A DNA stretch of 64,000 nt from Luidia sarsii (taxonomy: Eukaryota; Echinodermata; Asteroidea; Paxillosida; Luidiidae), in assembly GCA_949987565.1 (NCBI GenBank), contig OX465108.1:2418677-2482676 (forward strand), in the 5' to 3' direction. Positions 1 through 64,000 of this stretch are shown piece by piece. Each line of letters opens with the position of its first letter. Within the stretch, counting starts at the first letter, position 1. The position numbers were made by a program, and so were the translations under genes. The notes below the pieces were generated by a model. That model was not told the DNA's origin, made no database searches, and saw only the letters and a program-made list of their open reading frames with translations.

Positions 1-228
1 CTTCCCTTTGATCTCTCCCTACCAGCTTCACTCTTTGTCCTCTGTTTCTCATCCGTGTCCTATTCACTCCCCCCCTGCCTTCGTGTACATGTATCTGTTT
101 TGTCCTTGTCACTCTGCCTTTGAGAAAGGTCCTGCTAGGATCGAAACGTCAGGCCCACTAAATTTTTGATTTACTTTTTGGTAATTTTAGTCAGTAAGCA
201 GTTTGCAACATTTTTGTATATCACCCAA
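1..228 (+). mobile_element. Penelope-like element 3' end, second copy
   Basis: This stretch is nearly identical to 18093-18319 (a C-run length difference and a few substitutions), including the hammerhead-like motif and the ending gtatatcacc. The copy may extend further left outside the window. Confidence 0.92.
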
Positions 229-236
229 ATTTTTGA

Positions 237-480
237 ATGTTTTTTTCAGAGTTTCTTCAGAGTTTTCAGAACTTCTTCCCTCGTTCTGCCTCCATCTGGA
301 ATTCCCTTCCTAGTTCTTGCTTTCTCCCTGCCTACGATCTTGCCCTTTTTAAAAGGAATGTTAATTCCTATCTTCTGGCCTTCCTGAGTCACTCTCTATC
401 GCCTTCTTTCTCTAGCCCTTAACCTTGAATGGCTTTTCAGCCTTGTTTGGGGCGATTTTGCATTAAAAAAGAAAAGAAAA
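237..480 (+). mobile_element. LINE 3' end (RT C-terminus and tail)
   Basis: The frame at 237-422 ends [17 protein letters not shown], then LALFKRNVNSYLLAF and a stop. That is the WNSLP...FKRNVNSYL ending typical of CR1/L2-type LINE reverse transcriptases. The 3' UTR ttgaatggcttttcagcctt then gtttggggcgattttgcatt follows and recurs elsewhere in the window. Confidence 0.78.
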
Positions 481-523
481 AAAGAGTGATAGGGTCATCG
501 AGTTTAGTACAAAACAGACTGAC

Positions 524-617
524 CTTTTCCAGGTATTCTAAGACTATAAACATTGGACTTCCAGCAGACGGTAGCACCACTCCCAATAACTGCACAAGGT
601 TGGGATGCTTCAATTCT
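524..617 (-). CDS. Csk-like exon g (N-lobe to hinge)
   Basis: It encodes [19 protein letters not shown] then [22 protein letters not shown] is the beta4 region of Csk, and LEYLEK is the hinge. Donor AAG|gtcagt, phase 0. The exon lies between a LINE tail and a Penelope-like 3' fragment on its two sides. The remaining kinase exons are outside the window. Confidence 0.93.
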
Positions 618-3600
618 CTGTGTATAAAACAAGCCAAAAAAAAGACGGATATCAAAATCTGGAGGGCCTGACGTTTCGATCCTAGCAGGACCTTTCCCAA
701 AGGCAAAATGACAGGGACAAAACAAATAGGACAGGGAGGGTAACTGGAACATGGATGACAGACAGAGGACAAAGGGGAAAGCAGGTACATTGTAGGGTGA
801 GATCAAAGGGAAGGGGTATGGGTAGGGATTAGGTGGTGGAAGGGAGAAACATCAAAGAGAAAAGCTGAAAGAGAGAAGGGGGGAAGAAACACAAAAGAGG
901 GATTATACAAAAAAAAATATAAGGGTAAAATGCTTCTGACTGGCACTCCCACAGTCCCACTCCAGCAGAGATACATGTAGTTACAAGTCAAAATTTTCTT
1001 GGCTATTTTCATGAACTGTTTGAAATTAAGCAGAATCCCTTGACTTGTGTGAGAAAAAAAAAAAACTGAATGAGTTCATTGGAAATTCTATTAACAGTGT
1101 CACAGTAGTACAACCCGGCGATCATAAAATCCACGCCAGGAATCGCCGGCAAAGGTGCATCTGAGAATCTTTGGTCTTACGTCATGACGGAAGCCTCTGC
1201 CAGGAAGGTCTGGGCTGCCTTGCTGTCGTCTTGCAACTGCTTGATGGCAACGTTTCTTCCCATGTACACGCCCTTTCTCACATCTGGCCACGAAAATCAG
1301 AGTAAAAAAAAACTGAATCCATCATCTGAATCAAAATGAAGAAATAATTATGAGAACGTTGCAGACTGCCTACTGACTGTAATGACTAGATCCCATCGGA
1401 GCCAAGACCTAACCAGTTACCGGCTCTTTTCAGAGCCACACGCAGTCTCAAAAGAGATGACTTGAATGACGAGTCAAACTTTCCATAGAATTCTCCTGAT
1501 GACGGCCAGAGCATACTGGTCCGAACGTCGAGTTATACCACTCAGGGTTCTTTTCAGAACGACACCTCTTCTTTAAGAGACCTTACACATGGTGTCACCG
1601 CAAACCCTCCGACATTGTATGAACTTTGAGAATTGTACAATCAAGAGCATCACTGTCAGATTCTTACCTCCGAAATTCCCCTTGCCAATAAGATCACCAA
1701 TTTTGATGTCTTTCCTGTTGATGGCCCATCCAGCTGTTAACGGAGAAATGGCAGGGAGACAGGGGTTTACTTTCAATGAAAATGTCTCCACCTAGTCATT
1801 GGCAGAATGGAAGCGCTTGAAAGAAAAATCGGTAAGCGACAAGCAGGATCCAAACTTTGGATCATCCAGACCTTGTGCTGAAGCTCCTGTCCCTGCCCCT
1901 TCTGACCCTGTCTTGATTTCTGTCCCTATCCCTCATCCCGTTTCCACGGGACTTCCATGGATGTGCTCCACAGTATCTTCGGGAGCTTACAGTATCTCCC
2001 TCAAGCAACCACGGCTGGTTCTCAGATCTTCTGTCTCATATTTGTTAGTGGAACTGAGAGCAAGACCTATCCACTACGGTCACCATGCCTTCACCAGGGC
2101 AGCACCTACCATGTGGAAAAAAACTCCCAGCTTCACTCTGTCGAACTACAGTACATCATTAGATATCTTCAAGAGAGAGCTGAAATATCTTCTTCTTCTT
2201 TTTTTAGAATGATCTTTTTTGTATTCAAGTTCTTTGAATGCTCGCGCCAGACGCGCATTGATCATTTTTCCGGATAAGTGTGCTCTATAAATCTATATTA
2301 TTATTATTATCCTTATTACTTAAAATGCGAAAAGTAACTATCGTCTATGTTAATTTCTACCCCCCCCCCAAAAAAAAAAAAGGCAGTGGAAATGCATCTT
2401 AGATCTCGGTTCCCATCCCCGTGTCTTTCTCTTTTCTCTTTTCCTCTGTCTTATTTTGTGTGCATTCCTCTCACTCTGTCGTCTCGTGCGACTCACATTG
2501 TACAAACGCATCCGAGTCCACCGAGAAGTTGAGTTCCCCTCTCTTGGGCAGCCCTTGTAAAAGCCTGGAACACAAGCCGTCGTCATCCAGCTCGTAATGC
2601 TACAAAGAGGGCAGAAACCAGACAAAAAACAAGACAGGTTCTTCTACGTTACAAGAAGAAACTTTACGGGAAAAGACACTCAACTGGGGTAAGGTGGAGG
2701 GTGCATTGTGTAAAAGCAAGTGAAGAAGACCAGTCAAAACAAGGTTCAAAAATATAAGCAGGACTACAGGACTGAGCTTTTCACCAGTATCCCTTCTTAT
2801 CCATGAGACAGCAGTGCAGTGTGCACCAACTGACTGACGCAACCAAATATCAAATTTTGAATACAGTGGAACGTCGTTATAACAAACGCCAATATACCCA
2901 ACATTCGGCTATAATAAACAAGCCCTTTGACTCCCGATTTTTGTGAACAAAATATGTGGTCGCAACTGCTATAACGAACGACCGCTATACCGAACAATTT
3001 TCATGGATCCTGGGATGTTCGTTATAGCGACGTTGAACTGTATTAGATTATAATAAAACATTAAAAATTTGCGGCAAAATTGCCGAATTCTTTTGAATTT
3101 ACAATAAAAAATAGACTAGCGAAATTAACAATGGGTATCATATAAAATATGTATGTAATTTAATAATAATAATAATAACGGGCATTTATAGGAAGCCGGT
3201 ATTCGTCTCAAGAGACGCTCATGGCGCAGTACAAGAAAAACAGTAAAGAAAAAAAAATTAATAAATAAGACTTAAGGCTTTGCATGGTGGGTGAATCAAT
3301 ATAGGAAGGTTTGCGGTGACACCATGTATAAGGTGCCTTATACATGGTGTCACGGCAAACCTTCCTATATCAAAAACAAAAATATTATTAAGAACAATTA
3401 TAACTATAAAACAAAGAGGTGATGTTTAAGGGAAAAGACATGGGACATGGCCATTGCGAATCTGACGAGAGAAAAGGGGGAGAGAGAGAGACGAGAGAGA
3501 TCCACCGACCTCCACCAACTTGCTGAGGTTCTCAAAGTAGCGCTCCTCGTCAATGGTCAGCTTGTTGTTCTGGTACAGGATGTGGTAGTGCTCCACGTGT

Positions 3601-5459
3601 CCGCTGAAGCCCACGCACAGCGTGTAGTCCCCGGGGAAGTTGGTGCTCTCCCGGACCAGGAACAGACCGTTGGAGCGCGGATAGAGGAGCTCCTCAGCCT
3701 TCTCCCGACTGATCTTCCCGTGGAACCAGCTGGTGAGGAGTTGAGGGGATAATGATACAAGACGCTGGATTAATCCATTGAGTTCCGCACAATAATATCG
3801 CCTCTACACAACATTGGTCGAGGTCAAAGAATAGATTTGAAGGTTTACATGGTGAGAATAGCAGGATGATTAGGTTTGCAAACCTAATCGTCCTGTCAAA
3901 GAATAGCATCCATACGTTGTCTGATCCAACATATGCATGAAATAGCACACCTGTGAAAATTTCAGCTCAATCCGCCAACCGAGTCTCGAGAAAATCGTGA
4001 AAACTGCTTCATTTGTTTTGCAAAAATGCAGCATTCAAAGCCGTACTGTTCTGAAAAATAGTTTAGATCTCGGTGAGAAAAGACTCACAATAGTGTTCAG
4101 AGAACTTCTCGGTCAAGGAATGGAGGTGATCTGTGGTTTTAAGTACATGAAAATGTACCATGCCATACGTGCACATGTATTGTATGAACCCTTTCCTCCA
4201 GGATGATGAACCTTTACAAGCCCAGCATGATCTGTACATTTCCCTTTCACAAGCAGGATTTTGTATAGCTATACAGTGAGGCACACGTGTGAGTTTGAAC
4301 TTGACAGGGCACAAGGCTGGGTTCCTTTCCCAGTTATTCCAGAAAGACAGGAAGCACAAACAGTTTTTGTTTTAGAATCCGTTGACCAAGCACACTGTAG
4401 GCAGGAAGGCATGTACCCCTGTACATGTACAGTACACAAAAGACCAGTATCATACATACTGACGTGTACACATACGTACAAATGTATGGTCACTGTATGA
4501 CAGAGTTTGATCCGTGGTCAATTGCAATTTCTTCAAAATAATTATAACTTGAGTTATCAGCTGTAAGCTAAATCAAATGTGCGATGCATCTTAACACTTC
4601 ATGAAATCCACCCCTAGAAATATTCATTTCAACTAGGGTGGATTTCACAAATCTTTATGATGCAACGTGACTCAACTTGGGATAAACCATATATGGTTTC
4701 TGTGCCATGCTCATTGTCTTACCATTGATAGCAAATTGATTGATTGATCGATTGACTGATTGCATCGATTGATTGATTGCATCGATTGATCGCTTGATCG
4801 CATCGATTGATCGCTTGATCACATCGGTTGATCGCTTGATTGATCACATGGATTGATGCCAACCTTCGAGTCTTATCTAATTGTCTAAAGTGTCTTGTAT
4901 TTCTGGTAGGCCTTCAAGTTCAACTAGCACAAGATGCTGTCAACTAATCTGGCCACTAAGCTCGAGACCCTGTCACAGTGCGAGTGTGTCAGTGCTGCAG
5001 TGCATACTCACGGCATGGTCTGTCGTTTGACACCCTCCCGCTTCTGGACGTAGTTGGCCGGTATCATGCCTTCCTGGCTCCTCTCATTCTTGGCGCGGTA
5101 CCAGTTAGGGTCCTGTCCGAGGAGAGAAGGCATTGCACGTTGGATCAGAGTGATGGTCTGAGGTGATGTGCGGTAAGAAGCTCGGAGAGTTAAAGTTCAC
5201 TCTTCGGGTCGTAAGTCTACGATGAGTTTGAGGAAATTGACCACTGGGGAGGCTAGTAGCCACACATACATGTACTCATGCAGCTGTGTGGAAAAAGAAG
5301 AAGAAGAAGCAACCAAACCCTCCAACGGGACACAACTCTGACCTTTGTGGCTTTGGTGATGAAGAGTATTTCCCCCTTCTTGAAAGACAGGTCATCGGCG
5401 GTGGCGCCCTCGAAGTTAAACTTGGCCACGCACTCTGTGCCCAGTGCCCACTTCTCCTG
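524..5459 (-). CDS. Csk-family SH3-SH2-tyrosine kinase, 5' part (span; kinase truncated by window edge)
   Basis: Seven consecutive exons with agreeing phases encode 268 residues, colinear with about residues 10-270 of vertebrate Csk. They cover an SH3 (about 1-60), an SH2 (74 to about 155, binding Arg99 in FLVRES) and the kinase N-lobe: glycine loop GKGNFGDV, catalytic Lys217 in VAIK, and alphaC Glu232 in FLAEASVM. Csk-family kinases phosphorylate the inhibitory tail tyrosine of Src kinases at membranes. The hinge reads FIVLEYLEK with Leu263 at the gatekeeper, where vertebrate Csk has Thr. Exons for HRD, DFG and the C-lobe lie beyond position 1. The initiator ATG is in an upstream exon not identified here. 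Csk versus Matk/Ctk cannot be decided from this part. Confidence 0.92.
655..900 (-). mobile_element. Penelope-like 3' UTR fragment
   Basis: It is the reverse complement of the Penelope 3' UTR, diverged: the motif at 662-706, then the region equivalent to the 50-bp repeats. It lies in the intron just upstream of Csk-like exon g. Confidence 0.75.
1181..1283 (-). CDS. Csk-like exon f (beta3 lysine and alphaC)
   Basis: It encodes [19 protein letters not shown] then [19 protein letters not shown] carries the ATP-orienting lysine and FLAEASVMT the alphaC glutamate of Csk-type kinases. Acceptor ggccag, donor AC|gtaaga. Confidence 0.94.
1417..1618. mobile_element. Half copy of foldback element with hammerhead-like core
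   Basis: It contains cctgatgacggccagagcat then actggtccgaacgtcgag, followed by the family arm ending in acatggtgtcaccgcaaacc. It lies in the intron between Csk-like exons e and f. Confidence 0.6.
1668..1733 (-). CDS. Csk-like exon e (kinase glycine loop)
   Basis: Sixty-six bases encode [19 protein letters not shown] then NFG, matching the SGWALN and IGKGEFG motifs of Csk. The split codon makes the aspartate of GDV with the next exon. Acceptor taacag, donor G|gtaaga. Confidence 0.93.
1799..2325 (+). mobile_element. LINE 3' end, second family
   Basis: The frame ends [17 protein letters not shown], then [14 protein letters not shown] and a stop. The segment finishes with gtgctctataaatctatatt and (ATT)n, the usual tail of CR1/L2-like elements. 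Confidence 0.75.
2497..2599 (-). CDS. Csk-like exon d (SH2 end and SH2-kinase linker)
   Basis: It encodes [16 protein letters not shown] then [30 protein letters not shown] corresponds to HYTSDADGLCTRL of Csk. The linker itself is divergent. Acceptor ttgtag, donor T|gtgagt (phase 1). Confidence 0.88.
2862..3042. mobile_element. Tc1/pogo-like MITE with TA target duplication
   Basis: TA-CAGTGGAACGTCGTTATAAC at one end and GTTATAGCGACGTTGAACTG-TA at the other form imperfect inverted repeats. The element is about 177 bp. A second copy, truncated at one end, lies at 47606-47752. Confidence 0.82.
3267..3370. mobile_element. Foldback element, internally deleted
   Basis: The arms ggtttgcggtgacaccatgt and acatggtgtcacggcaaacc face each other with almost no spacer, giving a palindrome of about 65 bp. 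Confidence 0.8.
3510..3729 (-). CDS. Csk-like exon c (SH2 domain)
   Basis: It encodes [55 protein letters not shown] and [10 protein letters not shown]. This is almost the whole SH2 domain with the FLVRES arginine and the Csk-specific GDYTLCV and VEHY motifs. Phase 2 in, phase 0 out (GAG|gtcggt). This is a different SH2 type from that in the myosin. Confidence 0.96.
3788..4085. mobile_element. MITE, related family, split by insertion
   Basis: It has ctctacacaacattggtcga at one end and aaatagtttagatctcggtg at the other, matching the 32805 copy in reverse, and is interrupted at 3835-3895. Confidence 0.7.
3824..3906. mobile_element. 61-bp foldback fragment flanked by 11-bp target duplication
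   Basis: The direct repeat tcaaagaatag occurs at 3824-3834 and 3896-3906. It encloses 61 bp that begin atttgaaggtttacatggtg and include a short palindrome. The insertion splits a MITE (3788-4085). Confidence 0.8.
4738..4858. repeat. GATT/GATC minisatellite
   Basis: Tandem units of attgattgatcg and cttgatcgcatcgattgatc type. Confidence 0.85.
5012..5112 (-). CDS. Csk-like exon b (SH3, second half)
   Basis: It encodes [20 protein letters not shown] then [13 protein letters not shown]. The DPNWY.AKN and [15 protein letters not shown] motifs are hallmark Csk SH3 sequence. Phase 0 in, phase 2 out (CC|gtgagt). Confidence 0.95.
5343..5459 (-). CDS. Csk-like exon a (SH3, first half)
   Basis: Thirty-nine codons, phase 0 at both ends: [18 protein letters not shown] then [21 protein letters not shown]. 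It corresponds to the GTECIAKYNF and DLPF.KGD motifs of Csk SH3. There is no ATG in the exon, and the acceptor ttttgcag shows that it is internal. Confidence 0.93.
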
Positions 5460-5606
5460 CTGCAAAACGCAAAATGGATCAGGAAAGCAAAACAGCTGAG
5501 ATCATGAAAAACAGTTCTGACGATTTCACCTTTTCATCAAATTGTTTTCTTTTTTTCTGTGAAGACGGGGCAGGGCAATTTTGGACGAAAAATGAAAAAC
5601 AAAAAT

Positions 5607-5791
5607 AAGATTTGAAGGTTTGCATGGTGAGAAAAGCAGGATTAATAGGTTTGAGGTGACACCATGTAAATTCTCTTTTGTGAGTATGTGTGGTTCTGAA
5701 AAGAACCGGAGGAACTTGTTCCGATTCAAATTCTTTTCGGAACCACACATACTCACAAAAGAGAATTTACATGGTGTCACCGCAAACCTGA
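5607..5791. mobile_element. Foldback element
   Basis: Inverted arms: left gtgacaccatgtaaattctc then ttttgtgagtatgtgtggtt, right exact complement at 5738-5790. The centre is ggaacttgttccgattc. Confidence 0.88.
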
Positions 5792-5995
5792 CACAAAAAA
5801 ATGTTGACGTCATTGATTTAGTACAAATATGAAGTCGACTAACAATTGACGCACATCATGTACGCACGCTCTTAGGAAAAATAGATGTGCAAGCTATCCA
5901 AACATTTGAGCGCTCTGGCGTCACTAGCAAGTTATTGTGATCATCAACAAAACCTAGTGGTTTCCTATAACTAGGCTCTGGGACATTAAGTCAAT

Positions 5996-6112
5996 AAGAC
6001 TTGAGGCTTTGCATGGTGGGTGAAACAATATGGGAGGGTTTGCTGTGACACCATGTATATTTAAGGTCTCTTTATAAAGAAGAGGTATATGGTTCCGAAA
6101 AGAACCTGAATG
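5996..6112. mobile_element. Foldback element, left half
   Basis: It carries taagacttgaggctttgcat and ggtttgctgtgacaccatgt, matching the 3267 copy, and ends near ggttccgaaaagaacc. Confidence 0.65.
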
Positions 6113-6199
6113 ATGTGAATGGTTGATTTATTATGTACATGTAAGTGCAGTTGTGAAACACACTGGAACATGTTAAGGTAGGCCCTACATACATGTATA

Positions 6200-6560
6200 A
6201 CATAAAATACACATGAAAATACATGTACATGTACAGCAGTTGCATGAAACGGTACATGCATGTACCGTACCGGTACTTGGATTCAGAGAAGGCATTTCCT
6301 GCATTTTCAACTGTTCATGCAATTATACAGACATGTACATTGTACACATTGTACATGTATGTATGTACAGTGTGCATGTACACGTACACATGTACATGTG
6401 TACGTGTACATGCACGTGTACATGTTTGTGTGTACATGTGCACAGGCCTTATATGTACATGTACATATACAGTATGAGCATGGACCTCCATGGTATGAGC
6501 ATACGCACACGTGTGTATTCGTCCATATTGGTATACATGTACATGTACATGTACATGTAC
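6200..6560. repeat. TACATG/CATGTA-rich palindromic repeats
   Basis: Clusters of tacatgtacatgtacatg and variants such as tacgtgtacatgcacgtg. The ORFs through it in several frames are Cys/Met/Tyr/Val-rich artefacts. Confidence 0.85.
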
Positions 6561-8950
6561 TCTGTATCCTCCTAATGACTACAGTTCATTCATTGGTAAC
6601 GTTTCACTTTCCATGCACAGACCAGATACCATATTTGCACATATCCCAACTAACAAGGATATTCCAACAAGTTTACTTGCATCCTGAATGTGTGACCAAT
6701 TAAACCAAATACAGTCATGATTCGGGATTTATTCACTGCATGCAAATCAAGACTGATGAATACAGAGCTGTACATGAAGACGTACGGTAGTTCATTGACC
6801 CTGAAAGAGCCGGGTTAATTTGACCTTCTCAATCCCTCCGAGAAACCCTGTACGTGGTGTCACCAGTCGCAACGAACCCGCTCCAAATCAAGCATGCACA
6901 TGTACCAGTTTGCCATGCATGCGCCACCATCAAACACCGCAAATCCATGACACTACAGTATTATATACTTTATATTCATTGGTTTGTTAATTCATTTTAA
7001 TATTTCAAACGGAGAGGACAGGGGCACTGAAACTACTGCGTGTGACCCACGCGTGGCTCCTCAGCATTCCCCGAATCCTCTGTTTCTGACATCTGATTTT
7101 TTGCGCTAAAGAATCAGGAAAAAAATGTGTCACCAAACAATAGGCCTACGTACAAAGGGTCAAGTTACAATGTGTGTACATGTATATGTTGTTTGGTCTG
7201 GCTTTCACTCTTTGCACATCATTTCCTTCCTCGACCAACTTGCAAACAATACAGCATGGGTGGATCCTGTACAGAATGATATGGACACGCTGCAAGTGAG
7301 CCGCAAAAATATGAATGGAAACGAATACAGACCGTGGATTCATACTACGAATACAATAACAGAGTGCAGGGCCCCCCCCCCCACCCCTGGGAGAGTCTGA
7401 GGTGGCGACCGAAAAACTTGCTCAAGAAATGAGTTTGGGAGTTTGGTGCAAATGCATACAGTGGAAACGCTACATGTTCATACATGTAGGTCGAGGTTCC
7501 ACGGGTCACAGACTGGATCGGAAATACAACTCTAAAGCAAGTTCTGTATATTGCGCATGTGTGCACTCTGCAATGGCTTCACACATGTACATGTATGCTT
7601 AGGGGCTATGTTTTTTGGTGTCCATTTTTCTGCCATGATTTGAACCCCTGAGGTGGCAATTTCTGGAGACAAATGCCATGAGGTGATTAGTGAGATGAGC
7701 CATCTCACAGTTGAATACGCAGGCGATACCCTGACAGGCTGTGTAGTGCCAAAGAACTTTCCCATACACACATACATGTACAGTACATGTATAATGTACA
7801 GTACATTGTAAATGCATGTATGTCAATTGTAATCGTCAAGCCTCAGTGCATAGGCCATCCTTTGTATCACCCATGCAGTGAAATCAACGTACATGTATAA
7901 ATTTACTCAAGTGCTTTTATCCCAATACCATGCATACGTGTAGGCCTACATGTACTATATACATGTATATCAGAACTTTGTGTACAAATGCAGACTTTCC
8001 TGTCTGCTTTGTGTTATTTTTTTTTTCATGTTTACAGTTGATGAAGTCAGAGCACTGAACTTTTATCTCCCATTCTCATTCAGTGTGCACTACAACAAAA
8101 CTGAAAGAAAATTGTCAACCGATAATAATTGCGGTGCGTGACTGCATTGTCAAGAATTGAAAAAGTGAAATGCATGCATCGACGATTATGTTCACACAAT
8201 GTAAATGTACGAGTCATTTCACTGGCACCCTTGGTGAAATGCAAAAATAGGGAACATTCTATTGGCGAGACTCACTGCTTGCAACAGACATGACTTTCTG
8301 TCAGTTGCTGATCTATATAAATGGCTTTCCACAAATAAATTATACACAATGCTCTCACTGGAATTCATACTTTTTTTCTTTCTTTTTTAAAGTGCCCATG
8401 CAAGTTTTAATTACATTGTACACTAAATTCACAAAACAGCAGCAACTGAAAGAGGTCTACATGTCACAATATTGTTCCCTCGTCATTGGGTTAGTTACAC
8501 AAACTCATGAAACCTATGTATCTTAACGATTCCATGGCAAGTGTATCATAGGTGAACACCACACTCATGCGTGATCTAATTACATGTACTGTACATCTAC
8601 ACATCTGGACTAATTTCTAACAAATTTAAACTTTCTCAGTAGCCTACCCCTGGGCACATGAACATGTTATGTACTATGTAGTGAGAATAACTTGTGACAA
8701 AATGTGCAGCACAGGATCAGTATACGTGTAGTAATCCAAGAACAAAATGGACTTAAAGTTTTAACACACTGGACTGGCCACAAGACTGAGTATGGTATGA
8801 CACACCAGACCACAAACAATCCCACACAGTGAATAGGATTCTATGAACTCATTAATAATAATCACCAGACCAGATGATAGGGCCTATGGGTTGCATTGTA
8901 CGGTGCAATGTGTATGTCATTTAATGTCTAGGCCTATGTATACTGTACTT

Positions 8951-9058
8951 ACATGTGTGGGACATATGACATGAAACATGTAGGCCCTATCTTGTACAAC
9001 CTGTACATGTGTGGGACATATGACATGAAACATGTAGGCCCTATCTTGTACAACCTGT
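8951..9058. repeat. Exact 54-bp tandem duplication
   Basis: Two perfect copies (8951-9004, 9005-9058), each starting acatgtgtgggacatatgac. Confidence 0.95.
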
Positions 9059-12000
9059 GCATTTGAGGTTGTGCAGTTGTGTGGCATGTGTCCAAACCAC
9101 ATTTCCCCTTTGAACTTGTGAGAGAAAACAAAGCTCATGCCATCTACTGTAAGACTAACCCACTATGCATGTATTTGACCATATAGGGTGATGGGCAAAA
9201 ACCTGTGGTTTGTTCCTCCACTTCTTGGTTAGAATAGAGTACCATACACTCTTAAAAGTTAATTAAAAACAGAAGTTAAAGCAACACAGGAATTCAATGG
9301 GCTTTTCCCCCTACTTGACGAACAGTGCTTTTCCTGCTGAAAAAAATACAGGGATTCTAACCGCAACTCCAGAGCTACTTTCTAGTGCAGACATCTTAAC
9401 CACTAAACCACTGAGCTGCTTGAGGTCATAATGGTGGATTCAAATCTGCATACATGGTATACCAGCGAGTAGGCCTACTGCATTGCATCACAGTTATACC
9501 GGTAATACAATTTTTGCATCACAGAGAATGTAATTGTTTTGCCCTACTCAACGAGCTTGTACATTACTGTTGAGTTACATTCTCGGATGCATTCTTGAAC
9601 TACATACGAAACAGAATTGCTGCAGCCTTCCCTTTGACTAGACTGACCTGAAAAGTGCAAGCAAGCCAAGAGAGACAAATAGGAAGGTAATGAAGTAATA
9701 CATCTATACATGTACATGCACAGTATACGGTGCATGTAACGTGTACATGTACAATACGGATGACTGAGGATGAACAAAGAAAGAAGGCTGTCAGTGTCAG
9801 ACAGGCAAGGCAGAGAGATGAGAAGGTTAAGCAGCAGGGAAGGGATCAAAGGCATGCAGGCAAATGGGGGTAATTACATGTACTGTACACAGAACGCTAA
9901 AGGAATCATTACTACCGGTACATGTACTAGTAGTGAACATGGGAGACTAAAGCATTGAATCGGTGTCATCACTCCTCCTCCAGACATCAAACCCAGCTCG
10001 TCTACATGTATTTCACAGTTTTTCACTTTGGCCTTTTTGCCTTTGAAAACAGTTGATCCTGCTTGAATCTACTGCATGCATGATCCTTTGCCTTTCTTAC
10101 CCACCCCTTTAACAGCCCAAAGACAAATCTATGATGTAATGTACTGCACATGTATACATGTATGTATGCAAGTGTATCAAAGACTTTAAAGTATCGGTAT
10201 TTAAACCTTGTACATGTACTGTACAGTACTGCACAGTGTTTTGTGAAGACACTGTCCACAACAGCTACACATACATGTACGTACACATGTACAATACATG
10301 CACGTTTTACCGGGGGTATACATGTAATATCTGCAATGGAATGTTTGACTATATACACTGTATACATGTATGTGTATGATCTTTGCTTTAAAAAATGTGC
10401 ATGTACTGTAGGGTACAACATGTGTTCAGTGTCGTTGAGTTACAGTGGTGTATATGTGTATGGAGCAATTAGTAGAGTCAGTACAGTATATTCATCAGCA
10501 TCATACTTGTGAATACCACATGCATGGTCATTTAGGGCAACATACTCCGGTACAGGTAAATACAGTGTGCACATACACTATGAACAAGAACCAATTTACA
10601 AAACACATGTACAGTAGCACCAGTATGAGCATCTCTCACAATGCCATCTCTGCATGTACTCAGACACTTGCAAAGCCCTCTATATGAAGGCAGTTCATTC
10701 AGTGCTAAATCTTAATCTGGGGATTTCCAATGCATCCTTAAGGCCCTTAATCCTCTGACACAGCACAGGGATTACAATGCACATGTAGATGGAGGGAACC
10801 TTGAAAAGTTGGAACTACGTTCTGTAGCACTTGTGTGGTGTGGTACAACTTACAACATCCTTATCTTTGGCATTCCATAAAAGTAGAGTTCTTAAATATC
10901 TTGAGGCTGTCACACTGCACATCACATTACACAGCCTATAATATTTCAAACCCTTAATGGCAGTCTTCAATCAAACAATTAAGGAAATACATGTAACTGA
11001 CTGGGAACTTCTGAACAATTTTGAAAGATGGCACAGAAAATGGACTGGCACACGACTTGAACCCAAGACTTCCGGTTCATATACCAGCACTCTTACATCA
11101 CTTACATTTACATGTAACACCTGCAATATCCAACCCTTGGATGGCAGTCTGTCCAAATATTCAACTTACTGTCTTTGCTACTTGTTAACAAATGGTAACA
11201 ACTTATGAAAGACTTCAAGACTAAACCAGTTGGGCAGGGTACAGTCTTTAAGAGCTTAGAATAAGTTGCTAACTTGATGAATACGGCATTCACCGGTTAA
11301 CACAGCCCTCCTTATCCATCTAATGATACCAAATGTTAAGAAAACCCTTCCAGCAAAATTTGGAGAAAAGTCTTCCGCCACATTTGGGAGATATGTCTTC
11401 CACTGCCAGAAAAAAATTTGGAAAATATATCAACCAAACTTGAGAAAAATCCTCGAGCAAAAGAGCATACACCAAGTGCCTCACCTGTGCCATGGCGCAA
11501 GATGGTTTGCAAACTCCCTCGATGAAAAACTACGCAGACTGGAGACAGTCAGTGATCTGTGGCAAGGAAACAAATGTCAGTTTGTTTAATACGTTACCGG
11601 AACATGAAGGTATGTCACTCAAAAACAGACCCTGCATTTTCCTATTAATTAATGAATGCACACATTGAGTTAATGTACATTTACATGTGAATACATGTAC
11701 ATGTAGGTACATGTATGCACTTGATAGAACTTTTTTAAAGTGAGTTTAATTTTTAATTTTTTAATAGACACTTATCATGTATATAGAGCACAAAATACAG
11801 TTTAATAAGTACAAGTTGTAGCAATCATTAGTAGATACAGTAGAACTACACTGTACTACTAGGAAGTATAGGCCTACATTTTGTTGTCAGTTACAAGTAC
11901 AAGTACAACTTGTTGAAGTTGATTAATATCATTACTGAGTCTGTACTGTATACTATAACTAGTCTGTAGTACCATGGAGCTACATGTAAATTACATGTAC

Positions 12001-12289
12001 AACTTACAACAACTACAAGTACAAGTACAACAGTACAAGTTACAACTGTACAAGGGACACAGTTAGTTTAGTAATGTAGCCAGGGCTTGTTAAACTTAAG
12101 TTAGATTAGGACTTGATCATGATGGATGATGGAGGAAGGAAGGAGATCGTGTACGGTGTATGTACAAAATGTAGTAATTGAACATTGATCTTAAGATCGG
12201 GGGAAATCCCAACTTACTGTATGTAGGATACAATCAATACGGTCACTTAGTAATACTCTCACTAGTTTTTGGTGCTTTGTTTTCCTGCA

Positions 12290-12680
12290 GTTGTGTGAGG
12301 TACTCAATCATGAGCCCACTCCTACTCCCCCGAAATTCTCTACTGGGTCGAACGCCACGCCCACCCAGCACGTCCCGTCCCGAGCAGACCCGTCCACACT
12401 CACTGAAAAAAAATGGGAGGAACCGTCCCGAAAAACCACTTAAAAACAGACCTTTAAATCCCGGCGAAAACGAAATCGGTGCCGTCACGACGCTAGACGA
12501 AGATCGGCATTCTCCTCGGCCAAAGTCTCTCGGACATCCAGCTCCTGGCGTTCGCATCAAGACCGCATTTCAGTATCGACTCGCTCTCGATCGGGACGAG
12601 TTATATATAAAGGAAAGGCCGCCGCTCAGCAAGCAACGCCGTGGTTTCTAAATCTCCGCCATGTTTTTAGTCCACAACTT
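12290..12680 (-). promoter_or_regulatory. CpG-rich candidate promoter / first non-coding exon
   Basis: A local block rich in CpG, unlike its AT-rich surroundings. On the minus strand it has an ATGGCGGAG element (12654-12662) resembling YY1 sites. A TATA-like tttatatataa (about 12602-12612) and a donor-like ca|gtgagt near 12403 follow. It could start the Csk-like transcript. It might equally serve the plus strand; no coding exon with correct phase was found in it. Confidence 0.35.
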
Positions 12681-13081
12681 CCGCTACCATTACTGGAGGA
12701 AAGAAATTTGCCCCACGAGACTCCCGGCGACTGTTTCGTGAATGCACCGACGACTCTTTAATGTACACTTTGAATGATTGTTTTATTTACAAGTGAACGG
12801 CTGTTTAATGAAAGCATTTACGGCTGTTCTATGCGAGCGTTAAAAAAAGACTGCTTTAGATAAATTTTGGCAGTAAATCAACAGGTTTAAGGGATAGGTC
12901 TGCAGGAAAACCCAGAATTTCTCAGAAACTTTGGTTGCGTGATCCTGTGATGACATCACAAATCTCATGAATATTGGGATTCTCATTAGCATAACAACTG
13001 AAAACTTTCAAATTCCAAATACACCCAAGAACGAGAGTGAAAAACAGTTTGATTGTCAGCAACATTGCAAAACAGTTTTGC

Positions 13082-13432
13082 AGACCCTTTAAATACAACA
13101 TTGGTAAAGGTCAAAAGATTGCCACAGTTTGTGTGTTAAACCATTAACCATCCAAAAAAAAGCAATCCTGCAAAGGTTTTAGCTCTAATGGTGATCTGAG
13201 AAAGTAGAAAAAGGTAAAAAACCATCGATCGCGGCTTTTGCGCCATTCTGTAGTGTAAGAAATAGTTTATGACTTGCAAGTAAACTATTTTTCAATATTT
13301 GAGTGAAGATTTCTAGGGAAGTACAGTATCCCAGACCGTAAGATTTCAACATGACGATTATATCATGACCATCTACAAACTGTGTAAATTAGAAGGAAAT
13401 CTGTGGACATCGATGTTTTCAGATCTTCCCAA
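13082..13432. mobile_element. MITE, same family
   Basis: It begins ccctttaaatacaacattgg and reads through the shared interior (gattgccacagtttgtgtgt, ggaaatctgtggacatcgat) to ttttcagatcttccc. The right terminal repeat is missing. Confidence 0.85.
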
Positions 13433-14351
13433 AGCCTTGGCAGAGGTATTAATAAAGATCAAGGGTAGTACAACTATCCAAACACGTGGAAAAGCATTCA
13501 AGCTGGACTCCGTAAATCGTAACGGAAACATTGTGGAGCTTTTATTTGACTTTCAAATATATACACATCAGCTCTTTAAAAATATAATATTGGAACAGGA
13601 ATATGCTATAGTATCTTCCATATCAAAAGGTGTCTTAAACTTAATGATATTCAAAAAAGCTCTATAAATACACGCATACCATAAAATAGAGATTACCCTA
13701 TCATTCTTCATTTTAGCTAAGTGACTGCATAAAAATGTATCAATAATGCCTAAAAGACTTCAATTTCTGGAAAAAATATAATTGAATGACATGTGGTTTT
13801 AAATTGATAACATTTATCATCAACCATCAGTCAAGGTCACTAACAATTCACCCCTCAAACTGCACTTGTTGTCTAATAGTACAAATAATAGCTAGGTCCC
13901 TTAGAAAAGAACATTGTCACATGCCAGATTCTATGCACAAATCCCTATACTACCATTTCTGTTGTTAACATGATTCAGTGAACATTATCAATAAACCATT
14001 TTGTTGTCATAATCACATGTGCTTGATTGGAGCATTCCAACCAGAATTAACCTTAAAATAACATCCTTAACTTGACAAAGCCATATACAATGAATCCTTA
14101 TATGACGATGTAATTGCATAAAAAAATGTGCACAAAAGTTAATCTCCGATTTATTTTGTTCTGCAAAATTCTACTCTATCTGAAGCAATCGTTTCAAGAA
14201 GACATTCTCCTTGAATAAAGTGTGGTCACAATCTAAGGCTTGAAGTGTTACGGCAAAGTGTTGATTTTAATTACTCCGGATATGATATCAAGTCAAACAA
14301 ATGAACAACAAAACTGACTGAGATCTTTACGGCAACATTGTAAAAATGGCA

Positions 14352-14450
14352 AAGAAATCTTTTGAATTGAACGCGAGACCTTTGGTTTTGCATACCAATG
14401 CTCTAAGCATCTGAGCTATCCAGCGTTTAGATGGTGGCCTTCCCCACCAA
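14352..14450 (-). mobile_element. Degenerate tRNA SINE
   Basis: gaacgcgagaccttt, gcatctgagctatccagcgt and tagatggtggccttccccac, in reverse orientation. Confidence 0.6.
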
Positions 14451-15335
14451 AAAAACTAGCCTCATCCTAATTTATCAGAAGAAAAGCAAAGTGGAGGTCG
14501 TGGTATTATGACCCTTGCAGAAACAGATCTTCTGCAGAGATCAAAGCATCGATCCCTCTGACTTTTGAGTCTTAAAAAAAAGGCACATTTGGTGTTCTGT
14601 CTTCATGCTAATAATTAATTTTGGTTTGCATACAATTAGAAAAAAAAACGTTGCAGGATTCTTGAGGATTCCTCTAGTGCAACATTGCTGTCACTGAAAG
14701 CTTTACAAAAATATACCCTTAAGTTACTCTCAATCAAATTAGATTTTCTTTTTTAAAGCATTAACAAAAATTAATTAAATGGCTAAAATGCAAATCTCCA
14801 CAACTTAGAGAACCTTTCTTAAGGGCAGACTGACAGACAAAAATTGACAGGAAGGGGAAAAAGTACTAGGATATGGAGGACCGAAACGGCAAACTTCGTC
14901 TATCTCATCTCCTTCTTATATATCTCAGTTTTCTTTGTTACAGTTTATGAAAGAAGTCCATGTATGCACAAGATAACTCAACCATCATGTGTACAGAGTT
15001 GCACAAGTTGTGACTTAATAAAGTGCTAATTACATTACATCAATTATCATTCAAGTATACGAAATGGAAGTCAAAGCATTCTACAACCACAGCTGTAATA
15101 GTAGGACTAACCACAGCTGACTGATTCTACCATTAATCTAATAGAATTTAGAAGGGGAATTGAAAGGCCAATTGTGACCCGGCACAGCATAATGAAGAAT
15201 AACCCCATTTTTTAGATTTTGAGGTTGTCTAATGACGTGAAAGAGTATACCATTAGCTTTCAAATGATATCAAAATATAATTTCCTCTAATACTTAAAAT
15301 TTCCGAAAATACAAAAAACAAGAGAATTGATTTGT

Positions 15336-18319
15336 AATCGAATTGTGAAGATACTTTAACTTCAGTCTCTCGCCTGATCCCTACTGGCTTACAGATATCT
15401 CACACCCCCCAAATTGGAAAACTCTCCCCCAACCTACAGAAAAAATGGAATCAAATTCTTTATAGTGCTTCCATTCAGCTCATCAAGGTCCTCTCTGAGC
15501 AATGTGAAATCACCCTTCAGGCTGTCCACCAGGACATTGCTAATCTGGACTCAAAACTACGCGCCAGCTGTTCTGAAAGCCAGTACAAGGATCTCAGTGA
15601 TGAGATTGAGAAAGGTCTCTCTAACCTCAATTCTGTTCTCACCGACAGGAGAAACAAGAAGATTGGTGGCCTTGTTGCCAAACAACGCAGACACAACCGC
15701 TTCAGACGCAGTCCCCAGTCTACACCTTTACCCCCCACCAACACTGTTGTCAACCTTTCCTCTTCTTCTCTAACTGACGCAGAGCATACGTTACTTTCCA
15801 AGGGCTTGAACTTTTGTCCTACTCCCCCCAAAGTTGACCAAGTAATGCTCAGTCAAGATCTCACTGAGTATTACCGCAGACTTCGTCTGACTGAGTTCTT
15901 CTTTGATTCTGGCTCCAGTAAAGAAGAACCTTTCCGTGTAAAAAGCACCTGGGTCCCCCCCAAGAACCGTGTTCCAGCCCTTGAAACGTATGTGCAAGCA
16001 GTCAGTTCTCAAGTTTCCAACTCCTCTCATCTTACCCGTAAGCCCCACGACAATCTCCCTAGGGAAGAACGCCTTGCTCTCAACACTCTACGTTCCCGCG
16101 GTGACATCATTATCAAGCCAGCAGATAAAGGGTCAGCCGTAGTTATCATGGATCGCCAAAAATATATTGATGAAGCCAATCGCCAACTCAACAATCCCCA
16201 GCACTATAAATGTCTGGACTCTAACCCCACTGGCAAATTTTCAGAGCAAATTCAGGAAGTTTTGGATGACATGCGATCACGTGATCATTTGAGTAAAAAA
16301 GCTCACAGATTTCTATCACCTATCAATTGTAGAACTGCCAGATTCTACCTTCTCCCGAAAATTCACAAGGCCAACAACCCAGGTAGACCCATCATCTCTG
16401 GCAATGGTTCACCTACGGAACACATATCTCTTTTCATTGACTCTTTTCTCAAACCCCTGGTTCCCCAAATCCCCTCATACGTCCATGACACTCCCGACTT
16501 TCTGCGAAAGTTGGAAAGTGTCAAGGATCAAATCCCTGCCACTGCCATAATTGGTACTATTGACGTCTCCTCTCTATACACTAACATCCCCCAGGAAGAA
16601 GGCATTCAAGCTTGCTCCTCGGCCCTGGCCAAGGGAAAACAGTCTTCTCCACCCATCTCCGACATAACCACCCTCATGAGGTTAGTGCTGGCCAAGAATA
16701 ATTTCTCCTTTCTTGGCAAGCACTATCTTCAAGTGCATGGCACTGCCATGGGCACGCGCATGGCTCCTTCCTTTGCATGCCTCTTCATGGGTGACCTTGA
16801 GGAACGCATGCTCAGTGAGGCTCCATGCCGTCCCTGGATTTGGTGGAGATACATAGATGACGTGTTCTTCATTTGGACTAGGGACGGTAGCAGCTTGAAT
16901 GCGTTCTTTGACCACATCAATTCCTTCCATAGGACCATCAAATTCACTTGGGAGCAGTCTCTTCAACAGACCCACTTTCTGGACGTCACCGTCCGGAAAG
17001 ACCTCAATACACTAACTACTGACTTGTATTCTAAGCCCACCGACACTCATCAATATCTCCATTCCTCCAGTTGTCACCCTAGACACTGTAAGACTGGTAT
17101 AGCTTACAGCCAGGCCCTCAGATTGAGGCGTATATGTTCCAATGAGTCCGACTTTCGCCGCCATACACGTGTATTGGCCAGTAACTTAGTTGCTAGAGGC
17201 TATAGTTCTCGCCAAGTGAAGAACTCCATTGCTAAAGTCTATTCCATTCCCAGAAGTTCGGCACTAAAACAAAAGCCTCCAGGTCCCAAGGACAAGCCCA
17301 AAGTTCCCTTAGTTACTTCCTACCACCCTTCTCTTCCTCCTCTCAGGAAGATAACTAAGGAAAACCACCATATTCTCCACACTTCAGATCGTCTGGCTGA
17401 AGCCATTCCTAATTCGCCTGTTTTGGCTTTCAGGCGCCCCCGTAACCTGCGTGACTTAATTGTCCGAGCAGAGGTTCCCCCTTTGGACTCTTCACCTCCA
17501 ACCAAATTTGGTACATTTAAGTGTACCTCGAAATGCATTGTTTGCAAGACACATGTCAAGGAAATAGACTCTTTCAATGGACATTCTTCTGGAACTACCC
17601 ACACGACCTATGGCTCTATCACGTGCACTACCTCAAACATCATATACCTCATCTCTTGTAGAGTTTGTAATATTCAGTATGTTGGCGAGACAAAAAACAC
17701 CCTCAAAAAGCGAATCTATGGCCATAGGTCTACCATCAAAACCGGTAAAATGGACACCCCTGTTGGGTATCACTTCAATCTCCCTGATCATTCGATATCA
17801 GACATGAGTGTACTGGGCATAGAATCACTTGGTCACCGTAGTAATGCTGTCCGTCTTAGCCGTGAGAAAATGTGGATGAAGCGTCTTCGGACTATTCAAC
17901 CACATGGTCTCAACATCCAGGAGGGTAATGACTAACACCATGCAGCTTTCTGATAATCCTTCTTTTGTGTTCAGTCTTTCACACTTCTCTCTTTGATCTT
18001 TTCCCCCTATTGTCACTAATCCCTACCCCACTCCTTGCCCTTCTCTTTGATCTTTCCCCCTCCTCTCACTAATCCCTACCCTACCCCTTGCCCTTCCCTT
18101 TGATCTCTCCCTACCAGCTTCACTCTTTGTCCTCTGTTTCTCATCCGTGTCCTATTCACTCTCCCCCCCTGCCTTCGTGTACATGTATCTGTTTTGTCCT
18201 TGTCACTCTGCCTTTGAGAAAGGTCCTGCTAGGATCGAAACGTCAGGCCCACTAAATTTTAGATTTACTTTTTGGTAATTTTAGTCAGTAAGCAGTTTGC
18301 AACATTTTTGTATATCACC
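15336..18319 (+). mobile_element. Penelope-like element, near full-length copy
   Basis: The element comprises the RT/EN ORF plus a 3' UTR of about 385 bp. The 3' UTR contains three pyrimidine-rich repeats of roughly 50 bp (about 17986-18110) and the hammerhead-like motif at 18210-18250. The 3' boundary, near 18319 (gtatatcacc), is defined by loss of identity with the second copy at 1-228. I could not fix the 5' boundary. Confidence 0.88.
15338..17935 (+). CDS. Penelope-like retroelement: reverse transcriptase with GIY-YIG endonuclease
   Basis: An open frame without internal stops runs from just after an in-frame TAA (15335) to TAA at 17935. It has no ATG near its 5' end, so it may be slightly truncated or use a non-AUG start. 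The N-terminal part is a coiled, lysine-rich segment. The RT core follows: FYLLPKIHK, GRPIISGNGSPTEHISL, TIDVSSLYTNIP (motif A), GTAMGTRMAPSFACLFMG (motif B), and WRYIDDVFFIW (motif C with YIDD). The Penelope-typical DLYSKPTDTHQYLH follows. The C-terminus has a CxxC element (SKCIVC) and the GIY-YIG nuclease (IIYLISCRVCNIQYVGETKN). Penelope-like elements prime reverse transcription at a nicked target. The ORF is complete enough to be a young, possibly active copy. Confidence 0.95.
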   Translation, partial: SNCEDTLTSVSRLIPTGLQISHTPQIGKLSPNLQKKWNQILYSASIQLIKVLSEQCEITLQAVHQDIANLDSKLRASCSESQYKDLSDEIEKGLSNLNSVLTDRRNKKIGGLVAKQRRHNRFRRSPQSTPLPPTNTVVNLSSSSLTDAEHTLLSKGLNFCPTPPKVDQVMLSQDLTEYYRRLRLTEFFFDSGSSKEEPFRVKSTWVPPKNRVPALETYVQAVSSQVSNSSHLTRKPHDNLPREERLALNTLRSRGDIIIKPADKGSAVVIMDRQKYIDEANRQLNNPQHYKCLDSNPTGKFSEQIQEVLDDMRSRDHLSKKAHRFLSPINCRTARFYLLPKIHKANNPGRPIISGNGSPTEHISLFIDSFLKPLVPQIPSYVHDTPDFLRKLESVKDQIPATAIIGTIDVSSLYTNIPQEEGIQACSSALAKGKQSSPPISDITTLMRLVLAKNNFSFLGKHYLQVHGTAMGTRMAPSFACLFMGDLEERMLSEAPCRPWIWWRYIDDVFFIWTRDGSSLNAFFDHINSFHRTIKFTWEQSLQQTHFLDVTVRKDLNTLTTDLYSKPTDTHQYLHSSSCHPRHCKTGIAYSQALRLRRICSNESDFRRHTRVLASNLVARGYSSRQVKNSIAKVYSIPRSSALKQKPPGPKDKPKVPLVTSYHPSLPPLRKITKENHHILHTSDRLAEAIPNSPVLAFRRPRNLRDLIVRAEVPPLDSSPPTKFGTFKCTSKCIVCKTHVKEIDSFNGHSSGTTHTTYGSITCTTSNIIYLISCRVCNIQYVGETKNTLKKRIYGHRSTIKTGKMDTPVGYHFNLPDHSISDMSVLGIESLGHRSNAVRLSREKMWMKRLRTIQPHGLNIQEGND

Positions 18320-18797
18320 TTCAGGCGTTGTTTACTCAAAAAGTGTTTTGGTGGGATATTCCTCATGTTGTTGTGCTGGGTCACAATTGGAAAGGGGTAA
18401 CTAAACTGACAAAACTGATGAACAATGCCATTGAACAAGTAGGCCTATACATGTATAACAACATCGTAAGCTGGATTTGGGCTTTGGTTCAGTGCAATTT
18501 GCTGGGATTTAATCTTTGTTAATGTATACAAAAAATCATCATGTCAGAGTCAAAACCAGAAAGAAACTTTCAATATACAATAGCTGAAAATACAAAAAAG
18601 TACTTTAAATATGCATTGGCAGTTGGCACTGTACAGCTGAATTGGTATTTAGATAGTGGCAGGTCTTTACTTGTCTGTGCTGGCCCGACGGACTACACCC
18701 GATTTGCTTGCTCTGATGGCAGAACGTCTTGCACTCTTGCGATCCAGATGATGAATTAAGGGTGCCTAATTCAAGAAAAGAAAAACACAGAGACTAG

Positions 18798-19372
18798 TTG
18801 ACTAGTTGACTTATTGACTAGTTGACTTGTTGATTTGTTGACTCATTGACTAGTTGACTTGTTGACTTGTTGACTCATTGACTAGTTGACTCATTGACTA
18901 GTTGGCTTATTGACTTATTGACTAGTTGACTTGTTGATTTGTTGACCCATTGACTAGTTGACTTGGTGACTTGTTGACTCATTGACTAGTTGACTTGTTG
19001 ACTTGTTGACTCATTGACTAGTTGACTCATTGACTAGTTGACTTATTGACTTATTGACTAGTTGACTTGTTGATTTGTTGACTCATTGACTAGTTGACTT
19101 GGTGACTTGTTGACTCATTGACTATAGTTGACTCATTGACTAGTTGGCTTATTGACTTATTGACTAGTTGACTAGTTGACCAGTTGACTAGTTGACTAGA
19201 TGACTAGTTGACTAATTAACTAATTGACTGGTTGACTACATAGTTGACTAGTTGACAAGTTGACTTATTCACTAGTTGACAGGTTGACTAGTTGACTAAT
19301 TAACTAATTGACTGGTTGACTACATAGTTGACTAGTTGACAAGTTGACTTATTCACTAGTTGACAGGTTGAC
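18798..19372. repeat. TTGACTAGT-type satellite
   Basis: About 575 bp of units near 9-10 bp (ttgactagt, tgacttgt, tgactcat) with higher-order blocks of 80-150 bp repeated. Confidence 0.93.
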
Positions 19373-19490
19373 CATTTGGGAAGGCCACCTTCTAAGGGCT
19401 AGATAGCTCAGGTTGTATGATCACTGGTAGCCTAGCTGGTACACAGAGCCTGTGGTATTGGTATCAAATCCCAGTGAAGTCAAAATTTCT
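19372..19490 (+). mobile_element. Degenerate tRNA SINE
   Basis: ggaaggccaccttctaaggg, agatagctcagg and atcaaatcccagtgaagtca, directly after the TTGACTAGT satellite. Confidence 0.6.
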
Positions 19491-20713
19491 TTGATTTTAA
19501 AACAATTTCCCTGTCAATATCGTTTGTTTCTCTGTTACTCTTGAGAAAGCGCTTTGATTTGAGATATTTCCCTTGTGAATTAGATTTTTTTCTCATTTTA
19601 ACTATTTCTCAGTTTGGGGGGGGGGTGTGAGTGGAGTTAATAGAAAAAGCTGAACACAATTTACATTAAGAAAAATCAAACATATAAGTGTTACTTGAAT
19701 ACATGTAGCTCTGTTAAATAACTCAAAAAATTTCTTAATTTGGGGGGCTGTTTGTGAGTGGAGTTAATAATAAAAAAAATTGTTAAAAAAATAATGTGAG
19801 TCACAAGTTTACGTCCGATATTCCTGCTTTCAGTTTGACAGACTTTCGACATTTTTCCATTTTTGTTCAATTTGTTATTAATTTTTTTAACCCCCCCCCC
19901 AATTTGATTGACTTTGTCAGATTCCTTCCAAATTTCCTTGAAAAGATTTGATGGGAATATTTTTATATACATAATGCTCCAAATTAAGATGTTTCTTTTT
20001 CACTCTCACATTAAAAACCAGGTTAGTACAAAATAAATCGAACATTAGTTCAAAACGATTGTCACAATCACAACCAATCTGAAATCGAGTTTCTTTCAAT
20101 CTCGAAGAAAATTCAAGGCTCAAAATGCTGAATACAGAGTTATACCAGAGGATCCCTTTTTTTTAAAAGAAAGATCCTGCTGGGATCAAAATGACACGCC
20201 CTTCTGCTTCCGTCTATTTCTTGAGAAATAACCGAGAAGTGGCTGAAGCCTCACCCTGTCCTGTACCCAAAATGGTACGATATTTGAATCTAGCATCGCT
20301 GGTAAACAACAATCCCTACCACACACCAGACTGGGGCCAATTTCAAAGAGCCGCTTAAGCGCCCAAAATGTGCTTAAGCAGCAAAACATCATGATCCACA
20401 TAATCCCCCTTGCCTAGCCAAATTTCACTTTTGTTTCAAGCTACCGGGGTAAATAAAGAAGAGTGGAATACAAGCCAAAAGCAATGGACATCACATCGCA
20501 GAGCAGTTTGTAATCCTGCTTACACAAGGAAGACTTTTCCTGCTTAGCAGATTTCCAGGCTTAAGGGGCTCTATGAAATTGTTAGGATGGTCCGCATTCC
20601 GATCAGTGCTTTTTGCCAACTACTCACAGCAGGCTCTCTTTTGCGTACATGTACCTTTTTTGTTTGTTTTTTTGAGGGGGGATTGTGTGTGAGGTTATTT
20701 TCCTGGAGTTCCT
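19491..20713. other. 3' flank of the myosin gene
   Basis: AT-rich with a C-run (19891-19900) and a diverged Penelope motif (20170-20205). The myosin 3' UTR should lie here on the minus strand, but I found no clear polyadenylation signal close to the stop. Confidence 0.5.
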
Positions 20714-20896
20714 TTAGCGATTCTTGGGCTTATAGGATTTGGCGGGTGGGGCACGGACAGCCGGGGTGGCCGTCGGGGGGCCGGCGGGGGCAGGGGGTGG
20801 TGGCGGGGGCTGGGGGCGTGCCCTGGGCGCCCCCGAGTACAGGCGCTGAGGGATGGGCGGGCGCAGGTCCTCTGGGTTGTTGTTAGTGCCGTGATG
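20714..20896 (-). CDS. Myosin exon 29 (proline-rich C-terminus and stop)
   Basis: Sixty codons and TAA. It encodes [18 protein letters not shown], a run of alternating prolines ([16 protein letters not shown]) and the basic ending [15 protein letters not shown] (1049-1054) matches the class II SH3 ligand PxxPxR. The phase is 0 with exon 28. Because it is GC-rich and low in complexity, all three frames are open; this one is set by phase and has the stop. Confidence 0.85.
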   Translation of the reverse strand, partial: HHGTNNNPEDLRPPIPQRLYSGAPRARPQPPPPPPAPAGPPTATPAVRAPPAKSYKPKNR

Positions 20897-23800
20897 CTGC
20901 AGAAGATAAGGGAGGGGGCACACATGACAAAAGACACACGGAGGGTAGGGGCATGTTGGAGGTGTGTGGAGCAATGACAGACGGACACACACAGACACAG
21001 ATGACCGGGGGGGAAAGAAAAAAAGGAAAAAAAGGAAAGAACGAGAGAAGAGGATTTAGCAATGAATTTATTCAGCTTTGAATGATGATGATGATTTTTT
21101 TTTTTTTTTTCATTCAACCTAAACCTGTCCATATCAGTTTATTGAGTCGATGGTGAATGAAGCGCAACAACTCGCACTGTTTTTGGACACATAAGTACAG
21201 TGGCAGTCAGACTACCTTAAACAAAAGAAAAATAGGAACAATGTCCAATCATGTCCAATTAATCGAGGCGTGATGATGGGTTTTGAATGGTGACTTGCAT
21301 TTTCTGATTAACAAAAGCAAAAGTTCTTTTCATCAATCCCCCCCCCCACTGTAGAGTTGAAGAATTCGCACTATGTGGAAGAGAGAGATGATATCATTCT
21401 GTTGGATATTATCTTTAAATACGATAGCTGAGCAGCAGTGTAGGCCTACCACTAATTAGCCTACTGGACCCTTTCCACCAGTTATGTTATGGCACCCTCT
21501 GTTGACGAGTTATTCTGCCCTGTGGGCGCAGCCATCTTTATTCTCCTCATGTCTTGTTGACATTATCAAGTAAAGCTGTTCCTCTCGTTCCTAAAGTCAG
21601 TGTTTAGTCGTGATTCATTCATCTAGAGCCAACCTCATTCTTATTCATGGCGTGGTTGCAGCTGAGGTACAGCTTTAATAATGTCAACAAACAAGACACC
21701 AGGAGAGTAAAGATGGCTGCGCCCACGAGGCAGAATAACTCGCCAACAGAGGGCGCCATAACATAGCTGGCGCTCTGATTCGGCAATCTTTCACAAAACC
21801 CAGAAACAAGTCTTGGAATTTTAAGGAAACAAAACTGGTTTTCATTCTCATTTAACCCCCTTTTCAGAGAAGTAACTGGATTGGACGATTCCTCAAGATT
21901 TGACTCTTTCACGGATGGCGGGAATTTCTTCTCAAGTATCACTTTCTGTTTGCACATTTCAAACATTATTCCAGGATCAAAACTTTGTGCAATGACATTC
22001 TTAACTTTGAAGGCAGGTTTCAATCTTACAGAACAAATAATGTCAACTCTTCCCGGTATTATGAACATTACAGAGTACAGACACACTTTTGTAACTAATA
22101 TGAGCCAGATTTGTCTGACATTTTGCGTGCACATTCTATTAACCTGACTGAGGCATTTCATTGTAGAGAGAAATTTGTGGAGGAAAAAAAGATGATATTG
22201 ATGGAGAAAGGGAAAAGGAAAAAAAAAGCAGAAGAAAATAGAGAAAAGGGTAGCAAGATAGCAGCAAGGAAAAGTTAGTGGTTACAAACAGTCACTCAGT
22301 TAATTACCAGCAATCATGCAGTGCTCTACCTAGCTGGTTAGTGTCAGTTAGTACTACTTCTACCTGTACTAAGGAAAAAGGCTAATAACTTATTTGGTTA
22401 ACCACTTCGCGCCCAAAATGTTTCCAGTACCCATGACCGCCATACGTTTTTTTTTTAAACAATGAGTCATTTTCAAAACTCAGTCAAACAATCGGGAACA
22501 ATATATATCTGTGATACAAATCAATACAAAGGGTATACTATGTGTACAAGTGAGTCAAACATGGACATCGAATCATCCACAGTAAAGGTCCCACAATAGT
22601 GCAATTGTTACCGCTGATCTTGGAAATTCATGTGGCAACTTGCGTCAAAACGGGTCTGTGTCATATTTTGTATCGTTTTGTTCGAGGCCAAAAAGAGTCT
22701 TTGTTTAAAACTTGGACAATAGCGGTGCCCGGATTTGGAGGGCCCGTCACATAGTAAAACCAGAGCAGACCCAACCTGGGGTGTCCCCAGCGTGAAGTGG
22801 TTAATACAATGGCATCAGACATGCATGCACCAAATGGCTAGTAACTGGAGTAAGTATATACATGCATGTGAATATGTGTCTTGGCAAAGCAAAATGGCAT
22901 GCTCTAATCATACTGGACATATTGTATGACGCATTCCTATTTGTCAAGTTCCCCGAATTCCCAGTAGCCCAAGAGGACCCAATTTCAATGGGACTCCAAC
23001 GTCTGTTTTGGAAAGGCACCAGACTGCGTGGACTTGCGTTCAGGGCGCATTCATACACTTGCATTTAGCAAGCGCAAGATTGACTGCTGCAGGGGGTAAA
23101 CGGTCCGTTCCGTCTTACAAGCACTGATTGCGAGAAACGAGGTGAAATGCACGCAATAAAGCAAGCAAGCAATCAAGCAAGCAATCAAGCAAGCAAGCGT
23201 TATTTGTGTGAAAAGCTGTTACAATGAAGTATGCCCAAGCCACAACTGAACTTCGAAAACCATCATTTCAATTAACAGCTGAATTCTCTGTCAATCTGAC
23301 TGTCTGCTTCATCACTAATCAATCACCACCATTTATTTTCAGAGAATCTTCAAAAATTCCACGGCCACATTTTTGTTGTCTAAACCGGTCCAGTCAAAGT
23401 TTGCTTTACCAATTGTTTCATTTTTTGGGAGGGTGTGTTAATTAACTTGTATTGAAAGGAGAATTTGTGTTATAAAACATGATCATGACTTCATTCTAAT
23501 GTGACTTATTTCCATAGAGCCTATCGCATATTGAGGTGTTGTGTCAGTGGTACTGAAAACAACATGCACGTACACGACAATACAGAAAGACAATATTAAG
23601 TGAACATAATATACACAGCAAAAACAAACACACCAAAAAAACATTGCATTAATCAAAGGCAGCTCCGCAAGTGCAGAAATAGGAATCCCGATTAAAAAGA
23701 TACTCTCAGAAATTATTCTAGGTTATTTAGGTATCTGAAGAGGAAAGATAGGAGATTTGCGTCGTTATATATCCACGGATTTAAAAAGTTTAAAAGAAAT

Positions 23801-26800
23801 CCCCAGATTTGAATAATTCAAATAACTGCATAATTGTTGACAATCGTGTCAGCAGTTGGCAGTATATCGCCATTTTGAAAACTCCATTTTGCTTGAATTT
23901 GGTCACTTCTCGTCATTACTCGTCACCGACCTTGATGCTATTATGTGCATGTACGTACCTGATCTGCATCGTTGGGTTCCACGTACAGGTAGGAGGCTTC
24001 ACTGACTGGTCTGCGCTTTTGGTAGGTGGAGTCTCTAGAGGGCGCTGTTGCACCACCGTTGGGATTGTAGATGGGCTGGATGGAGCGTGGGGTGAATTGC
24101 GGGCGACAGGGTCATAAGCGAGCCTCGTGTCAAAATCCATCGGCTATGGCTGGATTCTACACACGAGTCTATGGGGATAGGCTAGGGGGAAGCCAGGAAG
24201 CGGCTGCCCATAGACTTGTGCGCAATTCAAAGCCGTAGCCGATTCAATTGGACGGAGCCTTACGCATCCGTTCAAGCATGCTTGCGTGTGGATATGATGC
24301 AATGGAACACTGTGATATGGATGTGCATGTACAGTACTATACAGGAGAAGATAAACCCTTTCAACCTCGTCAAAATTCCATCCATGGGAAGATCGGAAAA
24401 ATTTGCATGAAATCTGTTGCGTTAATTGACCGCAGTGTAAAAAGGTCAGTCTCGATATTCTGGGCATTCCCAGGGAAAATATTGCAGTGTGAAAAGGCCT
24501 TGACTACTCGCATTCTTGGTCTCTAAGAGTGGCAATCTTACCTCTTCCTCCTCCTCCTCCTCCTTGCCTTTGTTCTTCAGGCTATTGACGACCGAAAGAG
24601 GGACCCCCGAGCCTCTCTTGTCCTTCCTGTCCGCGAGTAGATCGGCGTAGTCGAGCTCATTCTCAACCTGGAGAGGGGCGACAATGGACAGCATTGAGGT
24701 ATAAGGTGCCGTAAAGTGCAGTCAATCAAAGTAACGATAGGCTTACAGTTATACTAATGATAGGTAGATGAAATGGTAGATAGGAATCTTAGTTCTGACT
24801 TACTTGGCCACATGGATGTTTCAGGATATCTCCAAAGGGTGAAACTGGATTCTAAAAAGAGGGGAAAAAAGAAAATTTGATAACAGTCTACACTCGCAAG
24901 TAACTCTTTTTTTTACCCAGAGTAATATAGAACATTATTGGTGCCAACTGCTTGCTAAAATTTAATGTCAAGAGCCTGAAGTTTCGATTCTAGCAGGACT
25001 CTTTTCGATCAGAGCCTCAAACCATTACAAGCCTTCATCCTGTCATCAGATGGAGTAGGTTTGCGGTGACACCATGCAAAATTCTCTTTTGTGAATGTGT
25101 GGTTCTTAAAAGAACCGGAGGAACTCGATGTTTCAAACAGTATTTTGTTCGTCATCAGGAGTTACGGTATTCTCACCATGAAAACCTTCAAATCTCATTT
25201 AAGCCTTCAGATCTTACCCAAAGAAGTCCTACACTAACCACTGAAAATTAATCACTGAAGTCTTTGAGAAAGGTCCTGCTAGGATCCTGATGTCGAGCCC
25301 TCTATATTTTTTTTCAAGATGATCCTGAAAAATCACGAGAAAGAGATCTTTGGTGGTAGACCGCCTACCTTCTGGTAGAACTTCACCAGGTCCTGGAGGT
25401 CCTTGAATACGGGCATTTCGCCGACTACGATGTACTTCCCTGTGGGCGTCAGGTCTATCATGAAATGCTTGCAGCGCGTTTCACCCCTGTTATGAGAGAG
25501 TCGAGAGGAACTCCTGGTTAGAGGCACAACTGATACACACCAATTAAGATCTGCTTAACCACTTCACGCTAGGGCCAGGGCTAGGACTGGGGCTAGGAGT
25601 AGGGCTAGGGCTAGGACTGGGGCTGCAGCTGGGGCTGGGGCAAAGGCTAGGGCTAGGGCTGGGGCTAGGGCTGGGCCAGGGCTAGAGCTATGGCTAGAAG
25701 TGGGGGCTAGGGCTAGAGCTAAGGCTAGAGCTAGGGCTAGGGCTTGGGCTTGGGCTTGGGCTTGGGCTAGGGCTAGGGCTAGGGCTTGGGCTAGAGCCAG
25801 GGCTAGGGCTAAGGCTAGGGCTAGAGCTAGAGCTAGGGCTAGGGCTAGGGCTAGGACTAGGTCTGATGCCCAATGGCTGAAGCTACTTACTTGATGGACA
25901 GAGAGTAGCCAAAGCGACTCTCACTGACTCTGATCAAATAGGAGCCTATCTCCAGGTCATTGAGTAAATCCTCTGCTCGCCTATAAGAGTGGAGATAAGA
26001 CAATTGATACGTCATCATACATGTACATCATATCATACATCATATATCAGTGACAGATTCAACTTGACACACAATACTAATCAAATCTTCATTGAGTTAC
26101 ACTCTCGCCGATGCAAAATACATTTTTTTAAAAAAGAAACTGAGAGCAATATTCGTGGGAGATAAACCGAGGTTAATTGTTAACCAGTGCTGACTGGTTT
26201 ACCCTGACTGGGCTGCCACTCAAGGCATGGATAGCTCTGGGTAGAGCACTGTTACGTTTAATCAGAGGTTTGGCTTTAAATCCAGGTCCAGTCAATTTTT
26301 TTCAGATTGCATCTGTTTCTCCGAAAGCTGATGCACTCTTCCCAACTGTTTGGTCTGTGCTATCCATAGACATACTATACAATATAACTTATAGACTGAA
26401 CTGCCATGGGGGCTGCCATCTTTACCAAAGTATGGGCGGAAGTTATGAGTGTCGCCATGTTTGTACATCTGCTTGAATTGAACGCTGACCGTAAAAAAGC
26501 ATGCGACTGAAAAAACCCTCTATAGGCAGGAAGAGGGTCTCATATTTCGGCTCAATGAGTCCCCAAGTTCGTTTGATAACACACACCTCCGGGTGATGAT
26601 CCCGTGGAACCACTTGGCAAACAGTCCCGTCTGGTCCCGGACCGCCATGGACTGGGTGGCCTTGAACCAGTGGACCGAGGCCTGCCTGGTCCCCTCCTTG
26701 CCAAACAGGTTCTTCTTGATGCGCACAAACTCGTCCTCGATGATCTCGTCGTCCTCGTCATTGTCGTCCTCCTCTTCCTCGTCGGACGCCTCCTGCGGGG

Positions 26801-29800
26801 CACAAGTGACAACAACCAAAAGAAGTTAATGAATCTGTAAGGGGGCTGATGATGAAGCCTCAATTCTTCAGATCGTCGGCATTTTCGCAAAGTGGCGAAA
26901 ATCCGAGCACAAAAACTGAGTCTAAACCCATGTCTGTGTGTGTATAATCTTTGTGCCTATAACCTTCCGGTGGAGTTGACAAGTCAGATAAGGTTTGCAT
27001 GCCGGCTTGCATGGTGGAAATTTTGAGTGGAAGGTTTTGTGGTGACACCATGTAGCACTTCTCTTTCAAGAGTGTGGCTCTGAAAAGATCAGGCAACACA
27101 ATGTTTTGCGTATGTGTATCAACAAATTAGGAGGGCCCGACGTTTCGATCCTAGCCGGACCTTTCTCAAAGGCAAAATGACAAGGGACACAAACAAATAG
27201 GGAGGGAATGTGCATACCTTGTCTCCCTTGTTGTTGGCACCCTGTTGAAGCTGTATGGCTGGGGCCTCTATCTGGATCACTTTGTCTCCCCTTCGTATGG
27301 ACTCAAAAAAGGCTGCAAACACAAGATGCACCGTGAGAAGTATTACAGAAGAGTTTCGAGAATCTCAAAAGTTTGAGGGCCTGACGTTTCGATCCTAGAA
27401 GGACCTTTCTCAAAGGCTTTAGGGCCTGACGTTTCGATCCTAGAAGGACCTTTCTCAAAGGCTTTAGGGCCTGACGTTTCGATCCTAGAAGGACCTTTCT
27501 CAAAGGCTTTAGGGCCTGACGTTTCAATCCTAGAAGGACCTTTCTCAAAGGCTTTAGGGCCTGACGTTTCGATCCTAGAAGGACCTTTTTCAAAGGCTTT
27601 AGGGCCTGATGTTTCGATCCTAGAAAGACCTTTCTCAAAGGCTTTAGGGCCTGACGTTTCGATCCTAGAAGGACCTTTCTCAAAGGCTTTAGGGCCTGAC
27701 GTTTTCGATCCTAGAAGGACCTTTCTCAAAGGTCTTTGCTTGGATCGAAACGTCAGGCCCTCAGACTTTAACACACAAACTGTGGCAATCTTTTGGCCTT
27801 CACCAATGTTGCATAGGGCTTTTAATAAGGAAAGACCGACCAACTGTACTGTGCAGACTTACACTTGGGTATCTTCTTGTCGCCCTGCACCACCTTGGAC
27901 AGCTTCTGCTGCTGGTCCAGGCTCATCTTGGCCAGCTGGAGAAGGAAGGAGTTCATCTCCTCCCTCTGGATGGCGGCCTTCTTCTTCAGGGCCTTGTATC
28001 GGCACCTGGCCAGGAACCCGCGCACAACTGGCAGGGGGAAAAGAAAAAGAAGAAGAAGAAGAAAAAGAAGAAGAAAAAGAAGAAGAAAAAGAAGAAGAAA
28101 AAGAAGAGGAAAAAGAAGAAGAAAAAGAAGAAGAAAAAGAAGATGAAAAAGAAGTGGAAAAAGAAGAGGAAAAAGAAGAAGAAAAAGAAGAGGAAAAAGA
28201 AGAGGAAAAAGAAGAAGAAAAAGAAGAGAACAAGAAGAGGAAAAAGAAGAAGAAAAAGAAGAAGAAAAAGAAGAGGAAAAAGAAGAGGAAAAAGAAGAGG
28301 AAAAAGAAGAAGAAAAAGAAGAGGAAAAAGAAGAAGAAAAAGAAGAAGAAAAAGAAGAGGAAAAAGAAGAAGAAAAATAAGTTGAAAAAGAAGTTGAAAA
28401 AGAAGAAGAAAAAGAAGAGGAAAAAGAAGAAGAAAAAGAAGAAGAAAAAGAAGATGAAAAAGAAGAGGAAAAAGAAGAAGAAAAAGAAGAGGAAAAAGAA
28501 GAGGAAAAAGAAGAAGATGAGATCAACAAGCAATTGATTATTGTATCCAGCCTTCCTGATGATTCCCTCTCTATCTCCTTTCTTTAGCCCTTAACCTTGA
28601 GTGGCATTTTAGCCTTGTTTAGGGTGATTTTGCATTTAAAAAAATACTCAAGATATAAATTAACGTGATGTTCGCGTCAAGGAGAAGGTAATACAATGAG
28701 GGTTTGCCCTGCTCGATGTGATAAGCTTAAAGTGGTCAGTGCTTTGCCCGGTGGCTGATGAAAACATTTCAGGCAGCTTGGGTGGGTTCAGTTTGAAACC
28801 CGCCCGAGCAGCCTCGGTTATACTTGCTCGGCTTGGTTACACTTGCTTTACTCCTCGATATCAGTTGACAAAGGAAACACAGTGAGGGGGGAAACGCACT
28901 GTGAATATTATGTGTAAAAGGTCCATGTACGTGGGGTGATATAGTGACTTACTCTTCTGGATGTGCACGGCAGACTTGCCCATTTTCTGCATCTGTTCCT
29001 CCAACTGGTCCTGGTGGTAATACTTGAGGAAGATCTTGGTCTTGCTGCACATCAAATAATAAAGCAGACAAATTTGTAACTCCTGACAACATAAAAACTC
29101 AATAGCTTGAAGGACTTTTAGAATTCATCTGAGCTCCCTGGTGTCAGTTACTGTTATGCAGTACGTATCTCCATGCATTAAGGTTTTCCCATTGGCTCAT
29201 CAGAAACCTCATACTCATAGGCCCCCTAATCAGGGTAATTTAGAATGGACTTTTTACCATAATGAGTAAATAGTAATATTCTACATAGTACCGGTACTAC
29301 CTGTTGGTTATGGATAAAAAAACACATAAAAAAACAATTTGAACAATTCTAAAAAATAATAATTGAGCACTGGTACGTTAATCCAGATGTCTCGGGTTGG
29401 AGTCCCTGTCCAGTCAAAGTTTTCTTAATCAATTTATTTTTATTTTTCAATGTTTTCAAAGGTTCCCAATCAGTTTTTCCTTTATTTGTTTGACTGAAAT
29501 TCTAAAAAGCTGGTACAAGCACTGGTACATAAAACCAGAGGTCTCAGGTTCAAGTCCCGGTCCAGTCAAAGTTTTTCATTTTTCAAGATAACAAATTTAA
29601 GAGATGAACTCTATTAATTTTCGGCAAAGCTTTGGAAAACGTTCAGTTCATTTGGTGTCTGTAAGCAGTTCTCAGTACTTTTGAAATTCTTTTGAAATTC
29701 AATCTCTGTGTGTGTATTGGATATCAGGTCATGGCGGTCAAACAATTCTCTACTAATTTGTGTCTAAATGAAATTTAAAATCCCGCTTCTGCATCTTACA

Positions 29801-32800
29801 GATGCGCAAAAAAAGCTGGAATGGAAACGCCGGCTCTCCCGGACTTTTTAACGTCAATAATAAACTCCCGAAATTTGCGAAAAAAGGGGCTTCTACTCAC
29901 CCGACATGCCAGTCGGTCAAACCGACAGTCTTCAGGATCTTCACACAGCCGTGCTTGTCCTCGGACATCTTGGGGCTCCGCGCCAGCACTTTGTATCTGA
30001 AAATAAACCATTTTTTTTTTGTCCTCATTTTTTTTAAAACACAAATCTTCATCTTTTGTAGAGCAGACTCCCAAAGTTGTTGGGAACGTTAGTATGCTAA
30101 TCGGGACTATGCCTGCTACTCTCGCATCTAAGATTCAATCAGGGCCGGGCAATTATTCAAATGAGGCTGGCTTTGTAGAGGGCGAGACGACAGTTGTCGT
30201 GCATGGGTGCAAAGAGGTCCCCGGTGCCCTAATCATCCCATTTAGGGGTAGCGGCGGGTGGCTATGGGGTGTGTATGGCAGGCCCTTACCTCCTGACGAA
30301 GTCGGCAAACTGGGGCCTGAGTGCATAGCCCAGGCGTCTAATGCGTGTGGTCTCCAGCATGCCCGTGTAGCGAAGCTGTCACAGGGAGAGAGAGAGAGAG
30401 AGAGAGAAAGAGAGGGATGAAATTCTCATCCCCATCACAAATATCACCATTCACCATCATCACCACCATCACTACCATTCGCCATCATAACCATCATTCA
30501 CCATCAGCACCATCATTCACCACCATTCACCATCATCACCACCATCACCACCACCATCATCACCGCCATTATCATTCTCACCATGATCACCGTGACCATC
30601 ACCACATCAACACCAAAAACACCAATACCAGTCATCACCTCATAATTATCACCTTATCCTACCATAAGATCATGCATTACCCAGCCTCCCCATCAAAATC
30701 GTCCTCACAAAATCTCACTACGTGTATATATATCATAACACTCCACAAACACAGCAACATAACAAAGGTTGCCCAACTGCTTAGCGACTGAAATTTCCAG
30801 AATACTAATCTCCGAAAAAAATGTACAGGGCCTGACATTTCGATCTCAGAAAGAAAGGCAGAATGGAAATGCTAAAATTATACGCAATTATTGCTCTACA
30901 AATCAATATTTTACGACGCACTTGATCCTGTTGATTGCAAGATTGCTTTACTATTGATTTTTGTTATGGAATGGGAGATTAGATTTGGTATCACTATCAC
31001 AGCTTCTTCCTATACCCAGACTATTTTGCATCACAGATTACCGGGGCTAAGAAATAGGGCACGCCGTGCCTCAACAGATTCCTAAAGCACTAATTTTCAA
31101 GCCGTTTAATAATCCAAAGTGATTCAATTACATCCCGTCCTACACTATCAGTGACTAACTGCCTTTACTAATTGCCTGGAAAACCTGGCAAATTGCAATC
31201 ACATTAAAACTGCCAGGGTAAGAGTACTTTCTGCTATTAAAAAAAAATATAAAAAATCAATGCCAGTCTGGGAGTGGACAAATAGGATTAGGATAATGTC
31301 ACCGCTGGACAATGAAACCACCTGCAGGAAACAGTGCGATGAATGTCAGCGTGTGTGTGGGCAAGGGATGGGAGGCTAGTGGAACCAAATGGCTCTCATC
31401 ACACACAGACACCAGGGGCCCATAAACCTCCCAAACAACTGTGGGCATCTTTGACTTTAACTTATGGAGTCCCCCGAGGGACATTTATTATTTTTTTTGA
31501 CGGAAAGAGGGTTAACGCCAGGATCATTGTCTGCCAGGTGGAGAAGCGGATGGGGAAATGGTCGGGTTATTTCAAAAAGAGCTACAATGGGGGGGGGGGG
31601 GGGGGGGAGGGGGGGAAGGGGGCAATTTCAAATTTCAAAGGAAACTGGCAGGCTCTGTTTGGAATGTGTCAAACAGAGGAAGGCTGGGACACATGGGAAG
31701 CACGTATGCACCATGCATGTGGCCTATCTAAAAGTGCATATGCGATGTACACGATACATGAATAAGCGAATGTATGTATTATGTATGTACAGTATATAGG
31801 ACAAGACAAGTGTGAGCTTTGCATTTCCATTCAGACATTCTTGCAACAGCATCATCATCTTCCTGCTCATCATCCTCCTCATCTTCATCTTCCTCATTCT
31901 CATCTTCATCTTCCTCATTCTCATCTTCATCTACCTCGTCCTCATCTTCATCTTCCTCATTCTCATCTTCCTCATCCTCATTCTCATCTTCCTCATCCTC
32001 ATCTTCCTGCTCATCATTCTCCTCATCTTCATCTTCCTCATCCTCATCTTCATCATCCTGCTCATCCTCATCTTCATCTTCCTGCTCATCATTTTCCTCA
32101 TCTTCATCCTCCTCATCCTCATTATGCTCATCTTCATCTTCCTCATCCTCATCTTCCTCATCTTCATCCTCCTGCTCATCCTCATCTTCATCCTTCTGCT
32201 CATCATCATCCTCATCTTAATTATCCTCCTCCTCCCCCTCATGAGTATTACCCCCCTCCTACTCTTCATCCTCAATCTCCCCACCTTCCTCATCCTCATC
32301 ATCTTTATTATCATCATCTTCTCTTTTGTATCTCCTATCTGCATGGCATGCTAGCTTCCCTCCATATCCTGAGAGGTCAGCACTCCATTCAAACCCCACC
32401 CCCCCCCAAATCACAGCCTTTCCCCGGTTAAATGAGCGGAATGAAAAGAGCTCTCACCTGCACCGTGACAAACTTGTCCTCGAACGTCTTGGCCGACTTG
32501 GTCACGTTAGGCTTGACGCAGCGGACAAAGTGTGGGTTGGACAGGTTCAGCAACTCCAGCAACACCGACAGGGAATTCTGGGCACGGGGCAAGCACCAGA
32601 AAAAGAAAATAACCATTCAGAATCGATCCAGGCACGCAAAGTGCTAATGAGACCAACTTTGGAAATGAGCACAGTCCTAATTATGCTGAGAGTTTGGGTA
32701 GTGATGGGTATTGTAGGGGAAATCACATCCAGCATGTCCAGTGAGGCCCTCTGAGACTATGGACCAGCAGTCTGGGCAGACTTTGAAACCAAACTTGACG

Positions 32801-35800
32801 CCTTAAAGCCACTACACAACATTGGTAAGATCGAAAAAGAGAAATGCTCACAGATTTACACAAAACTTATACAGTTTGAAGATGGTTATAGTAGAAACCT
32901 CTCACTGAAATCTTTCTGCCTAAAATGTTGTAATTTGGGAGAAATGAGTAAAAGAAATAGTTTACATCTCACCGAGATCTAAACTATTTTTTCAGAACAG
33001 TACGGCATTGAATGCTGCATTTTCGCGGAACAAATGAAGCGGTTTTCACTATTTGACCTCGACCAATGTTGTGTAGGGGCTTTAAAGAAAGTGCTGCTTA
33101 AAAAAAAACATTTTAAAAACAAAGTTCCCTGACCCCGAGCAGAGTACACAATGCCACAAAACTATCAAAAATTATATGCTTTTAAGTTTTAAGTTATAGG
33201 TTTTTTTTCAGAGCTCCCTTTTTCAGCACGCAATTGGGTAAAGCACTGAGCATTACAGTGCTAATGTTTGGTCGAGTACTGGCAAAACCCTCTTTGTTGT
33301 ACAGTACATGTACCTTCTCCCCTGATGTACAGAATCATATCATACCCAATGAAAGGTCTCCATCTCTCATAGGAGACTAATACAGAGAGTAAACAGACAT
33401 AAATTGCCTCCATTCTTGTCTGCTTACAAATCTCACCGGGGGGCCCCATTGGGTCTTTGTAGGGCGGGATCGCTTTCTTGTAAACTAACCCTAATGGTCT
33501 TGCATTGTATACATGGCACAAATTGGTTCACCTCAGGACATTGGGGTGACATGTCTCAAAAAAATGCACCGCCTTTAGAAGCAGAGTGCTTTGAACTGGG
33601 TTTCTTCTACACAGGCTTGTATCAGAGTGATGCTGGCTTTTCCAGAATTTATTTTCCGAAGATGTGACCCTGTTTTAATTCTGACAAAGAATTTTGAGGA
33701 ACACATCTTAAGTGTTCCAATGATGTGTGGCTCTTACATGTTTTATGTCTCTATATGAAATTATCTATATCAAACCAGTAGGCCTATTGTCACATTGTCA
33801 AGTTTTATTCCTACTAATAATGATTACCGTATCTGAAGCTCACCTTAAATTGGGCTCCTACGGTCAAGTTCTTCATGGTATTCCTCATCCCAAGCTATAA
33901 AATACAACAAAAATGAACAGGAAAAGGAATAAAAAAAAGAGAGAAAAATTGCCATTATTACATCCTGAATAATGCCGCGAACAAATTTAGTCCTTAAAGG
34001 ACTTTTTCTGGATTTGAGAGAGATTCTGCAAGGACCAATATACCATGCAGGCCCTCTCAATTTTTTTTTAAAAGAATCTTCTTCTTTTATGCAAATCGCC
34101 CAAAACAAGGCTAAAAAGCCACTCAAGGTTCAAGGCTAATGAAAGAAGGAGATAGAGAGGGGCTCAGGAAGATAGGAATTGATATTCAAAATCATAAAAA
34201 AGAGCTTCAATGCTCCAGACAATCACAGGCACCCTATGATGCAAACATGGCCCATTATACAGATCTATCCCGGGATCATACGGCCCGGCAATAGCAGTTG
34301 TTGCATTGTGAATGTGTCATCACTTCGCTGAAGTGCCCTTCTCTTGCACTCACCCTCTGTTTTGCCGACTTGCGGGATTTCCTCCGGCGGCTCTGCAGGG
34401 CCAGAGTCCCGGTCCTGGTCAATGTTCCTACGAAAGAAAAAGTTCCAGAAAGTCATACAAAAATGCTTCGGAAAAACATTGCCAGAAAGTCATACAAAAA
34501 TACTTCAGAAAAACATTGCCAGAAAGTCATACAAAAATGCTTCAGAAAAACATTGCCAGAAAGTCATACAAAAATGCTTCAGAAAAACATTGCCAGAAAG
34601 TCATTAAAAATGCTTCAGAAAAACATTGCCAGAAAGTCATACAAAAATGCTTCAGAAAAACATTGCCAGAAAGTCATACAAAAATGCTTCAGAAAAACAT
34701 TGCCAGAAAGTCATACAAAAAAGATTCAGAAAAACATTGCCAGAAAGTCATACAAAAATGCTTCAGAAAAACAATGCCAGAAAGTCATACAAAAAAGATT
34801 CAGAAAAACATTGCCAGAAAGTCATACAAAAAAGATTCAGAAAAACATTGCCAGAAAGTCATACAAAAATGCTTCAGAAAAACATTGCCAGAAAGTCATA
34901 CAAAAAAGATTCAGAAAAACATTGCCAGAAAGTCATACAAAAATGCTTCAGAAAAACATTGCCAGAAAGTCATACAAAAAAGATTCAGAAAAACATTGCC
35001 AGAAAGTCATACAAAAAAGATTCAGAAAAACAGTGCCAGAAAGTCATACAAAAATACTTCAGAAAAACATTGTAGAGAGCCTTAGCCAGAGTCGCATGCG
35101 TCTTGGACATTGTGGTGCTCATTGATCATCGATGTCCACAGATTTCCCTCTAATTTACACAGTTTGTAGATGGTCATGATAGAATTCTCATGCTGAAATC
35201 TTACGGTCTGGGACAGATGCCGTACTTCTCGAGAAATCTTCACTCAAACATCGACAAATAGTTTGTTACTCGCAAGTAATAAACTATTTCTTACACTACA
35301 GTCTGGTGCATAAACCGTGACGTTTTTTGGCATTTTCTACTTTCAACGATTACCATTTGAGCTCAAACCATCACAGTATTGCATTTTTTTGTTTAATGGT
35401 TTAACACACAAACTTTGGTAATCGTTTGACCTTTACCAATGTTGTATAGGGCCTTTAAAGGGACAGTCAACTAAGCATTCCATACCTCTGAAGATCTGGC
35501 TGACTAGGTCGTTGGTACTGGTCCGCAGTATCTGCATCACCTTTGAGGGCAAGGTGTCACGGTTCTTCTCCAGAAACAAGTTGGCACTGTATTCAACCTG
35601 TGGGGACAGAGTTGGGGGAGGGGGGGAGGAAGATTTCAAATGGTTGGACAAACATTTAGAGCGGACAGAACAGCTAAGAGTTCACACGTTAACATGGCCA
35701 CAATCTTATAAGCGTTCCTCTCAATCTGAACTCCGTACGCTTCACTGCACGCAAGGGTCGGCTCAGCTGCATGTCAGTGCGCTGCGAATTTGCGAGTCAG

Positions 35801-38041
35801 GTGAGCAAATAACCAACGATAACACGCTGAAGCCAATTTGTTTCATGCTGACATTACAGTGCGGTTAAAGCCATGTTCGCATCGGACTTCATTTTTGTCA
35901 AACTACCGTAGTGGCTGAGCGAAAGAATGACAAAAATAAATCCAATGCTGACAAGCGAAAAACTACCATCCCTGTCAACGTACCGCGTTGAGCGTGATGT
36001 AAAACTAACAACAGACACTAAATAACACAGTGCTCAATCAAGGGCTTTCTAAGTGCTGAAGAAATAGAAAAGTTGGCAAAGAAAACTCTGATTGGAGAGG
36101 GACTTGAACCCGAGACCTCTCAACGTACCAGCGCTCTTCCATCTGAGCTATCCAGCCCTTCCCTAATAGTCAACTATAATGAGTCAAAGCTTGGCTGTGA
36201 TCCATGGAGATATACGGCAGTTAATGGTTGAAATGCTTCTGCCTGGTTGCGCCCCCACACCAGCCCGAGACCAGACTATTTTCATGAGTGTATAATACGT
36301 GCTTTTAAACTAGCTACACTGCAAGGAGTGGGTATGGGCATCCTACCGGGTAGCTATCATACACCCCTCTATCCAGGGAAGGTGCAGGATTTCACTACAC
36401 TTTCTTAAAAATAGATAAAAAATCTGCAGGTAATTTTGGCAGAGCATCACATCCCCCCCCCAAAAAAAAATTCCCATCTGTCTCCTATGCAATTGCACAC
36501 GGGGTCCACTCACCCTGCCCGCATAGTGGTCAATGCTGAAGTTGTTGCTGGACGCCACCTTGGCCTTGACGTAGTGGTGGTTGCGGCCAAAGTTCTGGTT
36601 GAGCTTCTCCACAAAGGTGTGATCGGTGGCCCTGGGGAACAAGCACTCCTCGTCCAGCAGGGCCAGAATGCCGATGGGCTTGGCCAGGAACAGATTCTGT
36701 GTGAGGAAGTGGAAGGCGTCTCTCAATAACCAAAATACAAAAGAACAGACACTAATCAACACAGTGCTTAATCAAGGGATTTCTAAGTGCTAATAATTTA
36801 AGGTGAATTTTGCAAACTGCTTACTGACTAAAATTACCAAAATGCAAATCTTAGAATTTTGTGGGCCTGACGTTTCGATCCTAGCAGGACCTTTCTCAAA
36901 GGCAGAGCTAATAATTCAGATGCAAATTGTTTTAAAGCTTGCTACGGGAATTTGGCTACAGCAGCTCCCTATCAGTTTTTCCGTTGTTTGACTTGAATTG
37001 AAAAAAGCTGCATCCACTTTGTGTGATCCCCGAGCTGCCGTAGCCAGATTTACAACAATTGGTTGTTTGCATCTGAATGAAAGCGGGGTGTGATTCATGG
37101 GGATATACAGCAGTTAATGGTTGAATTGGTTCTGACTGGCGCCCCCACCCCGACAACTAGTCAACTAGACTGTTAGGGAAGGCCACCATCTAAGGGCTGG
37201 ATTGCACAGATGGTAAGAGCGCTGGTACGTTAATCCAGAGGTCTGTGTTACATGTCGTCAATGCAAACGAGTTCCCGTTAGCACCTTGATTGGAATATCC
37301 CAAACCAGTTTGGAAAACTATACATGTACAAGTTTTATACATTTCCAAAGAAAGAGTATCACACGGGCTAACCTAGAGTAAAAAGTGCATGTTCATGATC
37401 AGAATTCAGTACCGGGGAAGCTAAATGAATATGCTTTTTAATATCCAATTAACCCATTCACTGTCTTGAGCATACCGGCACCTCGACCACAAGTATAGTG
37501 CTAGGAAAATGAACGAGGAAATAAGAATGAAACACTGAAGTTTCCTACCAGAAGGGACTGATTGTTGACGAAGGGAACATAGGTCCAGTCAATGCCTTCA
37601 CTCTTGTACTCCTCCTGCTCCAACAGGAAAATGTGCTGTGCACAGAAAGAAAGAAACACGCCAGCATGTCAAAAGGGATTTCAAGTTATGAAAGATCGTG
37701 AGAACCACAGATACACATTAATACGTGTACAAACCAGATAAGGATGTACTGCAATTTAATGATGAGGATGGAACAAGCCACCACAGTACAGTGCTACCCA
37801 AGAAAGCTCTTCGACGAGGGTTTGCAACTGCTTTCAAATGAACTCCGCCCAAAAGAAAAAGGGGAAAAAGGTGCTGTAGCCTAGAAAGAGAGAGGGAGGA
37901 AGGAGAGAGAGAAGATAGAGAGGAGAGAAGAGAGAGAGGAGAGAGAGGAGAGAAAGAGGAGAGAGAGGAGAGAGAGAGAGAGAAGAGAGAGAACAGAAAG
38001 AAGAAAGAAGTGAGAGAGGAGGAGGGAGAGAGAGAGGAAGG

Positions 38042-38073
<32 letters not shown>

Positions 38074-41000
38074 ACGAGAGAAAGAGAGAGACAGGGGGAG
38101 AGAGGGATGAAGAGAAAGCGAGAAAAAGAGGAAATGGAATGAAAAAAACCCAAATCCCGGCTCTTGAACGGCGCACAAAGCCCCGCAGACCCCTTTTTCT
38201 TATTGGAGCCGTGAGATTTCTAGCCAATTCGGCGAGTTTCACACCCGAGTGAGTGGAATTCAGTGAAGGGGACGACGCTGCCATGCCAAGGGGGGGGGAG
38301 GGGACGGGGCTGGGGTAGACCTATTGCCTGCAGATCTAACAAGCAACCAACTCCCACTCCCCATCTTCTTCCTTCTCGTCTTTCCTTCCTCTCTCTACCC
38401 CAATCTCTCTCTCTGTCTCCTACCTGATTGAAGAAATACTGAAGCTGCTCGTTGGCCAGGTTGATGCACAGTTGCTCAAAACTGTTGGTCTGGAACTGCT
38501 CAAAGCCAAAAATATCCAGGATACCTGGAAAAGAGAGACAGACAGAGAGAAAAAGAAAGAAAAGGGGTCTTTGATAAGCCGCAAATAGGTCATGTGTATT
38601 ACCTCCCCTGGATCCCTTTATGGGAGGCAGTGAAAGTTTGAATGGGATAGGCTATTTCTTTTCTCTCTTTTTTTCCCCCATTTGTTTCAGATTCAAGTTG
38701 CAACCTCTTTAAATTTGTCAAGATCAATTGATAAATATCTACCTTTTTTATGCCTTTGGACAGAAATTTTGGATTGAAATTCCAGATTCTGATGATTGGG
38801 CTTATTAAATCACAAGGTTATCATTTGAAATTAAATTTTAAATGGATTAATCTTAATTGAGAAAGGATCTGGTAGGATTGAAATACCTAGCCCTCTTTGG
38901 AGATTCACATTCAGATGGGGTGGGGGAGACAGAAGGGGTGGGGAGACAAGAGGGGTGGGGAAACAGAAGGGGTGGGTAGGCAGAAGGGGTGGGGAGGCAA
39001 AATGGGTGGGGAGACAGAAGGGGTGGGGAGACAGAAGGGGTGGGGAGACAAGAAGAGGTGGGGAGACAAGAAGAGGTGGGTAGATAAAAGGGGAGACAAA
39101 AGGGGTGGGGAGACAAGAGGGGTGGGGAAACAGAAGGGGTGGGTAGGCAGAAGGGGTGGGAAGGCAGAAGGGGTGGGGAGACAAAAGGGGTGGGGAGACA
39201 AGAGGGGTGGGGAAACAGAAGGGGTGGGTAGGCAGAAGGGGTGGGAAGGCAAAATGGGTGGGGAGACAGAAGGGGTGGGGAGACAAGAAGAGGTGGGGAG
39301 ACAAGAAGAGGTGGGTAGATAAAAGGGGAGACAAAAGGGGTGGGGAGACAAGAGGGGTGGGGAAACAGAAGGGGTGGGTAGGCAGAAGGGGTGGGGAGGC
39401 AGAAGGGGTGGGGAGGCAAAATGGGTGGGGAGACAGAAGGGTTGGGGAGACAAGAAGAGGTGGGGAGACAAGAAGAGGTGGGTAGATAAAAGGGGAGACA
39501 AAAGGGGTGGGGAGACAAAAGGGGTGGGGAGACAAAAGTGGTGGGGAGAAATGGGTGGGGAGACAGAATGAGTGGGGAGACAAGGGGGGGAGACAAAAGG
39601 TGTGGGGAGACAAATGGGTGGGGAGACAAAAGGGATAGGGATACCGGAGAGGGATAGGAAAGGCAGAAGGGGTGGGGAAACAAATGGGTGGGGAGACAAA
39701 AGGGGTAGGGATATACATGTACAGTAGGAGAGGGATCGGGAAGACATATCTAGGGATTGGTAGGACTGAAGGGCTTATCAGTGGGTGTCTTCAATAGAGT
39801 GGAAGTACTCACCAATTTCAGTTGTCTCCGATGCATGGAGAGAGAGTTCTGGAGCCAACAGCTGATTGATTTTGTTGACAATCCAACTGAAGAGGCGACC
39901 ATACAGGGTCTTTGTCATCGCATCACGAGCATCTGAAACAGACAAAGAGAATGGATCAATACCCTCTCAATCCAAATTCTATTAGAGGCATTGAAAATAG
40001 TAAAATGATAGGCCTAAAGTATCGTTTTGATATCGCTTAATACAGGGTTTTCCAAGGACTGAAAACGACTTAAAGGAGTGCATTGGAGAATCACAATGTG
40101 GGCAGCTTTGCTCTCATCAGTGCCATACCCCTTGAAAGAGATGATCTACACGGTGTCACTTGCAAACTTGCAAAATTGAGAGAGGAGAATACGTAGGGCA
40201 TATGAAGACCGGCCAACTGAGATGTTTGCTTCTAGGAGTGCTTTCAAAGAGCCATTGTTAGGAGCTTTGCACGTCTACATTGAGAGACTGTGTCATGCTG
40301 TAGATGCACAGCAGACAGGCAGAGGTGGAATAATGTGAGAGCGTGCAATCACCAAAGCAGCATGGCTTTTGATTCTGACAAAAGGCAAAGTCAAAGTGTT
40401 GATTGCAAAAAGGTTAAGAGTTTCTGAGAAAAATGAAATTGGGGTATACATGGTTAAAAACAACAACAATGGATTCGGAGGGCCCGGTGCATATACATGT
40501 ATAGCAACACCGCAAGACGTTCCAAATTCAGAGGTCCTGGTGGTGAAGTGGTTAAGTGTTGATCCACAGACAGGTTGCGTGTTTTTTTTCTGCACCAGCC
40601 GGCGCTGACGCATATGCCTGGCCTATTTTTGTGCATGTGCGTACACCGTGTAGCCAGCCGTGTATAAATCACAGATATTTGTTTTAAAGGCATCAGTGAA
40701 GGTTGGTGTTTCCATTTGACGAAGGGCTTTTAATTTTCCGCAGCTTCTGGAAGATGTTCTTGTGTATACTCAAGATGGTGTCACTGACATTTTTTTTTTA
40801 TTTTTTTAAATCATCTCAAATCTGTCAGGTTCTCGGTATCATTAGAATCATAAAGTAATATGCAAAAATGTTGAAAAACTGCTTACTGACTAAAATTACC
40901 GAAAGGCGAATATCAAAATTCAGAAGGCCTGACGTTTCGATGCTAGCAGGACCTTTCTCCAAGGCAGAATGCCTTGGAGAAAGGTCATGCTAGGACCGAA

Positions 41001-44000
41001 ACGTCAGGCCCTCCAAATTTTTTTTGTTTTTGCATTTTGGTCACTTGAGTCAGAGAGCATTTTGCAATTTGTTTAACCGTATCGCACTTATAATTCAGAA
41101 TAACTTTCTGAGGAGACTCATTTTACATTCCAATAGATACAAATTTTTTTCCCGTATTTCAAATGAGGGAAAAACAATTATTAGCACCTTTAATATACCC
41201 CTCGGTGGAGTTTAATCAACCATTATGAATTACCGATACCCTCGTAAAAACCCCATCTCTTCGAGGGGAAAAGAGAAAAAAAAAAAAATGGGATTGAAGA
41301 GCAATTTATTTATTTTTTTCCGCTTGGATATGAATTTGTTCACGCTGGCGTAGTCAAAGTGATCGGAGGGGCCTAAAGTCAGTCCTGAATTCTTTTTAAC
41401 CGTCCCATCATCCAGGTGGGAGAGATCGATACGCCTGATTGTACATGTATTTCGGCGAGAATGAAGGTTTTTTTTCGTTCTCAATGCCGTCCACGTCTAA
41501 ATTGTGGCTGGAAGGGAGGAGGCAGTCAATAATTTTTCGCTACCCATCGTCGTCGTCGTCGGAAGCCAACTCCCCCCCCCTCTCAACACCTACACAAAAA
41601 TACCAGCGGACGGACAATCTAATGATCTCTTGAAGATGACAAACAAAAGCACGGCTGATTAACTCTCTCTATACAAGATGCAACCTGCAGACGGGCCCCT
41701 AAAAGCTCCTTGGGCAGAGTTGGGGATTTGCTGCTTGACAAATTTGGGGACAACCAAAGAGAGAGGGAAAGCGAGACAGAGAGGGAAAGGGAGAGGGAGA
41801 GCGAGACAGTGACAGGGAGAGGGAGAGGGAGAGGGAGAGGGAGAGGGAGAGGGAGAGGGAGAGGGAGAGGGAGAGGGAGAGGGAGAGGGAGAGCGAGAGC
41901 GAGAGCGAGAGGGAGAGGGAGAGGGAGAGGGAGAGGGAGACAGTGACAGGGAGAGGGAGAGGGAGAGGGAGAGGGAGAGGGAGAGGGAGAGGGAGAGGGA
42001 GAGGGAGAGGGAGAGGGAGAGCGAGAGCGAGAGCGAGAGCGAGAGGGAGAGGGAGAGGGAGAGGGAGAGGGAGAGGGAGAGGGAGAGGGAGAGGGAGAGG
42101 GAGAGGGAGAGGGAGAGGGAGAGGGAGAGGGAGAGGGAGAGGGAGAGGGAGAGGGAGAGGGAGAGGGAGAGGGAGAGGGAGAAATAGACAGAGAGAGGGA
42201 GAGTGAGACAAAGACAGAGAGAGGGAAACAGAGGGAAGGAGAGGGAGACAGACAGAGAGAGGGAAACAGAGGGAAGGAGAGAGAGACAGACAGAGACAGC
42301 AAAATGGAGAGGGACAGTAAGAGACAGAGAAACAGAGAGGTGCAGATAGGGACATTGAGGGACAGTGAGCGACAGTGAGAGACAGTGAGAGACAGAGAGA
42401 GACAGAGAGAGACAGAGAGAGACAGAGAAACGGACAGGGGCAGATAGGGATATAGGGACAGATCGAGAGGGGCTGAGAGGGACAGTGAGGGACAGAGATG
42501 GACAGAGAGGGACAGAGAGACAGAGCAAGACAGAGAGAGAGAGGGGGGGGTAAAGAGTGATGTATCCCCATGCCTATCCATGCCGTTGATATAACACTAG
42601 GCGAACAGACTCCATGAACGTGCCTCTTCACAACCTCTTCCCCAGGCCCAATCAATTATCAATCTATCAGTCTGAAATTTAATATAGCGCCACTTTGCCA
42701 AAGGATATCAAGTTGGTCAAATACCCCACCCCCCCAAAAAAAAAAAAAAAAAAAAAAAATCAAATGCAAAAGCAAATGTATGGAACTGTGGCTAGAATTT
42801 CAGGACTAGGAACATGTTGGGGGAATCCAGGCTCCAAAAATATGGAAAATAGGGCATGCGCAGTTATGAAACTGCATGAGCACAATATTGATTCATGAGG
42901 GACAATACACAAGGCCTGCATAGCTATTTATGTTGCCACTTATGTACAATTGCTTAGCTGTGAGTTTTGTGGTTGAAAAGGAAATGTCCCTTTAATTGTG
43001 AGCGCATAATGAAAATGGCAGATCACTGCAATGCAGGACATCTGATGACACCACAGGAATGGCATTGGTTTTAAAAGGTATGAAAATGCAATCGTTATGC
43101 AAATGAGGGTAATTGTTATCAAATGGTCTTACCCTGTGCTTGATGCTTGGTGTAGTTCCTCTGGAAGACATCCCCCTTGGCCGAGCTGAGGTTAAAGGTC
43201 AACACCTCCTTCAGATCCTCCTCATTGATCCCCAGAAGTTCCTTGAAAACAACCAAAGTGTCATTCCATAAAATAACTTGAAAAATTGACAAAGGAATAC
43301 TTTGACTGGACTGGGACTTGAACCCGAGACCTCTGGATTAACGCACCAGTGCTCTTACCATCTGAGCTATCCAGCCCTTAGATGGTGGCCTTCCCAAATA
43401 GTCAACTAGTCTCTGCCGGGGTGGGGGCGCCAGTCAGAAGCAATTTCAACCATTAACTGCCATATATCTCAAGGGATCACAACCCTGCTTTAATTACATG
43501 CAATTGACTAGTAGGGAAGGTCACCATCTAAGGGCTGGATCCAGATAGCTCAGATGGACAAGCTCTGGTCCGTTAATCCAGAGGTCTCGGGTTCAAGTCC
43601 CATTCCAGTCAAAGTTTTCCCTTTTCTTTCAATTTGCTCAAAATTTCCCAGTCAGTTTTTCCTTTGTTTGTTTGACTTGAATCATAAAAAAAAAAAAAAT
43701 TGACAGAAGACCTACATTAGTGACTCGCAAATCATTAAGATGCTGACAGTAACTCGCAACACCAAGTGTTCCTTTAAACCAACAAACCAACAGTCTTGGT
43801 GGGGGGTTAGGGGGGGGGTTCGGGGTCGGGGGGGGGGGGGGGGGGTCCTACATTTTGTAACCCCCAAACTGGTTAAGATGTCTGCAGCAAACTCGTAATG
43901 TAAAATAACAGAATGCCCGCCCTCTGAAAATAAGGTTGCGGATTTGTTGAGAAAAAAAAAAAAAATGGGACGATGGCAGTGTCTTGACAACTCTGATCAT

Positions 44001-47000
44001 CTGTCAACATTTCAGAGGCTTTTAAGGCATTAAGAGCTGCAACCCCTGTCTCCTGACTTGCTCCTCCCAACGCCCCCAAACACACCCCCTCCCTCCCTCT
44101 CCCAACCAGTGAGTGGTTTTTGCGTTCTCGTAATTGATCCAATATATTAGCTGAGATGCCATCACACGGGGGGGACGCGGAGGGCATTAAGTAGGCGAGC
44201 GCTTCATGCGCGTATGATGACGCCCATTGCCAATATCAAATTCCTCCCTCCTTCCCATCCCCCTTCCTCCGAAAAAAAAAAAATCATCCCATTTTCATAT
44301 TCATATCTAAAACCATTGATGGAGATAGGATCCGCAGACCCCTGGCACCATTATGAGGACTGTGCTACAAGTAATGGGTGCACAATGTGCAAGTGAGGTG
44401 CATTCAGTATCATGTTCAGAGGAGTATTGAACAGTTTTTCAAAGGTGTCACAGTACTGTCGAGTCTTCAGTTTGGCTGGATTCTTTGGAGAGGGGAGATG
44501 TATCATTTCATAGGGCCCCAGAAGAATCAATCTATAGATAAAAGACTTCAAGTGGAGGGATTGCGGCGACACAATGTGAATCGTCTCTTGCGAGATGGAG
44601 TGTGGGTCTGAATAAGAGTTGCCGGCTCTTTTCAGAGCCACATTCAATCTCACGAGAGATGATATTACATTGTGTCATCGCAGACCTTCCAATTTTTACT
44701 ACGGTACTTCTACCATGGAAACCTTCAAATCTTATCGCCAAAGATTCACTAAGCCCTACACATGTACAAAACTCTGCAAAATTGGTAAATAATTTACGAG
44801 TTGGAGTTGATAAGCTCGAGGGTGACATTGCTGATAAATTGCACTTGACGTTCAATGAATGCACCAAAGTCGACAATATGGCAAGTAATCAATCCTAGAT
44901 ATGCATGCCACCTAGAATTGTCATTTTACAATCGAAATCAATCAAAATACAGCATCACAATTGCGTGTCTTATTATGAACGAGGGTTGGGGTTGATGATT
45001 ACAACAGCTGGTACATGTGTAATGTCATGATGAACAAGCAACTGTAATTCATTAAGTGTACCAACCAACCTTTCAGATACATGTGTAATGTCCACATGCA
45101 CTTCATAAGCGACGCAAATAACAGTATGTCAAAGAGTATCGTGAATTTTAAAGAGTAGCAAAAATTTTCAAATAAGACTTGAAGGTTTGCATAGTGGAAA
45201 TACTAAGTGGAAGGTTTTTAGGGACACCATGTAAAATTTCTCTTTTGAAAAGGAGTGTGGCTCCGAAAAGAGCCAGTAACTCAACATTTTGGGTAGTGTG
45301 TACTCTGCTCGTCGTTAGGGGACTGACAAGGGTCTGACAAATGTCTCCTGGCGACAGGCAGAGTGCACACTACACGAAACGTTGAGTTACTGGCTCCTTT
45401 CAGAGCCACACTCCTTCTTGAAAGTGAAGTGTTACACGGTGTCCCTACAAACCATCCACTTAGTATTTCCACTATGCAAACCTTTAAGTCTTATTTGTAA
45501 ATTGTTGTTTATTTGTAAACCGGCTCTTTTCAGAGCCACACTCCTTCTTGAAAGAGAAGTGCTACATGGTGTCACGGCAAACCTCCCATTTAAACATTTA
45601 GAGGACCTGGTGACATTTCTATCCTAGGAGGACCTCTCTCAAAGAAGGTCCCGCGAGCATCGAAATGTCAGGCCTACTCACTCTGTTAGCAAGCGGTTGG
45701 CACCATTGATTGCTTCAAGTTTACGAAGACAGTAATATCCAAAATTCTGACAAGAGAAGATGCTAGAATCCAGCTGGGACAGGGGAATATGAGAATATTG
45801 AATAACACAAAACATTGATCCAATGAGTTTTTGTCCCTGCTCGACGTGATAAACACAGAGTATTCAGTGTTTTGCCCGGTGCCTGATAAAACAATTTCAG
45901 GCAGCACGGGCGGGACTGGAACCCGCGACTCCCGATTTCTAGTACCACTTGACCACCGAGCTGGATCAATACATTGATCACCAAAAAGTATATACGATAC
46001 TGTATGTCAAGCTATTTTTTTTTTATTTTTTTTTTGGGGGGGGTGGAAGGCTCACTTTGGACAGCACAGCAGAATCAGTCACCATTATAAATCTTTTAAA
46101 GGATCCAAACTAAAAGGGACGCCTCGGTGGGAATGAATTCAGAGAGGGACCGGACAGCAAACATACCGTGACGGCGGCCATTGCCTGGTCGGAACCTTTA
46201 ACGAAGGCGGCGTCGTCATCGTTAGCGTCCAACTCAATCTGGCCCATCATCAGGGTGGCTGCCAGGATGGAGAACATCTCGTCTTGCTCCTGCAGTCGGG
46301 GAACGTTCAGCGAAAGAAGTCAGCGCGGAGCAAGGGATCGAGGGAGGGGAGGGAGGAAGAGAGCGAACGCTGGACATGTATGGGCTCTTAATCTTGTCGG
46401 TGCCCCAAGGCTACACCGTACCTGTCATCCCAGACTATCAAAAAAAGGGGGTTACTGGAGTGCACTAGATCCCCTGTGGCTGTAAGAGATGTATATATAT
46501 ATACATGTACCGTAAGATAGGCCGAGTCCAAATACAACGGCAATGGCTTTTAATTTTAACACACACGAGTCTTTCGGAGCTACATGTACGAGAGACTGCT
46601 CCATAGACTCGTGTGTTTGTATCCAGCCGTAGCCGAAGCAATTCAAGACAATTCTGCCATGTCCATTTTGAGGAGGACATGTCCAAGTTGAGGCTGATGA
46701 GTGGTGTCAACCCCGGGGGGGGGGGGACTGGGACTATCTACTTTAGGGTTAGGTGGGTGGGGACAAAGTGGGTGGAGCCGCGGTCTAGCCCCAGGTGCTT
46801 GTCAGCGCCATCTGCTCAGCACCCATTAGGGCAGAGTGTCATCACAAGACTACACGGGAGCCCGCTTCTGTGCGGGGGAATTTGTGAGTGGATTCCCGAC
46901 CACAGCCAGGCACAGGATTTAGATAGGTAAGATTTGGTGGACCGAGTGCTTGTAAAAAAAAAAAAAGGACATTGAAGCGAGCAACCAGGCTGTTTGCCTC

Positions 47001-50000
47001 ATCTCACCCACACACTCTATCTATCCCAAGGTGTAGAACGGAGAGGTATCGGAACAGCTTCTTCCCTCATTCTGCCTCCATCTGGAATTCTCTTCCTGGT
47101 TCTTGCTTTCCCCCTGCCTATGATCTTGCCCTTTTCTAAAATGAATGTCAATTCCTATCTCCAGGCTTCCTGAGTCCCTCTCTATCCTCTTTTTTTCACT
47201 AGCCCTTATTCCTTGAGTGGCTTTTCAGCCTTGTTTTGGGCGATCTAGCAAAAACAAATAAAACGGAGTAATGGGCAAAACACACTAAGATGATTGTACA
47301 AAGAAGTAGGGATTGAAAACCAAAAATAGCAGGGGATAAAGGCTGAGTAGAGAGGAGAAGAAAGTGACTACATGTATGTTACATAATGAGGAACGAAATC
47401 AAGCTTGTACACATGTCTACACCAGCTCAAAGAGGGTCTTGTGTTTAAAGCTGGATTGATGGAATTCCATACGTGTGGTTCATCAGTCCATAGTAATAAA
47501 TAGTATTATGTGAGTAGGATGTAAATAGATATTATAGAGAAAGTACTTAGAGTGAAAGGTACATAGAGGTTGTACATGTACACATACAGAGATACCGGTA
47601 CATACATCCCGGGATCCATGAAAATGTTTCGGTATAGCGGTCATTCGTTATAGCAGTTGCAGCCACATATTTTATGCACAAAATTCGGAAGCCAATGGGG
47701 CATGTTCGTTATAGGTATATCGGCGTTCGTTATAGCGACGTTTCAGCCGTATTACTTTCAGGATGCCGTCTTTCCCCTCTACAGATGGGTCAACGGATGA
47801 CAACGGGGACGCACTCGACAGGAGACGGCCTCCGTCAAGAGGGCCTAGGATTTCATCGGCCCGACGCCGGTGAGGCACGGCCAGATGACCGCTTGGAGCG
47901 CCTCCCCCCCCCCCCCCCCGCAGACTCTTGGAGGACCCTCTGCAGTACTCAGGAAGAGCCCACAGGCGTCACCACCCACAAGCAGTCCGCTTCAATCACA
48001 TTTTGTTTTTTCCCAAGATTTTGGCCATTTTTTCCCCCCCTCTTCTTTCCAGCCCTGTCCTCCATCTCATCATGCCTCTACCCCGGCATCCTCCCTTCCA
48101 TCTCCCCCATCCCGCTCCACCCCACGACCCCCAACAGCAAAATGCCCCGGCCACTTTTTAATCGAGTTTGGAAAAAAAAGCCAGCACCACACATATATCT
48201 TGCCCGCACATTTCGCCGGTACCTCTGAGACATACAGTGTGTACATGTATCGGCAAAAAAAGCAAAAATGCCCCAACACTGCCATTCTGAATTTCGGAGA
48301 TATTTCAGCACAAACAAAAAAATATACACCTACGTTAGAGCAACTCGAAAGACTTGAACTTTCCGAAAACATCCAAATCCCTTTTGGGGGGGAAAAAATC
48401 TTCTAAATTGCACTCAAGATGTGTATCTTGAGGAATGAATTGACGGGCTTGTGATGTGATGTAATCATCCTTTGTCAAGCCACGCAGCTCATTCTGCAAT
48501 TCTAATGCAATCAAAGGACACTGCCTTGCCAATGCTCAATAGGCGCTGACATTTCCAACGCTCTTCACCGCTTGGGGGTGAAAAATTTGAACAGGATAAT
48601 TTCAGGAAGGACCAAGGCGTCTTGGAGAAGGAAGGACAAAGTACACGGTAGGGCCGTTCCCACTACGAAAATAATCGCGATCTAAAATGTCCTGCCATAT
48701 GTTTCGATCCTAGCAGGACCTTTCTCAAAGGAAAAGTTACGAGGACAAACACAAACAGTCAGGGGAAGGAAAGCCCTGACACACACGACAGAGGAAGGAC
48801 AAAAGGGAAGGGAGTGGGTCAGTGGGATGTAGATGTACACCAAGGGAGGGGAGATTTAGGTAAAACAAACAAGAGTGTGGGGAAGATCAAAGGGATGGGA
48901 GAGAGGTGGGAGAGCAAAGGAGAAAGCCATGTAGGGTAGATGAAAAGAGAGAGTTTTTTTTTTTTACCTCGTCCAGGAATCCCACCAAGTCCATGGCATT
49001 GTTAAGTTCGGCAAGCATCTGTTTCATCTTGGGCTGTTTAGACTTCACGCTGCCCGGCCCATTAGTCAAATTCCTGAAGAACGAGGGAAAAATAAATCTC
49101 TATGACATTATGCATGCATGTGAGACTCAACTTTAACAGAGACTCATATGCCAATGACCATTGACAAACAACTTTGCCTTATTAGAAGTAGTAACATTCG
49201 ACTAGCATTTTAAAAATCTAAACCGTGAAAATGGGGTAAACATGCCATGTTGCCGTGAAAAAAACCCAGAACTCGTGGTAATTTCATGGACCCTTTTAAA
49301 GTGAATTAATCCTGAAGATTTCAACCCATTTGACCTGATCAAGACATCCTATGGTAGTGGGGAAGACAGTGAAAAAAATCACTGAATATCTAGGGTGGTA
49401 GGGTCCAATTACAGGTGCTCTAGACGAAGTACTACCCAACTCATCATCTACATGTACCAGGTAGTTGTGGTCTAGTCTGTGGAATTGTACACCAAACTCA
49501 TACTGTACCATATGCCTATGCATTGCAGTCATTTACCAGCAAGAAAGTGGCCTGGATTAGAACCACTAATGAAATCACCTGGAAAATTTGGTGAAAATCG
49601 GGCATAAAAAAAATGTGAAATTGCTGTGAATTTTCTTTATTTTTTCACTTGATTTTCAGTGTATTCATAGTGTTCAGATTCGAAGCTGGTGGCCCAGACG
49701 GCTAGTGGGAAAAGAAAAGAAAAGAAGTGTGAGCACTCACTTGTACTTGGACACGTCCAGGAGCTTGTATTTCTGCTGCTGCTCGGGGCTCAGGCCAGCA
49801 AGCATGTAGTAGAAGATGTGGAAGTTCTCCTCCCCTTTGTTCTGGGAGACCACCCTGGACTTTTCCAGAAGGTACTCCGAGATCTTGGCGCCCATCACTG
49901 CAAACCCACAACAGGGAAGGGTTTTTCGGGGGGAGGGGGGTTTGGGGGGGGGGTTTGGGGGGAGAAAGTTTGACTTAAATTGAAAAAGCTACATCAACTT

Positions 50001-51175
50001 TATATGATCCCTGATTTGGTGTAGACACATTGACAACAATTGGTTGTTTGCATCTGAATGAAAACGTGGTTGTGAAAGAATCAAATAAGCATTGTGACAA
50101 ATTATTCTCTACAAAACTACACAAATCTTTATAAGACATTGTATAGTGTTTTAAGTGGAATTTCGGGCAGTGAATCTGAAAGAAATAGCTGATCCAATGA
50201 AAAGCCGATTGCCTGTAATCGAAGGATGTAGTTTTAAATGGCATACATCAAAAATCAATCAAATACGAAAGCTACAAAATATATAAACAGATAATAGTAG
50301 AAAGAATTACAAATAATAGAGAGACATAATAAATAATATAAAACATATAATACAAAGATATACAAAGATATATATGTAACAAACATAATATAGGCCTATA
50401 AAGATGACATGGTGTGCATACATGTAGATATGTACAGGTTACTGATTTGAATGTCTGAATAAAAAATTGGTTTGAAACTGCTGTAGACTCTGAATAAAAC
50501 ACACTGATACATGTACATGTATGAATTGGGGGAAAAAATAGGGAAAAAATAGCGGATCTATGAAAAAGACATAGATGAACCCGCATACATGTTGTACATG
50601 TATACACCATACTCATGTGTATGCATACCTTACTGATTTGAAATTCCGGAATTTGAAATCGATTTGAAAAGCAAGAAAATAACATAGAAACTCTTTGCAT
50701 TCTGAATCAACCCCACTGATGGCGTGTGGCTCAGATCATTTGTTGTTGGACCGCAACTTGGATATAAAAGAACGTGAGCTACGACGATGACGCAAATGCA
50801 TGTCCATTCAATGTAATAACAGCATGTTAGTTCTACAACAACAAAGAGGCTCAAAATACATCCCTTAGTGTAGCAGCTCTGAAAGCCTCCATCGGTGCTG
50901 TCTCTACCCTGGTCCGAACACCAAGTAAAGTGCACTATCAATACGCACGCACGCATACACACGCACGCACCGCAGCAAAGCAAGACTGTTTTCCCAAGTT
51001 TGTGGCGGGAAAAACAAGGAACAGGGGGGATGGATGAACCAGAGGACAGTGCTTCACCCGGAGGGGCTATAGTCCTCCCTTCCACATTAAGACAGAATGA
51101 TTGAATGTGGTTGTCGTTTCTTGCACCGGGGAATAATAGGGAAGACAGACTTTGCGAAAGTGAACGACCAGTACG

Positions 51176-51210
<35 letters not shown>

Positions 51211-54200
51211 AAACCCTTTCAATCTGCTATCCCTGTGTACGCGCACACACAGACCTAGACACGCGTGTACATGTATGAGCTCAGTTCATTGCCCTTTTCG
51301 TAGCAGGCTATATTTAGAGTGGTGGTTCTCCCGCTTGGGATTTTTTTTTTTTTTTAAAGCATTGCTGAGATCTCTGTTCTGTCGGTTCACGATGCGATCA
51401 AGAAACTGCAGAGTACTCGCGCTTCCTACCACTACATCAAATTACTGGCGAGCGTATGCATTTGATTTGCCAGGGGAAGGGCTCGCGATGGGACGAAAAA
51501 GAAACGAGAAATTGATGGAGAGGAAGAGGATATTATTGCTGAACAACTCACTCAAATCTTTTGAATGATTATGCACTCAGAAAGTGAGTTGAACTTGTGA
51601 AGCCATTTTTTTTTTTTTTTTTAAGAGCACATTGTAAAATGAGACCTCTGAACATATTTTGTACATTTTTAGGTTATGGTTTTAAAAGTAGGCCATCCTT
51701 TAGAGACATTACCCTAGAAAAAGGAGGTATCCCTCTTGCTGAAATCTGACAATTACACTGGATTTCAGCGCAGAGACGCTGGCGTGGATGGTACGCATGT
51801 CCTGGGTAACCCAAAACCAGGCTTGGCCATTCTTCACACAACACATAATAATGAGTGCATAGTGGCTTCCAGTGATTCAAGAGTTTTCTGTCCATTTGCT
51901 ATTACTAAGTATGTTTTGCGGTTCAATCAGTACTTTTACCACAACCTGGCTCAAATCCTAATCAACATGCCGAGTTTTCTTTTTCAAGAATTTCAGAGGG
52001 GCTGCTTTGTAAGCAAAAACCCTTAGATGTAATGGGGATTTGCCCTAGCGATTTGATGAATAAGCCTTGCTCAATGATTCAGCAGGCACTTATAATTACA
52101 TGTACCGGTACATGTAGCACATTGCTAAGCCCCCACTGAATTACACTTAAACTTCCCCAAATATAGAGGGCCTGACATTTTGAACTCCAACTACCCCCAA
52201 ATCCACCCCCCCCAAAAAAAAAAAAAAAAAAAAAAAAATCCCACAAAATCCAACGGCAGGTTCTGTTGAGTTTTGTCAGGTTTAGTACCATATAAGGGTA
52301 GGAAACTGCTGTTGGATTTTGTTTTGATTCAGTACCAATGGCTCAGTGAGACACTCATTGATTCTGTCAGGTTTGGGGTTGTAAGGCATGAGGCTTGCCA
52401 TAGCCATAGCCACATCCATAGCCATGAGCCAGCTATGCCTTATGGCTATGGCTCAAGTCCCGGTCCAGTCAGTTTTTGGGGAAATTTTTCAATTTCTTCA
52501 AAAGTTCAGTCATTTTTTCCCTTTATTTGTTTCACAAAAATATCCATTGAAAGATAATGATTGCCCCATAAACAAGACGTCATATGAATGTCTTAAGACT
52601 GCTCATTGAAAAAAGAAAAAAAAAACACCTCCTCACCCTTTCCCTCTTTAAACTTGAGCTGGATATATTTGCCGAAGCGGGAGGAGTTGTCGTTCATGGT
52701 GGTCTGTGCATTGCCAAAGGCCTCCAGCAGAGGGTTCACCTGTGGAACCATTCAAAGCAATTAAAGCATGGTTAATAGTAGGGGGGAAATACAGGAGGGA
52801 GTCCACTATAATCCAATGTAGTCCCAGGCATCCTGAAGGCCAGGTGGTTGTCCTGTCTCAAGTTTGTCTATTATAAATTGTAATACGTAATACATATATC
52901 TAAATCTCTCTCCCCCTCTCTTTCTCTCTCCCTTCTCTCTCTCACTGCCTCTCTTTTTTTCTCTCTCTCCCCTCTCTCTCCCCCATCCTTTCTCTTCCCC
53001 TCTATCCGCTCTCTCTTGCTTTCTCTAGGCTCTCTCCCTTTTTCTCTCGTATCTCTATCCCCCTCTCTCTCCTCTCTCCCCCTCTCTCCCCCTCTCTCCC
53101 CCTCTCTCTCCCTCTCTCTCTCTCCCCTCTATCTCTCCCTCTCTCCCCTTCTCTCTCAGCCCCCCTCTCTCTCTCCCTCTCTTAGCCCCCCTCTCTCTCT
53201 CCCTCTCTTGCTCTCTCTCTCCCCATCTCTCGTTGTCTCTGTCTGTCTGTCTGTCTCTGTCTCTCTCCCTTTTTATCCCATATCTCTACCCCCTCTCTCT
53301 CCTCTCTCCCCCTCTCCCCCCTCTCTATCCCCCTCTCTCTCTCCCTCTCTCCCCTTCTCTCTCAGCCCCCCCTCTCTCTCTCTCCCTCTCTCTTAGCCCC
53401 CTCTCTCTCTCCCTCTCTTGCTCTCTCTCTCCCTCTCTTGCTCTCTCTCTCCCCATCTCTCGTTTTCTCTGTCTGTCTCTCTCTCTCCCTTTTTCTCCTC
53501 TCTGTCTCTCTCCCCTCTCTCCCCTCTCTCTCTCTCCCCTCTCTCCCCTCTCTCTCCTCTCTCTCTCCCCCACCCCCTCCCCCCTCTCTCTCTCCCTCTC
53601 TCCCCTCTCTCTCCCCCCTCTCTCTCCCCCCTCTCTCTCTCAGCCCCCCTCTCTCTCTCTTTCTAGTAATGATGCTTAGCAATTATAACCAGCCTATATA
53701 TACGATTGTATGACTCAATGGGAGACTCTACTTTATAATGCATTAGGGGAAAAACTGCAATCTTACAGTTGATGTTATGACCGTACACTTTTATATTTGA
53801 TGTACTTGTAAATTTGTTACCGATAATTGTACTGACGCCATTTTGTTTTGTGTGTTATTTCATGTTGATATTTGTTGTTAGCGCTTCAGAAAAAAAAGCG
53901 CCTTATAACTGCAAAATGTATGTATCTACATTGTATGCATATTTTTCATATTTTACAGAAAAGATGAAAATGAAAGATTGGATTTACTGCCTTTCAGGGG
54001 AAAGAGGCAGAGGGGGGGGTGGTGGGATATTTTGGGGTTATTAATTGGTTAGATACACACAGCTATGACTCAGCGTGCCCACTGATGACAAATTGGACAT
54101 TAAAGTGACCTTATCGAGGGGCACAATCTGCAAAATTGATGTGTGACAGCCACACTGCGAATGGATACGGTAAATTAAAATTTGAACTGCAATGCAACAA

Positions 54201-57200
54201 TATTCAACATAGGCCCCCCTCCTTACATGTAATATAATAAAAAGACACCTTCCAATCATTCAAGGTGTCATTATTTGTTCTATTTTTATTCTAATTGTTG
54301 CAATGAACCCCCCCCCCCTTTAAACTGAAGTCTTCCATACCTGTGTGATTGTTACTGCTGAATAAATAATGTGCACGTGATAACAGTTCAGCTGAACGAC
54401 CTTTGTGAATGGACTTTATAAACAAGGTCCACTGTGCCAGTCCAATGGGCACGCAGCGCCCCCCCCCCCTGAATACCACGCCCTGACCCCAAAGTGCAAG
54501 AGTTCACTTTGCTGCCTTGATCGAGAATATTGGAAAATTTGTGAATTTTTGCTGAAATTCAGTGCCTGTATCATTTCCAATATCAATCTGTTTTCTCTCT
54601 GTCCACAAGCATTTCAAATACATCGTGAAATGTGCTCAACTTTGAATTACTTTGTTTCATAAAAAAAAAATTGAGGCCCGAAACCCTCACTGAATTCCAA
54701 TGCAAAAATCATAATACATGCTTATCTGATACTGATTAGTCAATCCACACAGAAGAAAAGACGCATCTTGAAAACAGTGCTTTGAAAGCTTTGAATCATG
54801 ATCACAATGAATGTGATTGATTTTGGAGAGCAAAAAGCTATGACAAATTATGACAGGCACTGAGTTTGTTGAACAACCGAAATAGGAACAGTACACTCTT
54901 TGCAATTTCATTTCATTTTTTTTCAGGTATTGACAAAAAAAAGGCCAGAAGTGATGAGGCCAAGTAAAACAAAATATTAGTTTCTCATCCAAACGTTTTG
55001 AAATAAGGAGGATGCGGGCACTTTTTTTTTTTTGGGGGGGGCTTTTACCAAAACAATTTGTCATTTTTCCCTGATATTTTCTTATCCAAACAAGTTGTTT
55101 TTCCTCTGCCATGTACTTCTAATCCAAACAAGGATTCCCTGAAGATATAATGTACAGCAGTTAAGGTTAATGGTTGAATTGCTTCTGACTGGCGCCCCAC
55201 CCAGGCAAAGACTAGTTGACTATTAGGGAAGGCCACCATCTAAGAGCTGGATAGCTCAGATGGAAGAGCACTAGTACCGTTAATCCAGAGGTCTTGGGTT
55301 CAAGTCCCGGTCCAGTCAAAGTTTTCTTTAAGAATTTCCCAAAAAATTAACCCATCCCCCGCCTATTGATGCCCATGGTCCGTAGTGCTGCCACCAACCA
55401 AACACAATGATCGCAGGTAGCATCTCTGTTGAAATGCACCCCCCCCCCACCATCTCCACCCCCACTCGCCCCGCCCCCCCCAGGCTCTCAGATAATTGTC
55501 TAATCCCGCAACAGTGCGCAGCACGTACCTGCAGGATCTGCTGCTCCAGTTGAGTCTTGCCTTTGCACAGTTCAATGACCTGCTTGATGATGAACTTGGT
55601 ACTCTCCGTTTTCCCCGCACCACTCTCCCCGCTGCCAAAAAAACGGACCGAAATGAAAACAAATTTCAAAAACTATCATCAATTTTCTGCCTTTGAGGCA
55701 AAAGTGCCGCTCGAATTGAAATGTCAGGCCCTCTCATTTTGTTTTGATAAATTACTACTAACAACATTTCAATTCAATGCAGACAGTCCATCATACTTGT
55801 GAGGTGAATATCCTTTTGAACAAAATAAAATTTGGCAAGACCAGAGAATTTCAATACCTGGTCTGGACACATTTTTTTCTTTGCCATTTCGCCCACAAAT
55901 TGTTGGTTTTTCATCAAATTTCTGTTATTGGTTATCACTTAGATGACACAGTGCATCTTCCATGATGACAAATGATGAGATAAAGTGTGTGTATGTACAC
56001 AATATACAAATGCAAATGTGTAAACTGTACGCATACAATTTGGATTTCATATACAACCGCATCATACATCGCACACGTGTACGTGTACCTGTTAGCTGTA
56101 CTGAAGGTTCTGCATTCGGGGACAGGAGCGGGTGATGGGGTGGGGGTAGCAAGGGCTTAGAGGCCCAATACAACATTGGTACAGGTCAAAAGATTGCCAT
56201 AGTTTAACATTAGACTATTGAACATTTCAAACAAGAAATCCTGCAAAGGTTTTAGCTCAAATGGTAATCTGAGAGAGTAGACAAGGGCAAAAAAACCGTC
56301 ACAGTTTTCACACCGTTCTGTAGTGTAAGAAATAGTATTACTCGTGAGTAATTAACTATTAATTTTTTTTATCGATGTTTGAGTGAAGATCTCTCGAGAA
56401 GTACAGCATCCCAGACCGTAGAGCATTCTATCATGACCATCTAAAAACTGTGTAAATTAGAAGGAAATCTGTGGACATCGATGTTTTATGATCTTCCCAA
56501 TGTTGTATTGGGCCTTTAACATCTAACAAAATGTGTTGGTTATCTGGGAAGGTGGAATTTTTTTAGAGGGGGTACAAAATACAAAAAATTAATACACACA
56601 AGGGCTAGAGCTCAGTTAACAGGTGTCCCTATGTAATATATTTCTTGCCGGTGGCTTGTCGTACATAAATGATTATTGTGCAGAGTTTAGGCCTACGACG
56701 TTTATGCACATGCCACACATTGTATCTCCCTACTGAGGGTTTGGCCTACAGTTCATATGGGCCTTCTACTGTACATTGTTAAGTCACCCATTTTTGTTAT
56801 TGTTTTAATGCATGTGATAAGATTTTAAGATAATTATGATAGCCATTATATGCAACAACAAGCAGCTCCACCTATGAGATCAGAGTGTATCATTTCACAC
56901 ACTGACACTTTCATGTTTGTGGTAGACCTACCCGGTACATGTACATGTACATGTATAATTATTATGCCATGTCCAAAGGTTGCTTCGTATTCGGTGAACA
57001 TATTAACTACAACTTCTCATATACATTGGACTGACTATTAAAAATCATGTTGACTCACTAAAAATAGGTAAACCAATAGGCCTTATGGTTAGAAATGGAA
57101 GACAATTAAAGTACTACCATACATTAACATATAGATTGACCTTATCTTGTGGAATAAAGTAAGTTTAGGGAGTTTTTAACAGATCTAACAACAAGCAATG

Positions 57201-60200
57201 AATCAGTGGGAGTTGTCATGTTTGCACGGATTATCTTCAGAATTCACCTCACGATGTCACACACAGATATGATAGAGTCCACCACACACATACAATATTG
57301 GATTATACAGTAGGTACCGGTATGGTACACGGGGCTACATGGCATAGGAAAATCCATTCATGAAGCAATGTTTGGATGCACATGGGTGCATGCACTATAC
57401 AGGACTTGTGAACTTGAACCAAAAGTTCAACATTTACATCTGTTTACCCTAAACATGAACCTTCAAATACCAGAACCATAGTGCTTTTCTGAAATGATTT
57501 GATGTATATAATCATTGTGCCTTTAAAGAAAATAAGACTTAGATACTGATACTGTATGTGTTATAATTCATCAAAATGAGCTTGAATGTGTTATTTATCG
57601 CAGAGACCCTTTAAAGCAAACCTTACCTGATCACAATGCACTGATTCTTCTTGCCACTGACAGCGCTGCCTGTCAGCATCCACTGGTAGGCTGAGTCGGA
57701 CACGGCAAAGATGTGCGGGGGATTGTCCACCCTCGTCTTGCCCTTGTACAACTCCGAGTGCTGAAACAGCGAGGAAACCATTCATGTCATACGGCTTGAA
57801 GATATGGATTTGAGAGGCTATCTTGGACCATCATCTTGTGTGTAATTCAGAGCCATAGCCATTGGAGTCAGAGATGGTCCCTCGTACAACTCTGAGTGCT
57901 GAAACACCGAGGAAACCATTCGCTTGAAGATATGGATTTGAGTGGCTATCAGCTTCCATAGACTTCTATGTAATTCAAAGCCATAGCCATTGGATTCAGA
58001 CATGGTCCCTTGTAACAGAAAGAAAGCCTTCAGCCTCTGGACCCATCTGTCTGTTGTGTCAGCTATGGAGTTGCACCACACAAGTCTTAGGGAAGTGGTG
58101 AGTGGTTATCAGATTCCATAGACTCCTGTGTAATCCAAAGCCATAACCCTTGAAGTCAGACATAGCCTGACATAAGATAGTCGATCAGTAATTACTGTTT
58201 CACCCAATTACAAATTTTCCGAGCAGGACCTTTTTGATCCTAGCAGGACCTTTCACATGCGATAGAAACATCAGGCCTTCATTATTTTTTTTCCAGAAAA
58301 TTAAGTGCATGTTCAATACAAATCACGTTAGAAGATTTAGGGCATCTTTGATAATTCAAATCAATCAACCATTCCTTTTATATATATTTTTGTATGCAAA
58401 TTTGCCCAAAACAAGGCTAAAGTCACTCAAGGTTAAGGGCGAAGGGAAGAAGGAGATAGAGAGGGAGTTTTTCAATTAAATTCAATTTATTTCTCCTTAT
58501 TCATAATTCCAATATAATTCCAATAATAATATAGGGACTGGGAAGGCTTGGAGATAGGAATTGACCTTGGTTCAAATTGCATATGTAGGCCTACACAGTG
58601 CACACTCGATGATAAGCCATGTGCAGTCAATGAGTGAAAGAAAAGCTCCAACCATAGAACTGAAATTTGAAGTCTTTTTCAAATGTTCAAATAAATTGCT
58701 TTCATCTTGGCTTGATAGTCCTCTGACTGCTCTGAGCCAAAGCTAAAGTGTTTCTAACTCTGGATTTTAAACAATAAGTGCAGATAGAATTTCAATCTAA
58801 AAAAAAAAAAAAAACGTGGAATCATACGATTCTGTTTAGTTCACGTCCGGCAAGTCCACAACAAAGGGACTTTCCCCCGACGCTAAGAAGGAAATCATCT
58901 TCGCGAGGCTGGAATTTCATCCGTGCCCCTTTTGTAAGCTGGGAGGGACAGTGTTCGCGTATGCATTCTCCCTTTCTCCTTACCCTAGGGCCAAGTGCCT
59001 GCCATACAGCAGCATTACCCCAGCACCTTGTGTGGGTGTGTGTTCGTGTGTGCGTGTGCGGGCATCCGTTGGAAATTTGTTTTCACAGCCTCGGGCCCCC
59101 GATTGGGGGATTTGTCCGCCGTCAAAATCCATCAACAAAATCTCGGTACACCCCCCTCCCCCCTCCTCCCCTCTCACCCAAATTGTCCCGGATGACACAA
59201 AAATGTGCCCCGTCCATCGGAGCGGAAAGATACAAATTTGAAAGCCCGCGTTTTGTTGTGGGTAGAAATTCGATGCGAGCATCGCGGAATAACAATGGGT
59301 GGTCGGCCCGCGGCGTAGACAGTAGTGTGAACCCACCCCCCCCATGGCTTCATCGCAGGCTCTACGTGTATACGAAGTGCCAGTGTGGGATGAATATGAG
59401 GAAGAAGAAGAAGAAGAAGAAGAAGAAGAAGAAGAAGAAGAAGAAGAAGAAGAAGAAGAAGAAGAAGAAGAAGAAGAAGAAGAAAGAGAAGAACACGAAG
59501 AAGAAGAACAAGAAGAAAAAAAAGAAAAAAAAAGTGTGCGGCCATGGCATAAAAGGCGGGCAGATGCAATAACGCCTTCCAAAATAACCCTGTGTTATTA
59601 AATCGCACCCAATAAGAGCCTGACATTACTGTCGTAAAGAGAAAGCACCTGTCTCAGGGACAAGTTCTTGAAAGGGGGGAAAGAAAAGGGAGAGAGTTCA
59701 CATACTCTATGTGCGATTGTGTGTCCTTAATTGTGCACAAGGGTAAGTAAGGTCCTGCATCTACAACCTGCTTGCTTTTCAATTGCTTTTATCCCCCCCC
59801 CCCTTTTTTCCAAATCATTTCAATTTTTCAATCATCGGCCTTTTGAGAAAGGTCCCGCTTGGATCGAAATGTCAGGCCCTGTTAATTTTTTTTTTTTTTT
59901 AAGATTTGAATTTGGCTCATTTAAGTCAGTAAGCAGTGAGTAACATGTTTGTATAAATAATTACTTTTGACTAAAAAAACAAAATGACACAAAAACATCA
60001 AACGTCACTTTCAGCTTTTGGAAATAAGCAAAGGGCAACTCATTCATCTTTAAATAGACAAATTGTGTAGCTGCCACGAGGATATCACTGACATACATCT
60101 GGGGGAAAACCAGCAGTGAAACTTCAGTTCTTAGATTACTCATAAGTTTAAACGTCTGGGGGAATTAATATCGTATTTGTTTTGGAGTCCAACTTTTCTT

Positions 60201-63200
60201 TTACTACGCTTCTGAAAATGCAGAGGGGCCTGATGATACGATCCTAGCAGAGTCCCAACTCTCAAACAATGAAGGAATTCCTCCATGCTCAAACTAAGGC
60301 AGAAGCGTCTGATATCCCAGTCTGCCTTTTCAAGAAAGGTCCTGCTGGGATCGAAACGTCCCGGCCCGCAAAATTTTCTGAGATTTATCGCTGGCTGTCG
60401 ATTGAAAATGCAACCAAGACGGAGTCAAGTTCCGCTAAAATCCATTTGAAGTCTTCTCGACTCCGTTGTTTGCATCTCGTGGAGCGATGCACCCAGTGAC
60501 CCCCCTGATGAGGATTGCTCCTCTATTCCAGCATCTGCGGGGATTCTGCTAACAATGTCATCCCACTAAAATCACGTTTATTGTGTCCACACACGTATGC
60601 AAAAATAGGTGGAGTTTGAATCGCGATTCAAATCGCGATCCAAATAATTGCGATCCAAATAATTGCGTTTATTTAGTGTAGCGGAAATGGCCCTACTGCA
60701 TACCTACACAAAAGTGGGGGATAAACAAAGTTCAATGGATGTGGTCAGGAAGTGTTGAACAGATGCAAATGCCCGATTACAAAAATAAATAATAATGATA
60801 AAAACGGGGTGTTCAAAGTAGGAGCACAGAGGGGAGTGGATGACACTTTGGAGACACCTCTCGTTGCGCTTCCGCAGGGCTGAACGCAGGCCCGTCCCAA
60901 GGAGAATTATGTGCTCCCACGTCAAGACGGTGTCAACCGATAGTCCCCCTCACCTTTGGGCCGTAGATGCCAAGATCCCTGAAGGGGTTCACCGCCACCA
61001 GGATATCACCGACATACGTCTGCAGGGTGGGGGGAAAAACAGCAATAAAAAATCACTTCTCAGATTACTCATAAGTATGAATGTCTAGGGGAATTAATAT
61101 TTTTTTTTTTTTTTTTTATACAACGTAGTATACAATAACGATATGTATGAGACAATTCTGAGCCTTATGGCAATGCCAGCACTCTTGAAATCAGATTTCA
61201 GAGGATTTGAGTAAAAGGTGAAGCTAGCGTAAGATAATATCTGAATACTTGCTTTATTATTTTCAACAGTGCCCAAATTCCTAAGGAGGGATGGACTGAC
61301 AGTATAGCTCTGTCTCCATGGTTACATCTTTTCAGGAAGCATATAATTACATGGTTCATCCATATGCCTGAAGAGATGTCCACATTATGGCGATGAACCT
61401 CAAATACATTTAGGTGTGCAAGATGATACTGACATTCCTTTAAATTATTTGAGGTGTTTTTTTTCCCTTCATGACAAGCCAAAGCATCAGAATGAACTAT
61501 GAGATGACTAAATGGATGTTTCTGTGGCCAAGAACTTAGATACAGCTTGAAAAATCATGCTACACAATAGGGTAACTGTTTACCAGGTAGGCTAGGAAAT
61601 TTTGGTCACTGGCTAATTAGGACCTATTTCACAGAGCCGCTTCAGCATTAAAATCAAGGGAAGAATGTTCATGCTTATACTGTTATAGCAGGCTTTCATG
61701 ATTAAAGGCCCAGTACAAGAAATTGGGAAGATCAGGAAACATAGATGTCCACAGATTTCCTTCTAATTTGTGCAGTTTGTAGATGGTCAATCCTCATATT
61801 AAAATCTTACGGTCTGGGATGCTATATGTTTCGAGAAATCTTCACTCAAACATCGACACATAGATTATTACTCGCGAGTAATAAACTATTTCTTACACTA
61901 CAGAACGGTGCGTAAACCGTGATGGTTTTGTGCATTTTTCTACTTTCTCAGATTACCATTTGAGCTAAAACGTTCGCAGTATTGCTTTTTTTTAATGTTT
62001 AAATGGTTTAACACACAAACTCTGGCAATCTTTTGACCTTTACCAATGTTGTATAGGGCCTTTCACTTTCAGCAGGTCTATGAAATTGCGCTCTGGCGAC
62101 AAACTTGCAGTTTCAGGTTGCTCGATGCAGTTTTCAAAGGTCACTGGTAACCCATACTATAGACTAGTGCTCTATAGGCAAACCAGCCACTGTTAAAAAT
62201 CAAGCCAAGGGCAGTCATGCATAGAATATGCAATGACAAGCACCTGTGCATTTGGCTTGAACCAATATGTATACAACACACATTTTTGGAAGGCCAGCGA
62301 ATTACACTTTATACAATCTGGCATGTACAGATGTATTCGGTTCTCTTTCAATTCATTATGTTGCCGACTGTGATGTTTGGAACTGTATATTTTTTCCAGC
62401 ACAGGCATTCTTCTGCAAATCGCTATTTTGCTGTTCCCTTACTCTGATCGGCCAAGTTTCATTACGCCACGCCGGCATTCTTGCTCCTCCGGCAAAATAA
62501 CCTTTTAGAGCGAGAAGGCCGGCATGACGTAATGAAAATTGGCCAATCAGATTTAGGGGACGGAAAAATATATCTAGAAACACTGCCTGCTAATGTTTTG
62601 GAGATATACGGCAGTTAATGGTTGAATAATTGCTTCTGACTGGCGCCCCCATCCTGCCAAAGACTAGTTGACTATTTGGGAGGCCACCATCTAGGGCTTG
62701 ATAGCTCAGATGGAAGACCACTGGTAAGTTAATCCAGAGGTCTCAGGTTCAAGTCCTGATCCAGTCAAAGTTTTCTTTGCCAATTTTTCAAATAGGGCAA
62801 GATTTTACTTTAATAACTGTAAAAGGGTGGGAAAAGTCCACAATTAGACAATAGAGTGGAGACCACCTATACTATTGTTATGAAGACAATAGCCATGGCA
62901 AAAAAATTGAAATTGGACAGGTAATTTTTCCAAAAATTAAACTGAAATATTTCCATCTCCAGTTCCATCTTCCATGTCTCAGCCCCTTCGGTAGATGGTC
63001 TGTCTTATCATTTAAATCAATATTATTATAGAGCATAGAGCAAGGATTGCTCAATCACATAGAGCCTATGTCTCACCACTTCTAACACTAACATGGACTC
63101 AAGTAGAATTCTCAAGACAAAACGGAGTGAAGTTACTGCGATATCTGCCACCGGCACGATACAGTAACATTAATTTCCAAGCACTCTTCAATACACGATA

Positions 63201-63630
63201 CACCTGTGTTAATTAGATGCAACTCATACCATGCTCGTAGTTATTTGTACATGTATACACTAGTAAGTAGTACTACTACTACTAGTAGTAGTAGTACTAG
63301 TACTACTACTAGTACTAGTAGTAGTACTACTACTAGTACTGTAGTCTAGTACTATACTAGTCATACTGCACACAGAAGCGCCGTTCAACTTCAACCTAGA
63401 CAATAACAGGTGTAACAACAGGTGTACCGTAAATACGATACCATCACTGCATCACCACCAGGTACCACGCACTAAAAGCTGTACCTGCCAACCTCCACCA
63501 CCATACTTACATAGATTTTATCGTGGTTGTAGCGGTGCCTCAGCTCTCCCAGCAGGATCTTCTCGTCCAGGTTCCCAAGCGTGGCCAAGTCATCCGTCTG
63601 GCCCACTGGGTTATCCACGGTACCTGCCAT
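20714..63630 (-). CDS. SH2-tailed unconventional myosin, complete 29-exon gene (span)
   Basis: This is an actin-based motor with a phosphotyrosine-reading tail. I rebuilt 29 coding exons by hand; all introns are GT-AG and all phases agree, giving about 1096 residues from ATG (63630) to TAA (20714). The motor spans about 1-690: P-loop GESGAGKT (108-115), switch I NDNSSRFG (157-164), switch II DIFGFE (384-389), TEDS site Asp328 and a basic loop 2 (542-566). A single IQ motif (IQKIVRGFLAR, about 712-722) should bind calmodulin or a light chain. An acidic linker and an SH2 domain (862 to about 940, binding Arg887) follow, then a tyrosine-motif tail and a proline-rich C-terminus. Motor sequence is closest by eye to class III-like myosins. 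The motor-IQ-SH2 order matches my memory of class XXVIII, which needs a phylogeny to confirm. It acts presumably at cortical actin downstream of tyrosine kinases (inference). The next gene on the same strand is a Csk-like kinase. Confidence 0.93.
20897..23958. other. Myosin intron 28
   Basis: It holds the inverted-repeat element 21483-21775 and a short aagcaagcaatc repeat (23158-23200). The rest shows nothing I recognise. Confidence 0.6.
21483..21775. mobile_element. Second foldback/MITE family with about 100-bp inverted arms
   Basis: The left arm gttatggcaccctctgttga through cattatcaagtaaagctg is the imperfect complement of cagctttaataatgtcaac through ggcgccataac. No coding capacity. It lies in the myosin exon 28-29 intron. 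Confidence 0.85.
23959..24075 (-). CDS. Myosin exon 28 (tyrosine-rich tail)
   Basis: An alternative frame is longer, but acceptor ctccatccag|CCC with a pyrimidine-rich lead and phase 0 selects [19 protein letters not shown] then [20 protein letters not shown] (39 codons exactly). It contains four tyrosines including YVEP (1028-1031), a YxxP motif of the kind bound by Crk-type SH2 domains. Donor CAG|gtacgt, phase 0. Confidence 0.8.
24140..24300. repeat. Dispersed repeat with CATAGACTCGTGTG-type inverted segments
   Basis: cggctatggctggattctac, acacgagtctatgggg and cccatagacttgtgcg form inverted segments. Related sequence lies at 46545-46640 and 57800-58160. Confidence 0.55.
24542..24667 (-). 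CDS. Myosin exon 27 (ITIM-like LDYADL)
   Basis: Forty-two codons, phase 0 at both ends: [18 protein letters not shown], then [20 protein letters not shown] and more glutamates. LDYADL (residues 960-965) fits the ITIM-type pattern [ILV]xYxx[LV], a possible docking site for SH2 proteins once phosphorylated. Confidence 0.82.
24804..24851 (-). CDS. Myosin exon 26 ([16 protein letters not shown])
   Basis: Sixteen codons, phase 0 at both ends, acceptor tttttag, donor CAA|gtaagt. The position just after the SH2 domain and the ..ILKHPCGQ ending resemble the closing segment of SH2D4-like SH2 domains. It is short, so support comes mainly from splice sites and phase. Confidence 0.8.
25053..25205. mobile_element. 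Foldback element with antisense hammerhead-like core
   Basis: The arm ggtttgcggtgacaccatgc is followed by a core whose complement reads CTGATGACGAACA, a six-base loop, then TGTTTGAAACATCGAG. It ends with accttcaaatct. It lies in the intron between myosin exons 25 and 26. Confidence 0.7.
25369..25486 (-). CDS. Myosin exon 25 (SH2 C-terminal half)
   Basis: It encodes [18 protein letters not shown], then [20 protein letters not shown]. The RCKHFMID strand and the D.QDLV.FY helix complete the SH2 fold. Phase 2 in, phase 0 out (AAG|gtaggc). Confidence 0.94.
25567..25862. repeat. GGGCTA hexamer array
   Basis: About 295 bp of gggcta with variants (ggactg, gggctt, agagct), between the two SH2-core exons of the myosin. 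Confidence 0.93.
25891..25980 (-). CDS. Myosin exon 24 (SH2 core with binding arginine)
   Basis: It encodes [18 protein letters not shown] then [12 protein letters not shown]. Arg887 in YLIRVSES is the beta-B5 arginine that contacts phosphotyrosine. The LIRVSES form resembles the SH2D4/HSH2D-type SH2 domains rather than the Src-type FLVRES. The exon is followed in the intron by a GGGCTA array. Confidence 0.94.
26195..26300 (+). mobile_element. Degenerate tRNA SINE
   Basis: ggatagctctgggtagagca then ggtccagtcaatttttttc match the family; the B box is lost. Confidence 0.55.
26587..26792 (-). CDS. Myosin exon 23 (acidic linker and SH2 start)
   Basis: It begins with a strongly acidic segment ([16 protein letters not shown]), followed by [17 protein letters not shown]. 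It then opens the SH2 domain with WFHGIITR at residues 862-869. The acidic cluster could interact with the basic motor loop or with partners (inference). Phase 0 in, phase 2 out (AG|gtgtgt). Confidence 0.93.
26987..27093. mobile_element. Foldback element, left half
   Basis: It carries aaggtttgcatg, ggtgacaccatgtagcactt and gtgtggctctgaaaag as in the 45171 copy. It lies in the intron between myosin exons 22 and 23. Confidence 0.65.
27125..27210 (-). mobile_element. Penelope-like 3' fragment beside myosin exon 22
   Basis: It holds the motif cgtttcgatcctag and the adjoining tcaaaggcaaaatgaca block of the Penelope 3' UTR in reverse orientation. It ends within about 12 bp of the exon 22 donor. 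Confidence 0.75.
27218..27312 (-). CDS. Myosin exon 22 (post-IQ linker)
   Basis: Thirty-two codons with the split serine. It encodes [17 protein letters not shown] then [15 protein letters not shown] recognise no domain. The frame is fixed by phases on both sides. A Penelope-like 3' fragment begins within about 12 bp of its donor (AAG|gtatgc). Confidence 0.82.
27376..27735 (-). repeat. 45-bp tandem array of Penelope hammerhead-like motif (8 units)
   Basis: Unit starts fall at 27376, 27421, 27466, 27511, 27556, 27601, 27646 and 27691, an exact 45-bp period. Each unit is the motif gggcctgacgtttcgatcct plus aaggacctttctcaaagg. A single motif in the opposite orientation follows at 27733-27766. 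The array is inside the intron between myosin exons 21 and 22. Because 45 is a multiple of 3, it gives long spurious ORFs. Confidence 0.95.
27767..27825. mobile_element. MITE fragment, same family
   Basis: Only the terminal about 58 bp remain (tttaacacacaaactgtggc to accaatgttgcatagggct), directly beside the 45-bp Penelope-motif array. Confidence 0.75.
27863..28027 (-). CDS. Myosin exon 21 (IQ motif and helical neck)
   Basis: It completes the IQ motif ([14 protein letters not shown]) and continues as a charged, probably helical stretch ([34 protein letters not shown]). Its acceptor is preceded on the coding strand by about 490 bases of CT-rich microsatellite. Phase 1 in and out (T|gtaagt). 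Confidence 0.9.
28031..28518. repeat. Purine microsatellite (GAAAAAGAAGAA-type)
   Basis: About 490 bp with only purines apart from a few bases. On the coding strand it forms the pyrimidine tract immediately before myosin exon 21. Confidence 0.95.
28543..28645 (+). mobile_element. LINE 3' UTR tail
   Basis: cttaaccttgagtggcattt then tagccttgtttagggtgatt matches the 237-480 copy. Confidence 0.65.
28953..29044 (-). CDS. Myosin exon 20 ([15 protein letters not shown], start of IQ)
   Basis: It encodes the end of the converter (GKTKIFLK) and the lever-arm start ([18 protein letters not shown]), ending VHIQK with the first residues of the IQ motif. Phase 2 in, phase 1 out (A|gtaagt). Confidence 0.93.
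29360..29590 (+). mobile_element. Two tandem 3' halves of the tRNA SINE
   Basis: Two segments, each running from gcactggtac to gtccagtcaaagtttt, lie at 29371-29425 and 29518-29580. Confidence 0.65.
29901..29996 (-). CDS. Myosin exon 19 (converter)
   Basis: It encodes [17 protein letters not shown] then [15 protein letters not shown], the converter, ending in split glycine codon GG|gtgagt. It joins KTKIF of the next exon as expected for all myosins. Confidence 0.92.
30290..30375 (-). CDS. Myosin exon 18 ([17 protein letters not shown])
   Basis: It encodes [18 protein letters not shown] then [11 protein letters not shown], corresponding to the SH1-SH2 helices of the motor. The polypyrimidine tract before the acceptor is a (GA)n microsatellite on the plus strand. 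Phase 0 in, phase 2 out. Confidence 0.94.
30386..30615. repeat. (GA)n and (CAC/CAT)n microsatellites
   Basis: (GA)n at 30386-30417 is the pyrimidine tract of the exon 18 acceptor on the coding strand. A loose caccatcatcaccaccatc repeat follows. Confidence 0.85.
31588..31622. repeat. Poly-G tract
   Basis: A run of 19 or more G, then further G blocks. Confidence 0.85.
31848..32330. repeat. TCATCCTCATCTTC microsatellite
   Basis: About 480 bp of pyrimidine-rich tcatcttcatcttcctcatc units, open in all plus frames. Confidence 0.93.
32458..32577 (-). CDS. Myosin exon 17 (HFVRCVKPN)
   Basis: Forty codons, phase 0 at both ends. It encodes [19 protein letters not shown] and [18 protein letters not shown], including the invariant HFVRCVKPN motif. 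The exon reads straight on from GAQFK of exon 16. Confidence 0.95.
32805..33086. mobile_element. MITE, related family (terminus CACTACACAACATTGG)
   Basis: It begins aaagccactacacaacattgg and ends ccaatgttgtgtaggggctt. The interior differs from the first family but has the same kind of palindrome (aaatagtttacatctcaccg). Confidence 0.85.
33844..33894 (-). CDS. Myosin exon 16 (TVGAQFK)
   Basis: A 17-codon microexon, [17 protein letters not shown], phase 0 at both ends. It carries the conserved TVG.QFK motif after loop 2. Acceptor ttatag, donor AAG|gtgagc. Confidence 0.9.
34060..34185 (-). mobile_element. LINE 3' UTR tail
   Basis: A reverse copy with tgcaaatcgcccaaaacaag and aaagccactcaaggttcaag. 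Confidence 0.65.
34354..34427 (-). CDS. Myosin exon 15 (basic loop 2)
   Basis: The phase carried over from exon 14 selects the frame [18 protein letters not shown] then RKSAKQR, not the acidic alternative frame. This places a strongly basic insert (residues 542-566) at loop 2, the main electrostatic contact with actin. The exon abuts a 37-bp tandem array that starts 17 bp beyond its acceptor. Confidence 0.85.
34445..35073. repeat. 37-bp tandem array (about 17 units)
   Basis: Units of the form agaaagtcatacaaaaatgc plus ttcagaaaaacattgcc, with cttcag/attcag variants. As 37 is not a multiple of 3, all three frames give the same 37-residue repeat. It begins 17 bp beyond the exon 15 acceptor. Confidence 0.95.
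35122..35460. mobile_element. MITE, same family
   Basis: It runs from cgatgtccacagatttccct to accaatgttgtatagggcct, lacking most of one terminal repeat. It ends about 25 bp from myosin exon 14. Confidence 0.85.
35486..35597 (-). CDS. Myosin exon 14 ([13 protein letters not shown])
   Basis: It encodes [19 protein letters not shown] and [18 protein letters not shown], the actin-binding HLH region of the lower 50K domain. Phase 0 in, phase 1 out (G|gtatgg). A MITE ends about 25 bp downstream of its donor. Confidence 0.94.
36085..36262 (-). mobile_element. tRNA-derived SINE
   Basis: Reverse copy: gggacttgaacccgagacct, ccatctgagctatccagccc, cggcagttaatggttgaaat. Confidence 0.8.
36514..36696 (-). 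CDS. Myosin exon 13 ([20 protein letters not shown])
   Basis: Sixty-one codons, phase 0 at both ends. The open frame extends 24 bases further upstream, but acceptor ccacttcctcacacag|AAT at 36696 gives the correct phase and the expected [16 protein letters not shown] junction. The exon then encodes [16 protein letters not shown] and FSIDHYAGR, ending at AGG|gtgagt. Confidence 0.93.
36860..36905 (-). repeat. Solo Penelope hammerhead-like motif
   Basis: cctgacgtttcgatcctagc followed by aggacctttctcaaaggcag, matching the Penelope 3' UTR core in reverse. It lies in the intron between myosin exons 12 and 13. Confidence 0.7.
37095..37258 (+). mobile_element. tRNA-derived SINE, B box damaged
   Basis: Forward copy with the 5' block and ggtaagagcgctggtacg. 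The A box is altered (ttgcacagatgg) and the sequence diverges after gaggtct. Confidence 0.75.
37549..37635 (-). CDS. Myosin exon 12 ([17 protein letters not shown])
   Basis: Twenty-nine codons, phase 0 at both ends. It encodes [19 protein letters not shown] and [10 protein letters not shown], the relay loop. The usual W after EGI is present. Donor CTG|gtagga. Confidence 0.93.
37880..38115. repeat. (GA)n-rich tract
   Basis: About 235 bp of gagagagagg-type purine repeats in the exon 11-12 intron. Confidence 0.92.
38424..38524 (-). CDS. Myosin exon 11 (switch II and relay helix)
   Basis: It encodes [11 protein letters not shown] (switch II) and [19 protein letters not shown] (relay helix), which are diagnostic of myosin motors and fully intact. 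Acceptor ccag, donor CAG|gtagga (phase 0). Confidence 0.96.
38915..39720. repeat. AGGGGTGGGGAGACA minisatellite
   Basis: About 800 bp with a unit near 18-20 bp (ggggtggggagacaaaag) and higher-order repeats of about 190 bp. Strongly G-biased. Confidence 0.93.
39813..39932 (-). CDS. Myosin exon 10 ([14 protein letters not shown])
   Basis: It encodes [19 protein letters not shown] and [21 protein letters not shown], the motor segment leading to the relay region. Phase 1 in and out, donor G|gtgagt. An 800-bp minisatellite lies about 90 bp downstream of the exon in the next intron. Confidence 0.94.
40915..41015. repeat. Head-to-head pair of Penelope hammerhead-like motifs
   Basis: A reverse motif (40927-40970) is joined to a forward motif (40972-41010), making a near-perfect palindrome centred on aaggcagaatgcctt. 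Confidence 0.85.
41755..42548. repeat. GAGAGG purine microsatellite
   Basis: About 790 bp. The core 41815-42180 is almost pure gagagg hexamer with two cagtgacagg interruptions, followed by diverged gacagagagg repeats. Confidence 0.95.
43133..43241 (-). CDS. Myosin exon 9 (TEDS-site exon)
   Basis: It encodes [18 protein letters not shown], then [18 protein letters not shown]. Asp328 in KGDV lies 16 residues before the conserved DA of RDAMTK, so it occupies the TEDS-rule position. An acidic residue there normally means motor activity does not depend on heavy-chain phosphorylation. Phase 0 in, phase 1 out. Confidence 0.92.
43300..43480 (-). mobile_element. tRNA-derived SINE
   Basis: Reverse orientation: gggacttgaacccgagacct (B box), ccatctgagctatccagccc (A box), then the family 5' block. 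A forward copy follows at 43508, so the pair can fold back. Confidence 0.82.
43508..43640 (+). mobile_element. tRNA-derived SINE
   Basis: Forward copy with gaaggtcaccatctaagggc, agatagctcagatgg and gggttcaagtcccattccag. Confidence 0.8.
43795..43850. repeat. G-rich tract
   Basis: Runs of 6 to about 18 G separated by short spacers, a candidate G-quadruplex region. A similar tract lies at 49918-49965. Confidence 0.8.
44542..44732. mobile_element. Foldback element
   Basis: Palindromic arms: gacttcaagtggagggattg with ggaaaccttcaaatctta, and gacacaatgtgaatcgtctc with gagatgatattacattgtgtc. The centre is gccggctcttttcagagcc. Confidence 0.82.
45171..45498. mobile_element. Foldback element, longest copy (about 330 bp)
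   Basis: Arms of about 130 bp: taagacttgaaggtttgcat pairs with atgcaaacctttaagtctta at the other end. The centre holds cctggcgacaggcagagtgc then acactacacgaaacgttgag, the counterpart of the hammerhead-like core. A further right arm follows at 45518-45602. Confidence 0.9.
45835..45968 (-). mobile_element. Second tRNA-like SINE family
   Basis: gactggaacccgcgactccc (B-box-like, reverse), ccaccgagctgg (A-box side) and ctgctcgacgtgataaacac. The last part recurs at 28708-28800, which also has tttgcccggtggctgatgaa. Confidence 0.5.
46167..46289 (-). CDS. Myosin exon 8 ([16 protein letters not shown])
   Basis: Forty-one codons, phase 0 at both ends. It encodes [20 protein letters not shown], which aligns with the motor consensus for the helix before loop 3, followed by an acidic stretch (DANDDDAAF). 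Acceptor ctgcag, donor ACG|gtatgt. Confidence 0.92.
47040..47260 (+). mobile_element. LINE 3' end, frameshifted copy
   Basis: The same family as 237-480: ccctcattctgcctccatct gives [14 protein letters not shown], then a stop breaks the frame. The tail cttgagtggcttttcagcct matches. Confidence 0.75.
47606..47752. mobile_element. Tc1/pogo-like MITE, truncated copy
   Basis: It shares ggatccatgaaaatg, ggtatagcggtcattcgtta and cgttatagcgacgtt with the 2862 copy in the same family. Confidence 0.75.
48690..48905 (-). mobile_element. Penelope-like 3' UTR fragment
   Basis: A diverged reverse-orientation copy with the hammerhead-like motif and purine-rich 3' UTR repeats, in the intron downstream of myosin exon 7. 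Confidence 0.7.
48968..49073 (-). CDS. Myosin exon 7 (upper 50K, low-conservation segment)
   Basis: Thirty-six codons including the split lysine. It encodes [15 protein letters not shown], then [17 protein letters not shown], which corresponds to the F..l..Am..vGf.dE motor segment. The donor is GAG|gtaaaa, a weak variant followed by an A-run. A Penelope-like 3' fragment lies in the adjacent intron. Confidence 0.88.
49741..49897 (-). CDS. Myosin exon 6 ([12 protein letters not shown])
   Basis: It encodes [17 protein letters not shown], then [20 protein letters not shown], the standard upper-50K motor sequence. Phase 1 in, phase 2 out (AA|gtgagt). A G-rich tract of about 50 bp lies just outside its acceptor. 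Confidence 0.94.
51181..51208. repeat. Poly-A run
   Basis: About 27 A. Other long A runs are at 42736-42758 and 52214-52238. Confidence 0.85.
52438..52535 (+). mobile_element. SINE 3' fragment
   Basis: ctcaagtcccggtccagtca and the common tail ttttccctttatttgtttca. Confidence 0.55.
52637..52739 (-). CDS. Myosin exon 5 (switch I)
   Basis: It encodes [18 protein letters not shown] and the switch I element [10 protein letters not shown], followed by IQLKFKEGK. The acceptor is ccacag and the donor G|gtgagg (phase 1). The sequence is intact at every conserved switch I position I can check. Confidence 0.94.
52900..53665. repeat. CT-rich microsatellite
   Basis: About 765 bp of ctctctcccc-type repeat in the intron upstream of myosin exon 5. 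It is open in all plus frames as Ser/Leu/Pro artefacts. Confidence 0.95.
55150..55325 (+). mobile_element. tRNA-derived SINE
   Basis: It has the family 5' block (gcagttaaggttaatggttg, ttctgactggcgcc, ggaaggccaccatctaagag). A tRNA-like part follows: A box TAGCTCAGATGG and B box GGTTCAAGTCC. It ends at ccggtccagtcaaagttttc. Confidence 0.82.
55529..55631 (-). CDS. Myosin exon 4 (P-loop GESGAGKT)
   Basis: It encodes the ATP-binding P-loop [11 protein letters not shown] and the following helix ([20 protein letters not shown]). The split serine codon before GESG joins exon 3 (phase 2), and the exon ends CAG|gtacgt in phase 0. All nucleotide-binding residues of the loop are present. Confidence 0.95.
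56161..56517. mobile_element. MITE, terminal inverted repeat GGCCCAATACAACATTGG
   Basis: It begins aggcccaatacaacattgg and ends ccaatgttgtattgggcct. An internal imperfect palindrome surrounds the ttactcgtgagtaa core. About 357 bp, non-coding, in the myosin exon 3-4 intron. Confidence 0.9.
57627..57760 (-). CDS. Myosin exon 3 ([14 protein letters not shown])
   Basis: The exon runs from acceptor tttcag|CAC to donor AG|gtaagg (phase 2). It encodes [25 protein letters not shown] and QCIVI leading into the P-loop. The acceptor and the first 20 or so bases of the exon are tandemly duplicated just upstream at 57879-58008. Confidence 0.93.
57741..58008. repeat. Tandem duplication (about 135 bp) including a splice acceptor
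   Basis: The block 57741-57878 is repeated at 57879-58008. It includes the first bases of myosin exon 3, its acceptor and about 115 bp of intron (cgaggaaaccattc, cttgaagatatggatttgag, gccatagccattgga). Confidence 0.9.
58390..58475 (-). mobile_element. LINE 3' UTR tail
   Basis: A reverse copy with tttgcccaaaacaaggctaa and gtcactcaaggttaagggcg. Confidence 0.6.
59397..59535. repeat. (GAA)n microsatellite
   Basis: About 30 uninterrupted GAA units, then interrupted ones, in the exon 2-3 intron. GAA runs of this kind can form triplexes. Confidence 0.95.
59835..59885 (+). repeat. Solo Penelope hammerhead-like motif
   Basis: gagaaaggtcccgcttggat followed by cgaaatgtcaggccc, the Penelope core with a few substitutions. 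Further diverged copies lie at 25257-25305, 45640-45675, 55690-55730 and 60325-60365. Confidence 0.7.
60070..60172 (-). pseudogene. Degenerate duplicate of myosin exon 2 and its flank
   Basis: Acceptor ccccag at 60099-60100 is followed by [13 protein letters not shown] against [13 protein letters not shown] in exon 2. The intron flank also matches 61021-61100 (agattactcataagt, ggggaattaatat). It has no matching donor, and the VNPF and IYG positions are lost, so it is a pseudo-exon. Confidence 0.82.
60954..61019 (-). CDS. Myosin exon 2 ([13 protein letters not shown])
   Basis: Twenty-two codons, phase 0 at both ends, acceptor ctgcag and donor AAG|gtgagg. It encodes the highly conserved [18 protein letters not shown] strand of the motor. 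A degenerate copy of the first part of this exon lies about 0.9 kb downstream at 60075-60172. Confidence 0.93.
61704..62063. mobile_element. MITE, same family, opposite orientation
   Basis: It begins aaaggcccagtacaag and ends accaatgttgtatagggcct. The internal ttactcgcgagtaataaact palindrome is shared with the 56161 copy. Confidence 0.9.
62600..62775 (+). mobile_element. tRNA-derived SINE
   Basis: The same layout as at 55150: ggcagttaatggttg, ttctgactggcgccccc, A box tagctcagatgg, B box ggttcaagtcc and gtccagtcaaagttttc-type end (here tgatccagtcaaag). Confidence 0.82.
63264..63362. repeat. (AGT)n/(ACT)n palindromic triplet repeat
   Basis: Alternating blocks such as tactactactactagtagta make the run self-complementary. 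It lies 150 bp downstream of exon 1, in intron 1. Confidence 0.9.
63511..63630 (-). CDS. Myosin exon 1 (residues 1-40, start codon)
   Basis: The reading begins with ATG at 63630 (MAGTVDNP). It runs into the N-terminal motor motif [19 protein letters not shown], typical of myosins whose motor starts close to the N-terminus. It ends at donor TAT|gtaagt, phase 0. This ATG is chosen because the motif begins 13 residues downstream and no SH3-like N-terminal subdomain is present. The frame is also open upstream for 25 codons, but these look unrelated to myosin. Confidence 0.9.
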
Positions 63631-64000
63631 CCTTCCTCCCGAAGAAGAAAACAAAATAAAACAGCAGCCCCCCAAAACACTGTCCTGATGAAAACTTTTT
63701 ACCACCCAAACAAACTCGCTGTAAAAAAAAACACCTCTGGTTTAGTGTCACGATTCTTGAAGCTGTATGCTGTAGTGAAGTTGTGGTGCTATGACTGAGC
63801 TCTCGTCCCAAGTTTCAAAGGTTGTTTTCAGGTAAAATGTGAGCACCCGAAGCAGACGGCACAGGTGGAAAGGTGACGTGTTTCGGGTGAACCCAGAATG
63901 AGTGGTGGGCGCGACCACAATGCCCGTGCCCAGTCGACCGTGTCGGAGTGCCGGTGCACGGTTTTTTGTTACGTCAGGGCCGTGTGAGCGCCCATCAGAC
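63631..64000 (-). promoter_or_regulatory. Upstream region of the myosin gene
   Basis: It contains the 5' UTR or promoter by position. The distal part (63880-64000) is CpG-richer (ggtgggcgcgaccac, cgtgtcggagtgccgg) than the introns. I see no TATA element. Confidence 0.35.

What the first reader, a model, noticed from the sequence alone, without database searches (positions are those of the whole stretch)
20714..63630. A myosin motor carrying an SH2 domain
The sequence shows a complete motor, one IQ motif, an acidic linker and an intact SH2 domain in one phase-consistent 29-exon gene. Human myosins have no SH2 domain. From memory, class XXVIII myosins have this order. The protein would link actin motility directly to tyrosine phosphorylation.
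Basis: partly seen in the sequence, partly recalled or inferred. Interest (0 to 1): 0.8.

Follow-up and report, generated by a model that had tools for sequence, protein, structure and literature searches.

The report
Sea-star SH2-tailed myosin (class XXVIII)
The window holds an intact sea-star gene for a myosin motor that ends in a phosphotyrosine-reading SH2 domain; this is a known but little-studied myosin class, and its tail may be the ancestor of a vertebrate immune-cell adaptor.

Summary
On the minus strand, 63630 to 20714, 29 exons joined by GT-AG introns in consistent phase encode 1096 residues with one stop: myosin motor, one IQ motif, acidic linker, complete SH2 domain, proline-rich end. 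Three sea-star orthologues are 79-83% identical over 93-94% of the query. Of the 120 best relatives listed, 116 carry both motor and SH2; 18 of the 120 lie on contigs under 6 kb, so motor and SH2 are probably one mRNA there. [quoted passage not shown] It is a new member of a known kind. What I could add: the SH2 belongs to a conserved module of about 125 residues (WFxxTQ helix, SH2, then D-Y-x-[ED]-L) kept from sponges to vertebrates. A fish HSH2D adaptor shares all of it, and HSH2D groups with vertebrate class XXVIII SH2 domains (95/92 to 98/95). That join is between long branches, and HSH2D outside the class is not rejected (AU p 0.109-0.153).

The parts
63511..63630 (-). exon 1, start codon, aa 1-40
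   Evidence: same start as asteroid orthologues
60954..61019 (-). exon 2, aa 41-62
   Evidence: GT-AG, phase
57627..57760 (-). exon 3, aa 63-107
55529..55631 (-). exon 4, P-loop GESGAGKT, aa 107-141
52637..52739 (-). exon 5, switch [10 protein letters not shown], aa 142-176
49741..49897 (-). exon 6, aa 176-228
48968..49073 (-). exon 7, aa 228-263
46167..46289 (-). exon 8, aa 264-304
43133..43241 (-). exon 9, aa 305-341
39813..39932 (-). exon 10, aa 341-381
38424..38524 (-). exon 11, switch II DIFGFE, aa 381-414
37549..37635 (-). exon 12, aa 415-443
36514..36696 (-). exon 13, aa 444-504
35486..35597 (-). exon 14, aa 505-542
34354..34427 (-). exon 15, basic surface loop (loop name by recall), aa 542-566
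33844..33894 (-). exon 16, aa 567-583
32458..32577 (-). exon 17, aa 584-623
30290..30375 (-). exon 18, aa 624-652
29901..29996 (-). exon 19, converter region (by recall), aa 652-684
28953..29044 (-). exon 20, end of motor and start of IQ, aa 684-715
27863..28027 (-). exon 21, rest of IQ (aa 707-726) and lever helix, aa 715-770
27218..27312 (-). exon 22, aa 770-801
26587..26792 (-). exon 23, acidic linker (aa 802-823), WFKATQ motif, SH2 start, aa 802-870
25891..25980 (-). exon 24, SH2 with FLVR-type Arg887, aa 870-900
25369..25486 (-). exon 25, SH2, aa 900-939
24804..24851 (-). exon 26, SH2 end [16 protein letters not shown], aa 940-955
   Evidence: found by comparison with relatives
24542..24667 (-). 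exon 27, conserved DYADL (Tyr962), aa 956-997
23959..24075 (-). exon 28, [10 protein letters not shown], aa 998-1036
20714..20896 (-). exon 29, proline-rich C-terminus and stop
   Evidence: resembles the Amphiura C-terminus
24638..26669 (-). extended SH2 module (aa 843-965, in exons 23-27)
   Evidence: conservation in 116 class XXVIII rows; structured in the orthologue model up to about the last tyrosine

Best explanation
This is the sea-star orthologue of class XXVIII myosin (many relatives are labelled 'myosin-IIIb-like' in databases). Shown here: one open gene with the motor signatures, one IQ motif and a complete SH2 domain with its phosphotyrosine-pocket residues. Inferred mechanism: a light-chain-binding lever drives a probably single-headed actin motor; the flexible acidic linker lets the SH2 module dock on tyrosine-phosphorylated proteins, such as receptors or adhesion scaffolds. 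The motor is thereby recruited to sites of tyrosine-kinase signalling, or pulls that cargo along actin. The conserved tyrosine just after the SH2 domain (D-Y-x-[ED]-L, Tyr962) is itself a possible phosphorylation site and may control docking in cis or in trans.
For: 29-exon chain. Pfam Myosin_head, IQ and SH2. Orthologues at 79-83% identity, and 116 of 120 listed relatives with both domains. Motor tree (quick method, window plus 21 of the 120 hits): the window sits with Acanthaster, Patiria and Asterias (100); the 22 class XXVIII motors are one side of a branch at 89, and they plus a recalled MYO3A row are apart from MYO7A, MYO15 and MYO10 at 99. In 116 rows with a whole SH2: Arg887 116, His907 114, Arg869 115, Trp843, Phe844 and Gln848 116 each, Tyr962 110, Leu965 110. 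AlphaFold2 model of the Acanthaster orthologue: a helix at 836-847 and the SH2 strands and helices, blocks 831-960 at mean pLDDT 80-94, and one long helix at 691-765. Class definition: PMC2375034 (passages).
Against: No ligand, light-chain, expression or motility data were found. The window has only 370 bases upstream of the ATG, so the absence of a further 5' domain rests on orthologues that start at the same place. Alternative last exons are likely: the Acanthaster, Patiria and Asterias models end differently after YLY. Some relatives have truncated SH2 models. The block with Tyr961 of Acanthaster (our Tyr962) has pLDDT 67, so that motif may be flexible. The clade support of 89 for the class XXVIII motors is below the tool's star.
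Confidence: 0.93

Rival explanations
1. It is a class III myosin (as many database labels say) that lost its kinase and gained an SH2 domain in this lineage.
For: Many named relatives are labelled myosin-IIIb-like; PMC3942036 places SH2-tailed choanoflagellate and filasterean myosins in a 'myosin III-like' group (passages); a human MYO3A motor recalled from memory is the nearest row outside the 22 class XXVIII motors (a lead only).
Against: The architecture is shared by sponges, cnidarians, molluscs, echinoderms, hemichordates, amphioxus and vertebrates, so it is no recent change. No Pfam kinase domain in the model up to E 0.1. Class XXVIII is separately named and dated to the holozoan ancestor.
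Confidence: 0.04
2. Motor and SH2 exons are two neighbouring genes read together by mistake.
For: A second SH2 gene (CSK-like) lies 3' on the same strand, so SH2 exons are near in any case.
Against: Phase-consistent junctions; 116 of 120 listed relatives have both domains in one protein, 18 of them on contigs of 3.3-5.5 kb; the myosin SH2 groups with other class XXVIII SH2 domains and apart from the window's CSK-like SH2.
Confidence: 0.01
3. The gene makes mainly an SH2-less motor, the SH2 exons being an optional end.
For: Two isoform X2 models (Nematostella P0056, Tubulanus P0069) end inside the SH2.
Against: The module is conserved residue by residue across 116 rows, which an unused end would not be.
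Confidence: 0.02

Closest known systems
Class XXVIII myosins (Odronitz and Kollmar 2007, PMC2375034; class-28 in PMC5583752)
   Same: Motor, one IQ, C-terminal SH2; close orthologues in other sea stars
   Different: Nothing essential; a new species and an apparently alternative proline-rich last exon
Class III myosins (MYO3A/MYO3B)
   Same: Nearest other motor in a tree with one recalled row; the source of many database labels
   Different: Class III has an N-terminal kinase and several IQ motifs (PMC3942036) and no SH2 (recall)
Choanoflagellate and filasterean myosin III-like SH2 myosins (PMC3942036)
   Same: SH2 on a related motor
   Different: Not compared directly here; varied architectures
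HSH2D (hematopoietic SH2 adaptor); SH2D2A, SH2D7 and SH2D4A only from recalled letters
   Same: Best SH2 match in the PDB (2cs0, E 9.9e-19); the Myxocyprinus protein P0143 has WFTEFQ before and NDYVELL after the SH2
   Different: No motor, no IQ; Takifugu HSH2D lacks the WF motif
Hemichordate RING-SH2 proteins (P0125 Glandiceps, P0144 Ptychodera)
   Same: P0125 carries the whole module, 55% identical
   Different: RING finger and a weak B-box-like match instead of a motor; P0144 lacks the WF and Tyr motifs

Membership tests
Class XXVIII myosin | Complete myosin motor | tested here: met
   PF00063 profile 1-679 of 679, E 1.2e-224
Class XXVIII myosin | One IQ motif | tested here: met
   one IQ match, 23.8 bits against cut-off 20.3
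Class XXVIII myosin | Short coiled coil between IQ and SH2 | tested here: inconclusive
   one long helix 691-765 in the orthologue model; pairing not tested
Class XXVIII myosin | C-terminal SH2 | tested here: met
   SH2 profile 1-77 of 77; pocket Arg887
Class XXVIII myosin | Motor groups with class XXVIII motors | tested here: met
   with SH2-tailed myosins of sea stars, molluscs, sponge, coral and vertebrates, 22 rows, SH-aLRT 89, not starred; the rows' class is taken from architecture and taxa, not from a label
Class III myosin | N-terminal protein kinase domain | tested here: not met
   none in the model; asteroid orthologues start at the same place; only 370 bases upstream are in the window
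Class III myosin | Several IQ motifs | tested here: not met
   one IQ
HSH2D-type adaptor | Free SH2 adaptor without motor | tested here: not met
   the motor is present; the shared part is the module alone

The most novel reading that the evidence does not exclude
The vertebrate SH2 adaptor HSH2D, and perhaps SH2D2A, SH2D7 and SH2D4A, are detached tails of class XXVIII myosin. The WFxxTQ-SH2-DYxEL module arose on the myosin before animals, was copied free of the motor in early vertebrates (and separately onto a RING protein in acorn worms), and is what mammals kept after losing the motor. The adaptors would then inherit a ligand mode first used to tie actin motility to tyrosine kinases.
Probability: 0.35. 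Interest if true: 0.65.

Novelty: new member of a known kind. Interest (0 to 1): 0.38.

Why it matters
Class XXVIII couples a motor to a built-in phosphotyrosine reader. My nine literature searches showed classification papers but no functional study in the listings seen, several of which were capped. Sea stars are good material for one, and labels such as 'myosin-IIIb-like' or 'serine/threonine protein kinase' on many relatives hide the class. If HSH2D-type adaptors descend from its tail, their binding partners would be a guide to what this motor carries, and the reverse.

Tried and rejected
The first exon chain (28 exons) missed exon 26; comparison with relatives corrected it. The idea that the SH2 came from the neighbouring CSK-like gene was rejected: the CSK-like SH2 falls with the outgroups. 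A conserved basophilic kinase site before WFxxTQ (RQAS in the window) was considered and dropped: in 116 rows the serine position is T 65, S 33, A 14, N 3, L 1. HSH2D outside class XXVIII could not be rejected (AU p 0.109 and 0.153, 0.109); only holding the named class XXVIII rows alone together was rejected (p 0.0276 and 0.0305), and that also shuts out four unnamed tail fragments. One search warns that HSH2D and the vertebrate myosin rows are long branches that meet. SH2D2A, SH2D7 and SH2D4A were placed only from recalled letters, and SH2D4A is a long branch. No search of the window's own genome was possible: the genome search did not complete, the same request each time. Liu et al. 2011 on SH2 proteins was not held. 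Literature searches for class XXVIII or for a link between HSH2D and myosin; no functional study or stated link in the titles and abstract starts listed (listings capped). The MYO3A row is recalled, so the class III question is not settled by my tree. A coiled-coil prediction and a fold search were not run.

Full report
Observation. The gene is on the minus strand. Scanning for motifs found the P-loop, switch I, switch II and the SH2 string GSYLIR only on that strand. Chaining open frames by splice sites and phase gave 28 exons and 1080 residues. Aligning this with 15 relatives showed about 16 more residues at the end of the SH2 domain in the others; the matching 48-base exon lies at 24851-24804 with good splice signals. 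The final model has 29 exons, 1096 residues, 28 GT-AG introns, consistent phases and one terminal stop.

Domains. On the 1080-residue version Pfam gives a full-length motor (E 1.2e-224), one IQ and a full-length SH2 (E 8.2e-15). Between IQ and SH2 lies an acidic stretch ([22 protein letters not shown]). The C-terminus is proline-rich. The best solved relatives of the motor are MYO7A, MYO15 and MYO10; of the SH2 (query from the 1080 version), human HSH2D (2cs0, E 9.9e-19), ahead of RASA1 at 6.3e-14.

Relatives. A search of 5.8 billion proteins listed the best 120 of 7975: Acanthaster and Patiria at 83%, Asterias at 79%, then brittle star, sea urchins, crinoids, sea cucumber, hemichordates, brachiopod, annelid, molluscs, sponges, corals, jellyfish, amphioxus, sharks and rays, bony fishes, a newt and birds; no mammal appears among the names shown. 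By the precomputed Pfam column 116 of 120 have both motor and SH2; the four without are P0056, P0064, P0069 and P0100. Eighteen of the 120 have a longest contig of 3.3-5.5 kb, the size of a spliced mRNA, so there motor and SH2 are probably one transcript (inference from contig length). The window's species is therefore an asteroid; the motor tree puts it with the three asteroid rows (100).

Known class. [quoted passage not shown] Passages of PMC5583752 report class-28 in Capsaspora and an origin in the last common holozoan ancestor. Passages of PMC3942036 speak of myosin III-like proteins with SH2 domains in choanoflagellates and a C-terminal SH2 in filastereans. The finding is thus a new member of a known kind.

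The module. Of 121 rows (window plus 120 hits), five were dropped because the SH2 was absent or cut (P0049, P0056, P0064, P0069, P0100), leaving 116. Rows were picked by the W-[FLI]-[HYQ]-[GR] start of the SH2, so that stretch is conserved partly by construction. Outside it, W843, F844 and Q848 are invariant, T847 is kept in 115, the phosphotyrosine-binding Arg887 in 116, Arg869 in 115, His907 in 114, C953 in 111, D961 in 107, Y962 in 110 and L965 in 110. The AlphaFold2 model of the Acanthaster orthologue (68 sequences, mean pLDDT 78.7) has a helix at 836-847, which holds the WFKATQ motif, and the SH2 elements; blocks 831-960 have pLDDT 80-94, and 961-970 has 67. I read this as one unit: N-terminal helix, SH2, and a tail tyrosine in a YxxL setting. 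No inter-residue confidence was returned, so the packing and the tyrosine's role are inference.

Where else the module occurs. A tail-only search (18 hits) found, besides myosin tails and unnamed fragments, a Glandiceps RING protein (55% identity) and Takifugu HSH2D (51-52%). A profile search (29 hits) added Myxocyprinus HSH2D and a Ptychodera RING-SH2 protein labelled SH2D2A-like, together with kinases such as SYK. The Glandiceps protein has EGSREASVRWFKETQ before and GECDYGDLL after the SH2; Myxocyprinus HSH2D has WFTEFQ and NDYVELL. Against a tidy picture: the Ptychodera protein lacks both motifs, and Takifugu HSH2D lacks the WF motif but keeps HYAELL.

Trees. With 48 rows (30 of the 120 hits, the window, and others), HSH2D (three rows) and eight vertebrate class XXVIII SH2 domains are one side of a branch at 98/95; without the outgroups and two long rows it is 91/95; with 125 rows it is 95/92, against 51 class XXVIII rows, of which I had marked 49 as vertebrate beforehand (four of those unnamed, marked by rank only). 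One search warns that exactly these two groups are long branches that meet, so the join may be false. Holding HSH2D outside class XXVIII plus four unnamed tail fragments costs 2.9 to 10.9 log units and is not rejected (p 0.109 in both); with the RING rows also inside it costs 3.9, p 0.153. Holding the named class XXVIII rows alone together is rejected (p 0.0276, 0.0305), but those tests also exclude the tail fragments, at least two of which (P0127, P0130) show IQ or converter remnants by eye and so look like myosins. With recalled human SH2D2A, SH2D7 and SH2D4A added, all join the same vertebrate group (98/96); that is a lead. The descent of HSH2D from the myosin tail is thus favoured but not shown.

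Mechanism. Motor, lever and SH2 pocket are intact by sequence. The simplest working model is an actin motor recruited by phosphotyrosine through a flexible acidic linker. Self-binding of phosphorylated Tyr962 is possible and untested. A CSK-like gene lies next door on the same strand (its SH2 shown by Pfam; its SH3 and kinase stretches recognised from memory); whether this neighbourhood is conserved could not be tested.

Verdict. Observation confirmed; interpretation supported; ordinary for the class; modest interest overall, with the adaptor-descent idea as the part worth testing.

Noticed in passing
window 700-5500, minus strand: CSK-like gene on the same strand 3' of the myosin, cut by the window start; the SH2 frame at 3803-3429 has Pfam SH2 E 6.4e-24, SH3 and kinase-start stretches recognised by eye from memory.
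   Followed up: partly
window 1422, 1546, 5688, 5729, 6087, 25097, 27072, 44624, 45255, 45392, 45522: Eleven copies of a histone-mRNA 3' stem-loop-like sequence (up to 3 mismatches; mean 0.02 expected) in both orientations; Rfam RF00032 gives three above its cut-off and two just below: a dispersed repeat family that seems to carry the histone hairpin.
   Followed up: partly
window 15338-17932, plus strand: 865-residue open frame with a GIY-YIG endonuclease match above and a reverse transcriptase match below Pfam's cut-off (E 1.4e-5 and 1.2e-5); by recall a Penelope-like element, between the myosin and the CSK-like gene.
   Followed up: partly
window about 60165-60050, minus strand: Degenerate second copy of exon 2 with its 5' splice region, about 0.9 kb downstream of exon 2 ([10 protein letters not shown]...), apparently decayed.
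   Followed up: partly
window 43303-43376 (-), 62695-62767 (+), 55245-55318 (+), 36089-36157 (-): Four tRNA-like Rfam matches inside introns, two called tRNA-Asn by ARAGORN; possibly tRNA-derived SINEs.
   Followed up: no
window 34445-35072, 27363-27737, 38912-39711, 52905-53664: Large tandem arrays in the introns, e.g. 37 bp x 17, 45 bp x 8.3 and 17 bp x 48.
   Followed up: no
P0125 (Glandiceps talaboti) and P0144 (Ptychodera flava): Acorn-worm RING-finger proteins with an SH2 domain of the class XXVIII type; P0125 carries the whole module, P0144 only the SH2.
   Followed up: partly
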